Assembly (NCBI GenBank): GCA_001972305.1
Contig: BDDD01000170.1
Span: 326,044-390,043 of the forward strand
From: Cephalotus follicularis
Taxonomy: Eukaryota; Streptophyta; Magnoliopsida; Oxalidales; Cephalotaceae
DNA length: 64,000 nt
Direction of reading: 5' to 3'
Position numbers and translations under genes: made by a program. The notes under the pieces are model-generated. The model did no database searches. It was not told where the DNA came from and saw nothing but the letters and a program-made list of their open reading frames with translations. This document shows, piece by piece, positions 1 through 64,000 of the stretch. Numbering within the stretch: the stretch's first letter is position 1; each line of letters starts with the position of its first letter.

Positions 1-2103
1 TTTCTAGAATCCAAACATGAGTCCTTTCGCCTCTAGCAGGCCCAATCACTTATATGTGCCACTGTTTAAATGTTTGACTTAACGCAAGCACATATCACCT
101 TCCTAAGTACAAAAAATAAGGACCGTGGCTCCTAAAAGGCCGAATGACCACCATATGTGCCAATGGTGAAGTTTTTGAGGTATGAAATGGTCAAATTGCC
201 ATCCTAAGTGTCAAACATAAGGCTCTTGCCTTCTGGGAGGCCAAATGCCCTTCTTATTTGCCTTGGCAAATGTTCAGCTTGAAAAATTCTTGAATTGCCT
301 TCTCAATCATCAAAAATGAGACCATGGCTTTCAGAAGGCTAAATGACCTTCCTATGTGCCAATGGTGATGTGTTTGATTGAATGAAAGCTTAAATTGACT
401 TTCTAGATGCCAAACATGAGTCCTTTGGCCTATAGAAGTACAAATCACTTATATGTGCCACGGTTTATGTGTTTGACTTAACATAGGCACATATTACCCT
501 CCTAAGTGTAAAACATAAGGACATTGGCTCCTGGAAGGCCAAATGACCTTCATATATTTCAAGAGTGAAGTTTTTGAGTTAAGAAACTGTCAAATTGCCA
601 TCCTAAGTCCCAAACATGAGGCTTTTAGATTTTGGGAGGCCAAATGCCCTTTTTATGTGCCTTGGTAAAGAGTTTGACTTAAAAAATGCTTAGATTGCCT
701 AGCCAGGTGCCAAAAATGAGGTCATGGCTTCCAAAAGGCTAAATGACATTCTTATGTGCCAAGGGTGAAGTGTTTCACTGAATGACGACTTAAATTGACT
801 TTCTAGACACCAAAGTTGAGTCCTTTGGTCTTTAGCAGGGCAAATAAATGATATATGCCACGGTTTAAGTGTTTTACTTAACGAAGGCACAAATTTCTAT
901 CCCAAGTGAAAAACATAAGGCCCTTGGCTCTTGGAAGGCAAAATGACTTTCATATGTGCCAAGGGTGAAGTGTTTGAGTTACGGAATGGTCAAATTTCCA
1001 CCATAATGGCAAAACATGAGGCTCTTGGATTTCAGGAGGCCAAATGCCCTTCTTATGTGCCTTGGTAAAGAGTTTGACTTAAAAAATGGTTAAATTGCCT
1101 TCCTGAGTTCCAAAAATGAGGCCATGGCTTACAGAAGGCTAAATGACCTTCTTGTGTGTCAAAGGTAAAGTGTTTGACTGAATGCAGGCTTAAATTGACT
1201 TTCTAAACACTAAACATGAGTCCTTTGGCCTCTAGTCAGCGAAATCACTAAATGTGCCATGGTTTAAGTGTTTGACTTAACGAAGGAACATATTACCTTC
1301 CTAAGTGCAAAACATAAGGGCCTTGGCTCCTGGAAAGCCAAATGACCTTCATATGTGCCAAGCGTGAACTGTTTGAGTTAAGGAATGATCAAATTGCCAT
1401 CCTAACTGCCAAACATGAGGCTCTTGGCTTCCGGAAGGTCAAATACCCTTCTTATGTGCCTTTGTAAAAAGTTTGACTTCAGAAATGCTTAAATTGCCTT
1501 CCTAAGTGCCAAAAACGAGGCCACGACTTCCAGAAGTCTAAATGACCTTGTTCTGTGCCAAGGATGAAGTGTTTGACTGAATGAAGGCTTAAATTGACTT
1601 TCTAGACACCAAAGTTGATTCCTTTGCTCTCTACCAAGCCAAACCACTTATATGGGCCACGGTTTAAGTGTTTGACTGAACGAAGGTACATACTTCCTTC
1701 CTAAGTGCAAAACATAGGGACCTTAGTTCCTAGAAGGCCAAATGACTGCATATATGCCAAGGGTGAAGTGTTTGAGATAAGGAATGGTCAAATTACCATC
1801 CTAAGTGCCAAACATGACGCTCTTGGATTCCGGGAGGCCAAATGACCTTCTTATGTGCCTTGGTAAAGAGTTTGACTGAAGAAATTATTAAATTGCCTTC
1901 CTAAGTGACAAAAATGATGTCTTGGCTTCCAGAAGTTTAAATGACCTTCTTATGTGTCACTGGTGATGTATTTGATGAATGGAGGCTTAAATTGACTTTC
2001 TGTACATGAAAGATGAGTCCTTTGCTCTCTAGCAGACCCTATCACTTATATGTGTCACGGTTTAAGTGTTTGTCTTAACACGGGAACATATTACCATCCT
2101 AAG
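1..2103. repeat. Satellite array, segment 1 (about 400-bp unit of four 100-bp monomers)
   Basis: Tandem units begin with CTAGA/CTAAA-type monomer A near 3, 403, 803, 1203 and 1602, giving a period of almost exactly 400 bp. Within each unit four monomers follow in order: A (CTAGACACCAAAGATGAG), B (CTAAGTGCAAAACATAAGG), C (CTAAGTGCCAAACATGAGG) and D (CTAAGTGCCAAAAATGAGG). All four share a core resembling GGCCAAATGAC followed by TTATGTGCC and AGTGTTTGA. Units differ by scattered substitutions and small indels. No gene is seen. The array is cut at its right end by the copia element and continues directly after it with a 5-bp duplication, so segments 1 and 2 were one array. Confidence 0.95.
2099..2103. 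repeat. Target site duplication CTAAG (partner at 10453-10457)
   Basis: The last five satellite bases before the copia element are repeated exactly after it. They are the first five bases of a monomer. Confidence 0.95.
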
Positions 2104-3498
2104 TGATGGAAACGGACAAAACCGAATCCAATGCCATAAATGGACAAGGGTGTAAAGGGTGTAAAACAAAACAAAACATACAATCATGGCAGCGGAATAA
2201 CACACTATATAAACAAAACTAGTCCATAATGACACGTCCACAGACCACATGGATCACCACAACATAGACAGAATTGAATTGGTGTCACCATTACAAACAA
2301 TGGTGACACACAAGCATGGCAAAAGGAAGAAGGACCAAGAATAATACCAGTGGGTGAAGGCTCCTTCTTTCTTTGCTGCTACAAGCTTGAGTAGATTCCT
2401 CTTTGATGTTCTCCAAGTCTCAGGAACAACAAGCAATCTGACCAGCAATGATAAAGTGCATGAACTCTCTCTCTCTCACTTAGCTTAGAAAAGGTGTATT
2501 GATTTTGACCAATGAAGTCAATAATCAATCCACCCTAGATAAGCTCTTGCTTGGTGTATATAAGATGAAGTGAACACACACTGCAGAGAAGAAAATCCGA
2601 GCTCTCTTGCCCAACAAAAACCCAACTTTTTCCGCGCTTCCTTTTCTGCAGAAAATGCCTATATCTAGCCCTCCTTTTTCTCTCCCAATTTCCCATGCAC
2701 CTAGGATCATGGTCCTCACTCCCTTGGAGTCCAATGCCAGGATCCCCACGTTTCTAAAACGTGTAATATAAAGAGAAACCGGCTGAAGATGTGAGAGAAA
2801 ATGTACCCACGAAGTGAGCTCGTGCACAGGTTGCACGTTCTGCTCAAAGACGTCGACGCCTTTTCAAAAGACATCGACGTCCATGTAATGTGGCACTAAA
2901 AAAACATCGATGCTTTCTAAAATACATCGACGCCTTTCAAAATGTTAAGCATCGACGTCTTTCTAAAAGACATCAACGCTTTATCTGGCCAGTGAAGCAT
3001 TAAGAGTCTAACCCTTATAGTGATCTCATGTACCCTTCGAATATTGGTTAAGTAAGATCAGACATATGTGTTTCCACAAAATGCGAAATCCACATAACCG
3101 ATATTTGACACCAAGACTTAATATGTCCAACATATTAAAGATCTAATCATTATAAGGCAGGGACCCTTTAAAATCTTTGTTAAAATGAGAGGTGTTCATA
3201 AGTTACCGAAATATCCCTTGGGTCCGGTTTAGTCATTCTAAATGATCCCAGACCATTTAAATGCTTTTGAAATAATATCTAATATTATCCAGATGGAAAA
3301 ATTAATCTAATTAAATTTCTCATAATTTATTTTACACCTCATTAACCCTAGATTTTCTAAGTCGTCGATTCACGTGTACTATAATCCCTTGTCATGCTTG
3401 GCCCCGATTGAGGACTAGCGTAAGGATATGTGTCAACCCTAGATAGTACCTCAATGGCTAAAATATCTGATCATTACTAGGACCTTTGGTAAACTCTC
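2104..3498 (-). repeat. Copia 3' LTR (left copy)
   Basis: Matches the right LTR from the TGATSGAAACGG terminus through the AAACTCTC motif near 3498. It contains a GACRTCGACGYC motif cluster (about 2848-2982). No gene lies in it; short minus-strand frames are also present in the right copy and look incidental. Confidence 0.9.
2848..2982. repeat. GTCGAC-centred motif cluster, left copia LTR
   Basis: Six variants (GACGTCGACGCC, GACATCGACGTC, ACATCGATGC, ACATCGACGCC, GCATCGACGTC, ACATCAACGC) are separated by A/T-rich spacers such as TTTCTAAAA. Confidence 0.9.
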
Positions 3499-4085
3499 CG
3501 AAAATCTAATTTCCAGTCTACCTCAACCTTGGCCAAGGATTTCATAAGTCCAAAGTATAACCAGACCATAATAGATTTCAGCTCACTATCTTTTCCATAT
3601 ATCAAGAACATATCCTGAGTCCTCCTAAGGTACTTCAGGATTCCCTTGACCACTTCCCAGTGCTTCTCACCGGGATCAGACTGAAAATGACTTGCCATAC
3701 CCAGGGCAAGTGCGACATCAGGCCTAGTACATAACATGGCATACATGATCGACCCTACTGCTGAAGTATAAGGTATCCGACTCATGTGTGCTCTCTCTTC
3801 AGATGTCTGAGGAGACATCTTTCGAGAAAGATGAATTCCTTCACCTATTGGCAATAGGCCTCTCTTGGAATTCTCCAAGCTAAACCTCTTCAGCACCTTG
3901 CTGATGTACTGGCTTTGGGAAAGCCCAAGCAACCTATTGGATCTATCCCTGAAGATCCTAATACCCAGTATATAGGTGGTTTCTCCCAAATCTTTCATGG
4001 AAAAATTTTCAGTTAGCCGTATCTTTGCAGACTGCAACATCCCTACATCATTCCCAATGAGCAGGATGTCATCTACATATAGCAC
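3499..4085 (-). pseudogene. Copia reverse transcriptase, C-terminal part (fossil)
   Basis: A minus-strand frame begins with the YVDD catalytic box (LYVDDILLIGND), followed by the copia segment with YILGIRI, LSQSQYI and the typical IPYTSAVGSIMYAM and RPDVALALG motifs that link RT to RNase H. In the family this region completes RT and leads into RNase H, used for reverse transcription of element RNA in virus-like particles. Part of a broken copy; no function is expected. Confidence 0.9.
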
Positions 4086-4106
4086 TAAGAAAGTGATACT
4101 GGGCCC

Positions 4107-4937
4107 CTATTGCTTTCGATAAACACATGGCTCATCTACATTTTTAAAGAATTCAAAAGCTTTGACTGGTTCATCAAAACGTAGATTCCAGCTACGAGAT
4201 GCTTGCTTTAGTCCATAGATGGACCGTTCGAGCTTGCACACCATGTGCGGGTGCTCAGAAGATGTAAACCCCTCGGGTTGGGACACATAAATATCCTCTT
4301 CAAGACGCCCATTTAAAAATGCCATCTTGACATCCATTTTCCATATCTCATAATCATAATGAGCGGCAATAGCAAGCAAAATCCTAATGGATTTAAGAAT
4401 GGCGACGGGTGAGAAAGTCTCAGTATAGTCGACTCCATGTCGTTGCCTATACCCTTTCGCCACTAATCGAACTTTATAAGTCTCGATTTTTCCATCTGCA
4501 TTCATCTTCTTCTTGAAGATCCATTTGCAGCCAATAGGTACTATGCCTTCGGGTGCTTCAACCAAATTCCACACTTGGTTGGAGTACATGGAATCCATCT
4601 CGGATTTCATGGCTCCTAGCCATGCTTCAGATTCAGTGCTTTGCACTGCCTCTAAGTAGCTGGCAGGCTCGTCATCTTCAATGACATTTATCTCATCAGT
4701 ACCATCAATGAGGAAACCATACCTCTCAGGTGCTAATGGGATTCTGCCTAATCTCCTCAAAGGAGCTCTGCCAAACTGAGAACTATTCTCAGCCTGAGAT
4801 CCAATCTCAGCTGTGTATGTTGAAGGTCTAACCTCCAACTCCTCCATCTCCTGTGTGGTTTCTACCTGTGGCAACTCCTTGAGTTCCACCTTACTCCCAC
4901 TGTTTCCTTCAATAAGGCATTCCTTCTCTAGGAACAC
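4107..4937 (-). pseudogene. Copia reverse transcriptase, N-terminal part (fossil)
   Basis: A minus-strand frame carries the typical copia RT stretch: a KSEMDSMYSNQVWNLV start, CKWIFKKK, the catalytic-aspartate block WKMDVKMAFLNG, then YVSQPEGF and SIYGLKQASRSWNLRF. The upstream half is a loosely conserved linker between integrase and RT. It lies between the integrase and YVDD regions, as expected for Ty1/copia order. Part of a broken copy. Confidence 0.95.
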
Positions 4938-4988
4938 AGCATTTCACGAAACAAATATATTTTGTTCGCTAGAGTGATAGAAGTAGTA

Positions 4989-5717
4989 TCATTTAGTCTC
5001 TTTAGGATACCCCACAAACCTGCAACGGTCCGACCGCGCTTCTAGCTTATCTGCGTCAAGCCTCTTGACATAAGCAGGACAGCCCCAAACCTTCGAATGG
5101 TTCAGGCTGGGTTTCCTCCCTGACCATACCTGGTATGGAGTAGAAGGCATAGATTTTAAAGGAATCTGATTCAAGATATAAGCAGCTGTATCAAGGGCAT
5201 AACCCCAGAGATAGGTAGGAAGGTCAGTAAAAGACATCATCGATCGAACCATGTCTAACAAAGTCCGATTCCTCCTTTGGGATACATCATTATGCTGTGG
5301 TGTTCCAGGAGGAGTCCACTGAGATAGAATTCCGTTATCTCTAAGATAACCGAGGAATTCAGTTGACAGATATTCTCCACCTCGGTCCGACCGAAGTATT
5401 TTAATGGATTTACCTGTTTGTTTTTCTACCTCAAGTCTGAACTCCTTAAATTTCTCAAAGGATTCTGACTTGTGTTTCATCAGATACACATAACCATACT
5501 TAGATAAATCGTCGGTAAAAGTTATGAAGTAGATATAACCACCTCGCGCACCGACTGACATAGGACCACATACGTCAGTATGGACTAAGCCCAGTAAGTC
5601 CATAGCCCTTTCTCCTTGACCAGAGAAGGGTGATTTAGTCATCTTTCCCAATAAACAGGATTCACAAGTTGGATAGGACTCTAAGTCCTGGATATCAAGG
5701 AGATCATCCTGAACCAA
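4989..5717 (-). pseudogene. Copia integrase core (fossil)
   Basis: A minus-strand frame shows the GAG-pre-integrase tail (CESCLLGKMTKSPF), then the rve integrase core with HTDVCGPM, FTDDLSKYGYVY and the LRSDRGGEYLS block that carries the second catalytic aspartate, followed by GTPQHN and RRNRTLLDMVRSMM. This enzyme inserts element DNA into the host genome. It lies upstream of RT on the minus strand, which identifies Ty1/copia rather than Ty3/gypsy. Part of a broken copy. Confidence 0.95.
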
Positions 5718-5765
5718 CTGTGATAGTCTAGCCTCACTTAGATGACCAAGTCTACAATGCCAGGT

Positions 5766-6230
5766 TTAGGTTTTATTTAACTCAGCTTCTCTTTGTCTTT
5801 TCTTATTACTTTGCTCTATGGATAGGACTTTGGATTGTGCAGTATTTAAGACAAATAATCCATTGTCGATAAAACCATTACCGACACAAACATTTTCAGA
5901 ATAAACAAAACATTGAATGTCTTGGAATCTGAGCTCCATGCCCAAATTACATAAGTATGAAACACTTATAATATTCCCTACAACGTTTGAAATGAAAGAA
6001 CATAGATCAAGTGTCAATACGTAACCATTACATAAAGTAATATCATAAATCCCTATAGCCTCAGCGATAATCCTAGATCCATCCCCAAGCCGTAAGTCCA
6101 AGTCTCCAGCTCTAAGCTTTCTAACTTTTCTTAGTCCTTGCAACGAATTGTAAAGGTTAGTTCCACATCCAGTATCCAATACCCATGAAGAACTACTATT
6201 CAAAGCTAGATTTAGTTCAATCATGAACAT
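5766..6230 (-). pseudogene. Copia aspartic protease region (fossil)
   Basis: A minus-strand frame contains WVLDTGCGTNL, the copia retropepsin active-site context (DTG). It is followed by LRLGDG and the long spacer leading to the GAG-pre-integrase domain. The protease cleaves the element polyprotein. A CCHC zinc-knuckle-like stretch (CFQCGKTGH) is readable just upstream on the minus strand near 6290-6335 and marks the end of gag. Part of a broken copy. Confidence 0.85.
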
Positions 6231-6336
6231 ACCTGATGTACTCGCACCATGCGGGTTATCAGCAGAGACAATAGCAACAACAACACGGCAATCCTTTTTC
6301 TAGTGTCCGGTCTTACCGCACTGAAAACAAGCACCC

Positions 6337-7002
6337 TCAGCCGCCAGCTGCTTCATTCGATTTCTTGGCATCGCTCCTACTAGCTCCAAGTTTGCCCTCC
6401 TGGGCTGGGATCTCTGACTTCGTAGAGTCAAGATTGGCCACTGCTGTTCTCAACATAGAAACTAACTCAGAAAGAGTTGCTTCTATTTCAATCAAGTGAA
6501 AATACTCCACAAACAGCGAGAACGATCCAGGGAGGGATGTAAGAATAAGATCTATTTGCAGATCATGATCCATGACAAACCCTAATTGAGTAAGCTGCTC
6601 AATCATGTTTATCATCTCGAGTCCATGATCATGGACCGAAGCTCCCTCTGGCATCTACGCCTTGAAGAGTTTGAGTGTGAGATTAAGCCTCCGAGTCCTA
6701 GACCCGGCCCCATACATCTCCTCGAGATCATGAAGTATAGCGGATAAGGTCTAAATCTTCTCATACTTGCGTTGCAGCTCCGGTGTCATCCCCAAAAGTG
6801 CGATACACTGAGCATGCTCATCGTCCTCTAGCCACATGGCCAGACGGTCGCACTCATCAGGCATAGGATCATCACCTAGTGATGGAGGCCCCAATTTCAT
6901 CACATATGCCAATTTATTGGCCGTTAGGATGAATTTGAGGTTACGTTGCCAATCGATGAAGTTTGGGCCTATTAATTTGTTTGTCTCTAGAATGCGGGAC
7001 AT
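6337..7002 (-). pseudogene. Copia gag region (fossil)
   Basis: Two minus-strand frames cover a copia gag. The N-terminal part (from about 7002) reads MSRILETNKLIGPNFIDWQR, typical of the copia gag start. The second (6337-6654) carries the UBN2-like helical segment with LEMINMIEQLTQLGF and LILTSLPGSFSLF. Gag builds the virus-like particle. The region sits directly upstream of the zinc knuckle and protease, as in intact relatives. Confidence 0.88.
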
Positions 7003-7208
7003 ATTGTAAAGACATTATATAGCGACCTAGATAAGGAAATATAAGTTGAGTCAGCATCTATTCCAGTTTTAATATATGACAACCATAACACTTGGTCTTT
7101 AGTGCTTATGGTCCCTCCCACTATTCTAATCGTATTCCATACCCGCATATGAAATTCGAGAAGTCTAACTTCCTAGTGGGGATCGGAATCCATCGCAATC
7201 ATATTATA

Positions 7209-7514
7209 GCCTCAGCTAGGGAATGACAAACTATAATATATCCAATGGGTAGGCTTTCTTGCCAATTTGTATCCAATACAAGATCCAATCATAGTATTCG
7301 GCCTTAGATTCAATATGGCCTCAGCTAGGGCATGACAAACCATCAGAATCTTAATAAGTCAAGTACCCACAATTTTCATTGGAATGCCCTAGTTTTAACA
7401 CCCACACGTAGGCGTGTCCAAGTGCTAAAACATAGCCACCCTTTGCGGTGCCCAACACCGACGTTGACATAATATCCCCAAGTCATCAGCCTCAGCTAGG
7501 GCATGACAAACCAA
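7209..7514 (-). repeat. Three spaced copies of a 26-bp leader repeat
   Basis: The string GCCTCAGCTAGGGCATGACA, with one substitution in the first copy, occurs at 7209, 7318 and 7489, each followed by AACYA-type sequence. The spacers between copies are unrelated. Confidence 0.9.
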
Positions 7515-8305
7515 CAACCCAGGAACACTACTCAACAAAAATTATGGAAGGCCACGGGGAACCACTCCATGGGTTCCTACGTTAAGACTTATTATTGCAG
7601 TGAGGGAATTTGCGGTCTCATGTTTCAATTACCGAGCCATTAATTAATTCATTGGTTTTATTAGACAATTCCAATTAATTACGGCTTAGCATGCAAGACG
7701 AGTTTCTTATGCACCTTGGACATATTTCTAAAATATGTCAATGGATCTGGCAAGGACAATAGTAGTAATGACTTGAGCCCAAAGTCACTGCTAGGTCTTC
7801 CTAGGTGTAAAGATTTAAATCTATTTATTACATCAATAACCATGCATACATGGCCTTCGAAAGTCTTGTACTTCATTTCTCCTTTCCTCCATCTCTTCTT
7901 GCAAGGTCTTCTTTTACATAAAAGTACAGTACATATTGAAAAGGAATTTACATTTAAAATTACAAGGAGAAATTACAAAGGTAAGGAAAAATAAATGGTG
8001 CACGCAGGCACCTTATTATAGACCTTTGAAATAATAGATAAATAAACATCCATTCACACATAGAAAACCATAACCTAGGTCAAAGTCCTTTTCGGGCCAT
8101 CCATCGTGCATAAGATCTATATTATATCCAATATAATAAAACCACATAACAAATGCCATAAATAATAACCAATTACTCAATTTAATTCAAGGATTGTTAA
8201 TTGATCAAACTCCCACTAAATCAAGCAATGATTTTTGATTTTCTAAGTGCCATAATATATAAAATCCAATTTTATTAAAAACAGTTTTTCTTTTATTTTT
8301 TATAA

Positions 8306-8550
8306 AAGACGTCGACGCTTATCAAAAGTATCGACGTGTTTTCTGGAAATACTTGAACAAGGCGTCGATGCATAACAGGAGCATCAATGCCTTTCTCAAG
8401 AATAGTTGAAAAAGGCGTCGACGTTCAACAAGAACATCGACGCGTTTCACAAGAAAATGAACAAGACATCGACGTCTATCAAGAACATCGACGTCTTTAC
8501 TGGGAATATGGATAAGACATCGATGTCTACCAAGAACGTCGACGTCAATA
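8306..8550. repeat. GTCGAC-centred motif cluster in the copia leader
   Basis: About ten variants of GACRTCGACGYC (for example GACGTCGACGC, CATCGACGTC, GCGTCGACG) spaced 20-40 bp apart. Several have GTCGAC changed to ATCGAT or ATCAAT, the changes expected from loss of methylated CpG. Confidence 0.9.
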
Positions 8551-8828
8551 GCCCCCTGGGCAGTTTCTGAATTTCTAAAAATGCTAAAAACAATGGTTTA
8601 GAGTATGGAATACCATTCTGGCATTCCAAAATGCACTATGCATGTTCCAAACATAATTCTAAACACATTAAAACAACATTCCCAGAACAAAAACACAATG
8701 AAATCCAATTTCATTCAAATTTCATTAAGGCGCTTTGAAAATTTAGTTTGATCACAAAACACATCCATTAATTAAACCATTAATCAGTACATCATCTAAG
8801 GCATATATATTCAATCAAGGATGATGTG

Positions 8829-8844
8829 GGACGCTCTGATACCA
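8829..8844 (-). other. Copia primer binding site (initiator Met-tRNA type)
   Basis: The minus strand reads TGGTATCAGAGCGTCC one base inside the right LTR. TGGTATCAGAGC is complementary to the 3' end of plant initiator Met-tRNA. It fixes the element's orientation as minus. Confidence 0.95.
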
Positions 8845-8845
8845 C

Positions 8846-10452
8846 TGATCGAAACGGAGAAAACCGAATCCAATGCCATAAATGGATAAGGGTGTAAAAC
8901 AAAACAAAACGTACAATCATGGCAGCGGAATAACACCCTATATAAACAAAACTAGTCCATAATGACACGTCCACAGACCACATGGATCACCACAACATCA
9001 ACAGAATTGAATTAGTGTCACCATTACAAACAATGGTGACACACAAGCATGGCAAAAGGAAGAAGGACCAAGAATAATACCAGTGGCTGAAGGCTCCTTC
9101 TTTCTTTGCCGCTACAAGCTTTAGTAGATTCCTCTTTGATGTTCTCCAAGTCTCAGGAACAACAAGCAATCCAACCAGCAATGATAAAGTGCATGAACTC
9201 TCTCTCTCTCACTTACCTTATAAAAGGTGTATTACCAATGAAGTCAATAATCAATCCACCCTAGATAAGCTCTTGCTTGGTATATATAAGATGAAGTGAA
9301 CACACACTGTAGAGAAGAAAATTCGAGCTCTCTTGCCCAGCAAAAACCCAACTTTTTCCACACTTCCTTTTCTGCAGAAAATGCCTATATCTAGCCCACC
9401 CTTTTCTCTCCCAATCTACCATGCACCTAGGATCATGGTCCTCACTCCCTTGGAGTCTGAAGCCATGATCCCCACGTTTCTAAAACATGTAATATCAAGA
9501 GAAACCGGTTGAAGATGTGAGAGAAAATGTGCCCACGAAGTGAGCTCGTGCACAAGTTGCACGTTCTGCTCAAAGACGTCGACGCCTTTTCAAAAGACAT
9601 CGACGTCCATGTAACGTGGCACTAAAAAAACATCGATGCTTTCTAAAAGACATCGACGCCTTTCAAAATGTTAAGCATCAACGTCTTTCTAAAAGACGTC
9701 GACGCTTTGTATGGCCAGTGAAGCATTAAGAGTCTAACTCTTATAGTGATCTCATGTACCCTTCGAATAATGGCTAAGTAAGATCAGACATATAGGTTTC
9801 CACAAAATGCAAAATCCACATAACCGATATTTGACACCAAGACTTAATATGTCAAACATATTAAAGATCTAATCATTATAAGGAAGGGACCCTTTAAAAT
9901 CTTTGTTAAAATGAGAGGTGTTCATAAGTTATCGAAATACCCCTTGGGTCCGGTTTAGCCATTCTAAATGATCCAAACCATTTAAATGCTTTCAAAATAA
10001 TATCTAGTATTATCCATATGGAAAAATTAATCTAATTAATTTTCCCATAATTTAGTTCACACCTCATTAACCCTAGATTTTCTAAGTTGTCGATTCACGT
10101 GTACTATAATCCCTTGTCATGCTTGGCCCCAATTGAGGACTAGGGTAAGGATATGTGTCAACCCTAGATAGTACCTCAATGGCTAAAATATCTGATCATT
10201 ACTAGGACCTTTGGTAAACTCTCGAAGGTAACCAGTCTCACAGCCTCCATGCCAGGCATCCAACCTTATGTCAGGGCATCACTAGTATAAGTAGGTAATA
10301 AATAAACTACTTCAATTATGTGATAAAATACAAGTGATATAGCCATCACAAATTTTAGCACGTATCATGTATAAGGAATAAGATTGTTTCATACAAGGTA
10401 AGATATAATGTGACAACCCATCTAATGGCTTGTCGGGTCACTATATCTAACA
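8846..10452 (-). repeat. Copia 5' LTR (right copy, 1607 bp)
   Basis: Bounded by TGATCGAAACGG and CTATATCTAACA on the plus strand, followed by the CTAAG target duplication. It carries a GACRTCGACGYC cluster (about 9575-9706) at the same place as the left LTR. No gene is seen. Confidence 0.95.
9575..9706. repeat. GTCGAC-centred motif cluster, right copia LTR
   Basis: The same six positions as in the left LTR, with a few substitutions between the copies (for example ACATCAACGC on the left, GACGTCGACGC on the right). Confidence 0.9.
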
Positions 10453-13400
10453 CTAAGTGCAAAACATAAGGACTTTGGCTCCTGGAAGGCAAATGACCTT
10501 CATACATGCCAAAGGTGTAGTTTTTGAGTTAGGGAATGCTCAAATTTCCATCCTAAGTGCCAAACATGAGGCTCTTGGATTATGGGAGGCCAAATGCCCT
10601 TCTTTTGTACCTCCGTAAAGAGTTTGACTTAAGAAATTCTTAAATTGCCTTCCTAAGTGCCAAAAATGAGGCCATGGCTTCCAGAAGGCTAAATGACTTT
10701 CTTTTGTGTCAAGGGTGAAGAGTTTGATTGAATTAAGGCTTAAATTGACTTTCTAGACACCAAAGATGACTCATTTACTCTCTAGCAGGCCAAATAACTT
10801 ATGTTTGCCATGCTTTAAGTATATGATGTAATAAAGGCACATATTTCCTTCCTAAGAGAAAAACATAAGCTCCTTGGCTCTTGGAAGGCCAAATGACTTT
10901 CATATGTGTCAAGGGTGAAGTGTTTGAGTTAAGGAATTGTCAAATTGCCATCCTAAGTGACAAACATTAGGCTATTGGCTTCTGGGAGACAAAATTCCTT
11001 CCCTATGTGTCTTGGCAAAGAGTTTGACTGAAAAAATGCTTAAATTACCTTCCTACGTGCCAAAAATAAGGCCATGGCTTCCAGAAGGCTAAAAGACCTT
11101 CTTATGTTCCAATGGTGAAGTGTTTGACTGAATGAAGGCTTAAATTGACTTTCTAGACACCAAAGATGAGTCCTATGCCTCTAAAAGGCCAAATCACTTA
11201 TATGTGCCGCGGTTTAGGTGTTTGACTTAACGCGACACATATTACCTTCCTAAGTGCAATACATAAGAACCTTGGCTCCTTAAAGGATTAATGACCATCA
11301 TATATGCCAAGGATGAAGTGTTTGAGTTAAGAAATGGTCAAATCGCCATCCTAAGTGCCAAAGATTAGGCTCTTGGCTTTTGGGAGGACAAATGCCTTTT
11401 TTATGTTCCTTGGTTAATAGTTTGACTTAAAAAATGCTTAAATTGCCTTCATAACTGCCAAAAATTAGGTCATGCCTTCAAGAGGGCTAAATGACCTTCT
11501 ATTGTGCAAATGGTGAAGTGATTGACGGAATGAAGGCTTATACTGAGTTTCTAGACACCAAAGATGAGTCGTTTGATCTCTAGCAGGCCAAATCACTTGT
11601 ATAAGCCACGGTTTACGTGTTTGACTTAACGGAGGCACATATTTCCTTCCTAAGGGCAAAACATAAGGACCTTGGTTCTTGGAAGGCCAAGAGGCTCTCA
11701 TATGTTCCAAGGGTGAAGTGTTTGAGTTAAGGAATGGTCAAATTGCCATCCTAAGTGCCAAACATGAGGTTCTGGGCTTTCAGGAGGCCAAACATCCTTC
11801 TTATGTTCCTTGGTAAAGAGTTTGACTTAAGAAATGCTTAAATTGCCTTACTGAGAGACAAAAATGAGGCCATGGCTTGCAGAAGGCTAAATGTGCTTCC
11901 TATATGCCAAGGGTGAAGTGTTTGACTGAAAAAAGGCTAAAATTTACTTTCTAGACACCAAAGATGAGTCATTTGGTCTCTAGAAGGCCAAATGGCATAT
12001 ATGTGGCACGGTTTAAGTTTTTGACTTACCAAATCCACATATTTACTTCCTAAGGGCAAAAAATAAGGACCTTGGCTCCTCGAAGGCCAAATGACTTTCA
12101 TATGTGCCAAGGGTGAAGTGTTTGAGTTAAGGAATTGTCAAATTGCCATCATAAGTGCCAAACATGAGGCTCTTGACTTTTGAGAGGCCAAATGCCCTTC
12201 TTATGTGCCTTGGTAAAGAGTTTGATTGAAGAATGCTTTCCTGAGTGTCAAAAATGAGGCCATAGCTTCCAGAAGGCTAAATGACCTTCTTGTGTGCCTA
12301 GGGTGAAGTGTTTTACTGAATGAAGGCTCAAATTAACTTTGTACACACCAAAGGTGTGTCCTATGGTCTTTACTAGGCCAAATCACTTATATGTCCCACG
12401 GTTCAAAGGTTTCACTTAACGAAGCCACATATTTCCTTCATTAGTGAAAAACATAAGGTCATTGGCTCGTGGAAGTCCAAATGACTTGCATATGTGCCAA
12501 GGGCGAAGTGTTTGAGTTAAGGAATGGTCAAATTGCCATCCTAAGTGCTAAACACGAGGCTCATGGCTTCCGGTAGGCCAAATGCCCAAAAGGCTAAATG
12601 TCCTCCTTATGTGCCAATAGTGAATTTTTTGACTGAATGATGGCATAAATTGACTTTCTAGACACCAAACATGAGTCCTTTGGCATATAGTCACCGAAAT
12701 TACTTATATGTGCCACGGTTTAAGTGTTTGACTTAACGCGGCACATATTACCTTCCTAAGTGCAATACATAAGAACCTTGGCTCCTTGAAGGACAAATGA
12801 CCTTCATATGTGCCAAGGGTGAAGTGTTTGAGTTAAGAAATGGTTAAATTGCCATCCTAAGTGCCAAACATTAGGCTCTTGGCTTTTTGGAGAACAAATG
12901 CCCTTTTTATGTTCCTTGGTTAAGAGTTCGACTTAAAAAATGCTTAAATTTCCCTCCTAAGTGCCAAAAATGAGGTCATGCCTTCAGGAGGACTAAATGA
13001 CCTTCTTATGTGCAAATGGTGAAGTGTTTGCCAGAATGAAGGCTTATATTGACTTTCTAGACACCAAAGATGAGTCCTTTGATCTCTAGCGGGGAAAATT
13101 ACTTGTATGTGTCACGGTTTAAGTGTTTGACTTAACGAAGGCACATATTTCCTTTCTATGGAAAAAACATAAGGACCTTGGTTCTTGGAAGGCCAAGAGA
13201 CTTTCATATGTTCTAAGGGTGAAGTGTTTGAGTTAAGGAATGGTCCAATTGCCATCGTAAGTGCCAAACATGAGGCTCTTGGATTTTGGGAGGCCAAATG
13301 CCCTTCTTATATGCCTTGGTAAAGAGTTTGACTTAAGAAATGCTTAAATTGACTTCCTGAGTGCCAAAACTGAGGCCATGGCTTCCAAAAGGCTAAATGT

Positions 13401-16400
13401 CCTTCTTACATGGCAAGGGTGAAGTGTTTGAATGAATTAAGGCTTAAATTTACTTTCTAGACACCAAATATGAGTCATTTTGTCTCTAGCAGGCCAAATC
13501 ACATATATGTGCCACGGTTTAAGTTTTTGACATAACGAATGCACATATTTCCTTCCTTAGGGCAAAAAATAAGGACCTTGGCTCGTCGAAGGCCAAATGA
13601 CTTTCATATGTGCCAAGGGTGAAGTGTTTGAGTTAAGGAATTATCAAATTGCCATCATAAGTGCCAAATATGAGGCTCTTGAATTTTGAGAGGCCAAATG
13701 CCCTACTTATATGCCTTGGTAAAGAGTTTGACTGAAGAAATGCTTTAATTGCTTTCCTGAGTGCCAAAAATGAGGCCATGGCTTCCAGAAGGCTAAATGA
13801 CCTTCTTGTGTGCCAATGGTGAAGTGTTTTACTGAATGAAAGCTCAAATTGACTTTGTACACACCAAAGGTGTGTCCTATGGTCTCTACCAGGCCAAATC
13901 ACTTATATGTGCCATGGTTCAAAGGTTTCACTTAACGAAGCCACATATTTCCTACATAAGTGAAAAACATAAGGTCATTGGCTCGTGGAAGGCCAAATGA
14001 CTGTCATATGTGCCAAGGGTGAAGTGTTTGAGTTAAGGAATGGTCAAATTGCCATCCTAAGTGCTAAACATGAAGCTCTTGGCTTCTGGGAGGTCAAATG
14101 CCCTTCTTATGTGCTTCGGTAAAGAGTTTGACCTAAGAAATGCTTAAATTACCCTCCTAAGTGCCAAAAATGAGGCCATGGTTTATAGAAGCCTAAATGA
14201 CTTTCCTATGTTCCAAGGGTGAAGTGTTTGACTGAATGAAGGCTTAAATTGACTCTCTAGACACCGAAGATGAGTCATATGGTCTCTAGCAGGCCATAAC
14301 ACTAATATGTGCCACGGTTTGAGTGTTTGACTTAACGAAGGCACAGATTTTGTTCCCATGAGCAAAACATAAGGACCTTGGCCCTAGGAAAGCCAAATGA
14401 CTTTCATATGTTCCAAGGATGAAGTGTTTGAGTTAAGCAATTGTCAAATTTTCATCCAAAGTACCAAACATGAGGCTCTTGACTTTCCGGAGGCCAAATG
14501 CACTTCTTAAGTGCCATGGAAATGAGTTTGACCTAAGAAATGCTTAAATTGCCTTACTAAGTGCCAAAAATGATGTCATGGCTTCCAGAAGGCCAATCGA
14601 CCTTCATATTTTCCAATTGTGAAGTATTTCACTGAAAGAAGGCTTAAATTGACTTTCTAGACACCAAAGATGAGTTCTTCGGTCTCTAGCAGGCCAAATC
14701 ACTTATATGCACCACGGTTTAAGTGTTTGACTTAATGGTGGCACATATTTCCTTACTAAGTGCAAAACATAAGGACCTTGGCTCCTGGAAGTCCACTTGA
14801 CTTTCATATATGCCAAGGGTGAAGTGTTTGTGTTAAGGAATGGTCAAATTGCTATCCTAAGTACCAAGTATGAGGCTCTTGGCTTCCAGGAGGCCAAATG
14901 CCCTTCTTATGTGCCTTGGTAAAGAGTTTGACTAAAGAAATGCTTAACTTACATTCTTAATTGCAAAAAATGAGGTCTTGGCTTCCAGAAGGCTAAATGA
15001 CCTTCTTATGGGCCAATGGTGAAGTGTTTGACTGAATAAAGGCCTAAATTGACTCTCTAGACACCAAACATGAGCCCTTTGACCTCTAGTAGGCCCAATC
15101 ACTTATATGTGCCACGGTTTAAATGTTTGACTTAACGCAGGCACATATCACCTTCCTAAGTACAAAACATAATGACCGTGGCTCCTCGAAGTCCAAGTGA
15201 CCATCATATGTGCCAACGGTGAAGTTTTTGAGGTATGAAATGGTCAAATTTCCATCCTAAGTACCAAACATAAGGCTCTTGGCTTATGGGAGGCCAAGTG
15301 CCCTTCTTATGTGCCTTGGTAAAGAATTCGACGTAAAAAATGCTTGAATTGCCTTCTTAATTACCAAAAATGAGGCAATGGCTTTCAGAAGGCTAAATGA
15401 CCTTCCTATGTGCCAATGGTGATGTGTTTGACTCAATGAAATCTTAAATTGATTTTCTAGATGCCAAACATGAGTCCTTGGGCCTATAGCAGTCCAAAAC
15501 ACTTATATGTGTCATGGTTTAAGTGTTTGACTTAACGCAGGCACATGTTACCTTCCTAAGTGCAAAACATAAGGACATTGGCTCCTGGAACGGCAAATGA
15601 CCTTCATATATGCCATGGTTGAAGTGTTTGAGTTAGGAAACGGTCAAATTGCCATCCTAAGTCCCAAACATGAGGCTCTTGGATTTTGGGAGAGCAAATG
15701 CTCTTTTTATGTGCCTTGGTTAAGGGTTTGACTAAAGAAATGCTTAAATTGCCTAGCTAGGTGTCAAAAATGAGGCAATGGCTTCCAGAAGGCTAAATGA
15801 CCTTCTTATGTGCCAAGGGTGAAGTGTTTCACTGAATGATGGCTTAAATTTACTTTCTAGACACCAAAGACGAGTCCTTTGGTCTTTAGCAGGGCAAATC
15901 ACTTATATATGGCACGGTTTAAGTGTTTTACTTAACGAAAGCACAAATTTCCATCCCAAGTGGAAAACATAAGGCTCTTGGCTCTTGGAAGGCCAAATGA
16001 CTTTTATATGTACCAAGGGTGAAGTGTTTGAGTTACAGAGGCCAAATGCCCTTCTTATGTGCCTTGGTAAAGAGTTTGACTTAAGAAATTGTTAAATTGC
16101 CTTCCTGAGTGCCAAAAATGAGGCCATGGCTTCCAGAAGGCTAAATTACCTTCTTGTGTGCCAAGGGTGAAGTGTTTGGCTTAATGAAGCCTTAAATTGA
16201 ATTTCTAGACACCAAAGTTGAGTCCTTTGGTCTCTAACAGGCCAAACCACTTATATGTGCCACTGTTTAAGTATTTGACTGAACGAAGGCACATACTTCC
16301 TTCCTAAGTGCAAAACATAGGGACCTTAGTCCCTAGAAGGCCAAATGACTGTCATATGTGCCAAGGGTGAAGTGTTTGAGTTAACGAATGGTCAAATTAC

Positions 16401-17054
16401 CATCCTAAGTGGCAAACATCAGGCTCTTGGCTTCCGGGAGGCCGAATGTCCTTCTTATGTGCCTTGGTAAAGAGTTTGACTGAAGAAATTCTTATATTGC
16501 CTTCCTAAGTGCCAAAAATGATGTCTTGGCTTCCAGAAGGCTAAATGACCTTCTTATGTGCCAGTGGTGATGTATTTGACAAATGAAGGATTAAATTGAC
16601 TTTCTAGACACCAAATATGAGTCCTTTGCTCTTTAGCAGGCCAAATAACTTATATGTGTCACAGTTTAAGTGTTTGTCTTAACACGAGAACATATTACCA
16701 TCCTAAGCGTAAAACATAAGGACTTTTGCTCCTAGAAGGCAAATGACCTTCATATGTGCCAAGGGTGAAGTTTTTGAGTTAGGGAATGCTCAAATTGCCA
16801 TCCTAAGTGCCAAACATGAGGCTCTTGGCTTATGGGAGGCCAAATGCCCTTCTTATGGGTGTCGGTAACGAGTTTAACTTAAGAAATTCTTAAATTGCCT
16901 TCCTAAGTGCCAAAAATGAGGTCATGGCTTTCAGAAGGCTAAATGACCTTCTTATGTGCCGAGGGTGAAGTGTTCGATTGAATGAAGGCTTAAATTTACT
17001 TTCTAGACACCAAAGATGACTCATTTACTCTCTAGCAGGCCAGATAACTTATAT
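10453..17054. repeat. Satellite array, segment 2
   Basis: Same A-B-C-D satellite as the first segment, resuming in monomer B immediately after the copia element. It includes a tandem duplication of about 1.5 kb (roughly 11165-12580 and 12665-14090), a fused C/D monomer near 12571-12600 and a B-to-C junction near 16035. It ends inside monomer A where the chromovirus remnant starts. Long open frames on the minus strand here are repeat shadows, not genes. Confidence 0.95.
11165..14090. repeat. Tandem duplication of a 1.5-kb satellite block
   Basis: The same run of variant monomers occurs twice about 1505 bp apart. Examples are GCAATACATAAGAACC at 11256 and 12761, the CATGCCTTCA(A/G)GAGG variant at about 11472 and 12976, GGCCAAGAG in monomer B at about 11688 and 13190, and ACACCAAAGGTGTGTCC at about 12345 and 13860. 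The copies diverge after about 12580 and 14090. Related single copies lie near 25437 and 45679. Confidence 0.8.
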
Positions 17055-17097
17055 CCACCATCTCCTTGTTTCCAGCAAATCCCACCATCAAATGCCA
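17055..17097 (+). repeat. Short LTR piece of the chromovirus
   Basis: Nearly identical to 18102-18144 inside the full LTR (shared start CCACCATCTCCTT). It directly abuts the pol 3' region. Confidence 0.85.
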
Positions 17098-17685
17098 CGT
17101 TGTGCTCCGACATGTTGGGATGAGGTTGGAGAGCGAGTTATCGAGGGACCCAAGCTAGTGAAGATCACTACGGAGAAAGTGGCAATAGCAAAGGAGAGAT
17201 TGAAAGCGGCTCAATCTCGACAGAAGAGTTATGCGGACAGACATCGGAGGGACTTGGAGTTCAAGGTTGGCGAACATGTGTTCTTGAAAGTTTCACCTTG
17301 GAAAGGAGTCCGACGTTTTGGGCTGAATGGAAAGTTGAGTCCGCGGTTTATCGGACCTTTTGAAGTTCTGGAGAAGATCGGCGCGGTCGCTTATCTGTTA
17401 GCTTTGCCTCCGTAGTTAGCACATGTCCATAATGTGTTCCACGTATCTTTGCTGAGAGGCTATCAGTATCATCCTCTACATGTGGTTCACTATCCGTTGG
17501 ACAGCATTCGTGAGGATTTATCTTGTGACGAGGAGGCTGAGGCTATTTTGGATCGACAGGAACGGGTGACACGTAGCAAGACCGTTTCTTTTGTGAAAGT
17601 GCTGTGGAAGAATCATCCCGAACGTGAGGCTACTTGGGAGCTAGAAGAGCATATTCGGGAGCGTTATCCGCACTTGTTTGTTTGA
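17098..17685 (+). pseudogene. Chromovirus pol 3' end: integrase C-terminus and chromodomain (fossil)
   Basis: The first frame (to about 17415) reads CWDEVGERVIEGPKLV, then the conserved RQKSYADRHRRDLEF, GEHVFLKVSP and the GPF module FIGPFEVLEKIGAVAYLLAL of Ty3/gypsy integrase. The second (17434-17685) starts MFHVSLLRGY and ends with a chromodomain-like segment, VLWKNHPEREATWELEEHIR followed by ERYPHLF. In chromoviruses this domain is thought to direct integration to heterochromatin by binding modified histones, and that fits the satellite location. A polypurine tract and the LTR follow directly. Part of a broken copy. Confidence 0.9.
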
Positions 17686-17729
17686 GGTATGTTTATGTTT
17701 GTGTTTGTGATTTCGGGACGAAATCTTCT

Positions 17730-17745
17730 TTTTATGGGGGGTGGA
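17730..17745 (+). other. Chromovirus polypurine tract
   Basis: A purine-rich GGGGGGTGGA run ends immediately before the TGTAATACC start of the LTR, as expected for the plus-strand priming site. Confidence 0.8.
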
Positions 17746-19909
17746 TGTAATACCCTGTTAGTTCGTAAATGTATTTTTACGGGTTCGTAAATATATTTTA
17801 CGAATTTTTATATGTGTTTTCGGACTTTTAATTTTGTTTAATTTTAAAAGTCCGGTTGCCCTACGATTTGGGTTTATGTGAATTGTGCGGAATGATACCG
17901 GTCCGAATTTGGGTATGTTATGCTATGTTGGGTTTTATAAATTCTTATTTTAATCCAAAAACTTATTTTATTAAAAACAAATTATTATTCTTTTATTTTA
18001 ATATTCCTAAATTCCTTTTTCATTATTAATTCTTTTATTAATAATTCTTTTTCTTTTCTTTTTCCTATTTTATCATTTTCTACCATTTCTTCCTACTTCG
18101 TTCCACCATCTCCTTCTTTCCAGCAAATCCCACCATCAAATGCCATGGTAGAATCTCTCCTTTTCCATTTCATAATCCAGAAAAGTTCCCTTCTTCCTCT
18201 TTTGTCAAATCTTGTCTCCCCCTTTCTTCATTATTGAGTGCCATTGCCATTTTTATATGATGCCACCATCCGTATTGCAAACCACTCCGAATTTGCCTTG
18301 TTATTGTGCAATAATCTGCTGTGTAAATCATTCTTCAAAGTTCAAGAGGTAATCTCAATCCTTTAGTTGTTTCCTTGGATTAAATTCTCTTAGTTTGCTA
18401 TGTATGTCTAAAAATACCATGGTTTTGTATTTTTTCTTTCCTTGTTTCTGTTCACAGCAGATTGTGTGTCTGTGTTTGTGTTCTTCCTACTGTTTTCTGG
18501 GTTCCTTAACATCACTAAAGGTCAGTTAATTTATCTCCTTTAATTATATTTTTGTTTCAATGGCTTACTTTGAGTTTTTGTGCTCTTGGTATCTTGGAGT
18601 CTTTGATTCTTGCCCAAACATGTTGCTATTGTGTTAGTAATGTTATATGCACGTTTAATGCACCTATATATGTCAAAAACTGAGTTTATAACATCTGTAA
18701 CCAATTAGAAACAAAATCTGGACATGTTCATGCAATGTCTTCTTACTTCCTCTTGCAAGTTAAATCATGGAAAGTTCGTTTCCTTGTCAAATTTGTGTTT
18801 GTAAATAACCTACCAGTCATATATGATCATATGTTTATGTCCATATGTCTCTAGTTTAATGTAGAAATCATTTGAACCATTTTCAGAAGCAAATCGTCGG
18901 ATTTCCAACTGTTCTGTTGCCGAGAACAGTCGACTGGAATGGTTGTGTGGTCGACTGGAGGGAAGAACACAGTCGACTACCTGCATTTTTTATTGAGTAG
19001 TCAACTGTTCATATGATCCAGTCGACTGCCAAGCCTCTCCAGTCGACTGGACCCCTGTTCTAGTCGACTGTTATGCCTTGGAAAGTGTTGTTTTCAACTG
19101 TTTTGATTCATTTGATCCCCGAATCGATCCGAATCTTTTCCAAACACTGTTATGAGTCTGTTTAATGCTTCTGATGTGGTTTAAACTCTTATACATATGA
19201 TTTTGAATGTCTTTATAGGTTGCTGAGTTTCAAGTGGATTCCGTTTAAATTGTCTATTCGTAAGTGCTTTGCAAGCGCATAAGGTACGGATTTTCTGTTC
19301 CTTGGCTATCTGACATTCAAACTGAAACTGTTTTGATAAACATCTTCGTTTATGAAATCAACGATGTTTCATGATTTTGATACGTTTTGAATTTAAAGTT
19401 GGTTTGACATTTTAATTGATTCCAACTTTATCTATAAGATACGTTATGGTATGATATGTTAGGATACGATATGTTATGATATGATATGTTATATACTGTT
19501 GTGAGCAGTTTTTGAATATGTTGTGTGAAAACATATTTCCCTTATCCGTACTGAGGTTTGCTTAGCCGCGTTTTTGTTTCCATGCGGCAGGTTTTCAGGA
19601 GCAGCGGGGGAAAGTGTGATTGAGTGATGACCACCCTATATGAGTCGGATGCTTAGGACAGTGATCCTTATGTTATGTTTAGTGGTCCGAACCATGGATT
19701 TTTTTATGTTTTATATTTGAAATTGGAACTGATTTATGTTTTGAGTTTTCCGCAACTACTTAATATGTTAAAATGTTATGTTTTATTGTTTTGATAAGAC
19801 TGCCACGTTTTTGGCTGTTATTGGTTAATAAAGAAAAATTATAAGTTTGTTAAGTTATGTTATGTATGATATGACCCTGTGACGACTCCCGCCGTCCGGG
19901 GGTGTTACA
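17746..19909 (+). repeat. Chromovirus LTR, full length (2164 bp)
   Basis: Bounded by TGTAATACCC and GGGGGTGTTACA. It holds a CAGTCGACTG cluster (18925-19072), a short GATATGTTA-type AT-rich repeat (19438-19495) and, near the 3' end, GGTTTGCTTAGCCGCG and TTCCGCAACT, which also occur in other LTRs of this window. No gene is seen. Confidence 0.92.
18925..19072. repeat. CAGTCGACTG motif cluster in the chromovirus LTR
   Basis: About seven variants of CAGTCGACTG (for example ACAGTCGACTGG, GGTCGACTGG, AGTAGTCAACTG, CCAGTCGACTGC) spaced about 20-35 bp apart. The motif is a near-perfect palindrome centred on GTCGAC. Confidence 0.9.
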
Positions 19910-19915
19910 GAATTA

Positions 19916-19930
19916 TGGTATCAGAGATAT
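19916..19930 (+). other. Chromovirus primer binding site (Met-tRNA type)
   Basis: TGGTATCAGAG begins six bases after the LTR end and is complementary to the initiator Met-tRNA 3' end. Confidence 0.9.
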
Positions 19931-20079
19931 AGGTTTTGTTTCCTTAGAAGACCTAACTAGGTTTGACCTGTGAGATTGGGTAGACACCGGGTTAGGCTGT
20001 TCGGTTATGATTTTCTGATATGTTTTCTGCTTTCTGTTTTTTTCCTTGTGATGTTTTGTGTTTAAGCGCCTTTTCGTAG

Positions 20080-20955
20080 ATGGCACGTACAAGGAACGCT
20101 GCTCGGAGGACTGCACCCGTTGAGGCTCAGGAAGTCAGAAATGAGCCTACCATGGAGGAGCTCGTACGTCAGGCAGTCGCTTAGGAGATACGACGCGTGT
20201 TGAATGAACAGAATCAGAATCAGGACCTTAGGGAGCCAGTTGCTACTAACGATGCTCCAGCTGATGTCCAGTTGGGAAGAGATGCTGGGAACGGGACTGT
20301 TACGCCCAATTATGTTTGGCTAGAGCGGTTCCAGAAGCAGAGACCACTGTCTTTCAGCTCAGCCGTGACTCCGGTGGAAGCTGAGCACTGGATTGCTAAT
20401 ATGGACAAGATCTTTGATGTGCTTTGTTGCAGTGATGAACAGAAGATTAAGTTAGCTGTATACAAGCTTGAGGGTGATGCTCAGAAATGGTGGAAAGCTG
20501 TGGTTTTGGCTAAGGGTGGCAACTATGTGGAGACTTTGACCTGGTCTGAATTTTGCGAGGTCTTTTATCAGCAGTATTTTCCCACCGCTGATAAGGAGGC
20601 TTACGCCAGAGAGATTGTCAATACCAGATAGAAGGATGGAGAGTCAGTGACGAAGTTCTTGACCCGATTCACTAGACTTGCTGGTTTTGTGGCAGGGACA
20701 GCATTGGAGCAGGCAGAAAAGTTCAAGTGGAAGTTGCACTACCAGTTTCGGGGTAAATTGATCAACACCAGGTTTGCTGATGTATCTGAAGTGGCTAATG
20801 CGGCTAAGAACATTGAGATGGAAAGGTTAGATTTCCAGGCTGCTCGACAGGAGTTTGACAGAAAGAGAAACAGAGGTGATTCTCAGGGGCAAGGTTCTGG
20901 ACAGAATAACAATAGGAATGGTAAGCGTGGGAAGAGAAATGATTACCGGGGATAG
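20080..20955 (+). pseudogene. Chromovirus gag (fossil)
   Basis: Gag begins with MARTRNAARR at 20080, downstream of the PBS. The body reads YVWLERFQKQRPLSFSSAVT, then the retrotransposon gag segment with AEHWIANMDKIFDVL and KLEGDAQKWWK, typical of Tekay/Del-type gag, followed by a basic region (FDRKRNRGDSQGQGSGQNNN) that leads to the zinc knuckle. Gag forms the particle that packages element RNA. Overlapping frames on the other strand are shadows. Part of a broken copy. Confidence 0.88.
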
Positions 20956-21003
20956 CAACAGCCCGGTAATGACAAGAGGCAGACTCAGGGAGCTGCGGAT
21001 GTC

Positions 21004-21681
21004 CAGATTTCCAAATGTCAAGTGTGTGGTAGACAGCATCCGGTGGGAGTATGCTACAAGGCTATCGGGGCCTATTTTGTGTGTGGACAGAAAGGGCACT
21101 TCGTGAAGGATTGTCCTGACCCTCATGCAAAGGAAAGGAAGGGGAGTTATGCAGATCATGGACAGCGCAACGTGGGAGGTCGTGTCTTTGCTATCACGAC
21201 TCAGCAGGCAGCTAACGCACCAGGTACTGTTTCGGGCTTTGTTTATGTTGGTAACCGTAGGGCTTATGTTTTATATGATACTGGATCGACCCACTCGGTT
21301 GTAGCGGGGTCTTTTGTTCGGCATCTTGGGATGTTTTCTCAGTTGCTTGATCCAACTTTGGTTCTTTCGACCCCTACGAGTTCTTCTGTTGTGATATCTG
21401 AGTGCTTTTATGCTTGTCCTCTTGTTTTCTATGATCGGGTTCGTGATGCGGACCTTTTGCCTATCGATATGTATGACTTCGATATGATTTTGGGAATAAA
21501 CTGGTTGGATGTGGTCCGAGGTGTGATCGGACATATGTATGTGAGAATTGACTTGTGTAGTGCCGTACACTTCAATTCTAGTGGGCATGTGGAATTAGCG
21601 CCTCCCTTGCCAAAATTTATGACATGTGATATGAATATGGCTCAGTATGTTTTAAACGATTATGATTTCGATGTTTCGTAA
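21004..21681 (+). pseudogene. Chromovirus zinc knuckle and aspartic protease (fossil)
   Basis: Starts with a CQVCGRQHPVGVC knuckle and a second VCGQKGHFVKDCP knuckle-like motif. A retropepsin follows with the active-site context LYDTGSTHSVVAGSFV, the flap region and the conserved LLPIDMYDFDMILGINWLD strand that characterises Ty3/gypsy proteases. In intact relatives RT, RNase H and integrase would follow; here an LTR part follows within 150 bp. Part of a broken copy. Confidence 0.9.
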
Positions 21682-21796
21682 TTCTTTCGAAAAATATGCA
21701 ATTGTCATTTGAATATGATTAAACTGTTTTATTTGTTAAAGATTTCGGTTACGTTATTATTGAAATGATAATGTTTTAAATTACCGTTTACTGTTT

Positions 21797-22179
21797 TATT
21801 TCCCTTATCCGTACTGAGGTTTGCTCAGCCGCGTTTTTGTTTCCATGCGGCAGGTTTTTAGGAGCAGCGGGGGAAAGTGTGATTGAGTGATGACCACCCT
21901 ATATGAGTCGGATCCTTAGGAGAGTGATCCTTATGTTATGTTTAGTGGTCCGAACCATGGATTTTTTTATGTTTTATGTTTTATGTTTTAAATTGGAAGT
22001 GATTTATGTTTCGAGTTTTCCGCAACTACTTAATATGTTAAAATGTTAAGTTTTATTGTTTTGATAAGACTGCCACGTTTTTGGCTATTATTGGTTAATG
22101 AAGCAAAATTATAAGTTTGTTAAGTTATGTTATGTATGATATGTCCCTGTGACGACTCCCGCCGTCCGGGGGTGTTACA
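21797..22179 (+). repeat. Chromovirus LTR 3' part
   Basis: Matches 19545-19909 closely, from TTTCCCTTATCCGTACTGAG through GGGGGTGTTACA, then satellite resumes. Confidence 0.92.
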
Positions 22180-25100
22180 TTCTTAATTGCAAAAAATGTG
22201 GTCTTCGCTTCCAGAAGGGTAAATGACCTTCTTATGGGCCAATGTTGAAGTGTTTGACTGAATGATGGCCTAAATTGACTTTCTAGCAGGCCCAATCACT
22301 TATATGTGCCACGGTTTAAATGTTTGACTTAACGCAGGCACATATCACCTTCCTAAGTGCAAAACATAAGGACCGTGGCTCCCGAAAGGCCAAACGATCA
22401 TCATATGTGCCGATGGTGAAGTTTTTGAGGTATGAAATGGTCAAATTACCATCCCAAGTGCCAAACATAAGGCTCCTGGCTTATGGGAGGCCAAATACCC
22501 TTCTTATGTGCCTTGGTAAAGAGTTTGGCCTAAACAATGCTTGAATTGCCTTCTTAATTACCAAAAATGAGGCCTTGGCTTTCACAAGGTTAAATGGCCT
22601 TCCTATGTGCCAATGGTGAAGTGTTTGACTAAATGAAAGCTTAAACTGACTTTCTAGATGCCAAATCACTTATATGTGCCACGGTTTAAGTGTTTGACTT
22701 AACGAAGGCACATATTAACTTGCTAAGTGCAAAACATACGGACCTTGGCTCCTGGAAGGCCAATTGACTTCCATATGTGCCAAGAGTGAAGTGTTTGAGT
22801 TAAGAAATGGTCAAATTGCCATCCTAGGTGCCAAAATTAGGCTTTTGGCTTCCAGGAGGCAAAATGCCCTTCTTATGTGCCTTGGTAAGGACTTTGACTT
22901 AAGAAATGCTTAAATTGCCTTGCTAATTGTCAAAAAAGAGGTCATGGCTTCCAGAAGGCTAAATGACCTTCTTATGTGCCAATTGTGAAGTGTTTGACTG
23001 AATGAAGTCTAAAGTTTACTTTTTAGACACCAAACATGTGTCCTTTGGTCTCTAGGAAACGAAATCACTTATATGTGCCACGGTTTAAGTGTTTGACTTA
23101 ACGCAGGCACATATTACCTTCCTAAGTGCAAAACATAAGGACATTGGCTCCTGGAAATGACCTTCATATATGCCAAGGGTGAAGTGTTTGAGTTAAGAAA
23201 CGGTCAAATTTCCATCCTATGTCCGAAACATGAGGCTCTTGGATTTTGGGAGGCCAAATGCCCTTTTTATGTGCCTTGGTAAAGAGTTTGACTTAAGAAA
23301 TGCTTAAATTGCCTAGCTAGGTGCCAAAAATGAGGTCATGGCTTCCAGAAGTCTGAATGACCTTCGTATGTGCCATGGGTGAAGTGTTTCACTGAATTAC
23401 GGCTTAAATTGACTTTCTAGACACCAAAGATGACTCCTTTTGTCTTTAGCAGGGCATAGCACTTATATATGCCACGGTTTAAGTGTTTTACTTAACGAAG
23501 GCACAAATTTCCATCACAAGTGGAAAATATAAAGCCCTTGACTCTAGGAAGGCCAAATGACTTTCATATGTGCCAAGGGTGAACTGTTTCAGTTACGGAG
23601 GCCAAATGCCCTTCTTATGTGCCTTGGTAAAGAGTTTGACTTAAGAAATGGTTAAATTTCCTTCCTGAGTGCCAAAAATGAGGATATGGCTTTCAGAAGG
23701 GTAAATGACCTTCTTGTGTGCCAAGGGTGAAGTGTTTGACAGAATGAGGGCTTAAATTGAATTTCTAAACACCAAACATGAGTCCTTTGGCCTCTAGTTT
23801 GCGAAATCACTAAATGTGCCACGGTTTAAGTGCTTGACTTAACGAAGGAACATTTTACCTTTTTAGGTGCAAAACATAAGGACATTGGCTACTGGAAGGC
23901 CAAATAACCTTCATATGTGCCAAGGGTAAAGTGTCTGAGTTAAGGAATGATCAAATTGCCATCGTAACAACCAAACATGAGACTCTTGGATTCCAGGAGG
24001 TCAAATACCCTTCTCATGTGCCTTGGTAAAAAGTTTGACTGAAGAAATGCTTGAATTGCCTTCCTAAGTGCCAAAAATGAGGCTCTTCTGTACCAAGGGT
24101 GAAGTGTTTGACTGAATGAAGGCTTAAATTGACTTTCTAGACACCAAAGATTAGTCCTTTAGTCTCTACCAGGCCAAACCACTTATATGTGCCACGGTTT
24201 AAGTGTTTTACTTAACGAAGGCACATAATTCCTTCCTAAGTGTAAAACATAGGGACCTTGGCTCCTAGAAGACCAAATGACTATCATATGTGCCAAAGGT
24301 GAAGTGTTTGAGCTAAGGAATTGTCAAATTACCATCGTAAGTGTCAAAGATGAGGCTCTTGGCTTCTGGGAGGCCAAATGCCCTTCATATGTGCCTTGGT
24401 AAAGAGTTTGACTGAAGAAATTCCTAAATTGCCTTCCTAAGTGCCAAAAATGATGTCTTGGCTTCAAGCAGGCTAAATGACCTTCTTATGTGCTAGTAAT
24501 GATGTATTTGACAAATGAAGGCTTAAATTGACTTTCTAGACACCAACGATGAGCCCTTTGCTCTCTAGCAGGCCAAATCAGTTATAAGTGCCACGGTTTT
24601 AGTGTTTGTCTTAACACGGGGACATATTACCATCCTAAGTGCAAAACATAAGGACTTTGGCTCCTGGAAGGCAAATGACCTTCATATGTGCCAAGGGTGA
24701 AGTTTTTGAGTTAGGGAATGCTCGAATTTCCATCCTAAGTGCCAAACATGAGGCTCTTGGCTTATGGGAGGCCAAATGTTGTTCTTATGTGCCTCGGTAA
24801 AGAGTTTGACTTAAGCAATTCTTAAAAATCCTTTCTAGGTGCAAAAAATGAGGCCATGGTTTCCAGAAGGCTAAATGACCTTCTTATGTGCCGAGGGTGA
24901 AGTGTTTGATTGAATGAAGGCTTAAATTGACTTTCTAGACACCAAAGATGACTCCTTTACTCTCTAGCAGGCCTGATAACTTATATCTATCATGCATTAA
25001 GTATATGACTTTACGAAGGACACATTTCCTTCCTAAGAGAAAAACATAAGCACCTCGGCTCCTAGAAGGCCAAATGACTTCCATATGTGCCAACGGTGAA

Positions 25101-28069
25101 GTGTTTGAGTTAAGGAATTGTGAAATTGCCATCCTAAGTGCCAAACATGAGGCTCTTGGCTTCTGGGAGACCAAATTCCCTTCTTATGTGTCTTGGCAAA
25201 GAGTTTGACTGAAGAAATGCATAAATTACAAGCCTAAGTGCCAAAAGTGAGGCCATGGCTTCCAGAAGGCTAAATGACCTTCTTATGTGCCAAGGGTGAA
25301 GTGTGTGACTGAATGAAGGCTTAAATCTACATTCTAGACACCAAAGATTAGTCCTTTAGTCTCTAGTAGGCCAAATCACTTATATGTGCCACGGTTTAAG
25401 TGTTTGACTTAACGCAGCATATAATACCTTCCTTAGTGCAATACATAAGAACCTTGGCTCCTTGAAGGACAAATGACCTTCATATGTGCCAAGGGTGAAG
25501 TGTTTGAGTTAAGAAATTGTCAAATTGCTATCCTAAGTGCCAAACATTAGCTTCTTGGCTTTTGGGAAGACAAATGCCCTATTTAGGTGCCTTGGTTAAG
25601 AGTTTGACTTAAAAAATGCTTAAATTGCCTTCCTAACAGCAAAAAATGAGGTCATGCCTTCAGGAGGGCTAAATGACCTACTTATGTGCAAATGGTGAAG
25701 TGTTTGACAGAATGAAGGCTGAAATTTACTTTCTAGACACCAAAGATGAGTCATTTGGTCTCTAGCAGGCCAACTCACATATATGCGCCATGGTTTAAGT
25801 TTTTAACTTAACGAACGTACATATTTCCTTCCTAAGGGCAAAAAATAAGGACCTTGGCTCCTTGAAGGCCAAATGCCTTCCATATCTGCCAAGGGTGAAG
25901 TGTTTGTGTTAAGGAATTGTCAAATTGCCATCGTAAGTGCTAAACATGAGGCTCTTGGCTTTTGAGAGGCCAAATGCCCTTCTTATGTGCCTTTGTAAAG
26001 AGTTTTACTGAGGAAATTCTTTAATTACTTTCCTGAGTGCCAAAAATGAGGCCACGGTATCCAGAAGGCTAAATGACCTTCTTATGTTCGAAGGGTGAAG
26101 TGTTTTGCTGAATGAAGGCACAAATTGACTTTGTACACACCAAAGGTGTGTCGTATGGTCTCTATCAGGCCAAATCCCTTATATGTGCCACGGTTAAAAG
26201 GTTTCACTTCATGAAGCCATATATTTCCTTCATAAGTGAAATCATAAGGTCATTGGCTTGTGGAAGGTCAATTGACTTTCATATGTGCCAAGGGTGAAGT
26301 GTTTGAGTTAAGGAATGGTCAAATTTCCATTCTAAGTGCTAAACACGAGGCTCATGGCCTCCGGTAGGCCAAATGCCTAGAAGACTAAATGTCCTTATTA
26401 TGTGCCAATGGTGAATTGTTTGACTGAATTAAGGCATAAATTGACTTTATAGACACTAAACATGAGTCCTTTGGCCTCTAGTCGGTGAAATCACTTATAT
26501 GTGCGAAGGATTATGTGTTTGACTTAACAAAGGCACATATTGCCTTCCTAGGTGCAAAGCATAAGGACCTTGGCTCCTGGAAGGCCAATGACATTCATAT
26601 GTACCAGGGGTGAAGTGTTTGAGTTAGCGAATGGTCAAATTACTATCCTTAGTGCCAAACATGAAGCTCTTGGCTTCTGGGAGGTCAAATGCCCTTCTTA
26701 TGTGCCTCGGTAAAGAGCTTAACCTAATAATTGCTTAAATTGCCCTCCTAAGTGCCAAAAATGAGGCCATGGCTTACAGAAGCCTAAATGACATTCTTAT
26801 GTGGCAAGGGTGAACTGTTTGATTGAATGAAGGCTTAAATTGACACTCTAGACACAAAAGATGAGTCCTATGGTCTGTAGAAGGCCAAATCACTTATATG
26901 TGCCACGGTTTAAGTGTTTGACATAATGAAGACACGTATTTCCTTCCTATGAGCAAAACATAAGGACCTTGGCCCAGGGAAGGCCAAATGACTTTCATAT
27001 GTGCCAAGGGTGAAGCGTTTAAGTTAACCAATGGTCAAATTTTCATCCAAAGTGCCATACATGAGGCTCTTGACTTTCGGGAGGTCAAATGCCCTTCTTA
27101 TATTCCATGGTAATGAGTTTGACTTAAGAAATGCTTAAATTTCCTTCCTAAGTTCTAAAAATGAGGTCATGGCTTCCAGAAGGCTAATTGACCTTCATAT
27201 TTTCCAATGGTGAAGTGTTTGGCTGAAATAAAGCTTAATTTGACTTGCTAGACACCAAAGATGAGTTCTTCGGTCTCTAGCCGGCCGAATCACTTATATT
27301 GGCCACGGTTTAAGTGTTTGACTTAACGGTGTCACATATTTCCTTACTAAGTGCAAAACATAAGGACCTTGGCTCTTGGAAGTCCACTTGACATTCATAT
27401 GTGCCAAGAGTGAAGTGCTTGTGTTAAGGAATGGTCAAATTGCCATCCTAAGTGCCAAACATTAGGCTATTGGCTTCCGGTAGGCCAAATGCCCTTCTTT
27501 TGTGCCTTGGTAAAGAGTTTGACGAACGAAATGTTTAAATTACATTCCTAATTGCATAAAATATCGTCTTGGCTTCCAGAAGGCTAAATGACCTTCTTAT
27601 GTGCCAATGGTGAATTGTTTGACTGAATAAAGGCCTAAATTGACTTTCTAGATACCAAACATGAGTCATTTGGCCTCTAGCTAGCCTAGTCACTTTTATG
27701 TGTCACGGTTTAAATGTTTGACTTAACGCAGGCACATATTACCATCCCAAGTAGAAAACATAAGGACCGTGGCTCCTGGAAGGCCAAATGACCATCATAT
27801 GTGCCAATGGTGAAGTATTTTCAGGTATGAAATGGTCAAATTTCCATCCTAAGTGCCAAACATAAGGCTCTTGGCTTCTGGGAGGCCAAATTCCCTTCTT
27901 ATGTGCCTTGGTAAAGAGTTTGGCTTAAAAAAATGCTTGAATTGCCTTCTTAATTACCAAAAATGAGGCCATGGCTTTCAGAAGGCTAAATAACCTTCCT
28001 ATGTGCCAATGGTGAAGTGTTTGACTGAATGAAGGCTTAAATTCACTTTCTAGATGCCAAACATAAGTA
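22180..28069. repeat. Satellite array, segment 3
   Basis: Same satellite, resuming at the end of a C monomer just after the chromovirus remnant. Variant units match those of segment 2 in order: the TTTAAATGTTTGACTTAACG variant near 22314, the B-to-C junction near 23596, the TTTACTCTCTAGCAGGCC variant near 24956, the GCAATACATAAGAACC variant near 25437 and the fused C/D monomer near 26361-26390. It ends in a monomer A where the LINE begins; the exact junction is uncertain by about 10 bp. Confidence 0.95.
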
Positions 28070-28538
28070 CCCCTGGAGGCCACTCTCACGTTCGCTTTGC
28101 AAGGTATTTGATCACGCCAACAAAAATTGCCCTAAAGCTGTAAGATGAGAATGGATGCCTAAACCAGAAGTTCTAGCACAACGAAAACCAAATGATGCAG
28201 AGGGATCGATCACAGCGAAGAGAAAAGGTAATCGAGATGAATCGACACGTGAGACCACTTCACAGGAGGAGTTAACCCCTGAGTTACGAGACAGTGTTAA
28301 GGGACTTGAAGGACAAGCTCCTACAACACCTATCACAGCCCAAGTTCGATCCTCAACCTCCCAGTATAAGGGTGCTTTTGGTCCTGCTAGAGAGGAGGAT
28401 GAATGAAATAGGCCTACTACGATTAGAACAAATACAACTAGGGCTCTTCTTGTTGGAAGTTCAAGTGGGCGCAAGAAGAAGAAGAAGAAGAAAGGCCATG
28501 GGGGCCTTGGGGCAGCTGGTTTGCATTCTTCAAAATGA
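28070..28538 (+). pseudogene. LINE ORF1, C-terminal fragment
   Basis: One frame reads [20 protein letters not shown], a plant LINE ORF1 zinc-knuckle region (CX2CX4HX4C type, with the first cysteine replaced by arginine here). A hydrophilic tail follows (MPKPEVLAQRKPNDAEGSIT), ending in a glycine/lysine-rich stretch with a run of seven lysines. The frame holds two in-frame stops (about 28146 and 28404). ORF1 proteins bind LINE RNA. The final TGA at 28536 overlaps the ORF2 ATG at 28535 as ATGA, so the two ORFs meet with a 4-base overlap. Confidence 0.75.
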
Positions 28539-29596
28539 TAAAAGCAGCCGCTTGGAACGTGAGGGGCTTGAACGACCCCTCAAAACAATGTGAAGTGAGG
28601 CATTTCTTAAGCTCAATAACGTTTCCTTGATTGGAATTTTGGAATCTCGGGTTAGAGAGCCTATCTTGGCTAGTGTAGTTAGAGGTATTAATAAATCTTG
28701 GAAGGTTACTTCCAATCACTGTGTTTCTGTACTGGGAAGAGTTGTGGTGCTTTGGGACCCTTCTCTTCTTGATTTTGTACCCTCCCTTGTAACTGAGCAG
28801 GCTATCCATGGACATGCTACCTTTGCTAATGTTTGTATATCTATATCCTTCGTGTATGGCATGTGCGATAGGAATGAAAGACAGTCTCTTTGGGGTGACT
28901 TAATATACTATTCCAATCGGTTTAAGAATGAATCTTGGGTAGTTGTGGGAGATTTTAATGTTACTAAGTGCGGGTCAGAGCACACTTCCAATGGTAACAT
29001 GACGAAAGCTATGGCATATTTTAACAAGACCATAGTAAGTGCCAAATTGGAAGATTTGAGGAGCACTAGGTTTCATTATACATGGAGCAACAGGAGAATA
29101 GGCAATGGGGTGATTTCAAAGAAACTGGATAGAGCTATGGGAAACTGGTTTTGGTTCAAGAATTAGGGCGACACTTATGCGCATTACCACCCTTATGGTA
29201 TCTCCGATCACTACCCTATTTCGATTCAGTTGAAAAATGTACAATCTTTTAGTGGCAGGGCTTTCAAATTTCTTAACTTTTGGTCGAAGCATGAAAATTT
29301 TCTCCTTACTGTGAGACATGAATGGGGTAGGATCTATACTGGATCCCCCTTTTATTGTGATCCACAAGAAACTTAAACGTATAAAAGCCTGCTTGAAGGA
29401 ATTCTGCACAAGACCAGATACCAAAACTTCTGAGCTTAGAACCAGACTCCACCTGTTGCAACAGAACCTGACATGTGGGGTGGCAGACACGGGGTTGGAA
29501 GAACAAGAGAGACTGCTTAGACTAGACATAGCATGGGTAGCAAGAGAGGAAGAATCTTTCTACAGGTAAAAATCAAGAATCCAATGGTTGAAGGGG
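28535..29596 (+). pseudogene. LINE ORF2, AP-like endonuclease and linker
   Basis: Starts MIKAAAWNVRGLNDPSKQ, the classic plant LINE endonuclease start. It continues, after a frame change near 28600-28626, with IGILESRVREP, the catalytic WVVVGDFN block and the SDHYPI box near 29206. These are the hallmarks of the apurinic-like endonuclease that nicks target DNA for target-primed reverse transcription. An in-frame TAG at 29164 precedes the SDHYPI box. The linker (open frame 29318-29569, with LKEFCTRPDTKTSELRTRL) runs to SRIQWLKG, where the LARD-like element interrupts it. The same reading resumes as ESNSGFF at 38318. Confidence 0.88.
29592..29596. repeat. Target site duplication AGGGG (partner at 38313-38317)
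   Basis: The LINE sequence WLKG is duplicated for five bases on both sides of the LARD-like element. Confidence 0.95.
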
Positions 29597-31017
29597 TGTA
29601 ACGCCCCTAATTTTCATAAATAATTATTATGAAATTGGTGCATGTACGATCGTAAATAAAATGGATAAAGGCCCGCAGTAATAAAAAGGCATTACGCATG
29701 AAGCTGTAATTATGTTAGCCAAAACGACTAATAAAGCCTATTTTTAATGCGCGATAGTAAAGCCCAATGTTCGAAATATTATTCCGATTATTTTTGTGGT
29801 TGTTCGGATAATTTATGTCGCAATTCGCTAAAATATCGGGACCCAGACCTTAGTATTTTACCAGTAAATACTATAGGAAAGCCAAAAGAATAAAAGGAGA
29901 AAGGGAAAGACACAGGCGCATCACGCGCCCGTGCAAAAGAGAAGACAGTGGGCGCTTTGTGCGCCCGCACCGGGGAGAGAAAGCGAGAGAGAGTGGGAGA
30001 GAGCTCGGAGCAGAGGGAGAGAGAGAGGGTGCCGGAGACAGCCACCGGACCAGGAGACGACGACGGGCAACCCAGACCCTCAACCCGTCGGTAAGCTCTT
30101 CCCCCTTCTCCTATTTCCTCCTCTTTTTCTTCTCCTTTATCGTCACTATGCCCGCCATCTGCCGGCATTTCCCGGTGCCATTAGCGTCGCGGATGGAGGG
30201 GGTTTTCATCAAGAAGGCCCGCTCTATCCATTTTGACCACCGGCGAGGAGTGGTTCGGCCAGAATCGACCGAGATCTGTCAACTGAGTTGACTCACTACT
30301 GCCTGAGACCGCGCTTTTGGCGCCAAGTCTCGGTGAGTCACGGGCAGGGATGTGTATAACTGGTGAATGTGCGGCGTTTTTGGGTGGCGATCGGACCTGT
30401 TGAGGTCCGGCGAGTTGACTCAGTGAGTCACAACTTGCTGCCAGCTGGGGCGCGGTGTTCGGCGCTAATTCACGGCGAGTTTTGAGCGGTTCTATGTAGA
30501 CCGTTCGATGTGGAACCCATTTATGGGTGTTTCATAAGTTGGATGAGTTGGCAAGAATCTGGCCGGCGTTTCGGTGACGGCAATGTTTTGCGTGTCGAGC
30601 ATAACGGAAATGTGTTGTATGTGCAGTGTGTGAGTGGCAATTGGATTTAGCAGTGAAGAATTGAACAATTGGCGAGAACCGGGTTCGGTTAAACAGTTAC
30701 TGGGAAAGGGTCGGCAATTGAACCTGCGGCTCGACTGTGCTGCTGCTACTGCGATTCCTAACATGGAATCAGAGGTAGGGGAAGCCATGATTGTATTTTG
30801 TGTTCAGTAATTGGTGTTTGTTCAGGGATGTTTATGCATAGTTTGCATGGCCTGTTGAACTGTTTTTGGTCACTGAGATGATTCTACGTTGTACTGGATG
30901 TGTAATATGATATTGCATGTCGATTTTCTGGGCTTTATACATGTTGGATTGCATGTTATTATGGTGAAATTGTTACTGTTTGGTCACGTCTTGAGGAAGA
31001 AGACGACTACTGCTTGA

Positions 31018-31168
31018 AACCGTCGACGCCTTCCGTAAGTGTTGACGCTTTGTGCTGTCAACTGTGTTTTATATACTGAATACATTTTAAATGTCTACGC
31101 TTATGGGAGGATCCATCGATGCCTAGACACTGGAAGCGCTGACGCCTAAGGAATAAACGTCGACGCTT
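31018..31168. repeat. GTCGAC-type motif cluster, LARD 5' LTR
   Basis: Variants include CGTCGACGCC, GTGTTGACGC, CCATCGATGCC, GCGCTGACGCC and ACGTCGACGC, several decayed at CpG positions. The matching cluster in the other LTR is at about 36840-36995. Confidence 0.85.
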
Positions 31169-32045
31169 TAGAGTCCTGTTTGGACAGTTTTTACAATTTT
31201 GACACTCGACAACCCCGATTTCTCTTAGGATGCATTAGAACATTTGTATGCATTGCATATATACTGTTTACTGCATGTTTATTGACTGTTATAAATTGAT
31301 TATGATTTCTAAGTATTGTTATATTAGAAATGCACATATGAGTTGGAAACTACTATGTTTGAGTACGAAAATATAAAATGAGTACTGTTATTTTTTCAAA
31401 CATACTGGGAAAGCAATTTCCACTACTGAACGGTTTAAAGTATTTTCTATGTACTGAAAATGCATATTTCAAAGGTTTATGACCTTTCAAAATATTTTGA
31501 AATGAACTGCCTGTTGTCGATCTAAATGATCACTACTGTACTGTTTACTGTATTGATTCACTGTGTTGGTCTGTGAATTTACTGTGTTTGTGCTTGAGCC
31601 ACTACTTGCATGGCGGAGATTGCCAGTGCCTGCTAGTGGCAGGGTTGACCTAGGAGCCAGGAGTTGGCTGGGTAACTCACTGTGCTTTACTGTTGCCTCG
31701 CTTGGTTTCCTGGATAAAAGACCGAAGTGGGAGTGTAACGTGGGCCCAGGAGATGGCGATCTTACACATATTGCCTGTCTGTTGTGGTCCTTTTACGGAC
31801 TTACTGTACTGCCTGTTGGTCCTTTACGGACATTACTGTGCCTATTGATGTAGCCCTGGCCAGACTACTACTGTACTGTTATTGCATACATATATTTTTC
31901 ATATATATGTCCCTACTGTTATTTTACTGTACTGCTAATATATATATTTTTCATATATATATAAACTGGTATTTCCTGCACTGCGTCATTTACGTATGCA
32001 TTACATGACATGCATTTAATATTGATCCCAAACTGCTCTTATGAC

Positions 32046-32070
32046 TTAGCCAAGTGAGGATAAAGGCTAA
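32046..32070 (+). promoter_or_regulatory. TTAGCC...GGCTAA hairpin, LARD 5' LTR (copy at 37881-37905 in the 3' LTR)
   Basis: The stem TTAGCC/GGCTAA is kept while the loop changes between copies (AAGTGAGGATAAA here, GAGTGAGGACAAA in the 3' LTR). Confidence 0.7.
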
Positions 32071-32481
32071 CCCCCTAGTTTACAGATTGATGCAGTGGAC
32101 CGGTGTTGGACTAGCATGGACGAAGAGCAAGCCTTATTTTCGTTGTTGTGGGCTTTATGTTCTTCTGGGTTGTAATAAACTATTTTATTTTAAGGATACT
32201 GATGTACTATACTGATGGTTATCTATTGTACTTTACTTTAGGGTTAATGTACTGTGATCACGCTCCGTTTTGTGGGCTTTTAACAATGACAGATTTGTAT
32301 TGAGTATCGTGCAGCATGGGATGCATGTTACGAGTTTTTCAGCTTATGAGTCTTAATGCTTTCGCAATTGATATCATGATTGAAAAGTTTAAATTTTATG
32401 GTTTTTGCATAAGCTGAATGTTTATGTCAATTGCCTTTACCACTTCTATGTTTGTTTACCCGAAACTGGGGCGTGACAACA

Positions 32482-32497
32482 TGGTATCACAGCTTAT
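32482..32497 (+). other. LARD-like element primer binding site (Met-tRNA type)
   Basis: TGGTATCACAGCTTAT starts four bases after the 5' LTR and closely resembles the initiator Met-tRNA complement. Confidence 0.85.
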
Positions 32498-32592
32498 ATT
32501 CCTTTTATAAGCTATCACTGGGATACTATCCTCGGCAATTAACAGTTGTTTCCTCGAGATGACTAACGACATCTTTTGTTAAAGGAAACAAA

Positions 32593-32950
32593 ATGGACGG
32601 AAGGAGAAGACGAGGAAAGCCTTGAGCCGCTAATGTAAATGTTCCTGAGGAAGTAAATGACAGAACGGACCCTATGAGCCGTGTAGCGGATTACTTCCAG
32701 CAGCGGATGGCTGCGAATGCTGCAAACATGGAATACATGCGTCGATTGTACGCTCAAGCTCACCCACAGCACATGGCTCCTAGCCATGGTGCACGTGATG
32801 ATGGAAATCAGTTTGGAAGGAATCTTGACAGATTCATGAAGCGTAATCCTTCTAGTTTCAAGGGGGAACTTGATGCGACTATTGCTGAAAGATAGCTACA
32901 AGATCTGGAGAAGATCTTTACTATTACGGATTACATGGAATACCGAAAGA
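32593..32950 (+). pseudogene. LARD-like element gag-like region (fossil)
   Basis: A short coding remnant begins MDGRRRRGKP and includes the frame with MSRVADYFQQRMAANAANME, NLDRFMKRNPSSFKGELDA and, just beyond, LQDLEKIFTITDYMEYRK. This matches the start of Ty3/gypsy gag, where FxG and a W/LxxLEKIF segment open the particle-forming domain. No protease, RT or integrase follows. Part of a broken, probably never autonomous, element. Confidence 0.75.
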
Positions 32951-33329
32951 GGTCGATGCCTAAGGAGTGGTGTTGACGCCAATAGCCCTATTTTAGTGAA
33001 ACTGCCCAGTTTTTCGTGGAGTTCGATTCTGATTAAGGTCAGGCTAATGTTTAAGCCTCCAAAATAGTGCCTAAGGCTGCCAAACAGTCTAGTCTTTCCA
33101 GGAAGTCTGACCTCAAGAAGGCGGACCTCTTGAAATCCTACGGGTTACATCGAATGAAGTGGCAGTGAGGACTTTGAAGTCCGAAATGGTCAAGTGACCA
33201 ACCGAATAAGTCGTAGTGGCTAAGTGGTCGATCGAATGGGTCGAAAGGCATAAGTGTTGTCAGAAAAGTGTCCGTCCGAATAGTGGTTAATCAAGATAGA
33301 ATATGAATGGTTATTACAAATGGCTAGTG

Positions 33330-33660
33330 TATCATCGTGGATCGTATCGTTATCGATCGCATCATATCGTAATGGGCCGTTATTGAACGGATAGAGATCG
33401 TTTGAACCGTTGTTGAGTGGTTAGCGATCGTATGGGCCGTTACTGAACGGATTGTGATCGTTAGAACCGTTGTTGAGCGGTTAGCGATCATATGGGCCGT
33501 TATTGAATGGATAGTGATCGTATGAACTATTATTGAGCGGTTAGTGGCCGTATGAACTATTATCGGGCGGTTAATGATCGAATGTATCATCATTGAATGG
33601 TTAGTGATCGAATGGGTCGTTATTGATCAGATAGTGGTCGAATGGACTGTTCTCGAATGA
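33330..33660. repeat. 30-bp minisatellite inside the LARD-like element
   Basis: About eleven 30-bp units, alternating into a 60-bp period, with a consensus near GATCGTATGGGCCGTTATTG followed by AACGGATAGT. Period and phase hold across several consecutive 60-base rows. Units vary by substitution, hardly by length. It lies where gag-pol would be in an autonomous element. Confidence 0.92.
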
Positions 33661-34254
33661 ATGGGCATTGCATGTATGCTCGGAATAGATTGTGAATGAA
33701 CTGATAGGGCGGCCAACTACTTATATATGCTCGTATGGGACAGTTTATGCATTTAGTCAACCCCTGAATGGCAACTACCTATGTTGCTACCCTTTAGATT
33801 CCTGGTAGAGTGTAAACGAATATGAATTGTAAATTGGTATGGCCGTAAACGGCTATGGACCGTAAACGGATATGAAATAGGATGGATATAGCACAGCCAT
33901 GGATTGATACGGGACGAAAGGCCCTGGATGATGCTATATGGTAGAGTTACTGATGATGTATTGTGTTATGACTTATATAGATGTGAAATGACATTGATCA
34001 CCTTGCTTATGGTATGTACGCATCTCACATGATTGATATTATATATATATGCTACACCTCTGCACTCATTTATTACTTATGTGTATTGTACATAGCCATT
34101 GGCTGCTGACCTGTTTCATTGAGATGAAGTGGGCCAGGTTCAGGTTCAGATGACAGTTACAGTGATTAGTCAGGACAAGCGCAGGGTAAGAATTTCATTT
34201 CTCTTGCCTATCCTGTATTATATGAATAAGGTAAGGGAACTGATGTTTTGAGGC

Positions 34255-34850
34255 TTGTTATTGTACATTGTATGACCTGCCGACTTATGGCAGTGCTGGA
34301 AAATAAATGTGTGTTGATGTATTGGACCTGCCGACATGTGGCAGTGCATCATTTGATCGGTGTATGACATTATTGGATATGATCAGACCCATAATTTGAG
34401 GTTTTGACATGATTATCCTTTGCATGTGTATGATATTATTGGATATGATCAAACCCATCATTGAGGGTATTGAAAGGATTGTCCTTTGCTTGCAAATGAT
34501 ATATTTGGATTCAGTTGAGATGTAGTCTGGTATGGGCAGAGCCCCCAGCATATAGATTGTGATGAGATGAGGGTTGATCCCCAAACATATAAACTGTGGT
34601 TTATCAGGTGGCATGGAGTCCGATAAACGAATACCTCATGCCGAAATTTCCATAAATCCTAAGAGTGATTTTAATGGATTCGTCACTGAGGTTCTAGAAT
34701 GATGATTCAGATCTAAATTGTGGTTTATTAAGGGTTGAGCCCATTTATGACTGTTGGTTCCTCCTTCGGGAGTGCAGATATAAATTGTGTTTTCTTTACA
34801 GGGGGCATAGTCCGATAAACGAATACTTCATGCCCGATTTTTGGCAGATT
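34255..34850. repeat. Short internal duplications in the LARD-like element
   Basis: Three kinds of direct repeat are seen: GACCTGCCGAC...TGGCAGTGC at about 34275 and 34325; a 72-bp unit with TATTGGATATGATCA at about 34371 and 34438; and GGCAT...AGTCCGATAAACGAATAC at about 34612 and 34804. No coding frame spans them. Confidence 0.8.
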
Positions 34851-35419
34851 ATAAGAGTTGAAATGTATTCAACTGATTATTCTGCTGACATGATGTGATT
34901 GTTTAAAGTTCTAGATTATAGCACTTTTGGGTGTGATTGATATATGATTGTTTGGATTGGACGGAACTATGCTAGATGATATACCAGAATAGGATCATTA
35001 CGGTTGGGAGAGTGAAAGTGATTAACTGAATAAAGTGCTAATTGGAGTTATTTGGAGTTGCGGGATAATAATAGGTAATATGTTGGGTTCTTGGAGACCC
35101 AGTGGTATGGATATGGTATGGTTACAGATCGAACAGAGACAGATTGTACGGTTACGGGTTGTGCAGTCATAAACCATATGATTATGGATCGTATGGTTAT
35201 GAATTGTTTGATGTGGATGAGCTTTGGTTGCAAGCCTATCGCTCCAGTTTCACCGTACATCCGGCGATTAGCAGGTTTTATCGAGATCTGAAGCTCGATG
35301 TTGGTGGAAGTGTGATGGTAATACCATAGGCTTGGAAAGCCACTTAGAACCTGAGGAAGAAGTGAAGGCATTCTACCTTCACATGTTTAATCTAGGGAAT
35401 CTCGGGATGAGATTTCTCT

Positions 35420-35432
35420 AAGGGGGGGAGGA
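35420..35432 (+). other. LARD-like element polypurine tract
   Basis: AAGGGGGGGAGGA ends at the base before the 3' LTR start, as in an LTR retrotransposon. Confidence 0.9.
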
Positions 35433-38312
35433 TGTAACGCCCCTAAATTTCATAAATAATTATTATGAAATAAAACGGATAGAGGCCCGGAGTAATAAAA
35501 AGGTATTACGCATGAAGCCATAATTATGTTAGCCAAAACGGCTAATAAAGCCTATTTTTAATGCGCGATCGTAAAGCCCAATGTTTGAAATATTATTTCG
35601 ATTATTTTGGTGGTTGTTCGGATAATATATGTCGCAATTCACAAAAAAATCGGGACCCATACCTTAGTATTTTACCAGTAAATACTAAAGGGAAGCCAAA
35701 AGAATAAAGGGAGAAAGGGAAAGACACGGGCGCATCACGCACCCATGCAAAAGAGAAGACAGCGGGAGCTTTGTGCGCCCGCACCAGGGAGAGAAAGCGA
35801 GAGAGAGTGGTAGAGAGCTCGGAGCAGAGGGAGAGAGAGCGCGCTGGAGCCAGCCACCGGACCAGGAGACGACGACGGGCAACCCATGCCCTCAACCCGC
35901 CGGTAAGCTCTTCCCTCTTCTCCTCTTTTCTCTTCTTTTTCTTCTCCTCTGTCGTCACTGTGCATGCCATCTGCCGTCGTTTCCCGGCATCGTTAGCGTC
36001 CCGGATGGAGGGGGGTTTCATCTAGAAGGCCCGCTCTATCCATTTTGACCACCACTGAGGGGTGGTTCGGCCAGAATAGGCCAAGATGTGTCAACTGAGT
36101 CGACTTGGAGAGTTGACTCACGGCTACCTGAGACCGTGCTTTTGGCATCGAGTCTCAGCGAGTCACGGACAGGGATGCGTATAACAGGTTAATGTGGGGC
36201 GTTTTTGGGTGGTGATCGAACCTGTTGAGGTCCGACGAGTTGACTTAGTAAGTCAAAACTCGATGTCGGCCGTGGCGCGGTGTTTGACGCTTATTCATGG
36301 CGAGTTTTGAGCGGTTCTGTATAGACCGTTCGATGTCGAACCCCTTTATGGGTGTTTCATAAGCTGGACGAGTTGGCTGGAATCCGGCCGTCGTTTCGGT
36401 GACGGCAATGTTTTGTGTGTCGAGCATAACAGAAATGTGTTGTATGTGCAGCGTGTGAGTGGCAATTGGATTTAGCAGTGAAGAATTGATCAATTGGCGA
36501 GAACTGCGTTCAGTTCAATGGTTACTGGGAAAGGTTCGGCAATTGAACCTGCGGCTCGACTGTGCTGCTCTACTGCGATTCCTAACTTGGAATCAGAGAT
36601 AGGGGAAGCCATGATTGTATTTTGTGTTCAATAATTGGTGTTTGTTCAGTGATATTTATGCATAGTTTGCATGGCCTGTTGTACTGTTTTTGGTCACTGA
36701 AATGATGCTACGTTGTACTGATGTGTAATATCATATTGCATGTCGATTTTCTGGGCTTTATACATGTTGGATTGCATGTCATTATGGTGAAATTGTTACA
36801 GGTTGGTCACGTCGTGAGGAAGAAGAAGACTGCTACTTGAAGCCGTCGATGCCTTTGGTAAGCGTCGACGCTTTGTGCTGTGAATTGCATTTTATATACT
36901 GAATACGTTTTGAACATCGACGCTTATGGGAGGAGACATCGACACCTAGACACTGGAAGCGCGAACCCCTAAAGAATAAATGTTGACGCTTTAGAGTCCT
37001 GCTTGGACAGTTTTTACGATTTTGACACCCGACGACCCCGATTTCGCTTAGGATGCATTAGAGCATTTGTATGCATTGCATATGTACTATTTATTGCCTG
37101 GTTAATGACTGTTATAAATTGATTATGATTTCTAAGTATTGTAATATTAGAAATGCACATATGAGTTGGAAACTACTATGTTTGAGTACGAAAATGTAAA
37201 ATGAGTACTGTTATATTTTCAAACATACTGGGAAAGAAATTTCCACTACTGAACAGTTTAAAGTATTTTCTATCTACTGAAAATGCGTCTTTCAAATGTT
37301 TATGACCTTTGAACACATTTTGAAATGAACTGCCTATTGTTGATCTAAATGATCACGACTTTACTGTTTACTGCACTGTTTACTGTATTGATTCACTGTG
37401 TTGCTCTGTAAATTTACTGTGTTTGTCCTTGAGCCACTAGTTGCATGGTGGAGACTGCCAGTGCTGGCTAGTGTCAGGGTTGACCTAGGAGCCAGGAGTT
37501 GGCTGAGTAACTCACTGTACTATACTGTTGCCTCGCTTGGTTGCCTGGAGAAGGGACCGAAGTGGGAGTGTAGCGTGGGGCCAGGAGATGGCGACGTTAC
37601 ACATATTGCCTGCCTGTTGTGGTCCTTTTGCGGACTTACTGTACTGCCTGGTTATCCTTTTCGGACATTACTGTGCCTGTTGATGTAGCCATGGCCTGAC
37701 TATTACTATACTGTTATTGCATACATATATTTTACATATATATGTCGCTACCGTTATTTTACTGTACTGCTAATATATATATTTTTCATATATATATGAA
37801 CTGGTATTTCCTGCACTGCATCATTTACGCATACATTACATGACATGCATTTAATGTTGATCCCAAATTGCTCTTATGACTTAGCCGAGTGAGGACAAAG
37901 GCTAACCCCCCTACTTTACAGATTCATGCAGTGGACCGGTGTTAGACTAGCATGGATGAAGAGCAAGCCTTATTTTAGTTGTTGTGGGCTTTATGTTCTT
38001 CCGGGTTGTAATAAACTATTTTTTAAAGAATACTTATGTACTGTACTGATGGTTATCTGTTGTACTTTAGTTTTGGGTTAAAGTACTGTGATCACGCTCC
38101 GTTTTGTGGGCTTTTAACAATGACATATTTGTATTGAGTAGCGTGCAGTATGGGATGCACGTTACGAGTTTTTCAGCTTATGAGTCTTAATGCTTCCGCA
38201 ATTGATATCATGTTTGAAAAGTTTAAATTTTATGGTTTTTGCATAAGCTGAATCTTTATGTTAATTGTCTTTACCGCTTCTACGTGTGTTTACACGAAAC
38301 CAGGGCATGACA
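35433..38312 (+). repeat. LARD-like element 3' LTR (2880 bp)
   Basis: Collinear with the 5' LTR over its whole length, including the GA-rich island (about 35790-36010), the GTCGAC-type cluster, the hairpin (37881-37905) and the TTCCGCAATTGATAT box. It ends GGGCATGACA and is followed by the target duplication. Confidence 0.93.
36840..36995. repeat. GTCGAC-type motif cluster, LARD 3' LTR
   Basis: Variants CGTCGATGCC, GCGTCGACGC, ACATCGACGC, GACATCGACACC and TGTTGACGC lie at the same positions as in the 5' LTR. The two copies have lost different CpG sites. Confidence 0.85.
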
Positions 38313-38317
38313 AGGGG

Positions 38318-39440
38318 AGTCCAACTCAGGCTTTTTTTATTGAGCTGTTGAGGTGCGCCAGTCAAAAAATCATATTGTGAGAGTTAGAGATGAAAATGGA
38401 GACTGGGTAGAGATGCAGGCAGATATCATTAGTGTGTGTGTCAGCCATTTCAGCAAGATTCTGGGTTCACAAGGCGATCAAGAGACTAGTTTACACGGCC
38501 TCAGTGGCTATGGGAAGCAGATTACAGAACATGAAAAAGGCACTATTGCTGCCCTATAAGTAGACAGGAAGTACATGATGCATTTTGGTCCCTAAACCCC
38601 AACAAAGCCCCAGGTCCAGATGGATACAATGGGTGCTTCTATAGGGAGGCCTGGAGTGTTATAGGAAATGACTGCATTGATGCTGTCCTCAGCTTCTTTA
38701 CTTCTGGTTTCCTGCCGAATTGCTTCAATGCTACAACCTTAGCTCTGGTCCCTAAAGTGAAGTCCCCAGAATCGATGGGAGATTTTAGGCCAGTTGCGTG
38801 TTGCAATTTCATCTACAAGGCTATAGCCAAAATTCTTACAAATAGGCTGAAGCATGTCCTCCAAAACCTAGTGGACCCTGCTCAGTCAGCGTTCATCCGT
38901 GGGAGAAGTATCAAGGACAATGTTTTGCTGGCGCAAGAACTGCTACACAATTATCATGCAAATAGGGGAGCTGTACGGTGTGCCATCAAGGTAGACATTT
39001 ATAAAGCTTATGATACCATTCGCTGGGATTTTATTATTGCTATGCTGAAGAAGATTGGATGCTCGGAGAAGTTTGTCTTTTGGATTCAGCAGTGTATCAC
39101 GAACCCTACCTTGTCGGTGGCTATCAATGGAAGCTTACATGGATTTCTCCCTTGGAAAAGGGACCTTAGGCAGGGTGATCCGCTATCACCTTACCTCTTT
39201 GCTTTGGGAATGGACTACTTATCTCATCTTCTCCATCAGGCTGCTCAGAGTGGTCGGTTCCATTTCCACCCAAAATGTAGGTTGTTGGGAATCACTCATT
39301 TATGCTATGCCGATGATCTCCTTCTACTCTCCGTTGCAAAGATAGAATCCATATGTTGCCTTATGGAGGCTCTGGATAATTTCAGAGAAGCCTTAGGACT
39401 TACAGTGAGTGCAAATAAAAGCCTCATTTTTTTTCTATAA
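38318..39440 (+). pseudogene. LINE ORF2, reverse transcriptase
   Basis: After the insertion the frame carries KNHIVRVRDENGDWVE, then with a frame change near 38555 continues as RQEVHDAFWSLNPNKAPGPD. RT blocks follow: FRPVACCNFIYKAIAKILTN, a QSAFIRGRSIKDNVLLAQEL block, KVDIYKAYDTIRWDF (first catalytic aspartate), LRQGDPLSPYLFA and CYADDLLLLS (YADD in place of the common FADD). The frame ends in a T run near 39425, where a frame change moves the reading to the next segment. The enzyme copies LINE RNA at the nicked target. Confidence 0.93.
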
Positions 39441-40824
39441 CACTAAGAGACGAGTGAAAAGCAACATTCTTAGGAGCGTTCAGTTTAATGAAGGTACAGT
39501 CCCGGTAACTTATTTGGGGCTGCCTTTGATAACAAAGAGACTCTCACGGGCAGACTGTTCCCCGCTGGTTGAACGCCTCATAATAAAGGTGAACAGCTGG
39601 ATGAGCAAAGACTTGTCCTTTGCCGGCCGCCTTCAACTCATTAAAGCTACCCTAGTCAGCATGCAGGTTTATTGGTGCAATGCATTTCTTCTGCATTGGA
39701 ATATTATCAAATAATGCGAGCGGGCTCTAAGGACTTTTCTATGGGGGCATATCCGTGGGAAGATAAAGTGGACAGAGGTGTGTAAACCTTTAAAGGAGGG
39801 AGGTTTAGGAGTAAAAGACTTCAAAACCTGGAATAAGACATTGCTCCTTAAACAAGTCTGGAGTGTCTTGATGGAGCAATCCCTTTGGGCAAAGTGGTGC
39901 CATGCCTACCTTATTAACAGTTCCAACTTCTGGATTTTACCAGTTAGAGGAAAGCTCTCATGGTCTTGGAGACAAACTCTTCTCCTCAGAAGGTTAGCAA
40001 AGGATCATATACTCTATATATGTGGAAATAGGGAGAGGTTTTCTCTTTGGTTTGATCCGTGGCTGCAAGGGGTATCGGTTCATGCACTCTATGGTCAGAG
40101 GGTGATCTATGACACTGGATTGGGTCAGCAAGTGCTAGTTAAGGATGTCATCTGGCAGGGGCCTTGGTGCTGGCCTCTGGTTTCTGGTGACCTATTAGAA
40201 ATCCAACAGCGTATGCATGATATTCCTATATCCTCTAATCCATATAATATCTACTGGGGATCTGTGGGGCATTCGTTTTCTACTGGTAGGGCCTGGCATG
40301 ATATTCGAACTCGATCTAGTGAGGTAGGGTGGTATGACTTGGTATGGCATCCTTCTCGTATACTGAAACATGCCTTTTGCCTATGGCTAGATCTCCGTGG
40401 TACTCACAGAACAAGAGACAAATTGCTAGCTGCTGGGGTGATACAATCTAACCAATGTGAGTTCCACTATGGTGAGAGTGAATCTTTGGTGCACCTTTTC
40501 TTTCAGTGTCCTTATTCGGCAAGTATATGGTTGGCAATTCTAAGAATGTGCAATATCTCCATACAGTGTCTCCATTGGTCAGACGAAGTTAACTGGATGA
40601 CTGGCCATGCAAAGGGTAACAATTTCCCGGCTATGGTGAGGAAGTTGGCCTTTGCAGCAGTTGTGTACCACATATGGATTGAAAGGAACCGGCAGATTTT
40701 CAAGAATAGCTTCCTCCCTTTCCAGAAAATTGTTCGAAAGGTAAAAGCAGATGTGGCGGGGAAGCTTTTCATGTGTAACAAATCTATGGAGAATGAACGA
40801 CACCATACCTTATGCATTAACTAG
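39409..40824 (+). pseudogene. LINE ORF2, C-terminal region with zf-RVT-type domain
   Basis: Continues the RT with YNTKRRVKSNILRSVQFNEG, VTYLGLPLITKRLSRADCSP and FAGRLQLIKATLVSMQVYW, the thumb region of plant LINE RTs. A premature TAA at 39712 follows; the same frame then runs to the end (TEVCKPLKEGGLGVKDFKTW). Near the C-terminus, WHPSRILKHAFCLWLDLRGT, CEFHYGESESLVHLFFQCPY and a final helical part resemble the zf-RVT domain; the cysteine/histidine pattern is C..HLFFQC. It ends with LCIN at 40822-40824. Confidence 0.9.
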
Positions 40825-40846
40825 GGGATAACGTGGCAGGGGCAAC

Positions 40847-40851
40847 GGTAG
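40847..40851. repeat. Target site duplication GGTAG (partner at 43059-43063)
   Basis: Five LINE 3' UTR bases are repeated exactly on both sides of the solo LTR. Confidence 0.93.
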
Positions 40852-41019
40852 AGTAACGCCCGAGATTTTGAACAATGTAATATTTCGATTTAATTGAAAT
40901 ATTATTATTGGGTTAATGAGAATGGTTGAGTTTTTGACCTCAAAGATGCTTATAAACCCTAAATATTGTTGGGAGAAAGGAATATGTGTGATAAGCTTAA
41001 AACGGCGCTGTTTTGGGGT

Positions 41020-41510
41020 AAAGACATCGACGTCTTTATAAAGATGTGGACGCCTATGGGAACCAGGGCACACGTGATTGAATGGGCATGCACGTCGACA
41101 ATGAAAGAAGGCATCGAGACCTTCTTACACAAAGGGAAAAGACATCGACGTCTAAGGAAAGACGTCGACGCCTTTGTAAAGAATGGCTGTCACGTTATGC
41201 ACTGACAGAGTAACATGCAAGGGGGGGCATGAATGAAATGCATGAATTGCATGCTTGTTGGGAGTTGAACTAAATGATTGATTGATGATATGAACATCTG
41301 TTGGTGTAAACTATATATGCATGTTGATTTCTGGGTGAATTCCATGCTTGATTGTATGTGCATAAGGGTTGAGTACCCTGGTTTGTGGATAGAATGAAAG
41401 AGACAGTGTTCTGGGCTCTTATGACGTCGACGCTTTTGTAGCAAACATCGACGTCTTTATGTGTTGAGGCAATAGACGTCGACGCCCCAGTTAAGCGTCG
41501 ATGTCTATTT
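41020..41510. repeat. GTCGAC-type motif clusters in the solo LTR
   Basis: Two groups: about 41025-41180 (GACATCGACGTC, GATGTGGACGCC, GCATCGAGACC, GACATCGACGTC, GACGTCGACGCC) and about 41424-41505 (GACGTCGACGC, ACATCGACGTC, GACGTCGACGCC, GCGTCGATGTC). These are among the best-preserved copies in the window. Confidence 0.92.
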
Positions 41511-42007
41511 CAACAATTGCAGAACGCAATGTTGCCTTCTGGACTTCATGGATTTTCTGGTGGGTTGATGATCTAGTTATGTACGTGGATAACCTGTTAT
41601 GCACGCTACACTGTGTATCGTGTGTCTTGAATTGCATGTGTGGAAATATATATTTCCTAAAACGGACTGTACAAATGATTTCAAATGCTTGGAATTATGT
41701 ATACGGAAATATGTAATATTGTCAAGTATTTTATACATAATAAATTACTTGGAAAACGAATTGTGACGGAAATATATGTTTTCCAAAAGGATTGTGAAAC
41801 GGTTTTACATAATTAAATTTATGTTATATGGACATGAGTATTTTCGAAGGATCGGAATACATTTTAATGTTTGTTTTCAAGTATTTTATGATACACTAAA
41901 ACTACTTGAAAAGGATTGAAAAGGGACCCTTGTATTTTGGGCAATATATATATGTAATGTTTCAAGAATTCATACATATAAACTACTTGAAAAGGACTGT
42001 GAAATTA

Positions 42008-42345
42008 CTAAACCCTGTTGGGTAAGTAACTAAAATGGTAAACCATGTTTTAAACGGACTGATGCTCATATGGGATGTTTGTTTGCAAGTATTTCTTATA
42101 TGTTAATTACTTGTGATGGCTTTCTTGGATTACTAAACCCTGTTGGGTAAGTGGCCAGGAATTCCGCTACTGAGCTCTGTTGGGAAGCAGTTGGAAGTTC
42201 CGTATACGGTAGCCACTAAGCTCTGTTAGGCAAGCGGCTAGGGTTTCCCACGAATTGGTTACTGAGCTCTGTTGGGCAAGTAGCTAGGGACTCCCATCTG
42301 GTTACTAAGCACTGTTGAGCAAGTAACCGGTTGCTGAGCCTGGGT
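42008..42345. repeat. Degenerate minisatellite in the solo LTR
   Basis: About seven units built on ACTGAGCTCTGTTGGGCAAG and close variants (ACTAAACCCTGTTGGGTAAG, ACTAAGCTCTGTTAGGCAAG), each followed by a short A/G-rich tail, at irregular 40-60 bp spacing apart from the first unit. Confidence 0.85.
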
Positions 42346-42566
42346 GTCAGCAACTTTGATCTGGCTTGATGGGTCCTTAGTGACCTGATCGTTGTATTTG
42401 GCCCTTTGGGGATAATTTCATACTTGTACTATTGTGACCTCGGTGAAACTTGTTTGTGGATATATATATATATTATGATCATGTATATCCTGTGTTATTA
42501 TGTACTGCATCATGAATGCATTCATATCATGTCATTCATTACTTGATCCCAAGATGTGTTTTATGC

Positions 42567-42591
42567 TTAGCCGAGTGAGGACAAAGGCTAA
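42567..42591 (+). promoter_or_regulatory. TTAGCC...GGCTAA hairpin, solo LTR
   Basis: A six-pair stem with a 13-base loop (GAGTGAGGACAAA), followed by CCCCC-type sequence. The same design is found at 32046-32070 and 37881-37905. Confidence 0.7.
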
Positions 42592-43063
42592 CCCCCTACT
42601 GTTTCAGATTGACGGAGAAAATTGGACAGGTGCGGCTAAAGCTATTTTGGGACCCGCTATCTGAAAGTTGTTTAAACTATTTTGTATTATGATAATCCTA
42701 CTCATGTTGGAGAGGATGATGTTTTGTACTTGTTCAATTTGGATATTGTATTTGGGGTTTTGGAACAATGCTTTGGTAATTGATTTTTTTTATATGAACT
42801 TCTCTATGGGAGATGTTGTGGTTTAAATGATGGTTATATCACGCTCCGTTTCTTCAGCAGTTAACAATGATGTTGTTTTGTGGTAACACGTAGTATGGGA
42901 TGCGTGTTACGATTGCTAGTTCGGCTTATATTTTAAAGGCTTCCGCAACTGATATATCTGTCTAAAAAAAGATTTAAATTTATCATAAATTTGGATAAGC
43001 CGGATTATTTATGTTAATTGCTACCTTTTATACGTTGTTTGGAAAACGGGGTGTGACAGGTAG

Positions 43064-43411
43064 GCATGTAGAGGGCCTCATGATCCACTGGGTACGACTG
43101 GCAAGATGCTGATGGCGTCTATGTGTAGTAGTCTGTCATAGTTTGTACAAGATAGTTTTTTATTACCACTATAGGTGCTAGGTCACTGTTAGCACATGCA
43201 TATGACTTACACTTTACGGTTTGCATGGAAAGTACTACTTTCCTACTTTAGGGAGCACATGCATAGGTTAGTAAATAGCAAGGTTTGCATGGAAAGTGCT
43301 GAGTTACTTGTTTTAGAGGGTTCCAGCATGTCTGGCTTTTGTATACGTGATGATGGGTTGTACACACCATAGTTTATTATCCATAAATACCAAATTTGTT
43401 CCAAAAAAAAA
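43064..43411 (+). other. LINE 3' UTR and poly(A) tail
   Basis: The 3' UTR starts at 40825, is split by the solo LTR and resumes after its second GGTAG. It is unrelated to the satellite and ends in nine A residues (43403-43411) before satellite resumes. It contains two spaced copies of GGTTTGCATGGAAAGT (43219 and 43283), about 64 bp apart. Confidence 0.85.
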
Positions 43412-46400
43412 TTGCCATCCTAAGTGCCAAACATGAGGCTCTTGGCTTCTGGGAGGCCAAATGCCATTCTTATGTGCCTTAATGTAGAGTTTGACTTAAG
43501 AAATTCTTTAATTGCCTTCCTAAGTGTCAAAAATGAGGCCATGGCTTCCAGAAGGGTAAATGACCTTCCTATGTCCCGAGGGTGAAGTGTTTGATTGACT
43601 GAAGGCCTAAATTGACTTTCTAGACACCAAAGATGATTCCTTTACTCTCTAGCATGCCAGATAACTTATATCTACCATGCTTGAAGTATATGGATTAACA
43701 AAGGCACATATTCCCTTCCTAAGAGAAAAACATAAGCACCTTGGCTCCTAGAATGCCAAATGACATTCATATGTCCCAAGGGTGAAGTGTTTGAGTTAAG
43801 GAATTGTCAAATTGACATCCTAAGTGCCAAACATGAGGCTCTAGGCTTCTGGGAGACCAAATGCCCTACTTATGTGCCTTGGCAAAGAGTTTGACTAAAA
43901 AAAATGCTTAAATTACCTTCCGAAGTACCAAAAATGAGGCCATGGCTTCCAAAAGGCTAAATGACCTTCTTGTGTGCGAAGGGTGAAGTGTTTGACTGAA
44001 TGAAGGCTTAAATCTACATTCTAGATACCAAAGATGAGTCCTTTGGTCTCTAGCAGGCCAAATCACTTATATGTGCCACGGTTTATGTGTTTGACTTAAC
44101 GAGGCACATATTTCCTTCCTAAGTGCAAAACATAAGGACCTTGGTTCCTGTAAGTCCAAGTGACTTTCATATGTGCCAAGGGCGAAGTGTTTGAGATAAG
44201 GAAATGTCAAACTGCCATCCTAAATGCCAAACATGAGGCTCTAGGCTTCCGAGAGGGCAAATGCCCTTGTTATATGCCTTCGTAAAGAGTTTTAGTTAAG
44301 AAATGCTTAAATTTCCTTCCAAAGCGTAAAAAATGAGGCCATGTCTTCCAAAAGGCTAAATGGCCTTCTTGTGTTCGAAGGGTGAAGTGTTTGACTGAAT
44401 GAAGGCTTAAATTGACTTTCTAGACACCAAGGATGTGTCCATTGGTCTCCAGTAGGCCAAATCACTTATATGTACCACAGTTTAAGTGCTTTACTTAACG
44501 AAGGCACATATTTCCATCCTAAGTGCAAAACATAAGGACCTTGGTTCCTTGCACGCCAAATGACTCTCATATGTGCCAAGGGTCAAGTGCTTGAGTTAAG
44601 GAACGGTCAAATTTCCATCCTAAGTGCTAAACATGAAGTTCTTGGCTTCCGGGAGGCCAAATGCCCTTCTTATGTGCCTTTGTAAGGACATTGACTTAAA
44701 AACTGCTTAAATTGCCTTCCTTAGTGCCACAAATGAGGGCATGGCTTCCATAAGGCAAAATGACTTTCTTATGTGCCAAGGGTGAAGTGTTTGACCGATT
44801 GAAGGCTTAAATTGACTTTCAAGACACTAAAGATCTCTCCTTTGGTCTCTAGCAGGACAAATCATTTTTATGTGCCACGGTTTAAGTGTTTGACTTAATG
44901 AAGGCACATATTTCCTTCCTAAGACAAAAACATAAGGACCTTGACTCCTCGAAAGCGAAATGATTTTCATATGTGCTAAGCGTGATGTGTTTGAGTTAAG
45001 GAATGATCAAATTGCCATCCTAAGTGCCAAACATTAGACTCTTGGTTTTCGGGAGGCCAAATGCCCTTCTTATATGCCACTGAAAAGAGTTAAGAAATGC
45101 TTAAATTGCCTTCCTAAGTGCCAAAAATGAAGTCATGACTTCTAGAAGGCTAAATGACCTTCTTAATGCCAAGGGTGATGTGTTTGACTGAATGAAGGCT
45201 TAAATTGACTTCTTGGGCACCAAAGATGAGTCCTTTGGTCTCTAACAGGACAAATAACTTATATGTACCACGGTTTAAGTGTTTGACTTAACGAAGGCAC
45301 ATATTTCCTTCCTAAGTGCTAAAATATAAGGACCTTGGCTCCTGGAAGGACAAATGACCTTCATACGTGCCAAGGGTTAATTGTTTGAGTTAAGGAATGG
45401 TGAAATTGCCATCCCAATTGCCATCCTATGTGCCTTTATAAGGAGTTTGACGTAAGAAATGTTTAAATTGCCTTCCTAAGTGCCAAAAATGAGATCATGG
45501 CTTCAAGAAGGCTAAATGACCTTCTTATGTGCCAATGGTGAAGTGTTTGACTGAATGAAGGCTTAAATTGACTTTCTACACACCAAAGATGAGTCCTATG
45601 TCTCTAGAAGGCCAAATCACTTATATGTTCCACGGTTTAACTATTTGACTTAACGCGGCACATATTACCTTCCTAAGTGCAATACATAATAACCTTGGCT
45701 TCTTGAAGGACAAATAACCTTCATTTGTGGCAAGGGTAAAGTGTTTGAGTTAAGAAATGGTCAAATTGCCATCCTATGTGCCAAACATTAGGCTCTTGGC
45801 TTTTGGGAGGACAAATGCCCTTTTTATGTGCCTTGGTTAAGAGTTTGACTTAAGAAATGCTTAAATTGCCTTCCTAACTGCCAAAAATGAGGTCTGGCAT
45901 TCAGGAGGGCTAAATGACCTTCTTATGTGCAAATGGTAAAGTGTTTGATAGAATGAAGGCTTATATTGACTTCCTAGACACCAAATATGAGTCCTTTGGT
46001 CTCCAGCAGACCAAATCACTTGTATGTGCCACGATTTAAGTGTTTGACTTAACGAAGGCACATATTTCCTTCCTAAGGGCAAAACATAAGGACCTTGGTT
46101 CTTGGAAGGCCAAGAGACTTTCATATGTGTAAATGGTGAAGTGTTTGAGTTAAGGAATGGTCAAATTGGCATCCTAAGTGCCAAACATTAGGCTATTGGA
46201 TTTCGGGAGGCCATATGCCCATCTTATGTGCCTTGGTAAAGAGTTTGACTTAAGAAATGCATAAATTGCCTTCCTAAGTGCCAAAAATGAGGCCATGGCT
46301 TCCAAAAGGCTAAATGTCCTTCTTATGTGCCAAGGGTAAATTGTTTAATTGGGTGAAGGCTTAAATTTACTTCCTAGACACCAAAGATGAGTCCTTTGGT

Positions 46401-48552
46401 CTCTAGTAGGCCAAATCACATATATGTGCCATGGTTTTAGTTTTTGACTTAACGAAGGCACATATTTCCTTCCTAAGGGCAAAAAATAAGGAACGTGGCT
46501 CCTCGGACGCCAAATGACTTTCATATGTGCAAAGGGTGAAGTGTTTGCATTAATGAATTGTCAAATTGCCATCCTAATTGCCAAACATGAGGCTCTTGAC
46601 TTTTGAGAGGCCAAATTCCCTTCTTATGTGCCTTGGTAAAGAGTTTGACTTAAGAAATTCTTAAATTGCCTTCAAGACTACAAAAGGAGAGGCCATGGCT
46701 TCCAGAAGGTTAAATGACCTCCTTATATGCCAAGGGTGAAGTGTTTGACCGAATAAAGGCTTAAATTCACTTTCTAGACATCAAAGATTGGTCCTTTGGT
46801 CTATATCAGGCCAAATCACTTATATGTGCCAGGGTTTAAGTGTTTGACTCCTAAGTGAAAAACATAAGGACCTTGGCTCCTGGACGACAAATTAACTTTC
46901 ATCTATGCCAAGGGTTAAGTGTTTGAGTTAAAGAATGGTCGAATTACCATCCTAAGTGCCAAACATGAGGCTGTTGGCTTCCGGGAGGCCAAATGCCCTT
47001 CTTTTGTGCCTTGGTAAAGATTTTGACTTAATAAATGCTTAAATTACCTTCCTAAGTGCCAAAAATGAGGTCATGCCTTCCAGAAGGCTAAATGACCTTC
47101 TTCTATGTAAAGAGTGAAGTGTTTGACTGAATGAAGGATTAAATTGACTTTTTGGGCACCAAAGATTAGTCCTTTGGTCTCTAGCAGGCCAAAGCACTTA
47201 TATGTACCACGGTTTAAGTGTTTGACTTAACGAAAGCACATATTTCCTTCCTAAGTGCTAAAACATAAGGACCTTGGCTCCTAGAAGGCCAAATGACTTT
47301 CATATGTGCCAAGGGTTAATTGTTTGAGTTAAAGAATGGTCAAGTTGCCATCCTAAGTGTGAAACATTAGGCTCTTAGCTTCCTGGAGGCCAAATGCCCG
47401 TCTTATGTGCCTTTGTAAGGAGTTTGACTTAAGAAATGTTTAAATTGTCGTCCTAAGTGCAAAAAATGAGATCATGGCTTCCAGAAGGCTAAATGACCTT
47501 CTTATGTGCCAAGGATGAAGTGTTTGACTAAGTGAAGGCTTAAATTGACGTTCTAGACACCAAAGACGAGTCCTTTGGTCTCTCGCAGGGCAAAATCACT
47601 TATATGGGATATGGTTTAAGTGTTTGACTAAACGAAGGCACATACTTCCTTCCTAAGTGCAAAACATAAGGACCTTGGTTCCCAGAAGGCCAAATGACTG
47701 TCATATGTGCCAAGTGTGAAGTGTTTGAGTTAGGAAATCGTCAAATTACCATCAGAAGTGCCAAACATGAGGCTCTTTGCTTCCGAGAGGCCGAATGACC
47801 TTCTTATGTGCCTCAGTAAAGAGTTTGACTGAAGAAATGCTTAAATTACCTTCCTATGTGCCAAAAATGAGGCCATGACTTCCAGAAGGCCAAATGACCT
47901 TCTTATATGCCAAGGGTGAAGTGTTTGACTAAAGGAAGGCTTAAATTGACTTTCTAGACAGTAAAGATGAGTCCTATGGTCTCTAGTAGGCCAAATAAAT
48001 TATATGTGCCACGGTCTAAGTGTTTGCCTTAACGAAGGCACATATTTGCTTCCTAAGTGCAAAACATAAGGACCTTGGTTCTTGGAAGGCCAAGTGACTT
48101 TCATATGTGCCAAGGGTGAAGTTTTTGAGTGAAGGAATTGTCAAATTGCCAACCTAAGTGCCAAACATGAAGCTCTTGGCTTCTGGGAGGGCAAATGCCT
48201 TTCTCATGTGCCTTGGTAAAGAGTTTGACATAAGAAAATCTTAAATTCCCTTCGTAAGTGCGAAAAATCAGGCCATGGCTTCCAGAAAGCTAAATGACGT
48301 TCTTGTGTGCCAAGGGTGAAGTGTTTGACTAAATGAAGGCTTAAATTGACTTTCTAGACACCAAAGATGAGTCCTTTGGTCTCTAGCAGGCCAAATCACT
48401 AATATATGCAACGGTTTAAGTGTTTGACTTAATGAAGGCACCTATTTCCTTCCTAAGAGCAAAACATTAGGACCTTGGCTGCTGGAAGCCCAAATGACTT
48501 TCATATGTGCCAAGGGTGAAGTGTTTGAGTTAAGGAATGGTCAAATTGACAT

Positions 48553-51450
48553 CCTAAGTGCAAAACATAAGTACCTTGGCTCCTTAAAGGCCAAATTACT
48601 TTCATATGGGTCAAGGGTGAAGTTTTTGAGTTTAGGAATGGTCAAATTTCCATCCTAAGTGCTAAACATGAGGCTCTTAGCTTCCGAGAGGCCAAATGCC
48701 CTTTTTATGTGCCTTTGTAAGGAGTTTGACTTAAGAAATACTTAAATTGCCTTCCTAAGGGCCATAAATGAGGCCACGACTTCCAGAAGTCTAAATGACC
48801 TTCTTATGTGCTAATGGTGAAGTGTTTGACTGAATGAAAGCTTAAATTGACTTTCTAGACACCAAACATCACTCCTTCGACCTCTAGTCGGCAAAATCAT
48901 TTATATGTGCCACGGTTTATGTGTTTGACTTAACGAAGGCATATATTACCTTTCTATGTGCAAAACATAAGGAGCTTCACTCTAGGAAGGCCAAATGACC
49001 TTCATATGTGCCAATGGTGAAGTTTTCAAATTAAGGAATGGTCAAATTGCCATTTTATGCACCAAACCTGAGGCCCTTGGCTTCCGGGAGGTCAAATTCT
49101 CTTCTTATGTGCCTTGGTAAAGAGTTTGACTTAAGAAATGCTTAAATTACCTTCCTAAGTGCCAAAAATGAGGCCATGGCTTAGAGAAGGATAAATGACC
49201 TTCTTATGGGCCAAGGGTGAAGTGTTTGCCTGAATGAAGGATTAAATTGACATTCTAGATACCAAACATTAGTCCTTTGGCCTCTAGTCTGCAAAATAAC
49301 TTATATGTGCCATGGTTTAAGTGGTTGACTTAACGAAGGCACATACTACCTTCCTAAGTGCAAAACATAAGGCCATTGCTCCTGAAAGGTCAAATGACCT
49401 TCATATGTGCCAACAGTGAAGTGTTTGAGTTAAGGAATGGTCAAATTGCCATCCTAAGTGACACACATGAGGCTCTTGGTTTCCGGGAAGTCAAATGCCC
49501 ATCTTATGTGCCTTGGTAAAGAGTTTGGCTTAAGAAATGCTTAAATTGCCTTCCCAATTGCCAAAAATTAGGCCATGGCTTCCAGAAGGCTAAATGACCT
49601 TCTTGTGCCAAGGGTGAAGTGTTTGACTGAATGAAGGCTTAAATTGACTTTCTATAGACACCAAAGATGAATCCTTTGATCTGTTGTAGACCAAACCATT
49701 TATATGCATCACAGTTTAAGTGTTTGACTTAACGAAGGCAAATATTTCCTTCCTAAATGCTAAAACATAAGGAACTTCACTTCTGGAAGGCCAATTGACT
49801 TTCATATAAGCCAAGGCTGAAGTGTTTGTGTTAAGGAATGGTCAAATTGATATCCTAAGTGCCAAACATGAGGCTCTTTGCTTCTGAGAGGCCAAATGCC
49901 CTTGCTATGTGTCGTGGTAAAGAGTTTAACTGGAGAAATGCTTAAATTGTCCTCCTAATTTCCAAAAATGTAGCCTTGGCTTCAAGAAGGCTAAATCACC
50001 TTCTTATCTTCCAATGGTGAAGTGTCTGACTGAATGAAGGCTTAAATTGACTTTCTAGACACCAAACATGAGTCCTTTGCCTCTAGCAGGCCAAATCACT
50101 TATATGTGTCATGGATTAAGTATTTGACTTAACACAGGCACATATTACCTTCATAAGTGTAAAACATAAGGACATTGGCTCCTGAAAGGCCAAAAGACCT
50201 TTATATGTGCCAAGGGTGAAGTGTTTGAGTTAAGAAATGGAGAAATTGCCATCCAAAGTGTCAAACATGAGGCTCCTGGCTTTTGGCAGTCCATATGCCC
50301 TTTTTATGTTCCGTGGTAAAGAGTTTGACATAAGAAATGCTTAAATTACGTTCCTAAGTGCCAAAAAATGAGGCCACGGCATCCAGAATGCTAAATGACC
50401 TTCTTTTGTGCCAACGGTGAAGTGTTTGACTGAATGAAGGTCTAAATTGACTTTCTAGACACCAAATATGGGACCTTTGGCCTCTAACAGGCCAAATAAG
50501 TTATATGTGCCACGGTTTAAGTAGTTGACTTAACGGAAGCACATACTACCTTCCTAAGTGCAAAACATCAGATATGTGGCTCCTAGAAGGCCAAATGACC
50601 TTCATATGTTCCAAGGGTGAAGTGTTCGGGTTAAGAAATGGTCAAATTGGCATCCTAAGTTCCAAACATGAGGCTCTTGACATTTGGGAGGCCAAATGCC
50701 CTTTTTTATGTGCCTTGGTAAAGGGTTTGACTTAAGAAATGTTTAAATTGCCTTCCTAAGTGCAAAAAATCAGGCCATGGCTTCCAGAAGGCTAAATGAC
50801 CTTCTTATGTACCAAGGGTTAAGTGTTTGACTGAACAACGACTTAAATTGACTTTCTAGAAACAAAAGATGAGTCCTTTGGTCTCTATTTGGCCAAATCA
50901 CTTATGTGTCCAACGGTTTAAGTGTTTGACTTAACGAATGCACGTGTTTCCATCCTGTGTGCAAAACATCAGCACCTTGGCTCCTGGAAGGCCAAATGAC
51001 TTTCATATGTGCCAAGGGTGAAGTGTTTGAGTAAACGAATGATGAAATTGCCATCCTAAGTGCCAAAAATGGGGCACTTCACTTTCGGGAGGCCAATGCC
51101 CTTCTTATATGCCTTGGTAAAGAGTTTGAAGAAATGCTTGAATTGTTTTTATGAATGCCAAAAAAGAGGCCATTGCTTCCAAAAGGCAAAATAACCTTCT
51201 TGTGTGCAAAGGGTGAAGTGTTTTACTGAATGAAGGCTCAAATTGACTTTCTAGACCCCAAAGGTGTGTCCTATGGTCTCTAGCAGGCCAAATCACTTAT
51301 ATGTGGCACGGTTCAAAGGTTTCACTTAATGAAGCCACATATTTCCATAATAAGTGAAAAACATAATGTCATTGACTCATGGAAGGCCAAATGACTTTCA
51401 TATGTGAAAAGGGTGAAGTGTTTGAGTTAAGGAATGGTCAAATTACCATC
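48553..51450. repeat. Satellite superblock, copy 1 (about 2.9 kb)
   Basis: Starts with an extra B monomer carrying CATAAGTACCTTGGCTCCTT. It then contains a variant ACTCCTTCGACCTCTAG (near 48890), a TTTCTATAGACAC variant (near 49649) and a CACGTGTTTCCATC variant (near 50941). The same variants follow in the same order from 51451, so this is one copy of a tandemly repeated block. Confidence 0.8.
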
Positions 51451-53950
51451 CTAAGTGCAAAACATAAGTACCTTGGCTCCTTGAAAGCCAAATGACTTTC
51501 ATATGGGTCAAGGGTGAATTGTTTGATTTTAGGAATGGTCAAATTTCCATACTAAGTGCTAAACATGAGGCTCTTAGCTTCCGAGAGGCCAAATGCCATT
51601 TTTATGTGCCTTTGTAAGGAGTTTGACTTAAGAAATGCTTAAATTACCTTCCTAAGTGCCATAAATGAGGCCAAGGCTTCCAGAAGGATAAATGACCTTC
51701 TTATGTGTCAATGGTGTAGTGTTTGACTGAATGAAAGATTAAATTGTCTTTCTAGACACCAAACATGACTCCTTCGACCTCTAGTTGGAGAAATCATTTA
51801 TATGTGCCACGGTTTATATGTTTGACTTAACGAAGGCACATATTACCTTCCTAAGTTCAAAACATAAGGAGCTTGGCTCTAGAAAGACCAAATGACCTTC
51901 ATATGTGCCAATGGTGAAGTGTTTAAATTAAGAAATGGTCAAATTTCCATTTTATGCACCAAACATGAGGGCCTTGGCTTCCGTGAGGTCAAATTCCCTT
52001 CTTATGTACCTTGGTAAATAGTTTGACTTAAGAAATGCTTAAATTGCCTTCCTAAGTGCCAAAAATGAGGACATGGCTTAGAGAAGGCTAAATGACCTTC
52101 TTATGTGTCAAGGGCAAAGTGTTTGCCTGAATGAAGGCTTAAATTGACCTTCTAGACAGCAAACATTAGTCCTTTGGCCTCTAGTCTGCGAAATAACGTA
52201 TATGTGCCACGGTTTAAGTGGTTCACTTAACAAAGGCACATACTACCTTCCTAAGTGCAAAACATAAGGACCTTGGCTCCTGAAAGGTCAAATGACCTTC
52301 ATATGTGCCAACGGTGAAGTGTTTTGAGTTACGGAATGGTCAAATTGCCATCCTAAGTGCCAAACAAGAGGCTATTGGTTTCCGGGAAGTCAAATGCCCT
52401 TCTTATGTGCCTTGGTAAAGTGTTTGTCTTAAGAAATGCTTAAATTGGCTTCCTAATTGCCAAAAATTAGGCCATGGCTTCCAGAAGGGTAAATTACCTT
52501 CTTGTACCAAGGGTGAAGTGTTTGACTGAATTAAGGCTTAAATTGACTTTCTATAGACACAAAAGATGAATCCTTTGGTCTGTGGAAGACCAAATCATTT
52601 ATATGCATCACGGTTTAAGTGTTTGACTTATCGAAGGCACATATTTCCTTCCTAAAGGCTAAAACATAAGGAACTTCGCTCCTGGAAGGCTGATTGACTT
52701 TAATATGTGCCAAGGCTGACGTGTTTGAATAAAGGAATGGTCAAATTGATATCTTAAGTGCCAAATATGAGGCTTTTTGCTTCTGAGAGGGCAAATGCCC
52801 TTGTTATTTGCCGTGGAAAAGAGTTCGACTGGAGAAATGTTTAAATTGGCTTCCTAATTGCCCAAAATGTGGCCTTGGCTTCCCGAAGGCTAAATCACCT
52901 TCTTATGTTCCAATGGTGAAGTGTTTGAATGAATGAAGACTTAAGTTGACTTTCTAGACACCAAACATGAGCCCTTTGGCCTCTAGCAAGCCAAATCACT
53001 TATATGTGCCACGGTTTAAGTGTTTTACTTAAGGCAAGCACATATTACCTTCCTAAGTGCAAAACATAAGGACTGTGGCTCCTAGAAGGCCAAATGACCT
53101 TCATATGTGCCAAGGGTGAAGTGTTTGAGTTAAGAAATGGTCAAATTTCCATTCTAAGTTCCAAACATGAGGCTCTTGACTTTTGGGAGAGCAAATTCCC
53201 TCTTTTATGTGCCTTGGTAAACGGATTGACTTAAGAAATTCTTAAATTGCCTTCCTAAGTGCCAAAAATCTGGCCATGGCTTGCAGAAGGCTAAATGAAC
53301 TTCTTACATGACAAGGGTTAGGTGTTTGACTGAACAACTGCTTAAATTGACTTTCTAGACACAAAAGATGAGTCCTTTGGTCTCTAGCAGGCCAAATCAC
53401 TTATATGTGCAACGGTTTAAGTGTTTGACTTAACGAATGCACGTGTTTCCATCTTAAGTGTAAAACATCAGGACCTTAGCTCCTGGAAGGCCAATTGATT
53501 TCATATGTGTCAAGGGTAAAGTGTTTGAGTTAACGAATGATGAAATTGGCATCCTAGGTGCCAAAAATGGGGCTTTGCGCTTTCGGGAGGCCAATGCCCT
53601 TCTTATGTGCCTTGACAAAGAGTTTTACTGGAGAAAAGCTTGAATTGATTTCCTGAGTGCCAAAAATGAGGCCATGGCTTCCAGATGGCTAAATGACCTT
53701 CTTGTGGGCCAAGGGTGAAGTGTTTTACTGAATGAAGGCTCAAATTGACTTTCTAGACACCAAAGGTGTGTCCTATGGTCTCTACCAGGCCAAATCACTT
53801 ATATGTGGCATGGTTCAAAGGCTCCACTTAATGAAGCCATATATTTCCTTCATAAGTGAAAATCATAAGGTCATTGGCTCGTGGAAGGCCAAATGACTTT
53901 CATATGTGCAAAGGGTGAAGTGTTTAAGTTAAGGAATGGTCAAATTGCCA
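51451..53950. repeat. Satellite superblock, copy 2 (about 2.5 kb)
   Basis: Repeats the marker variants of the previous block: the extra B monomer at 51451, ACTCCTTCGACCTCTAG near 51769, TTTCTATAGACAC near 52545 and CACGTGTTTCCATC near 53440. The spacing to copy 1 is about 2.9 kb for the first markers and about 2.5 kb for the last, so this copy holds about one 400-bp unit fewer. Confidence 0.8.
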
Positions 53951-54868
53951 TCATAAGTGCTAAACACGAGGCTCATGGCTTCCGGTAGGCCAAATGCCCA
54001 GAAGGCTAAATGACCTTCTTATGTGCCAATGGTGAAGAGTTTGACTGAATGAATGCATAAATTGACTTTCTAGACACCAAACATGAGTCCTTTGGCCTCT
54101 AGTCGGTGAAATCACTTATATGTGCCTCGGTTTAAGTGTTTGACTCAACGAAGGCACATATTGCCTTCCGAGGTGCAAAACATAAGGACCTTGGCTCCTG
54201 GAAGGCCAAATGACCTTTATATGTTCCAAGGGTAAAGTGGTTGAGTTAAGGAATTGTCAAATTACCATCCCAAGTGCCAAACATGAAGCTCTTGGATACT
54301 AAGAGGTCAAATGCCCTTCTCATGTGCCTCGGTAAAGAGTTTGACCTAAGAAAAGCTTAAATTGCCCTCCTAAGTGCCAAAAATGAGGCCATGGCTTACA
54401 GTAGGTTAAATGGCCATCTTTTGTGCCAAGGATGAAGTGTTTGACTGAATGAAGGCGTAAATTGACTTTCTAGACACCAAAGATGTGTCCTTTGGTCTCT
54501 AGCAGGCCAAATCACTTATGTTTCCCACGGTTTAAGTGTTTGACTTAACGCAGGCACATATTTCCTTCCTAAATGAACAACATAAGAACCTTGGCTCCTG
54601 GAAGGCAAGTGACCTTCATTTGTGCCAAAGGTGAAGTGTTTGATTTAAGGAATTGTCGAATTACCATTCTAAGTGCCAAACATGGGGCTCTTGGCTTCTT
54701 GGAGATCAAATGCCCTTCTTATGTGCCTTGGTAAAGAGTTTGACTTAAGAAATGCTTAAATTGCCCTCCTAAGTACAAAAAATGAGGCCATGGCTTACAG
54801 AAGGCTAAATGACCTTCTTCTGCGCCAAGGGTGAAGTGTTTGACTGAATGAAGGCTTAAATTGACTCT

Positions 54869-54873
54869 CTAGA
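54869..54873. repeat. Target site duplication CTAGA (partner at 57953-57957)
   Basis: The first five bases of a satellite monomer A are repeated exactly on both sides of the solo LTR. Confidence 0.95.
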
Positions 54874-57800
54874 TGTAACACCCCCGAATGGCGGGAGTCT
54901 TTACGGTTCATAATCCAAAACTAAACATAATAAAATCTATATAACATAGCTCGATTTTAATCCTTTTTATAAAAAAATTAACTTATCTTCTATTTAAAAT
55001 GTGTGATGGTCTAAACATTACATTCATCTTCTAAAACATAGTTTGAAACTAAAATCGTAGTCTGAAAGCTTAAACATAATCAAAAGTCATAAACTGGAAC
55101 GCATAACATTGTTCAGAAGGGGTCCTAACATGACCATAAAATAACTAAACATAAACGGATCCATCTCCTAAGTGATATTCAGACATAAGTGACATCTCTC
55201 TCATCTCACGTTTCCTGGATGCTGTCCCCGAATACTTGCCGCATTGAAAACAAAACACGACTGAGCAAACCTCAGTACAGATATAGAATCATAAAACATA
55301 AAATGATACTTTAAAGGATAGAAAATACCTAAACCTTTAAATATCATATACCTCATACATAAAATAATTTAACATTATTTCCGAAAGCGAAAGTAAGTAG
55401 TCATACTATCAAGTCAAAACAAATATCCAATTTTCAAAGCGTTATTCAAATTTCAAAACATAATCCAAGTTCAAAACCAAATCTAAATTTCAAAACAGTA
55501 TCCGAAATGAAATCCAATTTCTTTAACATTATCCGAGTTAAAAATTCCAAAACAACAACAGTGATTTATCCGATTCCATAATCTCATCCCAAAGATCCAA
55601 AGTGCATACACATATGCGTAATTGCGAGGGGTTCATGACACCCACATGCCAAACGGAAAGACGTGTACGGCACTACACCATCAATCCCCAGAATTCATAT
55701 CCTTAACATATTGCATATTTCATCACATATGCAATAAACTAGAATCGATTCATACACCTCTATCATACATAACAGATCCATAAATCCACCTCATGGAATG
55801 TATTCATAACATAGAGAGACGCATAGTCTAATCACACCGCTACGGAAGTGTCATGTCCCCGTGCCAGGCCTACGACATGCCTATGGTACCTCCATATGTC
55901 GGAAATATCTCTGTATATCCTTATTTCAAAACATTGTTCATTCCAAAATAGTTTAAAAACATAGACACATTCTCTAAACATTTTCTGAACATATCATAAT
56001 CTTTAACATACTTCCTAATGTGAACGTCATATCGTTATCAAAATCAGTATACTTTCATAGTAAGAAATCAACTCATTTGTTTTCAAAATAAAGAGACGAT
56101 TGCTTAACATTTCGTAACGTTTTAGAACCGAATTATAAAGCCAGAAAATATTTAGTTTCACAAGAATATCATACCGACTTTATTTCTGAACATATCAAAA
56201 TACGAAGCATAACGAAGTTCTTAAAATTGAAGAAAACATATTCATAAAGCTGAATTTATTTCGACTAATACAAATGTCCAAGAAGAGAAATCCATACATT
56301 ATTCATAAAGTAAAACTATTTTTTTACTCTAATAAAACCAATATGAGGGTATCAAGGAATGTAAAATCCGTACAAAGCATATTTGAATCCATTTCAGTAA
56401 AACCAAAGGAATAAGCCAAGAACGAAGAATATGTACCTTAAGTGATCACAGAAATAACTTTACGAATTGATCAACAATTTCTAATTGCCCCTCGTAGCAC
56501 AAAAATCTAAAAGATACAATATCATTCATATAAGGATTTGAAAACTGCTTCCGAATATGAAAACAGAAATTCAACGGTGCTTAAGACAGACTCCAAATCA
56601 TTAGAAGAACAAACGAATAACAAAACTTGAAACCATAAATTTACTGGACAGAACAAGCCGACTGTAACAAAGTCCAGTCGACTGTTCAAAGGGTGGCAGT
56701 CGACTGTATAGCATAGGCAGCCGACTACATAAACTGGGCTACAACCAGTCAACTATGACAGGGTTCCAGTCGACTATGCAAGGCAAAACATCTGGCTGCT
56801 TCTTTAGACAACCAACTACACAAATCGAAACAGCCGACTGTTCTGCTTGACAGAACAGCAAAAATCTAACAAACCTATGCCAATTTTCTGTCAAAACTTG
56901 TTTATCACATTACCAGAGGATCCTAATCATTTACATAGGACTTATGTGACACAACAGTTACATTAGAGCATAAAGAAACAAGAAATTTATGCAATGGTGA
57001 TCATATTTTTAAAGAGACTTAAGAACTTCTAACCTCTACACATATGATCCGATTCTATCAAAGCATTATCATAAGGTTATCATACCAGATTAACCGGTTT
57101 ATATTAGGTATCCTAAGGCTGCCATCAGAAATTATAAACCAACAGGACATAAGTCAACAAGATAACCATATTCATATTCATAGCTATGTGATCAATTTTC
57201 TGTCAAACCTTAACTGTTAGATTGAAAACCTGTTTACTACCACTACAAGACAACTCGGGACTTGTTAACAGTCTCAGAAACTATAACAAAGCATATAATG
57301 GCAAGTGTCAAATCCAAAACGCACTAGCAGCCTATATACGAGAGGATTGGATAACATTAAGACCAAAACTAATTGCTAAACCATAACAACAAAGGAAAAC
57401 AAACATGATATGATGATCAAAGAAGAACACAATAGATTCCAAATCATGCAGGTTCGACTACCAGGCGCAAGAAAAATAGTGGTGGCTTACACAATGGCAA
57501 TTGGCATACATAAACATAAAGGAGGAAGCAATTTCAGCTGAGATGAGGTAAGAGAGAATCACAAACTGATATGGTAAGGAAATTGGGCAGCAATTTCGGT
57601 AGAGATAGGGAGAAAGGAAGGAAAAGTATCGGTTTTGGAAGAAAGAAGAAGAAACGTATGGGAGAGGGAAAGGAGAAATAGGAAACAAATAGGTTTTAAA
57701 TAGCAAAAAGTATTCATTTTCAAAATAAAACAATTTTACCATATTACTAATGTAAAACTTATTTAAAATTAAATTTAAAAAATAATACAATTAATTTTAC

Positions 57801-57952
57801 TTATCCATGTACATATTCTACCCAATATCCCAAAGCCCAAAGATGGTATCATTTAGCCCAAAGCACAAAAAACCCAAAACAAAATAGACCAATAATATAA
57901 CAAAACAAAATAAAAGCCCAAACATATGCACATCAGTAAATGGGGTATTACA
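54874..57952 (-). mobile_element. Solo LTR related to the chromovirus LTR (3079 bp, fossil)
   Basis: On the minus strand it runs from TGTAATACCCC to CGGGGGTGTTACA, the same ends as the chromovirus LTR at 17746. It shares its 3' blocks (GTACTGAGGTTTGCTCAG and ATGCGGCAAG), but most of the interior differs. It is flanked by CTAGA on both sides (54869-54873, 57953-57957). It is a single LTR with no internal region. It holds a CAGTCGACTG cluster (about 56650-56850). A 110-residue frame at 57458-57790 has no recognisable domain and is likely incidental. Confidence 0.92.
56650..56850. repeat. CAGTCGACTG motif cluster in the minus-strand solo LTR
   Basis: About nine variants (CCAGTCGACTGT, GCAGTCGACTGT, GCAGCCGACTAC, CCAGTCAACTAT, CCAGTCGACTAT, CAACCAACTAC, ACAGCCGACTGT), spaced about 20-35 bp. 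Decayed copies mostly show GTCGAC to GCCGAC or GTCAAC. Confidence 0.9.
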
Positions 57953-60900
57953 CTAGACACCAAAGATGAGTCCTATGGTCTCTATCAGACCAAATCACTT
58001 ATATGTGCAACGGTTTAAGTGTTTGACTTATCGAAGGCACACATTTCCTTCCTATTAGGAAAACATAAGGACCTTGGCCCTTGGAAGGCCAAATGACTTT
58101 CATACGCGCCAAGGGTGAAGTGTTTGAGTTAAGCAATGGTCAAATTTTCATCCAAAGTGCCAAACATGAGGATTTTTGCTTTCGGGAGGTGAAAGGCCCT
58201 TCTTATGTGCCATGGTAATGAGTTTGACTTAAGACATGCTTAAATTGCCTTCCTAAGTGCCAAAAATAAGTTCATGGCTTCCAAAAGGCTAAATGACCTT
58301 CTTCTGTGCCAAGGGTGAAGTGTTTGACTGAATGAAGGCTTAAATTGACTTTCTAGACACCAAAGTTGAGTCCTTTGGTCTCTGGCAGGCCAAACCACTT
58401 ATATGTGCCACGGTTTAAGTGTTTGACTGAACGAAGGCACATACTTCCTTCCTAAGTGCAAAACATAGGGACCTTGGTTCCTAGAAAGCCAAATGAATGT
58501 CATATGAGCTTGGGGTGAAGGGTTTGAGTTAAGGAATTGTCAAATTACCATCCAAAGTCCCAAACATGAGGGTCTTGGCTTCCGGGAGGACAAATGCCCT
58601 TCTTATGTGCCTTGGTAAAGAGTTTGACTGAAGAAATGCTTAAATTGCCTTCCTAAGTGCCAAAAATGATGTCATGGCTTCCAGAAGGCTAAATGACCTT
58701 CTTATGTGCCAATGGTGATGTATTTGACAAATGAAGGCTTAAATCGACTTTGTAGACACCAAAGATGAGTCCTTTGCTCTCTAGTAGGCCAAATCACTTA
58801 TATTTACCATGGTTTAAGTGTTTGACTTAACGCGGGCACATATTTCCTTCCTAAGTGGAAAACATAGGGACCTTGACTCTCAGAAGGCAAATGACCTTCA
58901 TATGTGCCAAGGGTGAAGTTTTTGAGTTAAGGAATGGTCAAATTGCCATCCTAAATGCCAAACATGAAGCTGTTGGCTTCCGGGAGGCAAAATGCCCTTC
59001 TTATGTGCCTCGGTAAAGTGTTTGACTCATCAATGCTTAAATTGCCTTCCTAAGTGTCAAAAATGAGGTTACAGCTTCCAGAAGGCTAAATGACCTTCTT
59101 ATGTGCCAAGGGTAAAGTGTTTGGCTGAATGAAGGTTTAAATTGACTCTATAGACACCAAAGTTGAGTCATATGGTCTCTAGCAGGCCAAAAAACTTATA
59201 TGTGCCACGATTTAAGTGTTTGACTTAACGAAGGCACATATTTCCTTCGTATGAGAAAAACATAAGGACCTTGGCCCTTGGAAGGCCAAATGACTTTCAT
59301 ATGTGCCACGGGTGAAGTGTTTAAGTTAAGCAATGGTCAAATTTTCATCCAATGTGCCAAACATCATGCGCTTGGCTTTCAGGAGGCCAAATGCCCTTCT
59401 TATGTGCCATGGTAACGAGTTTAACTTAAGAAATACTTAAATTGCCTTCCTAAGTGCCGAAAATGAGGTCATGGATTCCATAAGGTTAATGGACCTTCTT
59501 ATTTTCCAATGGTGAAGTGTTTGACTGAATGAAGGCTTAAATTGAGTTCCTAGACACCAAGGATGAGTCCTTCGGTCTCTAGCAGACCAAATCACTTATA
59601 TGCACCACGGTTTAAGTGTTTGACTTAACGGCATCTCATATTTCCTTACTAAGTGCAAAACATAAGGACCTTGGATCCTGGAAGTCCACTTGACTTTCAT
59701 ATGTGCCAAGGGTGAAGTGTTTGTGTTAAGCAATGGTCAAATTTCCATCCTTAGTGCCAAACATGAGGCTCTTGGCTTCCGGGAGGTCAAATGCCCTTCT
59801 TATGTGCCATGGTAAAGAGTTTGACTTAAGAAATGCTTAAATTGCCTTCCAAAGTGCCAACAATGAGGCCATGGCTTCCATAAGGCTAAATGACCTTCTT
59901 ATGTGACAATGGTGTAGTGTTTGATTGAATGAAGGCCTTAGTTGACTTTCTAGACACCAAACATGAGTCCTTTGGCCTCTAGAAATCCAAATCCGTTATA
60001 TGTGCCACGGTTTAAATGTTTGACTTAACCCAGACACATATTACCTTCCTAAATACAGAACATAAGGACCATGGCTCCTGGAAGGCCAAATGACCATCAT
60101 ATGTGCTAAGGGTGAATTTTTTGAGGTACGAAATGGTCAAATTTCCATCCTAAGTGCTAAACCTGAGGGTCTTCGCTTCCGGGAGGCCAAATGCCTTTCT
60201 TATGTGCCTTGGTAAAGATTGTGACTTAAAAAATGATTGAATTGCTTTCTTAATTACCAAAAATTAGCCCATGCCTTTCAGAAGGCTAAATGACCATCCT
60301 ATGAGCCAATGGTAAAGTATTTCACTGAATGAAGGCTCAAATTGACTTTCTAGATGCCAAACTCGAGTCCTTTGGCCTATTGAAATCAAAATAACTTATA
60401 TGTGCCATGGTTTAAGTGTTTGACTTAACGCGGGCACATATTACCTTCCTAAGTGCAAAACATAAGGACATTGTCTCCTGAAAGGCCAAATGACCTTCAT
60501 ATATGCCAAGGGTGAAGTGTTTGAGTTAAGAAATGGTCAAATTGCCATCCTAGGTCCCAAACATGAGGCTCTTGGCTTTTGGGTGGCCAAGTGCCCTTTT
60601 ATGCGCCTTGGTAAAGAGTTTGCCTTAAAAAATGGTTAAATTTCCTTGCTAGGTGCCAAAAATGAGGCCATGGCTTCCAGAAGGCTAAATGACCTTCTGA
60701 TGTACCAAGGGTGAAGTGTTTGATTGAATGATGACTTATATTGACTTTCCAGACACTAAAGATGAGTCCTTTGGTCTTTAGCAGGCAAAATCACTTACAT
60801 ATGCCACAGTTTAGGTGTTTTACTTAACGAATGCACAAATTTCCATCCTGGGGGGAAAACATAAGAGCCTTAGCTCTTGGAAGGCCAAATTACTTTCATA

Positions 60901-61646
60901 TTGTCAAGGGTGAAGTGTTTGAGTTACGGAATGGTCAAATTTCCATCCTAATGGAAAAAAATGAGGCTCTTGGCTTCCGGGAGGCCAAATTCCCTTCTTA
61001 TGTTCCTTGGTACAGAGTTTGACTTAAGAGATGCTTAAATTGCCTTTATGAGTGCCAAAAATGTGGCCATGGCTTCTAAAAGGCTAAATGACCTTCTTGT
61101 GTGCCAAGGGTGAAATGTTTGACTGAATCAAGGCTTAAATTGACTTTCTAAACATGAAAGATGTGTCCTATGGTCTCTAGAAAGCCAAATCACTTATATG
61201 TGTCACGGTTTAAAGGTTTGACTTAACGAAGGCACATATTTCCTTCCTAAGTGAAAAACATAATGACATTGGCTCCTGGAAGGCCAAATGACTTTCATAT
61301 GTGCCAAGGGTGAAGTGTTTGAGTTAAGGCATGGTCAAATTCTCATTCTAAGTGCTAAACATGAGGCTCTTGGCTTTAGGCAGGCATAATGCCCTTCTTA
61401 AGTGCCTTTGTCAGGAGTTTGACTTAAGAAATGCTTAAATTGCCTTCCTAAGTGCCAAAATTTTGGTCATGGCTTCCAGAAGGCTAATTGACCTTCTTAT
61501 TTGCCAATGGTGAAGTGTTTGGCTGAATGAAGGCTTAAATTGACTTTCTAGACACCAAACATGAGTCCTTTGGCCTATAGTCGGCAAAATCACTAAATGT
61601 GTCACGGTTTAAGTGTTTAACTTAACGAAGGAACATATTACCTTCC
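57953..61646. repeat. Satellite array, segment 5
   Basis: The same satellite resumes with the CTAGA target duplication after the solo LTR and runs to the CCTTCC monomer end where another LTR begins. The variant GCACAAATTTCCATCC near 60833 matches units near 887, 15941 and 23505, and the TTTAAATG variant recurs near 60009. This indicates that the segment belongs to the same superblock family as segments 1-3. Confidence 0.95.
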
Positions 61647-61829
61647 TGTGACGACCGAATTCCCTTTGGTACTATTCATCAATACATCGTACCGTATTGG
61701 ACCGTACTGAAGTGTATTGTATTGAGGTATTCTTATACCTATTGATATTGTATTGGTTATATGCATGTATAGTCGGGATTTTGGGACGAGTTTCGGAGAG
61801 TTGATCGAATTGACTATTTAAGTCAATTC

Positions 61830-61902
61830 TCTCTCTTTTCTCTCATTATTCACATTTCCTCTCTCTCTCTATCGTTCTCTCTCTCTCTCTCTCTCCCTCT
61901 AA
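61830..61902. repeat. CT-rich microsatellite near the LTR start
   Basis: Runs of CTCTCTCT broken by a few other bases, about 190 bp into the LTR. Such tracts are common in plant promoters and leaders. Confidence 0.9.
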
Positions 61903-62420
61903 TTGGAGCCTCCATATTCCTCCCTTGCAGCTGGAATTGCATCTCCATCGACAAGGACAGTGATTACAAGTGGTGTCTTACCGATTGAACAAGAAAGTAG
62001 CGGTTTATTGGGCGTTTTCAACCAATCGATCGATCGTTAGCTCAAATTTTGAAGCTTCAGTGATAGGTAGGGCTTCCTTACTGAATTGCCCACTGTTTTA
62101 TTGATTGATTGATTGAACTGCATGATTGAATTGAATGATTGAGTGATTGGATTGGGGTTTTTAGGGTTTATAGCAAACCCTTGACCTAATTGCTAAATTG
62201 AATGATTGAAATTGTATTTGGAAGGTTGTAACTAGTCTTACTAACCTCAAATGATTGATTGTAAACTTTGGTTTTCAAAGAATGTCTTTTAATTGGATTT
62301 TTGGCTTGAGATTGGCCCATTTTCTACCAGAAAAGTCGACCCTGCCAGGAAAGACGTCGACCCTTAGCCCAAAGGCTTCAATGTCTTTCTCATACGAGTG
62401 CAACATCCTTGATTCTGTAG

Positions 62421-62460
62421 CAAAGACATCGACGTCTTTCTAAAGACGTCGACATCTTTG
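62421..62460. repeat. Near-perfect 40-bp dyad of two GTCGAC motifs
   Basis: CAAAGACATCGACGTCTTTC faces TAAAGACGTCGACATCTTTG. The arms pair apart from a few positions. Confidence 0.85.
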
Positions 62461-62594
62461 CCTTGAGATGTCTCTCCCCTGGAAAGACGTAGATGCCGAA
62501 CATCGATGCGCACTCCCAGGTTATTTTAATTGAAAAACCTCGACGCCTTTCTCAAAGGACGTCGACGTCTTTGGCCAATGCTCTACATGAACAA

Positions 62595-62636
62595 GGAAAG
62601 ACATCGACGTCTTTATAAAGACATCGATGTCTTTCC
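62595..62636. repeat. Near-perfect 42-bp inverted repeat
   Basis: GGAAAGACATCGACGTCTTT then ATAAAGACATCGATGTCTTT then CC. It equals its own reverse complement except for one mismatched pair. Confidence 0.9.
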
Positions 62637-62829
62637 TCCATTTTAAAGAGGAGTCGACGTCTTTCATTAAGGACATCGACGCCTAATGTACTGAAAGGAG
62701 TTTTGACTGTTTTAAAGCTAGTTTTCTACTTCTTTTCACATAAGCCACTTGTCCGAAACCTCACTTGAGGTGTTCAAGTGTTTGAAAACAGTTTTAATGA
62801 TTGCACTGACCGATTGATTGCTTGGTTCA

Positions 62830-63025
62830 TGAGTGTTGCTGCGAGTCTAAGTCGATAAAATGGATGCACGTTCCCATCCCTCTGTTAGGCACCACCACTT
62901 ATTGCTTTGCTTCGACGTTGAATTGGTACATCGATCGATTGCTTGAGTCGTGAGTGTTGTTGCGAGCCTAAGTCGGTACGATGGACGTACGTTCCCATTT
63001 CTCCATTAGACACCATGACTTATTG
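62830..63025. repeat. Imperfect tandem duplication of about 120 bp in the terminal LTR
   Basis: GAGTGTTGYTGCGAG followed by CTAAGTCG and ACGTTCCCAT occurs at about 62831 and 62952, with similar context (GATTGATTGCTTG-like) before each copy. Confidence 0.8.
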
Positions 63026-63194
63026 ACTTTACCCAATATTGTATTGAATTGATTGATTGATTGATTGTATTGTATGGATCCTATAGAGCGACCTTATGAT
63101 TCGTGTCGGTACGTTAGGGCATTGACTCTGTCCGCCTATTCCGCCGATCGTTTCATTTATTGTATTGACCCGCAGACGAGCGGTATTGATTATT

Positions 63195-63280
63195 GCTCCC
63201 TTTGTGGTCGAGCTTACCGATTGTTTCTCCCTGACGATCGAGCTTACCGATCGCTCCCTTTATGGTTGAGCTTACCGTAT
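63195..63280. repeat. Short tandem repeat of GAGCTTACCGAT units
   Basis: Three units with (G/C)TCGAGCTTACCGATYG or TTGAGCTTACCG and a CTCCCT box, about 32-36 bp apart. Confidence 0.75.
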
Positions 63281-63675
63281 TGACCCAGCCATAGGCTGGA
63301 AGATCTATGAGTTCCAGACCTGATCAATCTGGAAACCGTAGGTAGATCTCCCACCCTTTTTGAAGGACTATCTTCCGTGGGATTGATCACCACTGACAGA
63401 TTGACATTGTATTTACCTGGTCGCATGCTCTATAGGATATTGATTGATTGATTGGGTGTTTCATACACCACCAATAAGTGTCTGCCATTGATTGATTGTT
63501 ATAGATCCTATCCGTATGCTCTTTTGGGCCATTGTCATACGGATAGTCTGATCGCCAATTGTACATGTACATTTTCCATGTCATGCATTGATATTGTACA
63601 CCACACATTGTTATTGTATAAATTGTCACCGATATTGCACATTGTACATGCATACATTCTGCATGGGGTTTCTTC

Positions 63676-63712
63676 TTAGCCAGTGTGGCTAACCCCATCC
63701 TTCGGGGTGGGG
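63676..63712 (+). promoter_or_regulatory. Two adjacent hairpins near the LTR 3' end
   Basis: The first is TTAGCCA-GTG-TGGCTAA (63676-63692). Directly after it, CCCCATCC-TTCG-GGGTGGGG (63693-63712) forms an eight-pair stem with a C(TTCG)G loop, a loop known to be very stable in RNA. The first hairpin is shared with other LTRs in the window. Confidence 0.75.
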
Positions 63713-64000
63713 CTGTGTTGTACCTTTGTGTGCTGCGTAGGTAGGGCAGCAGGTAGCAATGTACAGAAAGACTGAGGACCGTTGATCGCATGACTACTTG
63801 GACACTGAGGAGTTGGTTGTGAGAGATTGGAGTGTAATGTATTGAAAAGACTTGTATTGTAAAGGAATTGTATTGTATGTGTGGATCAATGTATTGTTTC
63901 TTCCGCAACTGATATATATATTGCAAAGTTTTAAGTTTTTCCGCATTTTATACTGCTAGTCCCGACCTTTGTATTGTATATTGGACTGAGCGTAATGCCA

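Follow-up and report, generated by a model that had tools for sequence, protein, structure and literature searches.

Several LTR-type elements in the window (the whole 64-kb stretch of Cephalotus follicularis DNA analysed here) carry arrays of palindromic sites, and we consider these to be probably cis-regulatory, protein-binding arrays that act as enhancers within LTRs and, in one case, a 5' leader. The clusters are built from motif A, a palindrome of 18 bp (AAAGRCRTCGAYGYCTTT); a second palindrome, CAGTCGACTG (motif B, a 10-bp site), is present in a chromovirus-type LTR and its minus-strand relative (7 + 7 sites). Arrays of this kind have been described before; what is new here is that different elements of one genome have one motif, and that its core is TCGA. 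The features concerned are listed below, with motif A located by matrix and no strand assigned to the palindromic sites.

2846-2983, no strand: motif A array, 6 sites, copia 3' LTR
3477-6299, minus strand: copia pol fragments (RVT_2, rve, gag_pre-integrs, Pol_BBD)
8305-8549, no strand: motif A array, 10 sites, copia leader between primer-binding site and coding region
8833-8844, minus strand: copia primer-binding site, iMet type
9572-9709, no strand: motif A array, 6 sites, copia 5' LTR
17020-17685, plus strand: chromovirus integrase end with chromodomain
18927-19070, no strand: motif B array, 7 sites at 21-28 bp spacing, in the chromovirus-type element, before its LTR end (about 19909)
20185-21681, plus strand: gag and protease of the element that follows the motif B LTR
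29597-32478, plus strand: LARD 5' LTR, TGTAACGCCCC...GGGGCGTGACA
31016-31170, no strand: motif A, 2 sites above the cut-off, LARD 5' LTR
32946-32963, no strand: single motif A site, LARD interior
35433-38312, plus strand: LARD 3' LTR
36839-36993, no strand: motif A array, 5 sites, LARD 3' LTR
41020-41508, no strand: motif A, two groups with 9 sites in all, in a LARD-related, LTR-like stretch whose end lies near 43058
56655-56840, no strand: motif B array, 7 sites, minus-strand relative with an LTR ending near 54874
62350-62686, no strand: motif A array, 11 sites, unclassified element

GTCGAC occurs 29 times in the window, compared with a mean of 3.07 and a maximum of 9 in 100 shuffles. Outside the satellite (34.1 kb) the 29 occurrences stand against 3.13 expected (300 shuffles), with the satellite itself (29.9 kb) having none (0.58 expected, 100 shuffles). 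The sequence-only reading had reported GTCGAC clusters and proposed a check against shuffled sequence; run within the window, this check confirms that the clusters are real, and all occurrences except those at 4428 and 36099, which are isolated, fall within the clusters it named (27/29). K-mer ranking outside the satellite places CGTCGA (6-mers), GACGTCGA (8-mers) and AAGACGTCGA (10-mers) at the top. With a site defined as at least 11 bits with a symmetric 18-bp matrix, we observe 50 motif A sites in the window, every one inside the named clusters (copia LTRs 6 + 6, copia leader 10, LARD LTRs 2 + 5, LARD interior 1, 41020-41508 9, 62350-62686 11, satellite 0), while shuffled sequence gives a mean of 0.62 and a maximum of 3 (100 shuffles). 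The earlier figure of 5 to 14 motifs per cluster does not hold for the LARD 5' LTR (2 sites above the cut-off) or the LARD interior (1 site). Matrices built with one family left out regain all held-out sites (22/22, 8/8, 9/9 and 11/11) and find no match in the satellite or the LINE, as the sequence-only reading had claimed for both.

The conservation of motif A falls at the 18-bp edge, with end positions at 0.69 and 0.47 bits and the next positions outward at 0.09 and 0.11 (44 sites, one copia LTR omitted as redundant). TCGA is kept in 43/50 sites, RYCGAC in 37/50 and ACGT in 27/50. Symmetrising gives a consensus of AAANACGTCGACGTNTTT for the leader, NNAAGCGTCGACGCTTNN for LARD and AAAGACGTCGACGTCTTT for the remaining arrays (copia LTR, 41020 and terminal); each is symmetric by construction, with the plus-strand consensus deviating at one or two positions in the copia LTR and at 41020. 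Half-site variants are skewed to one strand (23 versus 7 and 19 versus 5), the sites themselves being palindromic. When the sites are hidden, BLAST leaves only within-family or chance-level similarity (cross-family matches at E 0.02 and above), and the spacers between sites differ among families in sequence, length and spacing order.

With respect to the host elements, the copia element lies on the minus strand, an orientation fixed by its primer-binding site. Its leader array consists of five 19-bp-spaced pairs in tandem units of about 51-53 bp and, being downstream of the LTR, is within the transcribed RNA. The region from pol to the 3' LTR, where the multiple PPTs of a Sirevirus would lie, appears deleted. 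The integrase has 4,086 matches; among the 120 listed, the best reaches 72% identity (as much as 75% across a portion of the query), and the named ones come chiefly from Malus, Sesamum and other plants, with two filed under Escherichia coli. The LARD is flanked on both sides by AGGGG, a target-site duplication; its interior, previously described as a gag region, has no gag domain in the three scanned of four ORFs of at least 90 aa, all on the minus strand. The stretch at 41020 had been taken for a separate solo LTR, yet it has patches of 69-78% identity in common with the LARD LTR and so does not represent a lineage of its own; no 5' end was located for it. Similarly, the label of terminal LTR given to the element at 62350-62686 finds no backing in LTR ends, a partner or a coding domain (one of five ORFs scanned). 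Motif B has 22 matches in the window at up to two mismatches, 7 in each array and 8 scattered, and corresponds to the variant motif reported earlier for the chromovirus LTR and its relative. The proposal that the motif spans both copia and Ty3/gypsy is not strictly proven for motif A, since the LARD has no coding parts and resembles gypsy elements in nothing but its TGTAACGCCCC termini. Motif B does adjoin chromovirus coding parts.

Motif A arrays are rich in CpG (observed/expected ratios of 1.0-2.0, as plain ratios rather than calls of an island program), yet their G+C content is only 0.41-0.46. In the copia element the arrays reach 1.8-2.0 against 0.16-0.41 in their surroundings (1.96 in the 5' LTR array versus 0.40-0.41 in the remainder of that LTR); in the LARD the contrast is small (1.38-1.42 versus 1.05 in the upstream LTR). 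Motif B arrays are CpG-poorer than their own LTRs (0.70 and 0.61 versus 1.05 and 1.09). Divergence is CpG-biased; non-CpG differences between paired LTRs amount to 2/82 in sites versus 48/1210 in flanks for copia, and 9/65 versus 167/2484 for LARD. Sites thus diverge about as their flanks do, giving no sign of constraint after insertion.

Motif A sites occur in pairs 19-22 bp apart, about two helical turns. Intervals of this length make up 19/35, compared with 9.95 expected (P = 0.00015), and 14/26 compared with 6.64 expected when the tandem leader is excluded (P = 0.0001); under a null with non-abutting sites the expectations are 10.88 and, without the leader, 7.22 (P = 0.0002 and 0.00025). 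The redundant copia LTR, the LARD 5' LTR and the LARD interior site are omitted from this test. For motif B, 9/12 intervals are 20-22 bp, versus 1.1 or 4.1 expected depending on the null. The strong overall phasing is due mainly to the 19-22 bp pairs: the longer intervals alone are weakly phased (P = 0.078, 12 intervals), looser sets that also take in intervals of the tandem leader or a 137-bp interval give P = 0.011-0.038, and a regular 10.5-bp phasing of long intervals was dropped.

The unit is a two-fold symmetric site around TCGA, 18 bp long in A and 10 bp in B, whose repetition at about two turns would set neighbours on the same face of the DNA. A dimeric factor, presumably host-encoded (an element-encoded one seems less likely), may bind several sites jointly and thereby raise transcription of the element or protect its LTR from silencing. 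The arrays would enlarge by local duplication and be kept by selection while the element is active; after insertion they would decay like methylated DNA. The same site in unrelated elements would then reflect a response to the same factor. Apart from the chromodomain, no factor-like domain is encoded in the 16 ORFs scanned. Of the meanings offered by the sequence-only reading, that of a shared enhancer-like module is the best supported, and we also count in its favour, by analogy, that related published arrays (Sirevirus RM boxes, ONSEN heat-responsive elements, VANC-bound arrays) have been read as regulatory. Against it count the position of the leader array in transcribed sequence, the incomplete retention of both ACGT and RYCGAC, the divergence of sites at about the pace of their flanks, the weak phasing of the longer intervals, and a CpG contrast that is small in the LARD and reversed in motif B. 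That one trans factor, supplied by host or element, reads TCGA palindromes at two-turn spacing, and that several unrelated LTR lineages (copia, the LARD lineage, the unclassified element and, through a variant of the site, chromoviruses) converged on it, we put forward tentatively, as possible but on balance doubtful.

A role in RNA, with the palindromes folding into hairpins for packaging or dimerization, or yielding small RNAs that mark the element for silencing, seems unlikely to us. The transcribed copia leader array folds at -103 versus -63 kcal/mol for shuffled sequence (z = -8.4), but good folding is expected of any palindrome array. Asymmetries in the copia LTRs are mostly of the type that pairs as G-U in the element's minus-strand RNA (23 versus 4; leader 12 versus 10); in the plus-strand LARD and 41020, however, the A-C type, a mismatch in their own RNA, outnumbers the G-U type by 20 to 11, so the lean tracks the strand of the window and not the transcript. 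In 4/5 groups, pairing between neighbouring sites is slightly better than between swapped ones, but the gain is tiny (0.35-1.0 of 18 positions) and LARD behaves oppositely (12.5 versus 14.0 with G-U, 9.0 versus 11.5 without), leaving partner specificity at most slight. Such a role has been proposed for the palindrome clusters of maize Sireviruses, and maize work ties palindrome clusters to small RNAs (PMC10760457).

We would likewise not expect the array to be moving among elements simply as sequence, whether by template switching or by recombination in the course of reverse transcription, without regulatory selection. Several elements do have the same 18-mer, copia has motif A in both LTR and leader, and the leader array was enlarged by the tandem duplication of its 51-53-bp units; but with sites masked no flanks are in common, and spacers and spacing order are family-specific. 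The earlier idea of spread by template switching is thus not supported for whole LTRs or whole arrays, which the chance-level masked matches and differing spacers argue against; transfer of one seed site followed by local expansion is possible. That the sites are stress enhancers read by DREB/CBF-type factors, and not by a bZIP C-box factor, we hold to be still more improbable. RYCGAC (CBFHV), which we take to be the DREB/CBF-type core, is more frequent in motif A than ACGT, and GCCGAC is present in 3/7 sites of the motif B array at 56655-56840; on the other hand, the symmetric 18-bp site is longer than a monomer core, and 13/50 motif A sites are without RYCGAC. The bZIP/ACGT suggestion made earlier is weakened because 23/50 sites have no ACGT, and a C-box as conserved core was rejected. 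One retrotransposon that carries CRT/DRE motifs, MCIRE, is mentioned in PMC5059998.

The arrays can be set beside known systems. The sequence-only reading had proposed an undescribed system, but palindromic, CpG-rich arrays of repeated motifs have been known in Sirevirus LTRs since 2010: RM boxes are short dyad palindromes in LTRs and upstream of ENV, near-identical in the distant Sireviruses Osr10, Osr8, Vitis and Inga (Bousios et al. 2010, PMC2829016). The arrays here resemble them in being clustered, CpG-rich palindromes in LTRs and a second non-coding place, kept amid divergent flanks, and motif A has their dyad symmetry. The Vitis RM CGGTCGACCG includes GTCGAC and the Tnd-1 RM ACAATCGATTGT includes TCGA, Tnd-1 being the exception to a CGG-CCG core found in 12/13 described RMs (PMC2829016). 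Unlike RM boxes, the arrays here have a TCGA core, one 18-mer is common to a copia element and the LARD lineage, and the second copia array lies in the leader and not before ENV; the 2010 paper terms the RM Sirevirus-specific and missing from the classic Ty1/copia elements compared. RMs are described as having at least 8 copies per element, a CpG-island cluster and a TATA box on average 37 bp past the island (PMC2829016). Copy numbers here are 6 + 10 + 6 in copia, 11 in the terminal array, 9 at 41020 and 2 + 1 + 5 in LARD, several elements being incomplete; TATAAATT lies 120 bp downstream of the arrays in both LARD LTRs (31290 and 37113), a match lies 284 bp past the array in the copia 5' LTR only, and TTTATATAG was seen by eye in both copia LTRs about 630 bp past the array. 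Judged by its 5' LTR/PBS junction, the copia element is a near miss as a candidate Sirevirus: CA/GTGG/TATCAGAGC differs from the Sirevirus CA/ATTGG/TATCAGAGC and is one base short of the CA/AGTGG/ variant of six elements (PMC2829016). The Sirevirus C-rich integrase signal lies about 21 bp from the LTR end (PMC2829016); compared with this description only, the last 40 bp of the copia LTR have no C-rich block by eye.

A maize copia palindrome, CACCGGACNNNGTCCGGTG, ranks first among the motifs of structured regions in Helitrons as well (PMC10760457), and is similarly one palindrome in two unrelated transposon classes, tied there to structure and small RNAs; its sequence differs, and the partner is a DNA transposon. 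VANC-bound arrays in VANDAL transposons, with VANC6 motifs also in the unrelated AT9TSD1 (PMC5735166), are likewise dense short motifs in non-coding DNA that grow by tandem duplication, but they are one-oriented and lie in factor-encoding DNA transposons, with loss of methylation on binding, whereas here we find palindromes and, in 16 ORFs, no encoded factor. Heat-responsive elements of ONSEN/COPIA are factor sites clustered in LTRs that more than one copia family has gained repeatedly, ONSEN by duplication (PMC5059998); unlike our arrays, they are HSFA2-bound nGAAn motifs a few bp apart without a shared long palindrome. The short interrupted repeat cassettes (SIRC) of Arabidopsis, linked to MITEs and made of 2-8 repeats 10-29 bp long (PMC10342631), are also short direct repeats whose spacers are unrelated, often found within transposons and sometimes palindromic, but are defined by structure and not by one common sequence.

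In viral contigs, the motif A dyad matched two stretches (G+C 0.66 and 0.55), neither with an array, and the motif B dyad none; the single 18-mer matched in 13 stretches, 15 loci (132 kb) held 1-6 scattered sites each and no tight cluster, and the copia integrase had no relative there. Among bacterial and archaeal genome contigs none matched a motif A dyad pattern; Rfam gave no match at gathering score, and array translations no protein relatives (8 and 2 candidates, none scored). In titles and abstract openings, with few subscription papers covered, we found no GTCGAC palindrome arrays common to several LTR families.

If one dense binding array is common to unrelated retrotransposons, their bursts may be under the joint control of a single factor. 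Convergence of lineages on one factor would give them a shared channel of activation or anti-silencing, through which sets of transposons would rise together, and the factor would be retrievable with the known 18-bp bait. RM-type arrays would then extend beyond Sireviruses, with such sites converging across lineages.

GTCGAC occurs 29 times in the window against 3.1 expected, a roughly ninefold enrichment that bears out the motif excess noticed in the sequence-only reading; that satellite and LINE lack the motif also holds, with no GTCGAC in the window's satellite blocks. The main clusters are accounted for by a symmetric 18-bp matrix, AAAGRCRTCGAYGYCTTT (motif A), with 50 sites (shuffle mean, 0.62), all of which keep the T and A of TCGA unchanged. 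Against circularity, leave-one-family-out matrices were trained on other families only, and recovery was complete in the copia element (22), the LARD (8), the 41020 region (9), and the terminal element (11), with no matches in satellite or LINE; matrices with permuted columns gave 0.07-0.30 matches on average and as many as 17 in individual runs. Since the 41020 region is a LARD relative, the hold-outs for these two are only partly independent.

Array-carrying elements and satellite in the window
2111-3498 and 8853-10223, minus strand: LTR repeats (94% identity) of the copia element, which has pol domains RVT_2 and rve
8833: copia PBS
29597-32478 and 35433-38312: LARD LTRs, about 90% identical
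41020-41508: motif A arrays; the surrounding LTR-like stretch ends near 43058 and has 69-78% patches in common with the LARD LTR
62350-62686: motif A array in the unclassified terminal element
Upstream of the LTR end at ~19909, between chromodomain integrase end and gag-protease: first array of a second palindrome (motif B)
Minus-strand relative ending near 54874: second motif B array
1-2110, 10380-17060, 22170-28075, 43400-54880, and 57940-61660: satellite blocks

Sharing across LTR families, as earlier claimed, is certain within the window for copia and one LARD lineage; the terminal element is unclassified, chromovirus-type LTRs hold only the variant motif, and the supposed solo LTR at 41020 is related to the LARD LTR. 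Copia pol meets the 3' LTR repeat almost directly (3477-3560) with no clear PPT, apparently through deletion of RNase H and the LTR start. AGGGG flanks the LARD on both sides, and three of its four interior ORFs of at least 90 aa were scanned without a Pfam domain; a 30/60-bp tandem repeat in the same interior (33366-33640) has a minus-strand reading frame of 100 aa with no Pfam match. At 17020-22179 a chromodomain pol end is followed by one LTR, a PBS, gag-protease, and a partial LTR end, an arrangement that resembles a recombination or deletion product of tandem chromoviruses. The satellite (~400-bp units of ~100-bp subunits; 29.9 of 64 kb) has little CpG (obs/exp 0.26 in its largest block) and is broken up by retroelement DNA.

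Across 44 sites, conservation drops from 0.69 and 0.47 bits inside the motif A edges to 0.09 and 0.11 just outside, and further out stays at or below 0.39 bits, peaking where adjacent sites start. Spacers of close sites are c, tca, ta, cta, at, gg, g, gta, ctca, ggga, catt, ccc, ct, and one 7-mer. Leaving out the redundant copia LTR, the LARD 5' LTR, and an interior site, we observe that 19 of 35 intervals measure 19-22 bp (9.95 expected), or 14 of 26 (6.64 expected) without the copia leader, the stretch between PBS and coding region. For motif B, 9 of 12 intervals measure 20-22 bp. That two palindromes of different elements have one hexamer core and one period points to a common logic, tempered by prior odds of roughly 1 in 64 that two 6-bp palindromic cores coincide (64 such hexamers). 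Throughout the window, motif A half-site variants favor the plus strand whatever the element's orientation (A..C 23 versus G..T 7 at positions 4/13; 19 versus 5 at 6/11).

Cooperative binding by dimers would fit the symmetry of the site, its abrupt edge at 18 bp, and the two-turn spacing. TCGA is retained in 43 of 50 sites and RYCGAC, a core assigned to DREB/CBF-type factors, in 37, versus 27 for ACGT, so the suggested bZIP C-box is poorly kept. TATAAATT lies 120 bp downstream of the array in both LARD LTRs. The arrays in the copia leader and LTR may act in RNA: folding of the leader transcript is strong (z -8.4), pairing between adjacent sites exceeds that of swapped ones by 0.35-1.0 of 18 positions in four of five groups, and the copia LTR half-site lean would preserve G-U pairs (23 versus 4). 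LARD adjacent sites, however, pair worse than swapped ones, and in plus-strand LARD and 41020 the lean gives RNA mismatches (20 versus 11), so that it does not track transcripts.

Differences between LTR copies are CpG-biased in the flanks of copia (10/53 CpG positions versus 48/1210 others) and LARD (70/284 versus 167/2484), and the sites, at small counts, follow the same trend (copia, 3/26 versus 2/82; LARD, 6/25 versus 9/65), so the copies, judged by their divergence, show no apparent constraint after insertion. With this bias, R/Y at the outer CpGs would fit methylation decay of a ACGTCGACGT ancestor; CpG decay does not account for the T/C change seen in 29/50 sites at position 13 (numbering from 0). 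CpG obs/exp reaches 1.8-2.0 in copia arrays versus 0.16-0.41 nearby; the LARD contrast is small (1.38-1.42 versus 1.05 upstream and 0.53 downstream), and for motif B it is reversed.

The arrays had been proposed as an undescribed system, yet palindromic, CpG-rich, high-copy LTR arrays are already known as Sirevirus RM ("repeated motif") boxes, which PMC2829016, from its comparison of Ty1/copia elements, reports as confined to Sireviruses, with nearly identical RMs in distant members of the genus. The copia junction here, CA/GTGG/TATCAGAGC, is one base short of the Sirevirus variant CA/AGTGG/, and the element has no C-rich integrase signal evident by eye; we provisionally do not file it as a Sirevirus. 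Motif sharing across families likewise has precedents, since one palindrome is reported as common to copia and Helitrons in maize (PMC10760457) and VANC6 motifs are also reported outside their own family, in an unrelated element (PMC5735166). Recurrent gain of factor sites is described for ONSEN and further copia families (PMC5059998). Given these precedents, what is new is one TCGA-centered 18-mer common to different LTR elements of one genome, present also in the leader and with defined dyad spacing, a lineage spread that rests on the 64-kb window. If the copia element is a Sirevirus, the novelty narrows to the presence of its motif in a LARD lineage and an unclassified element.
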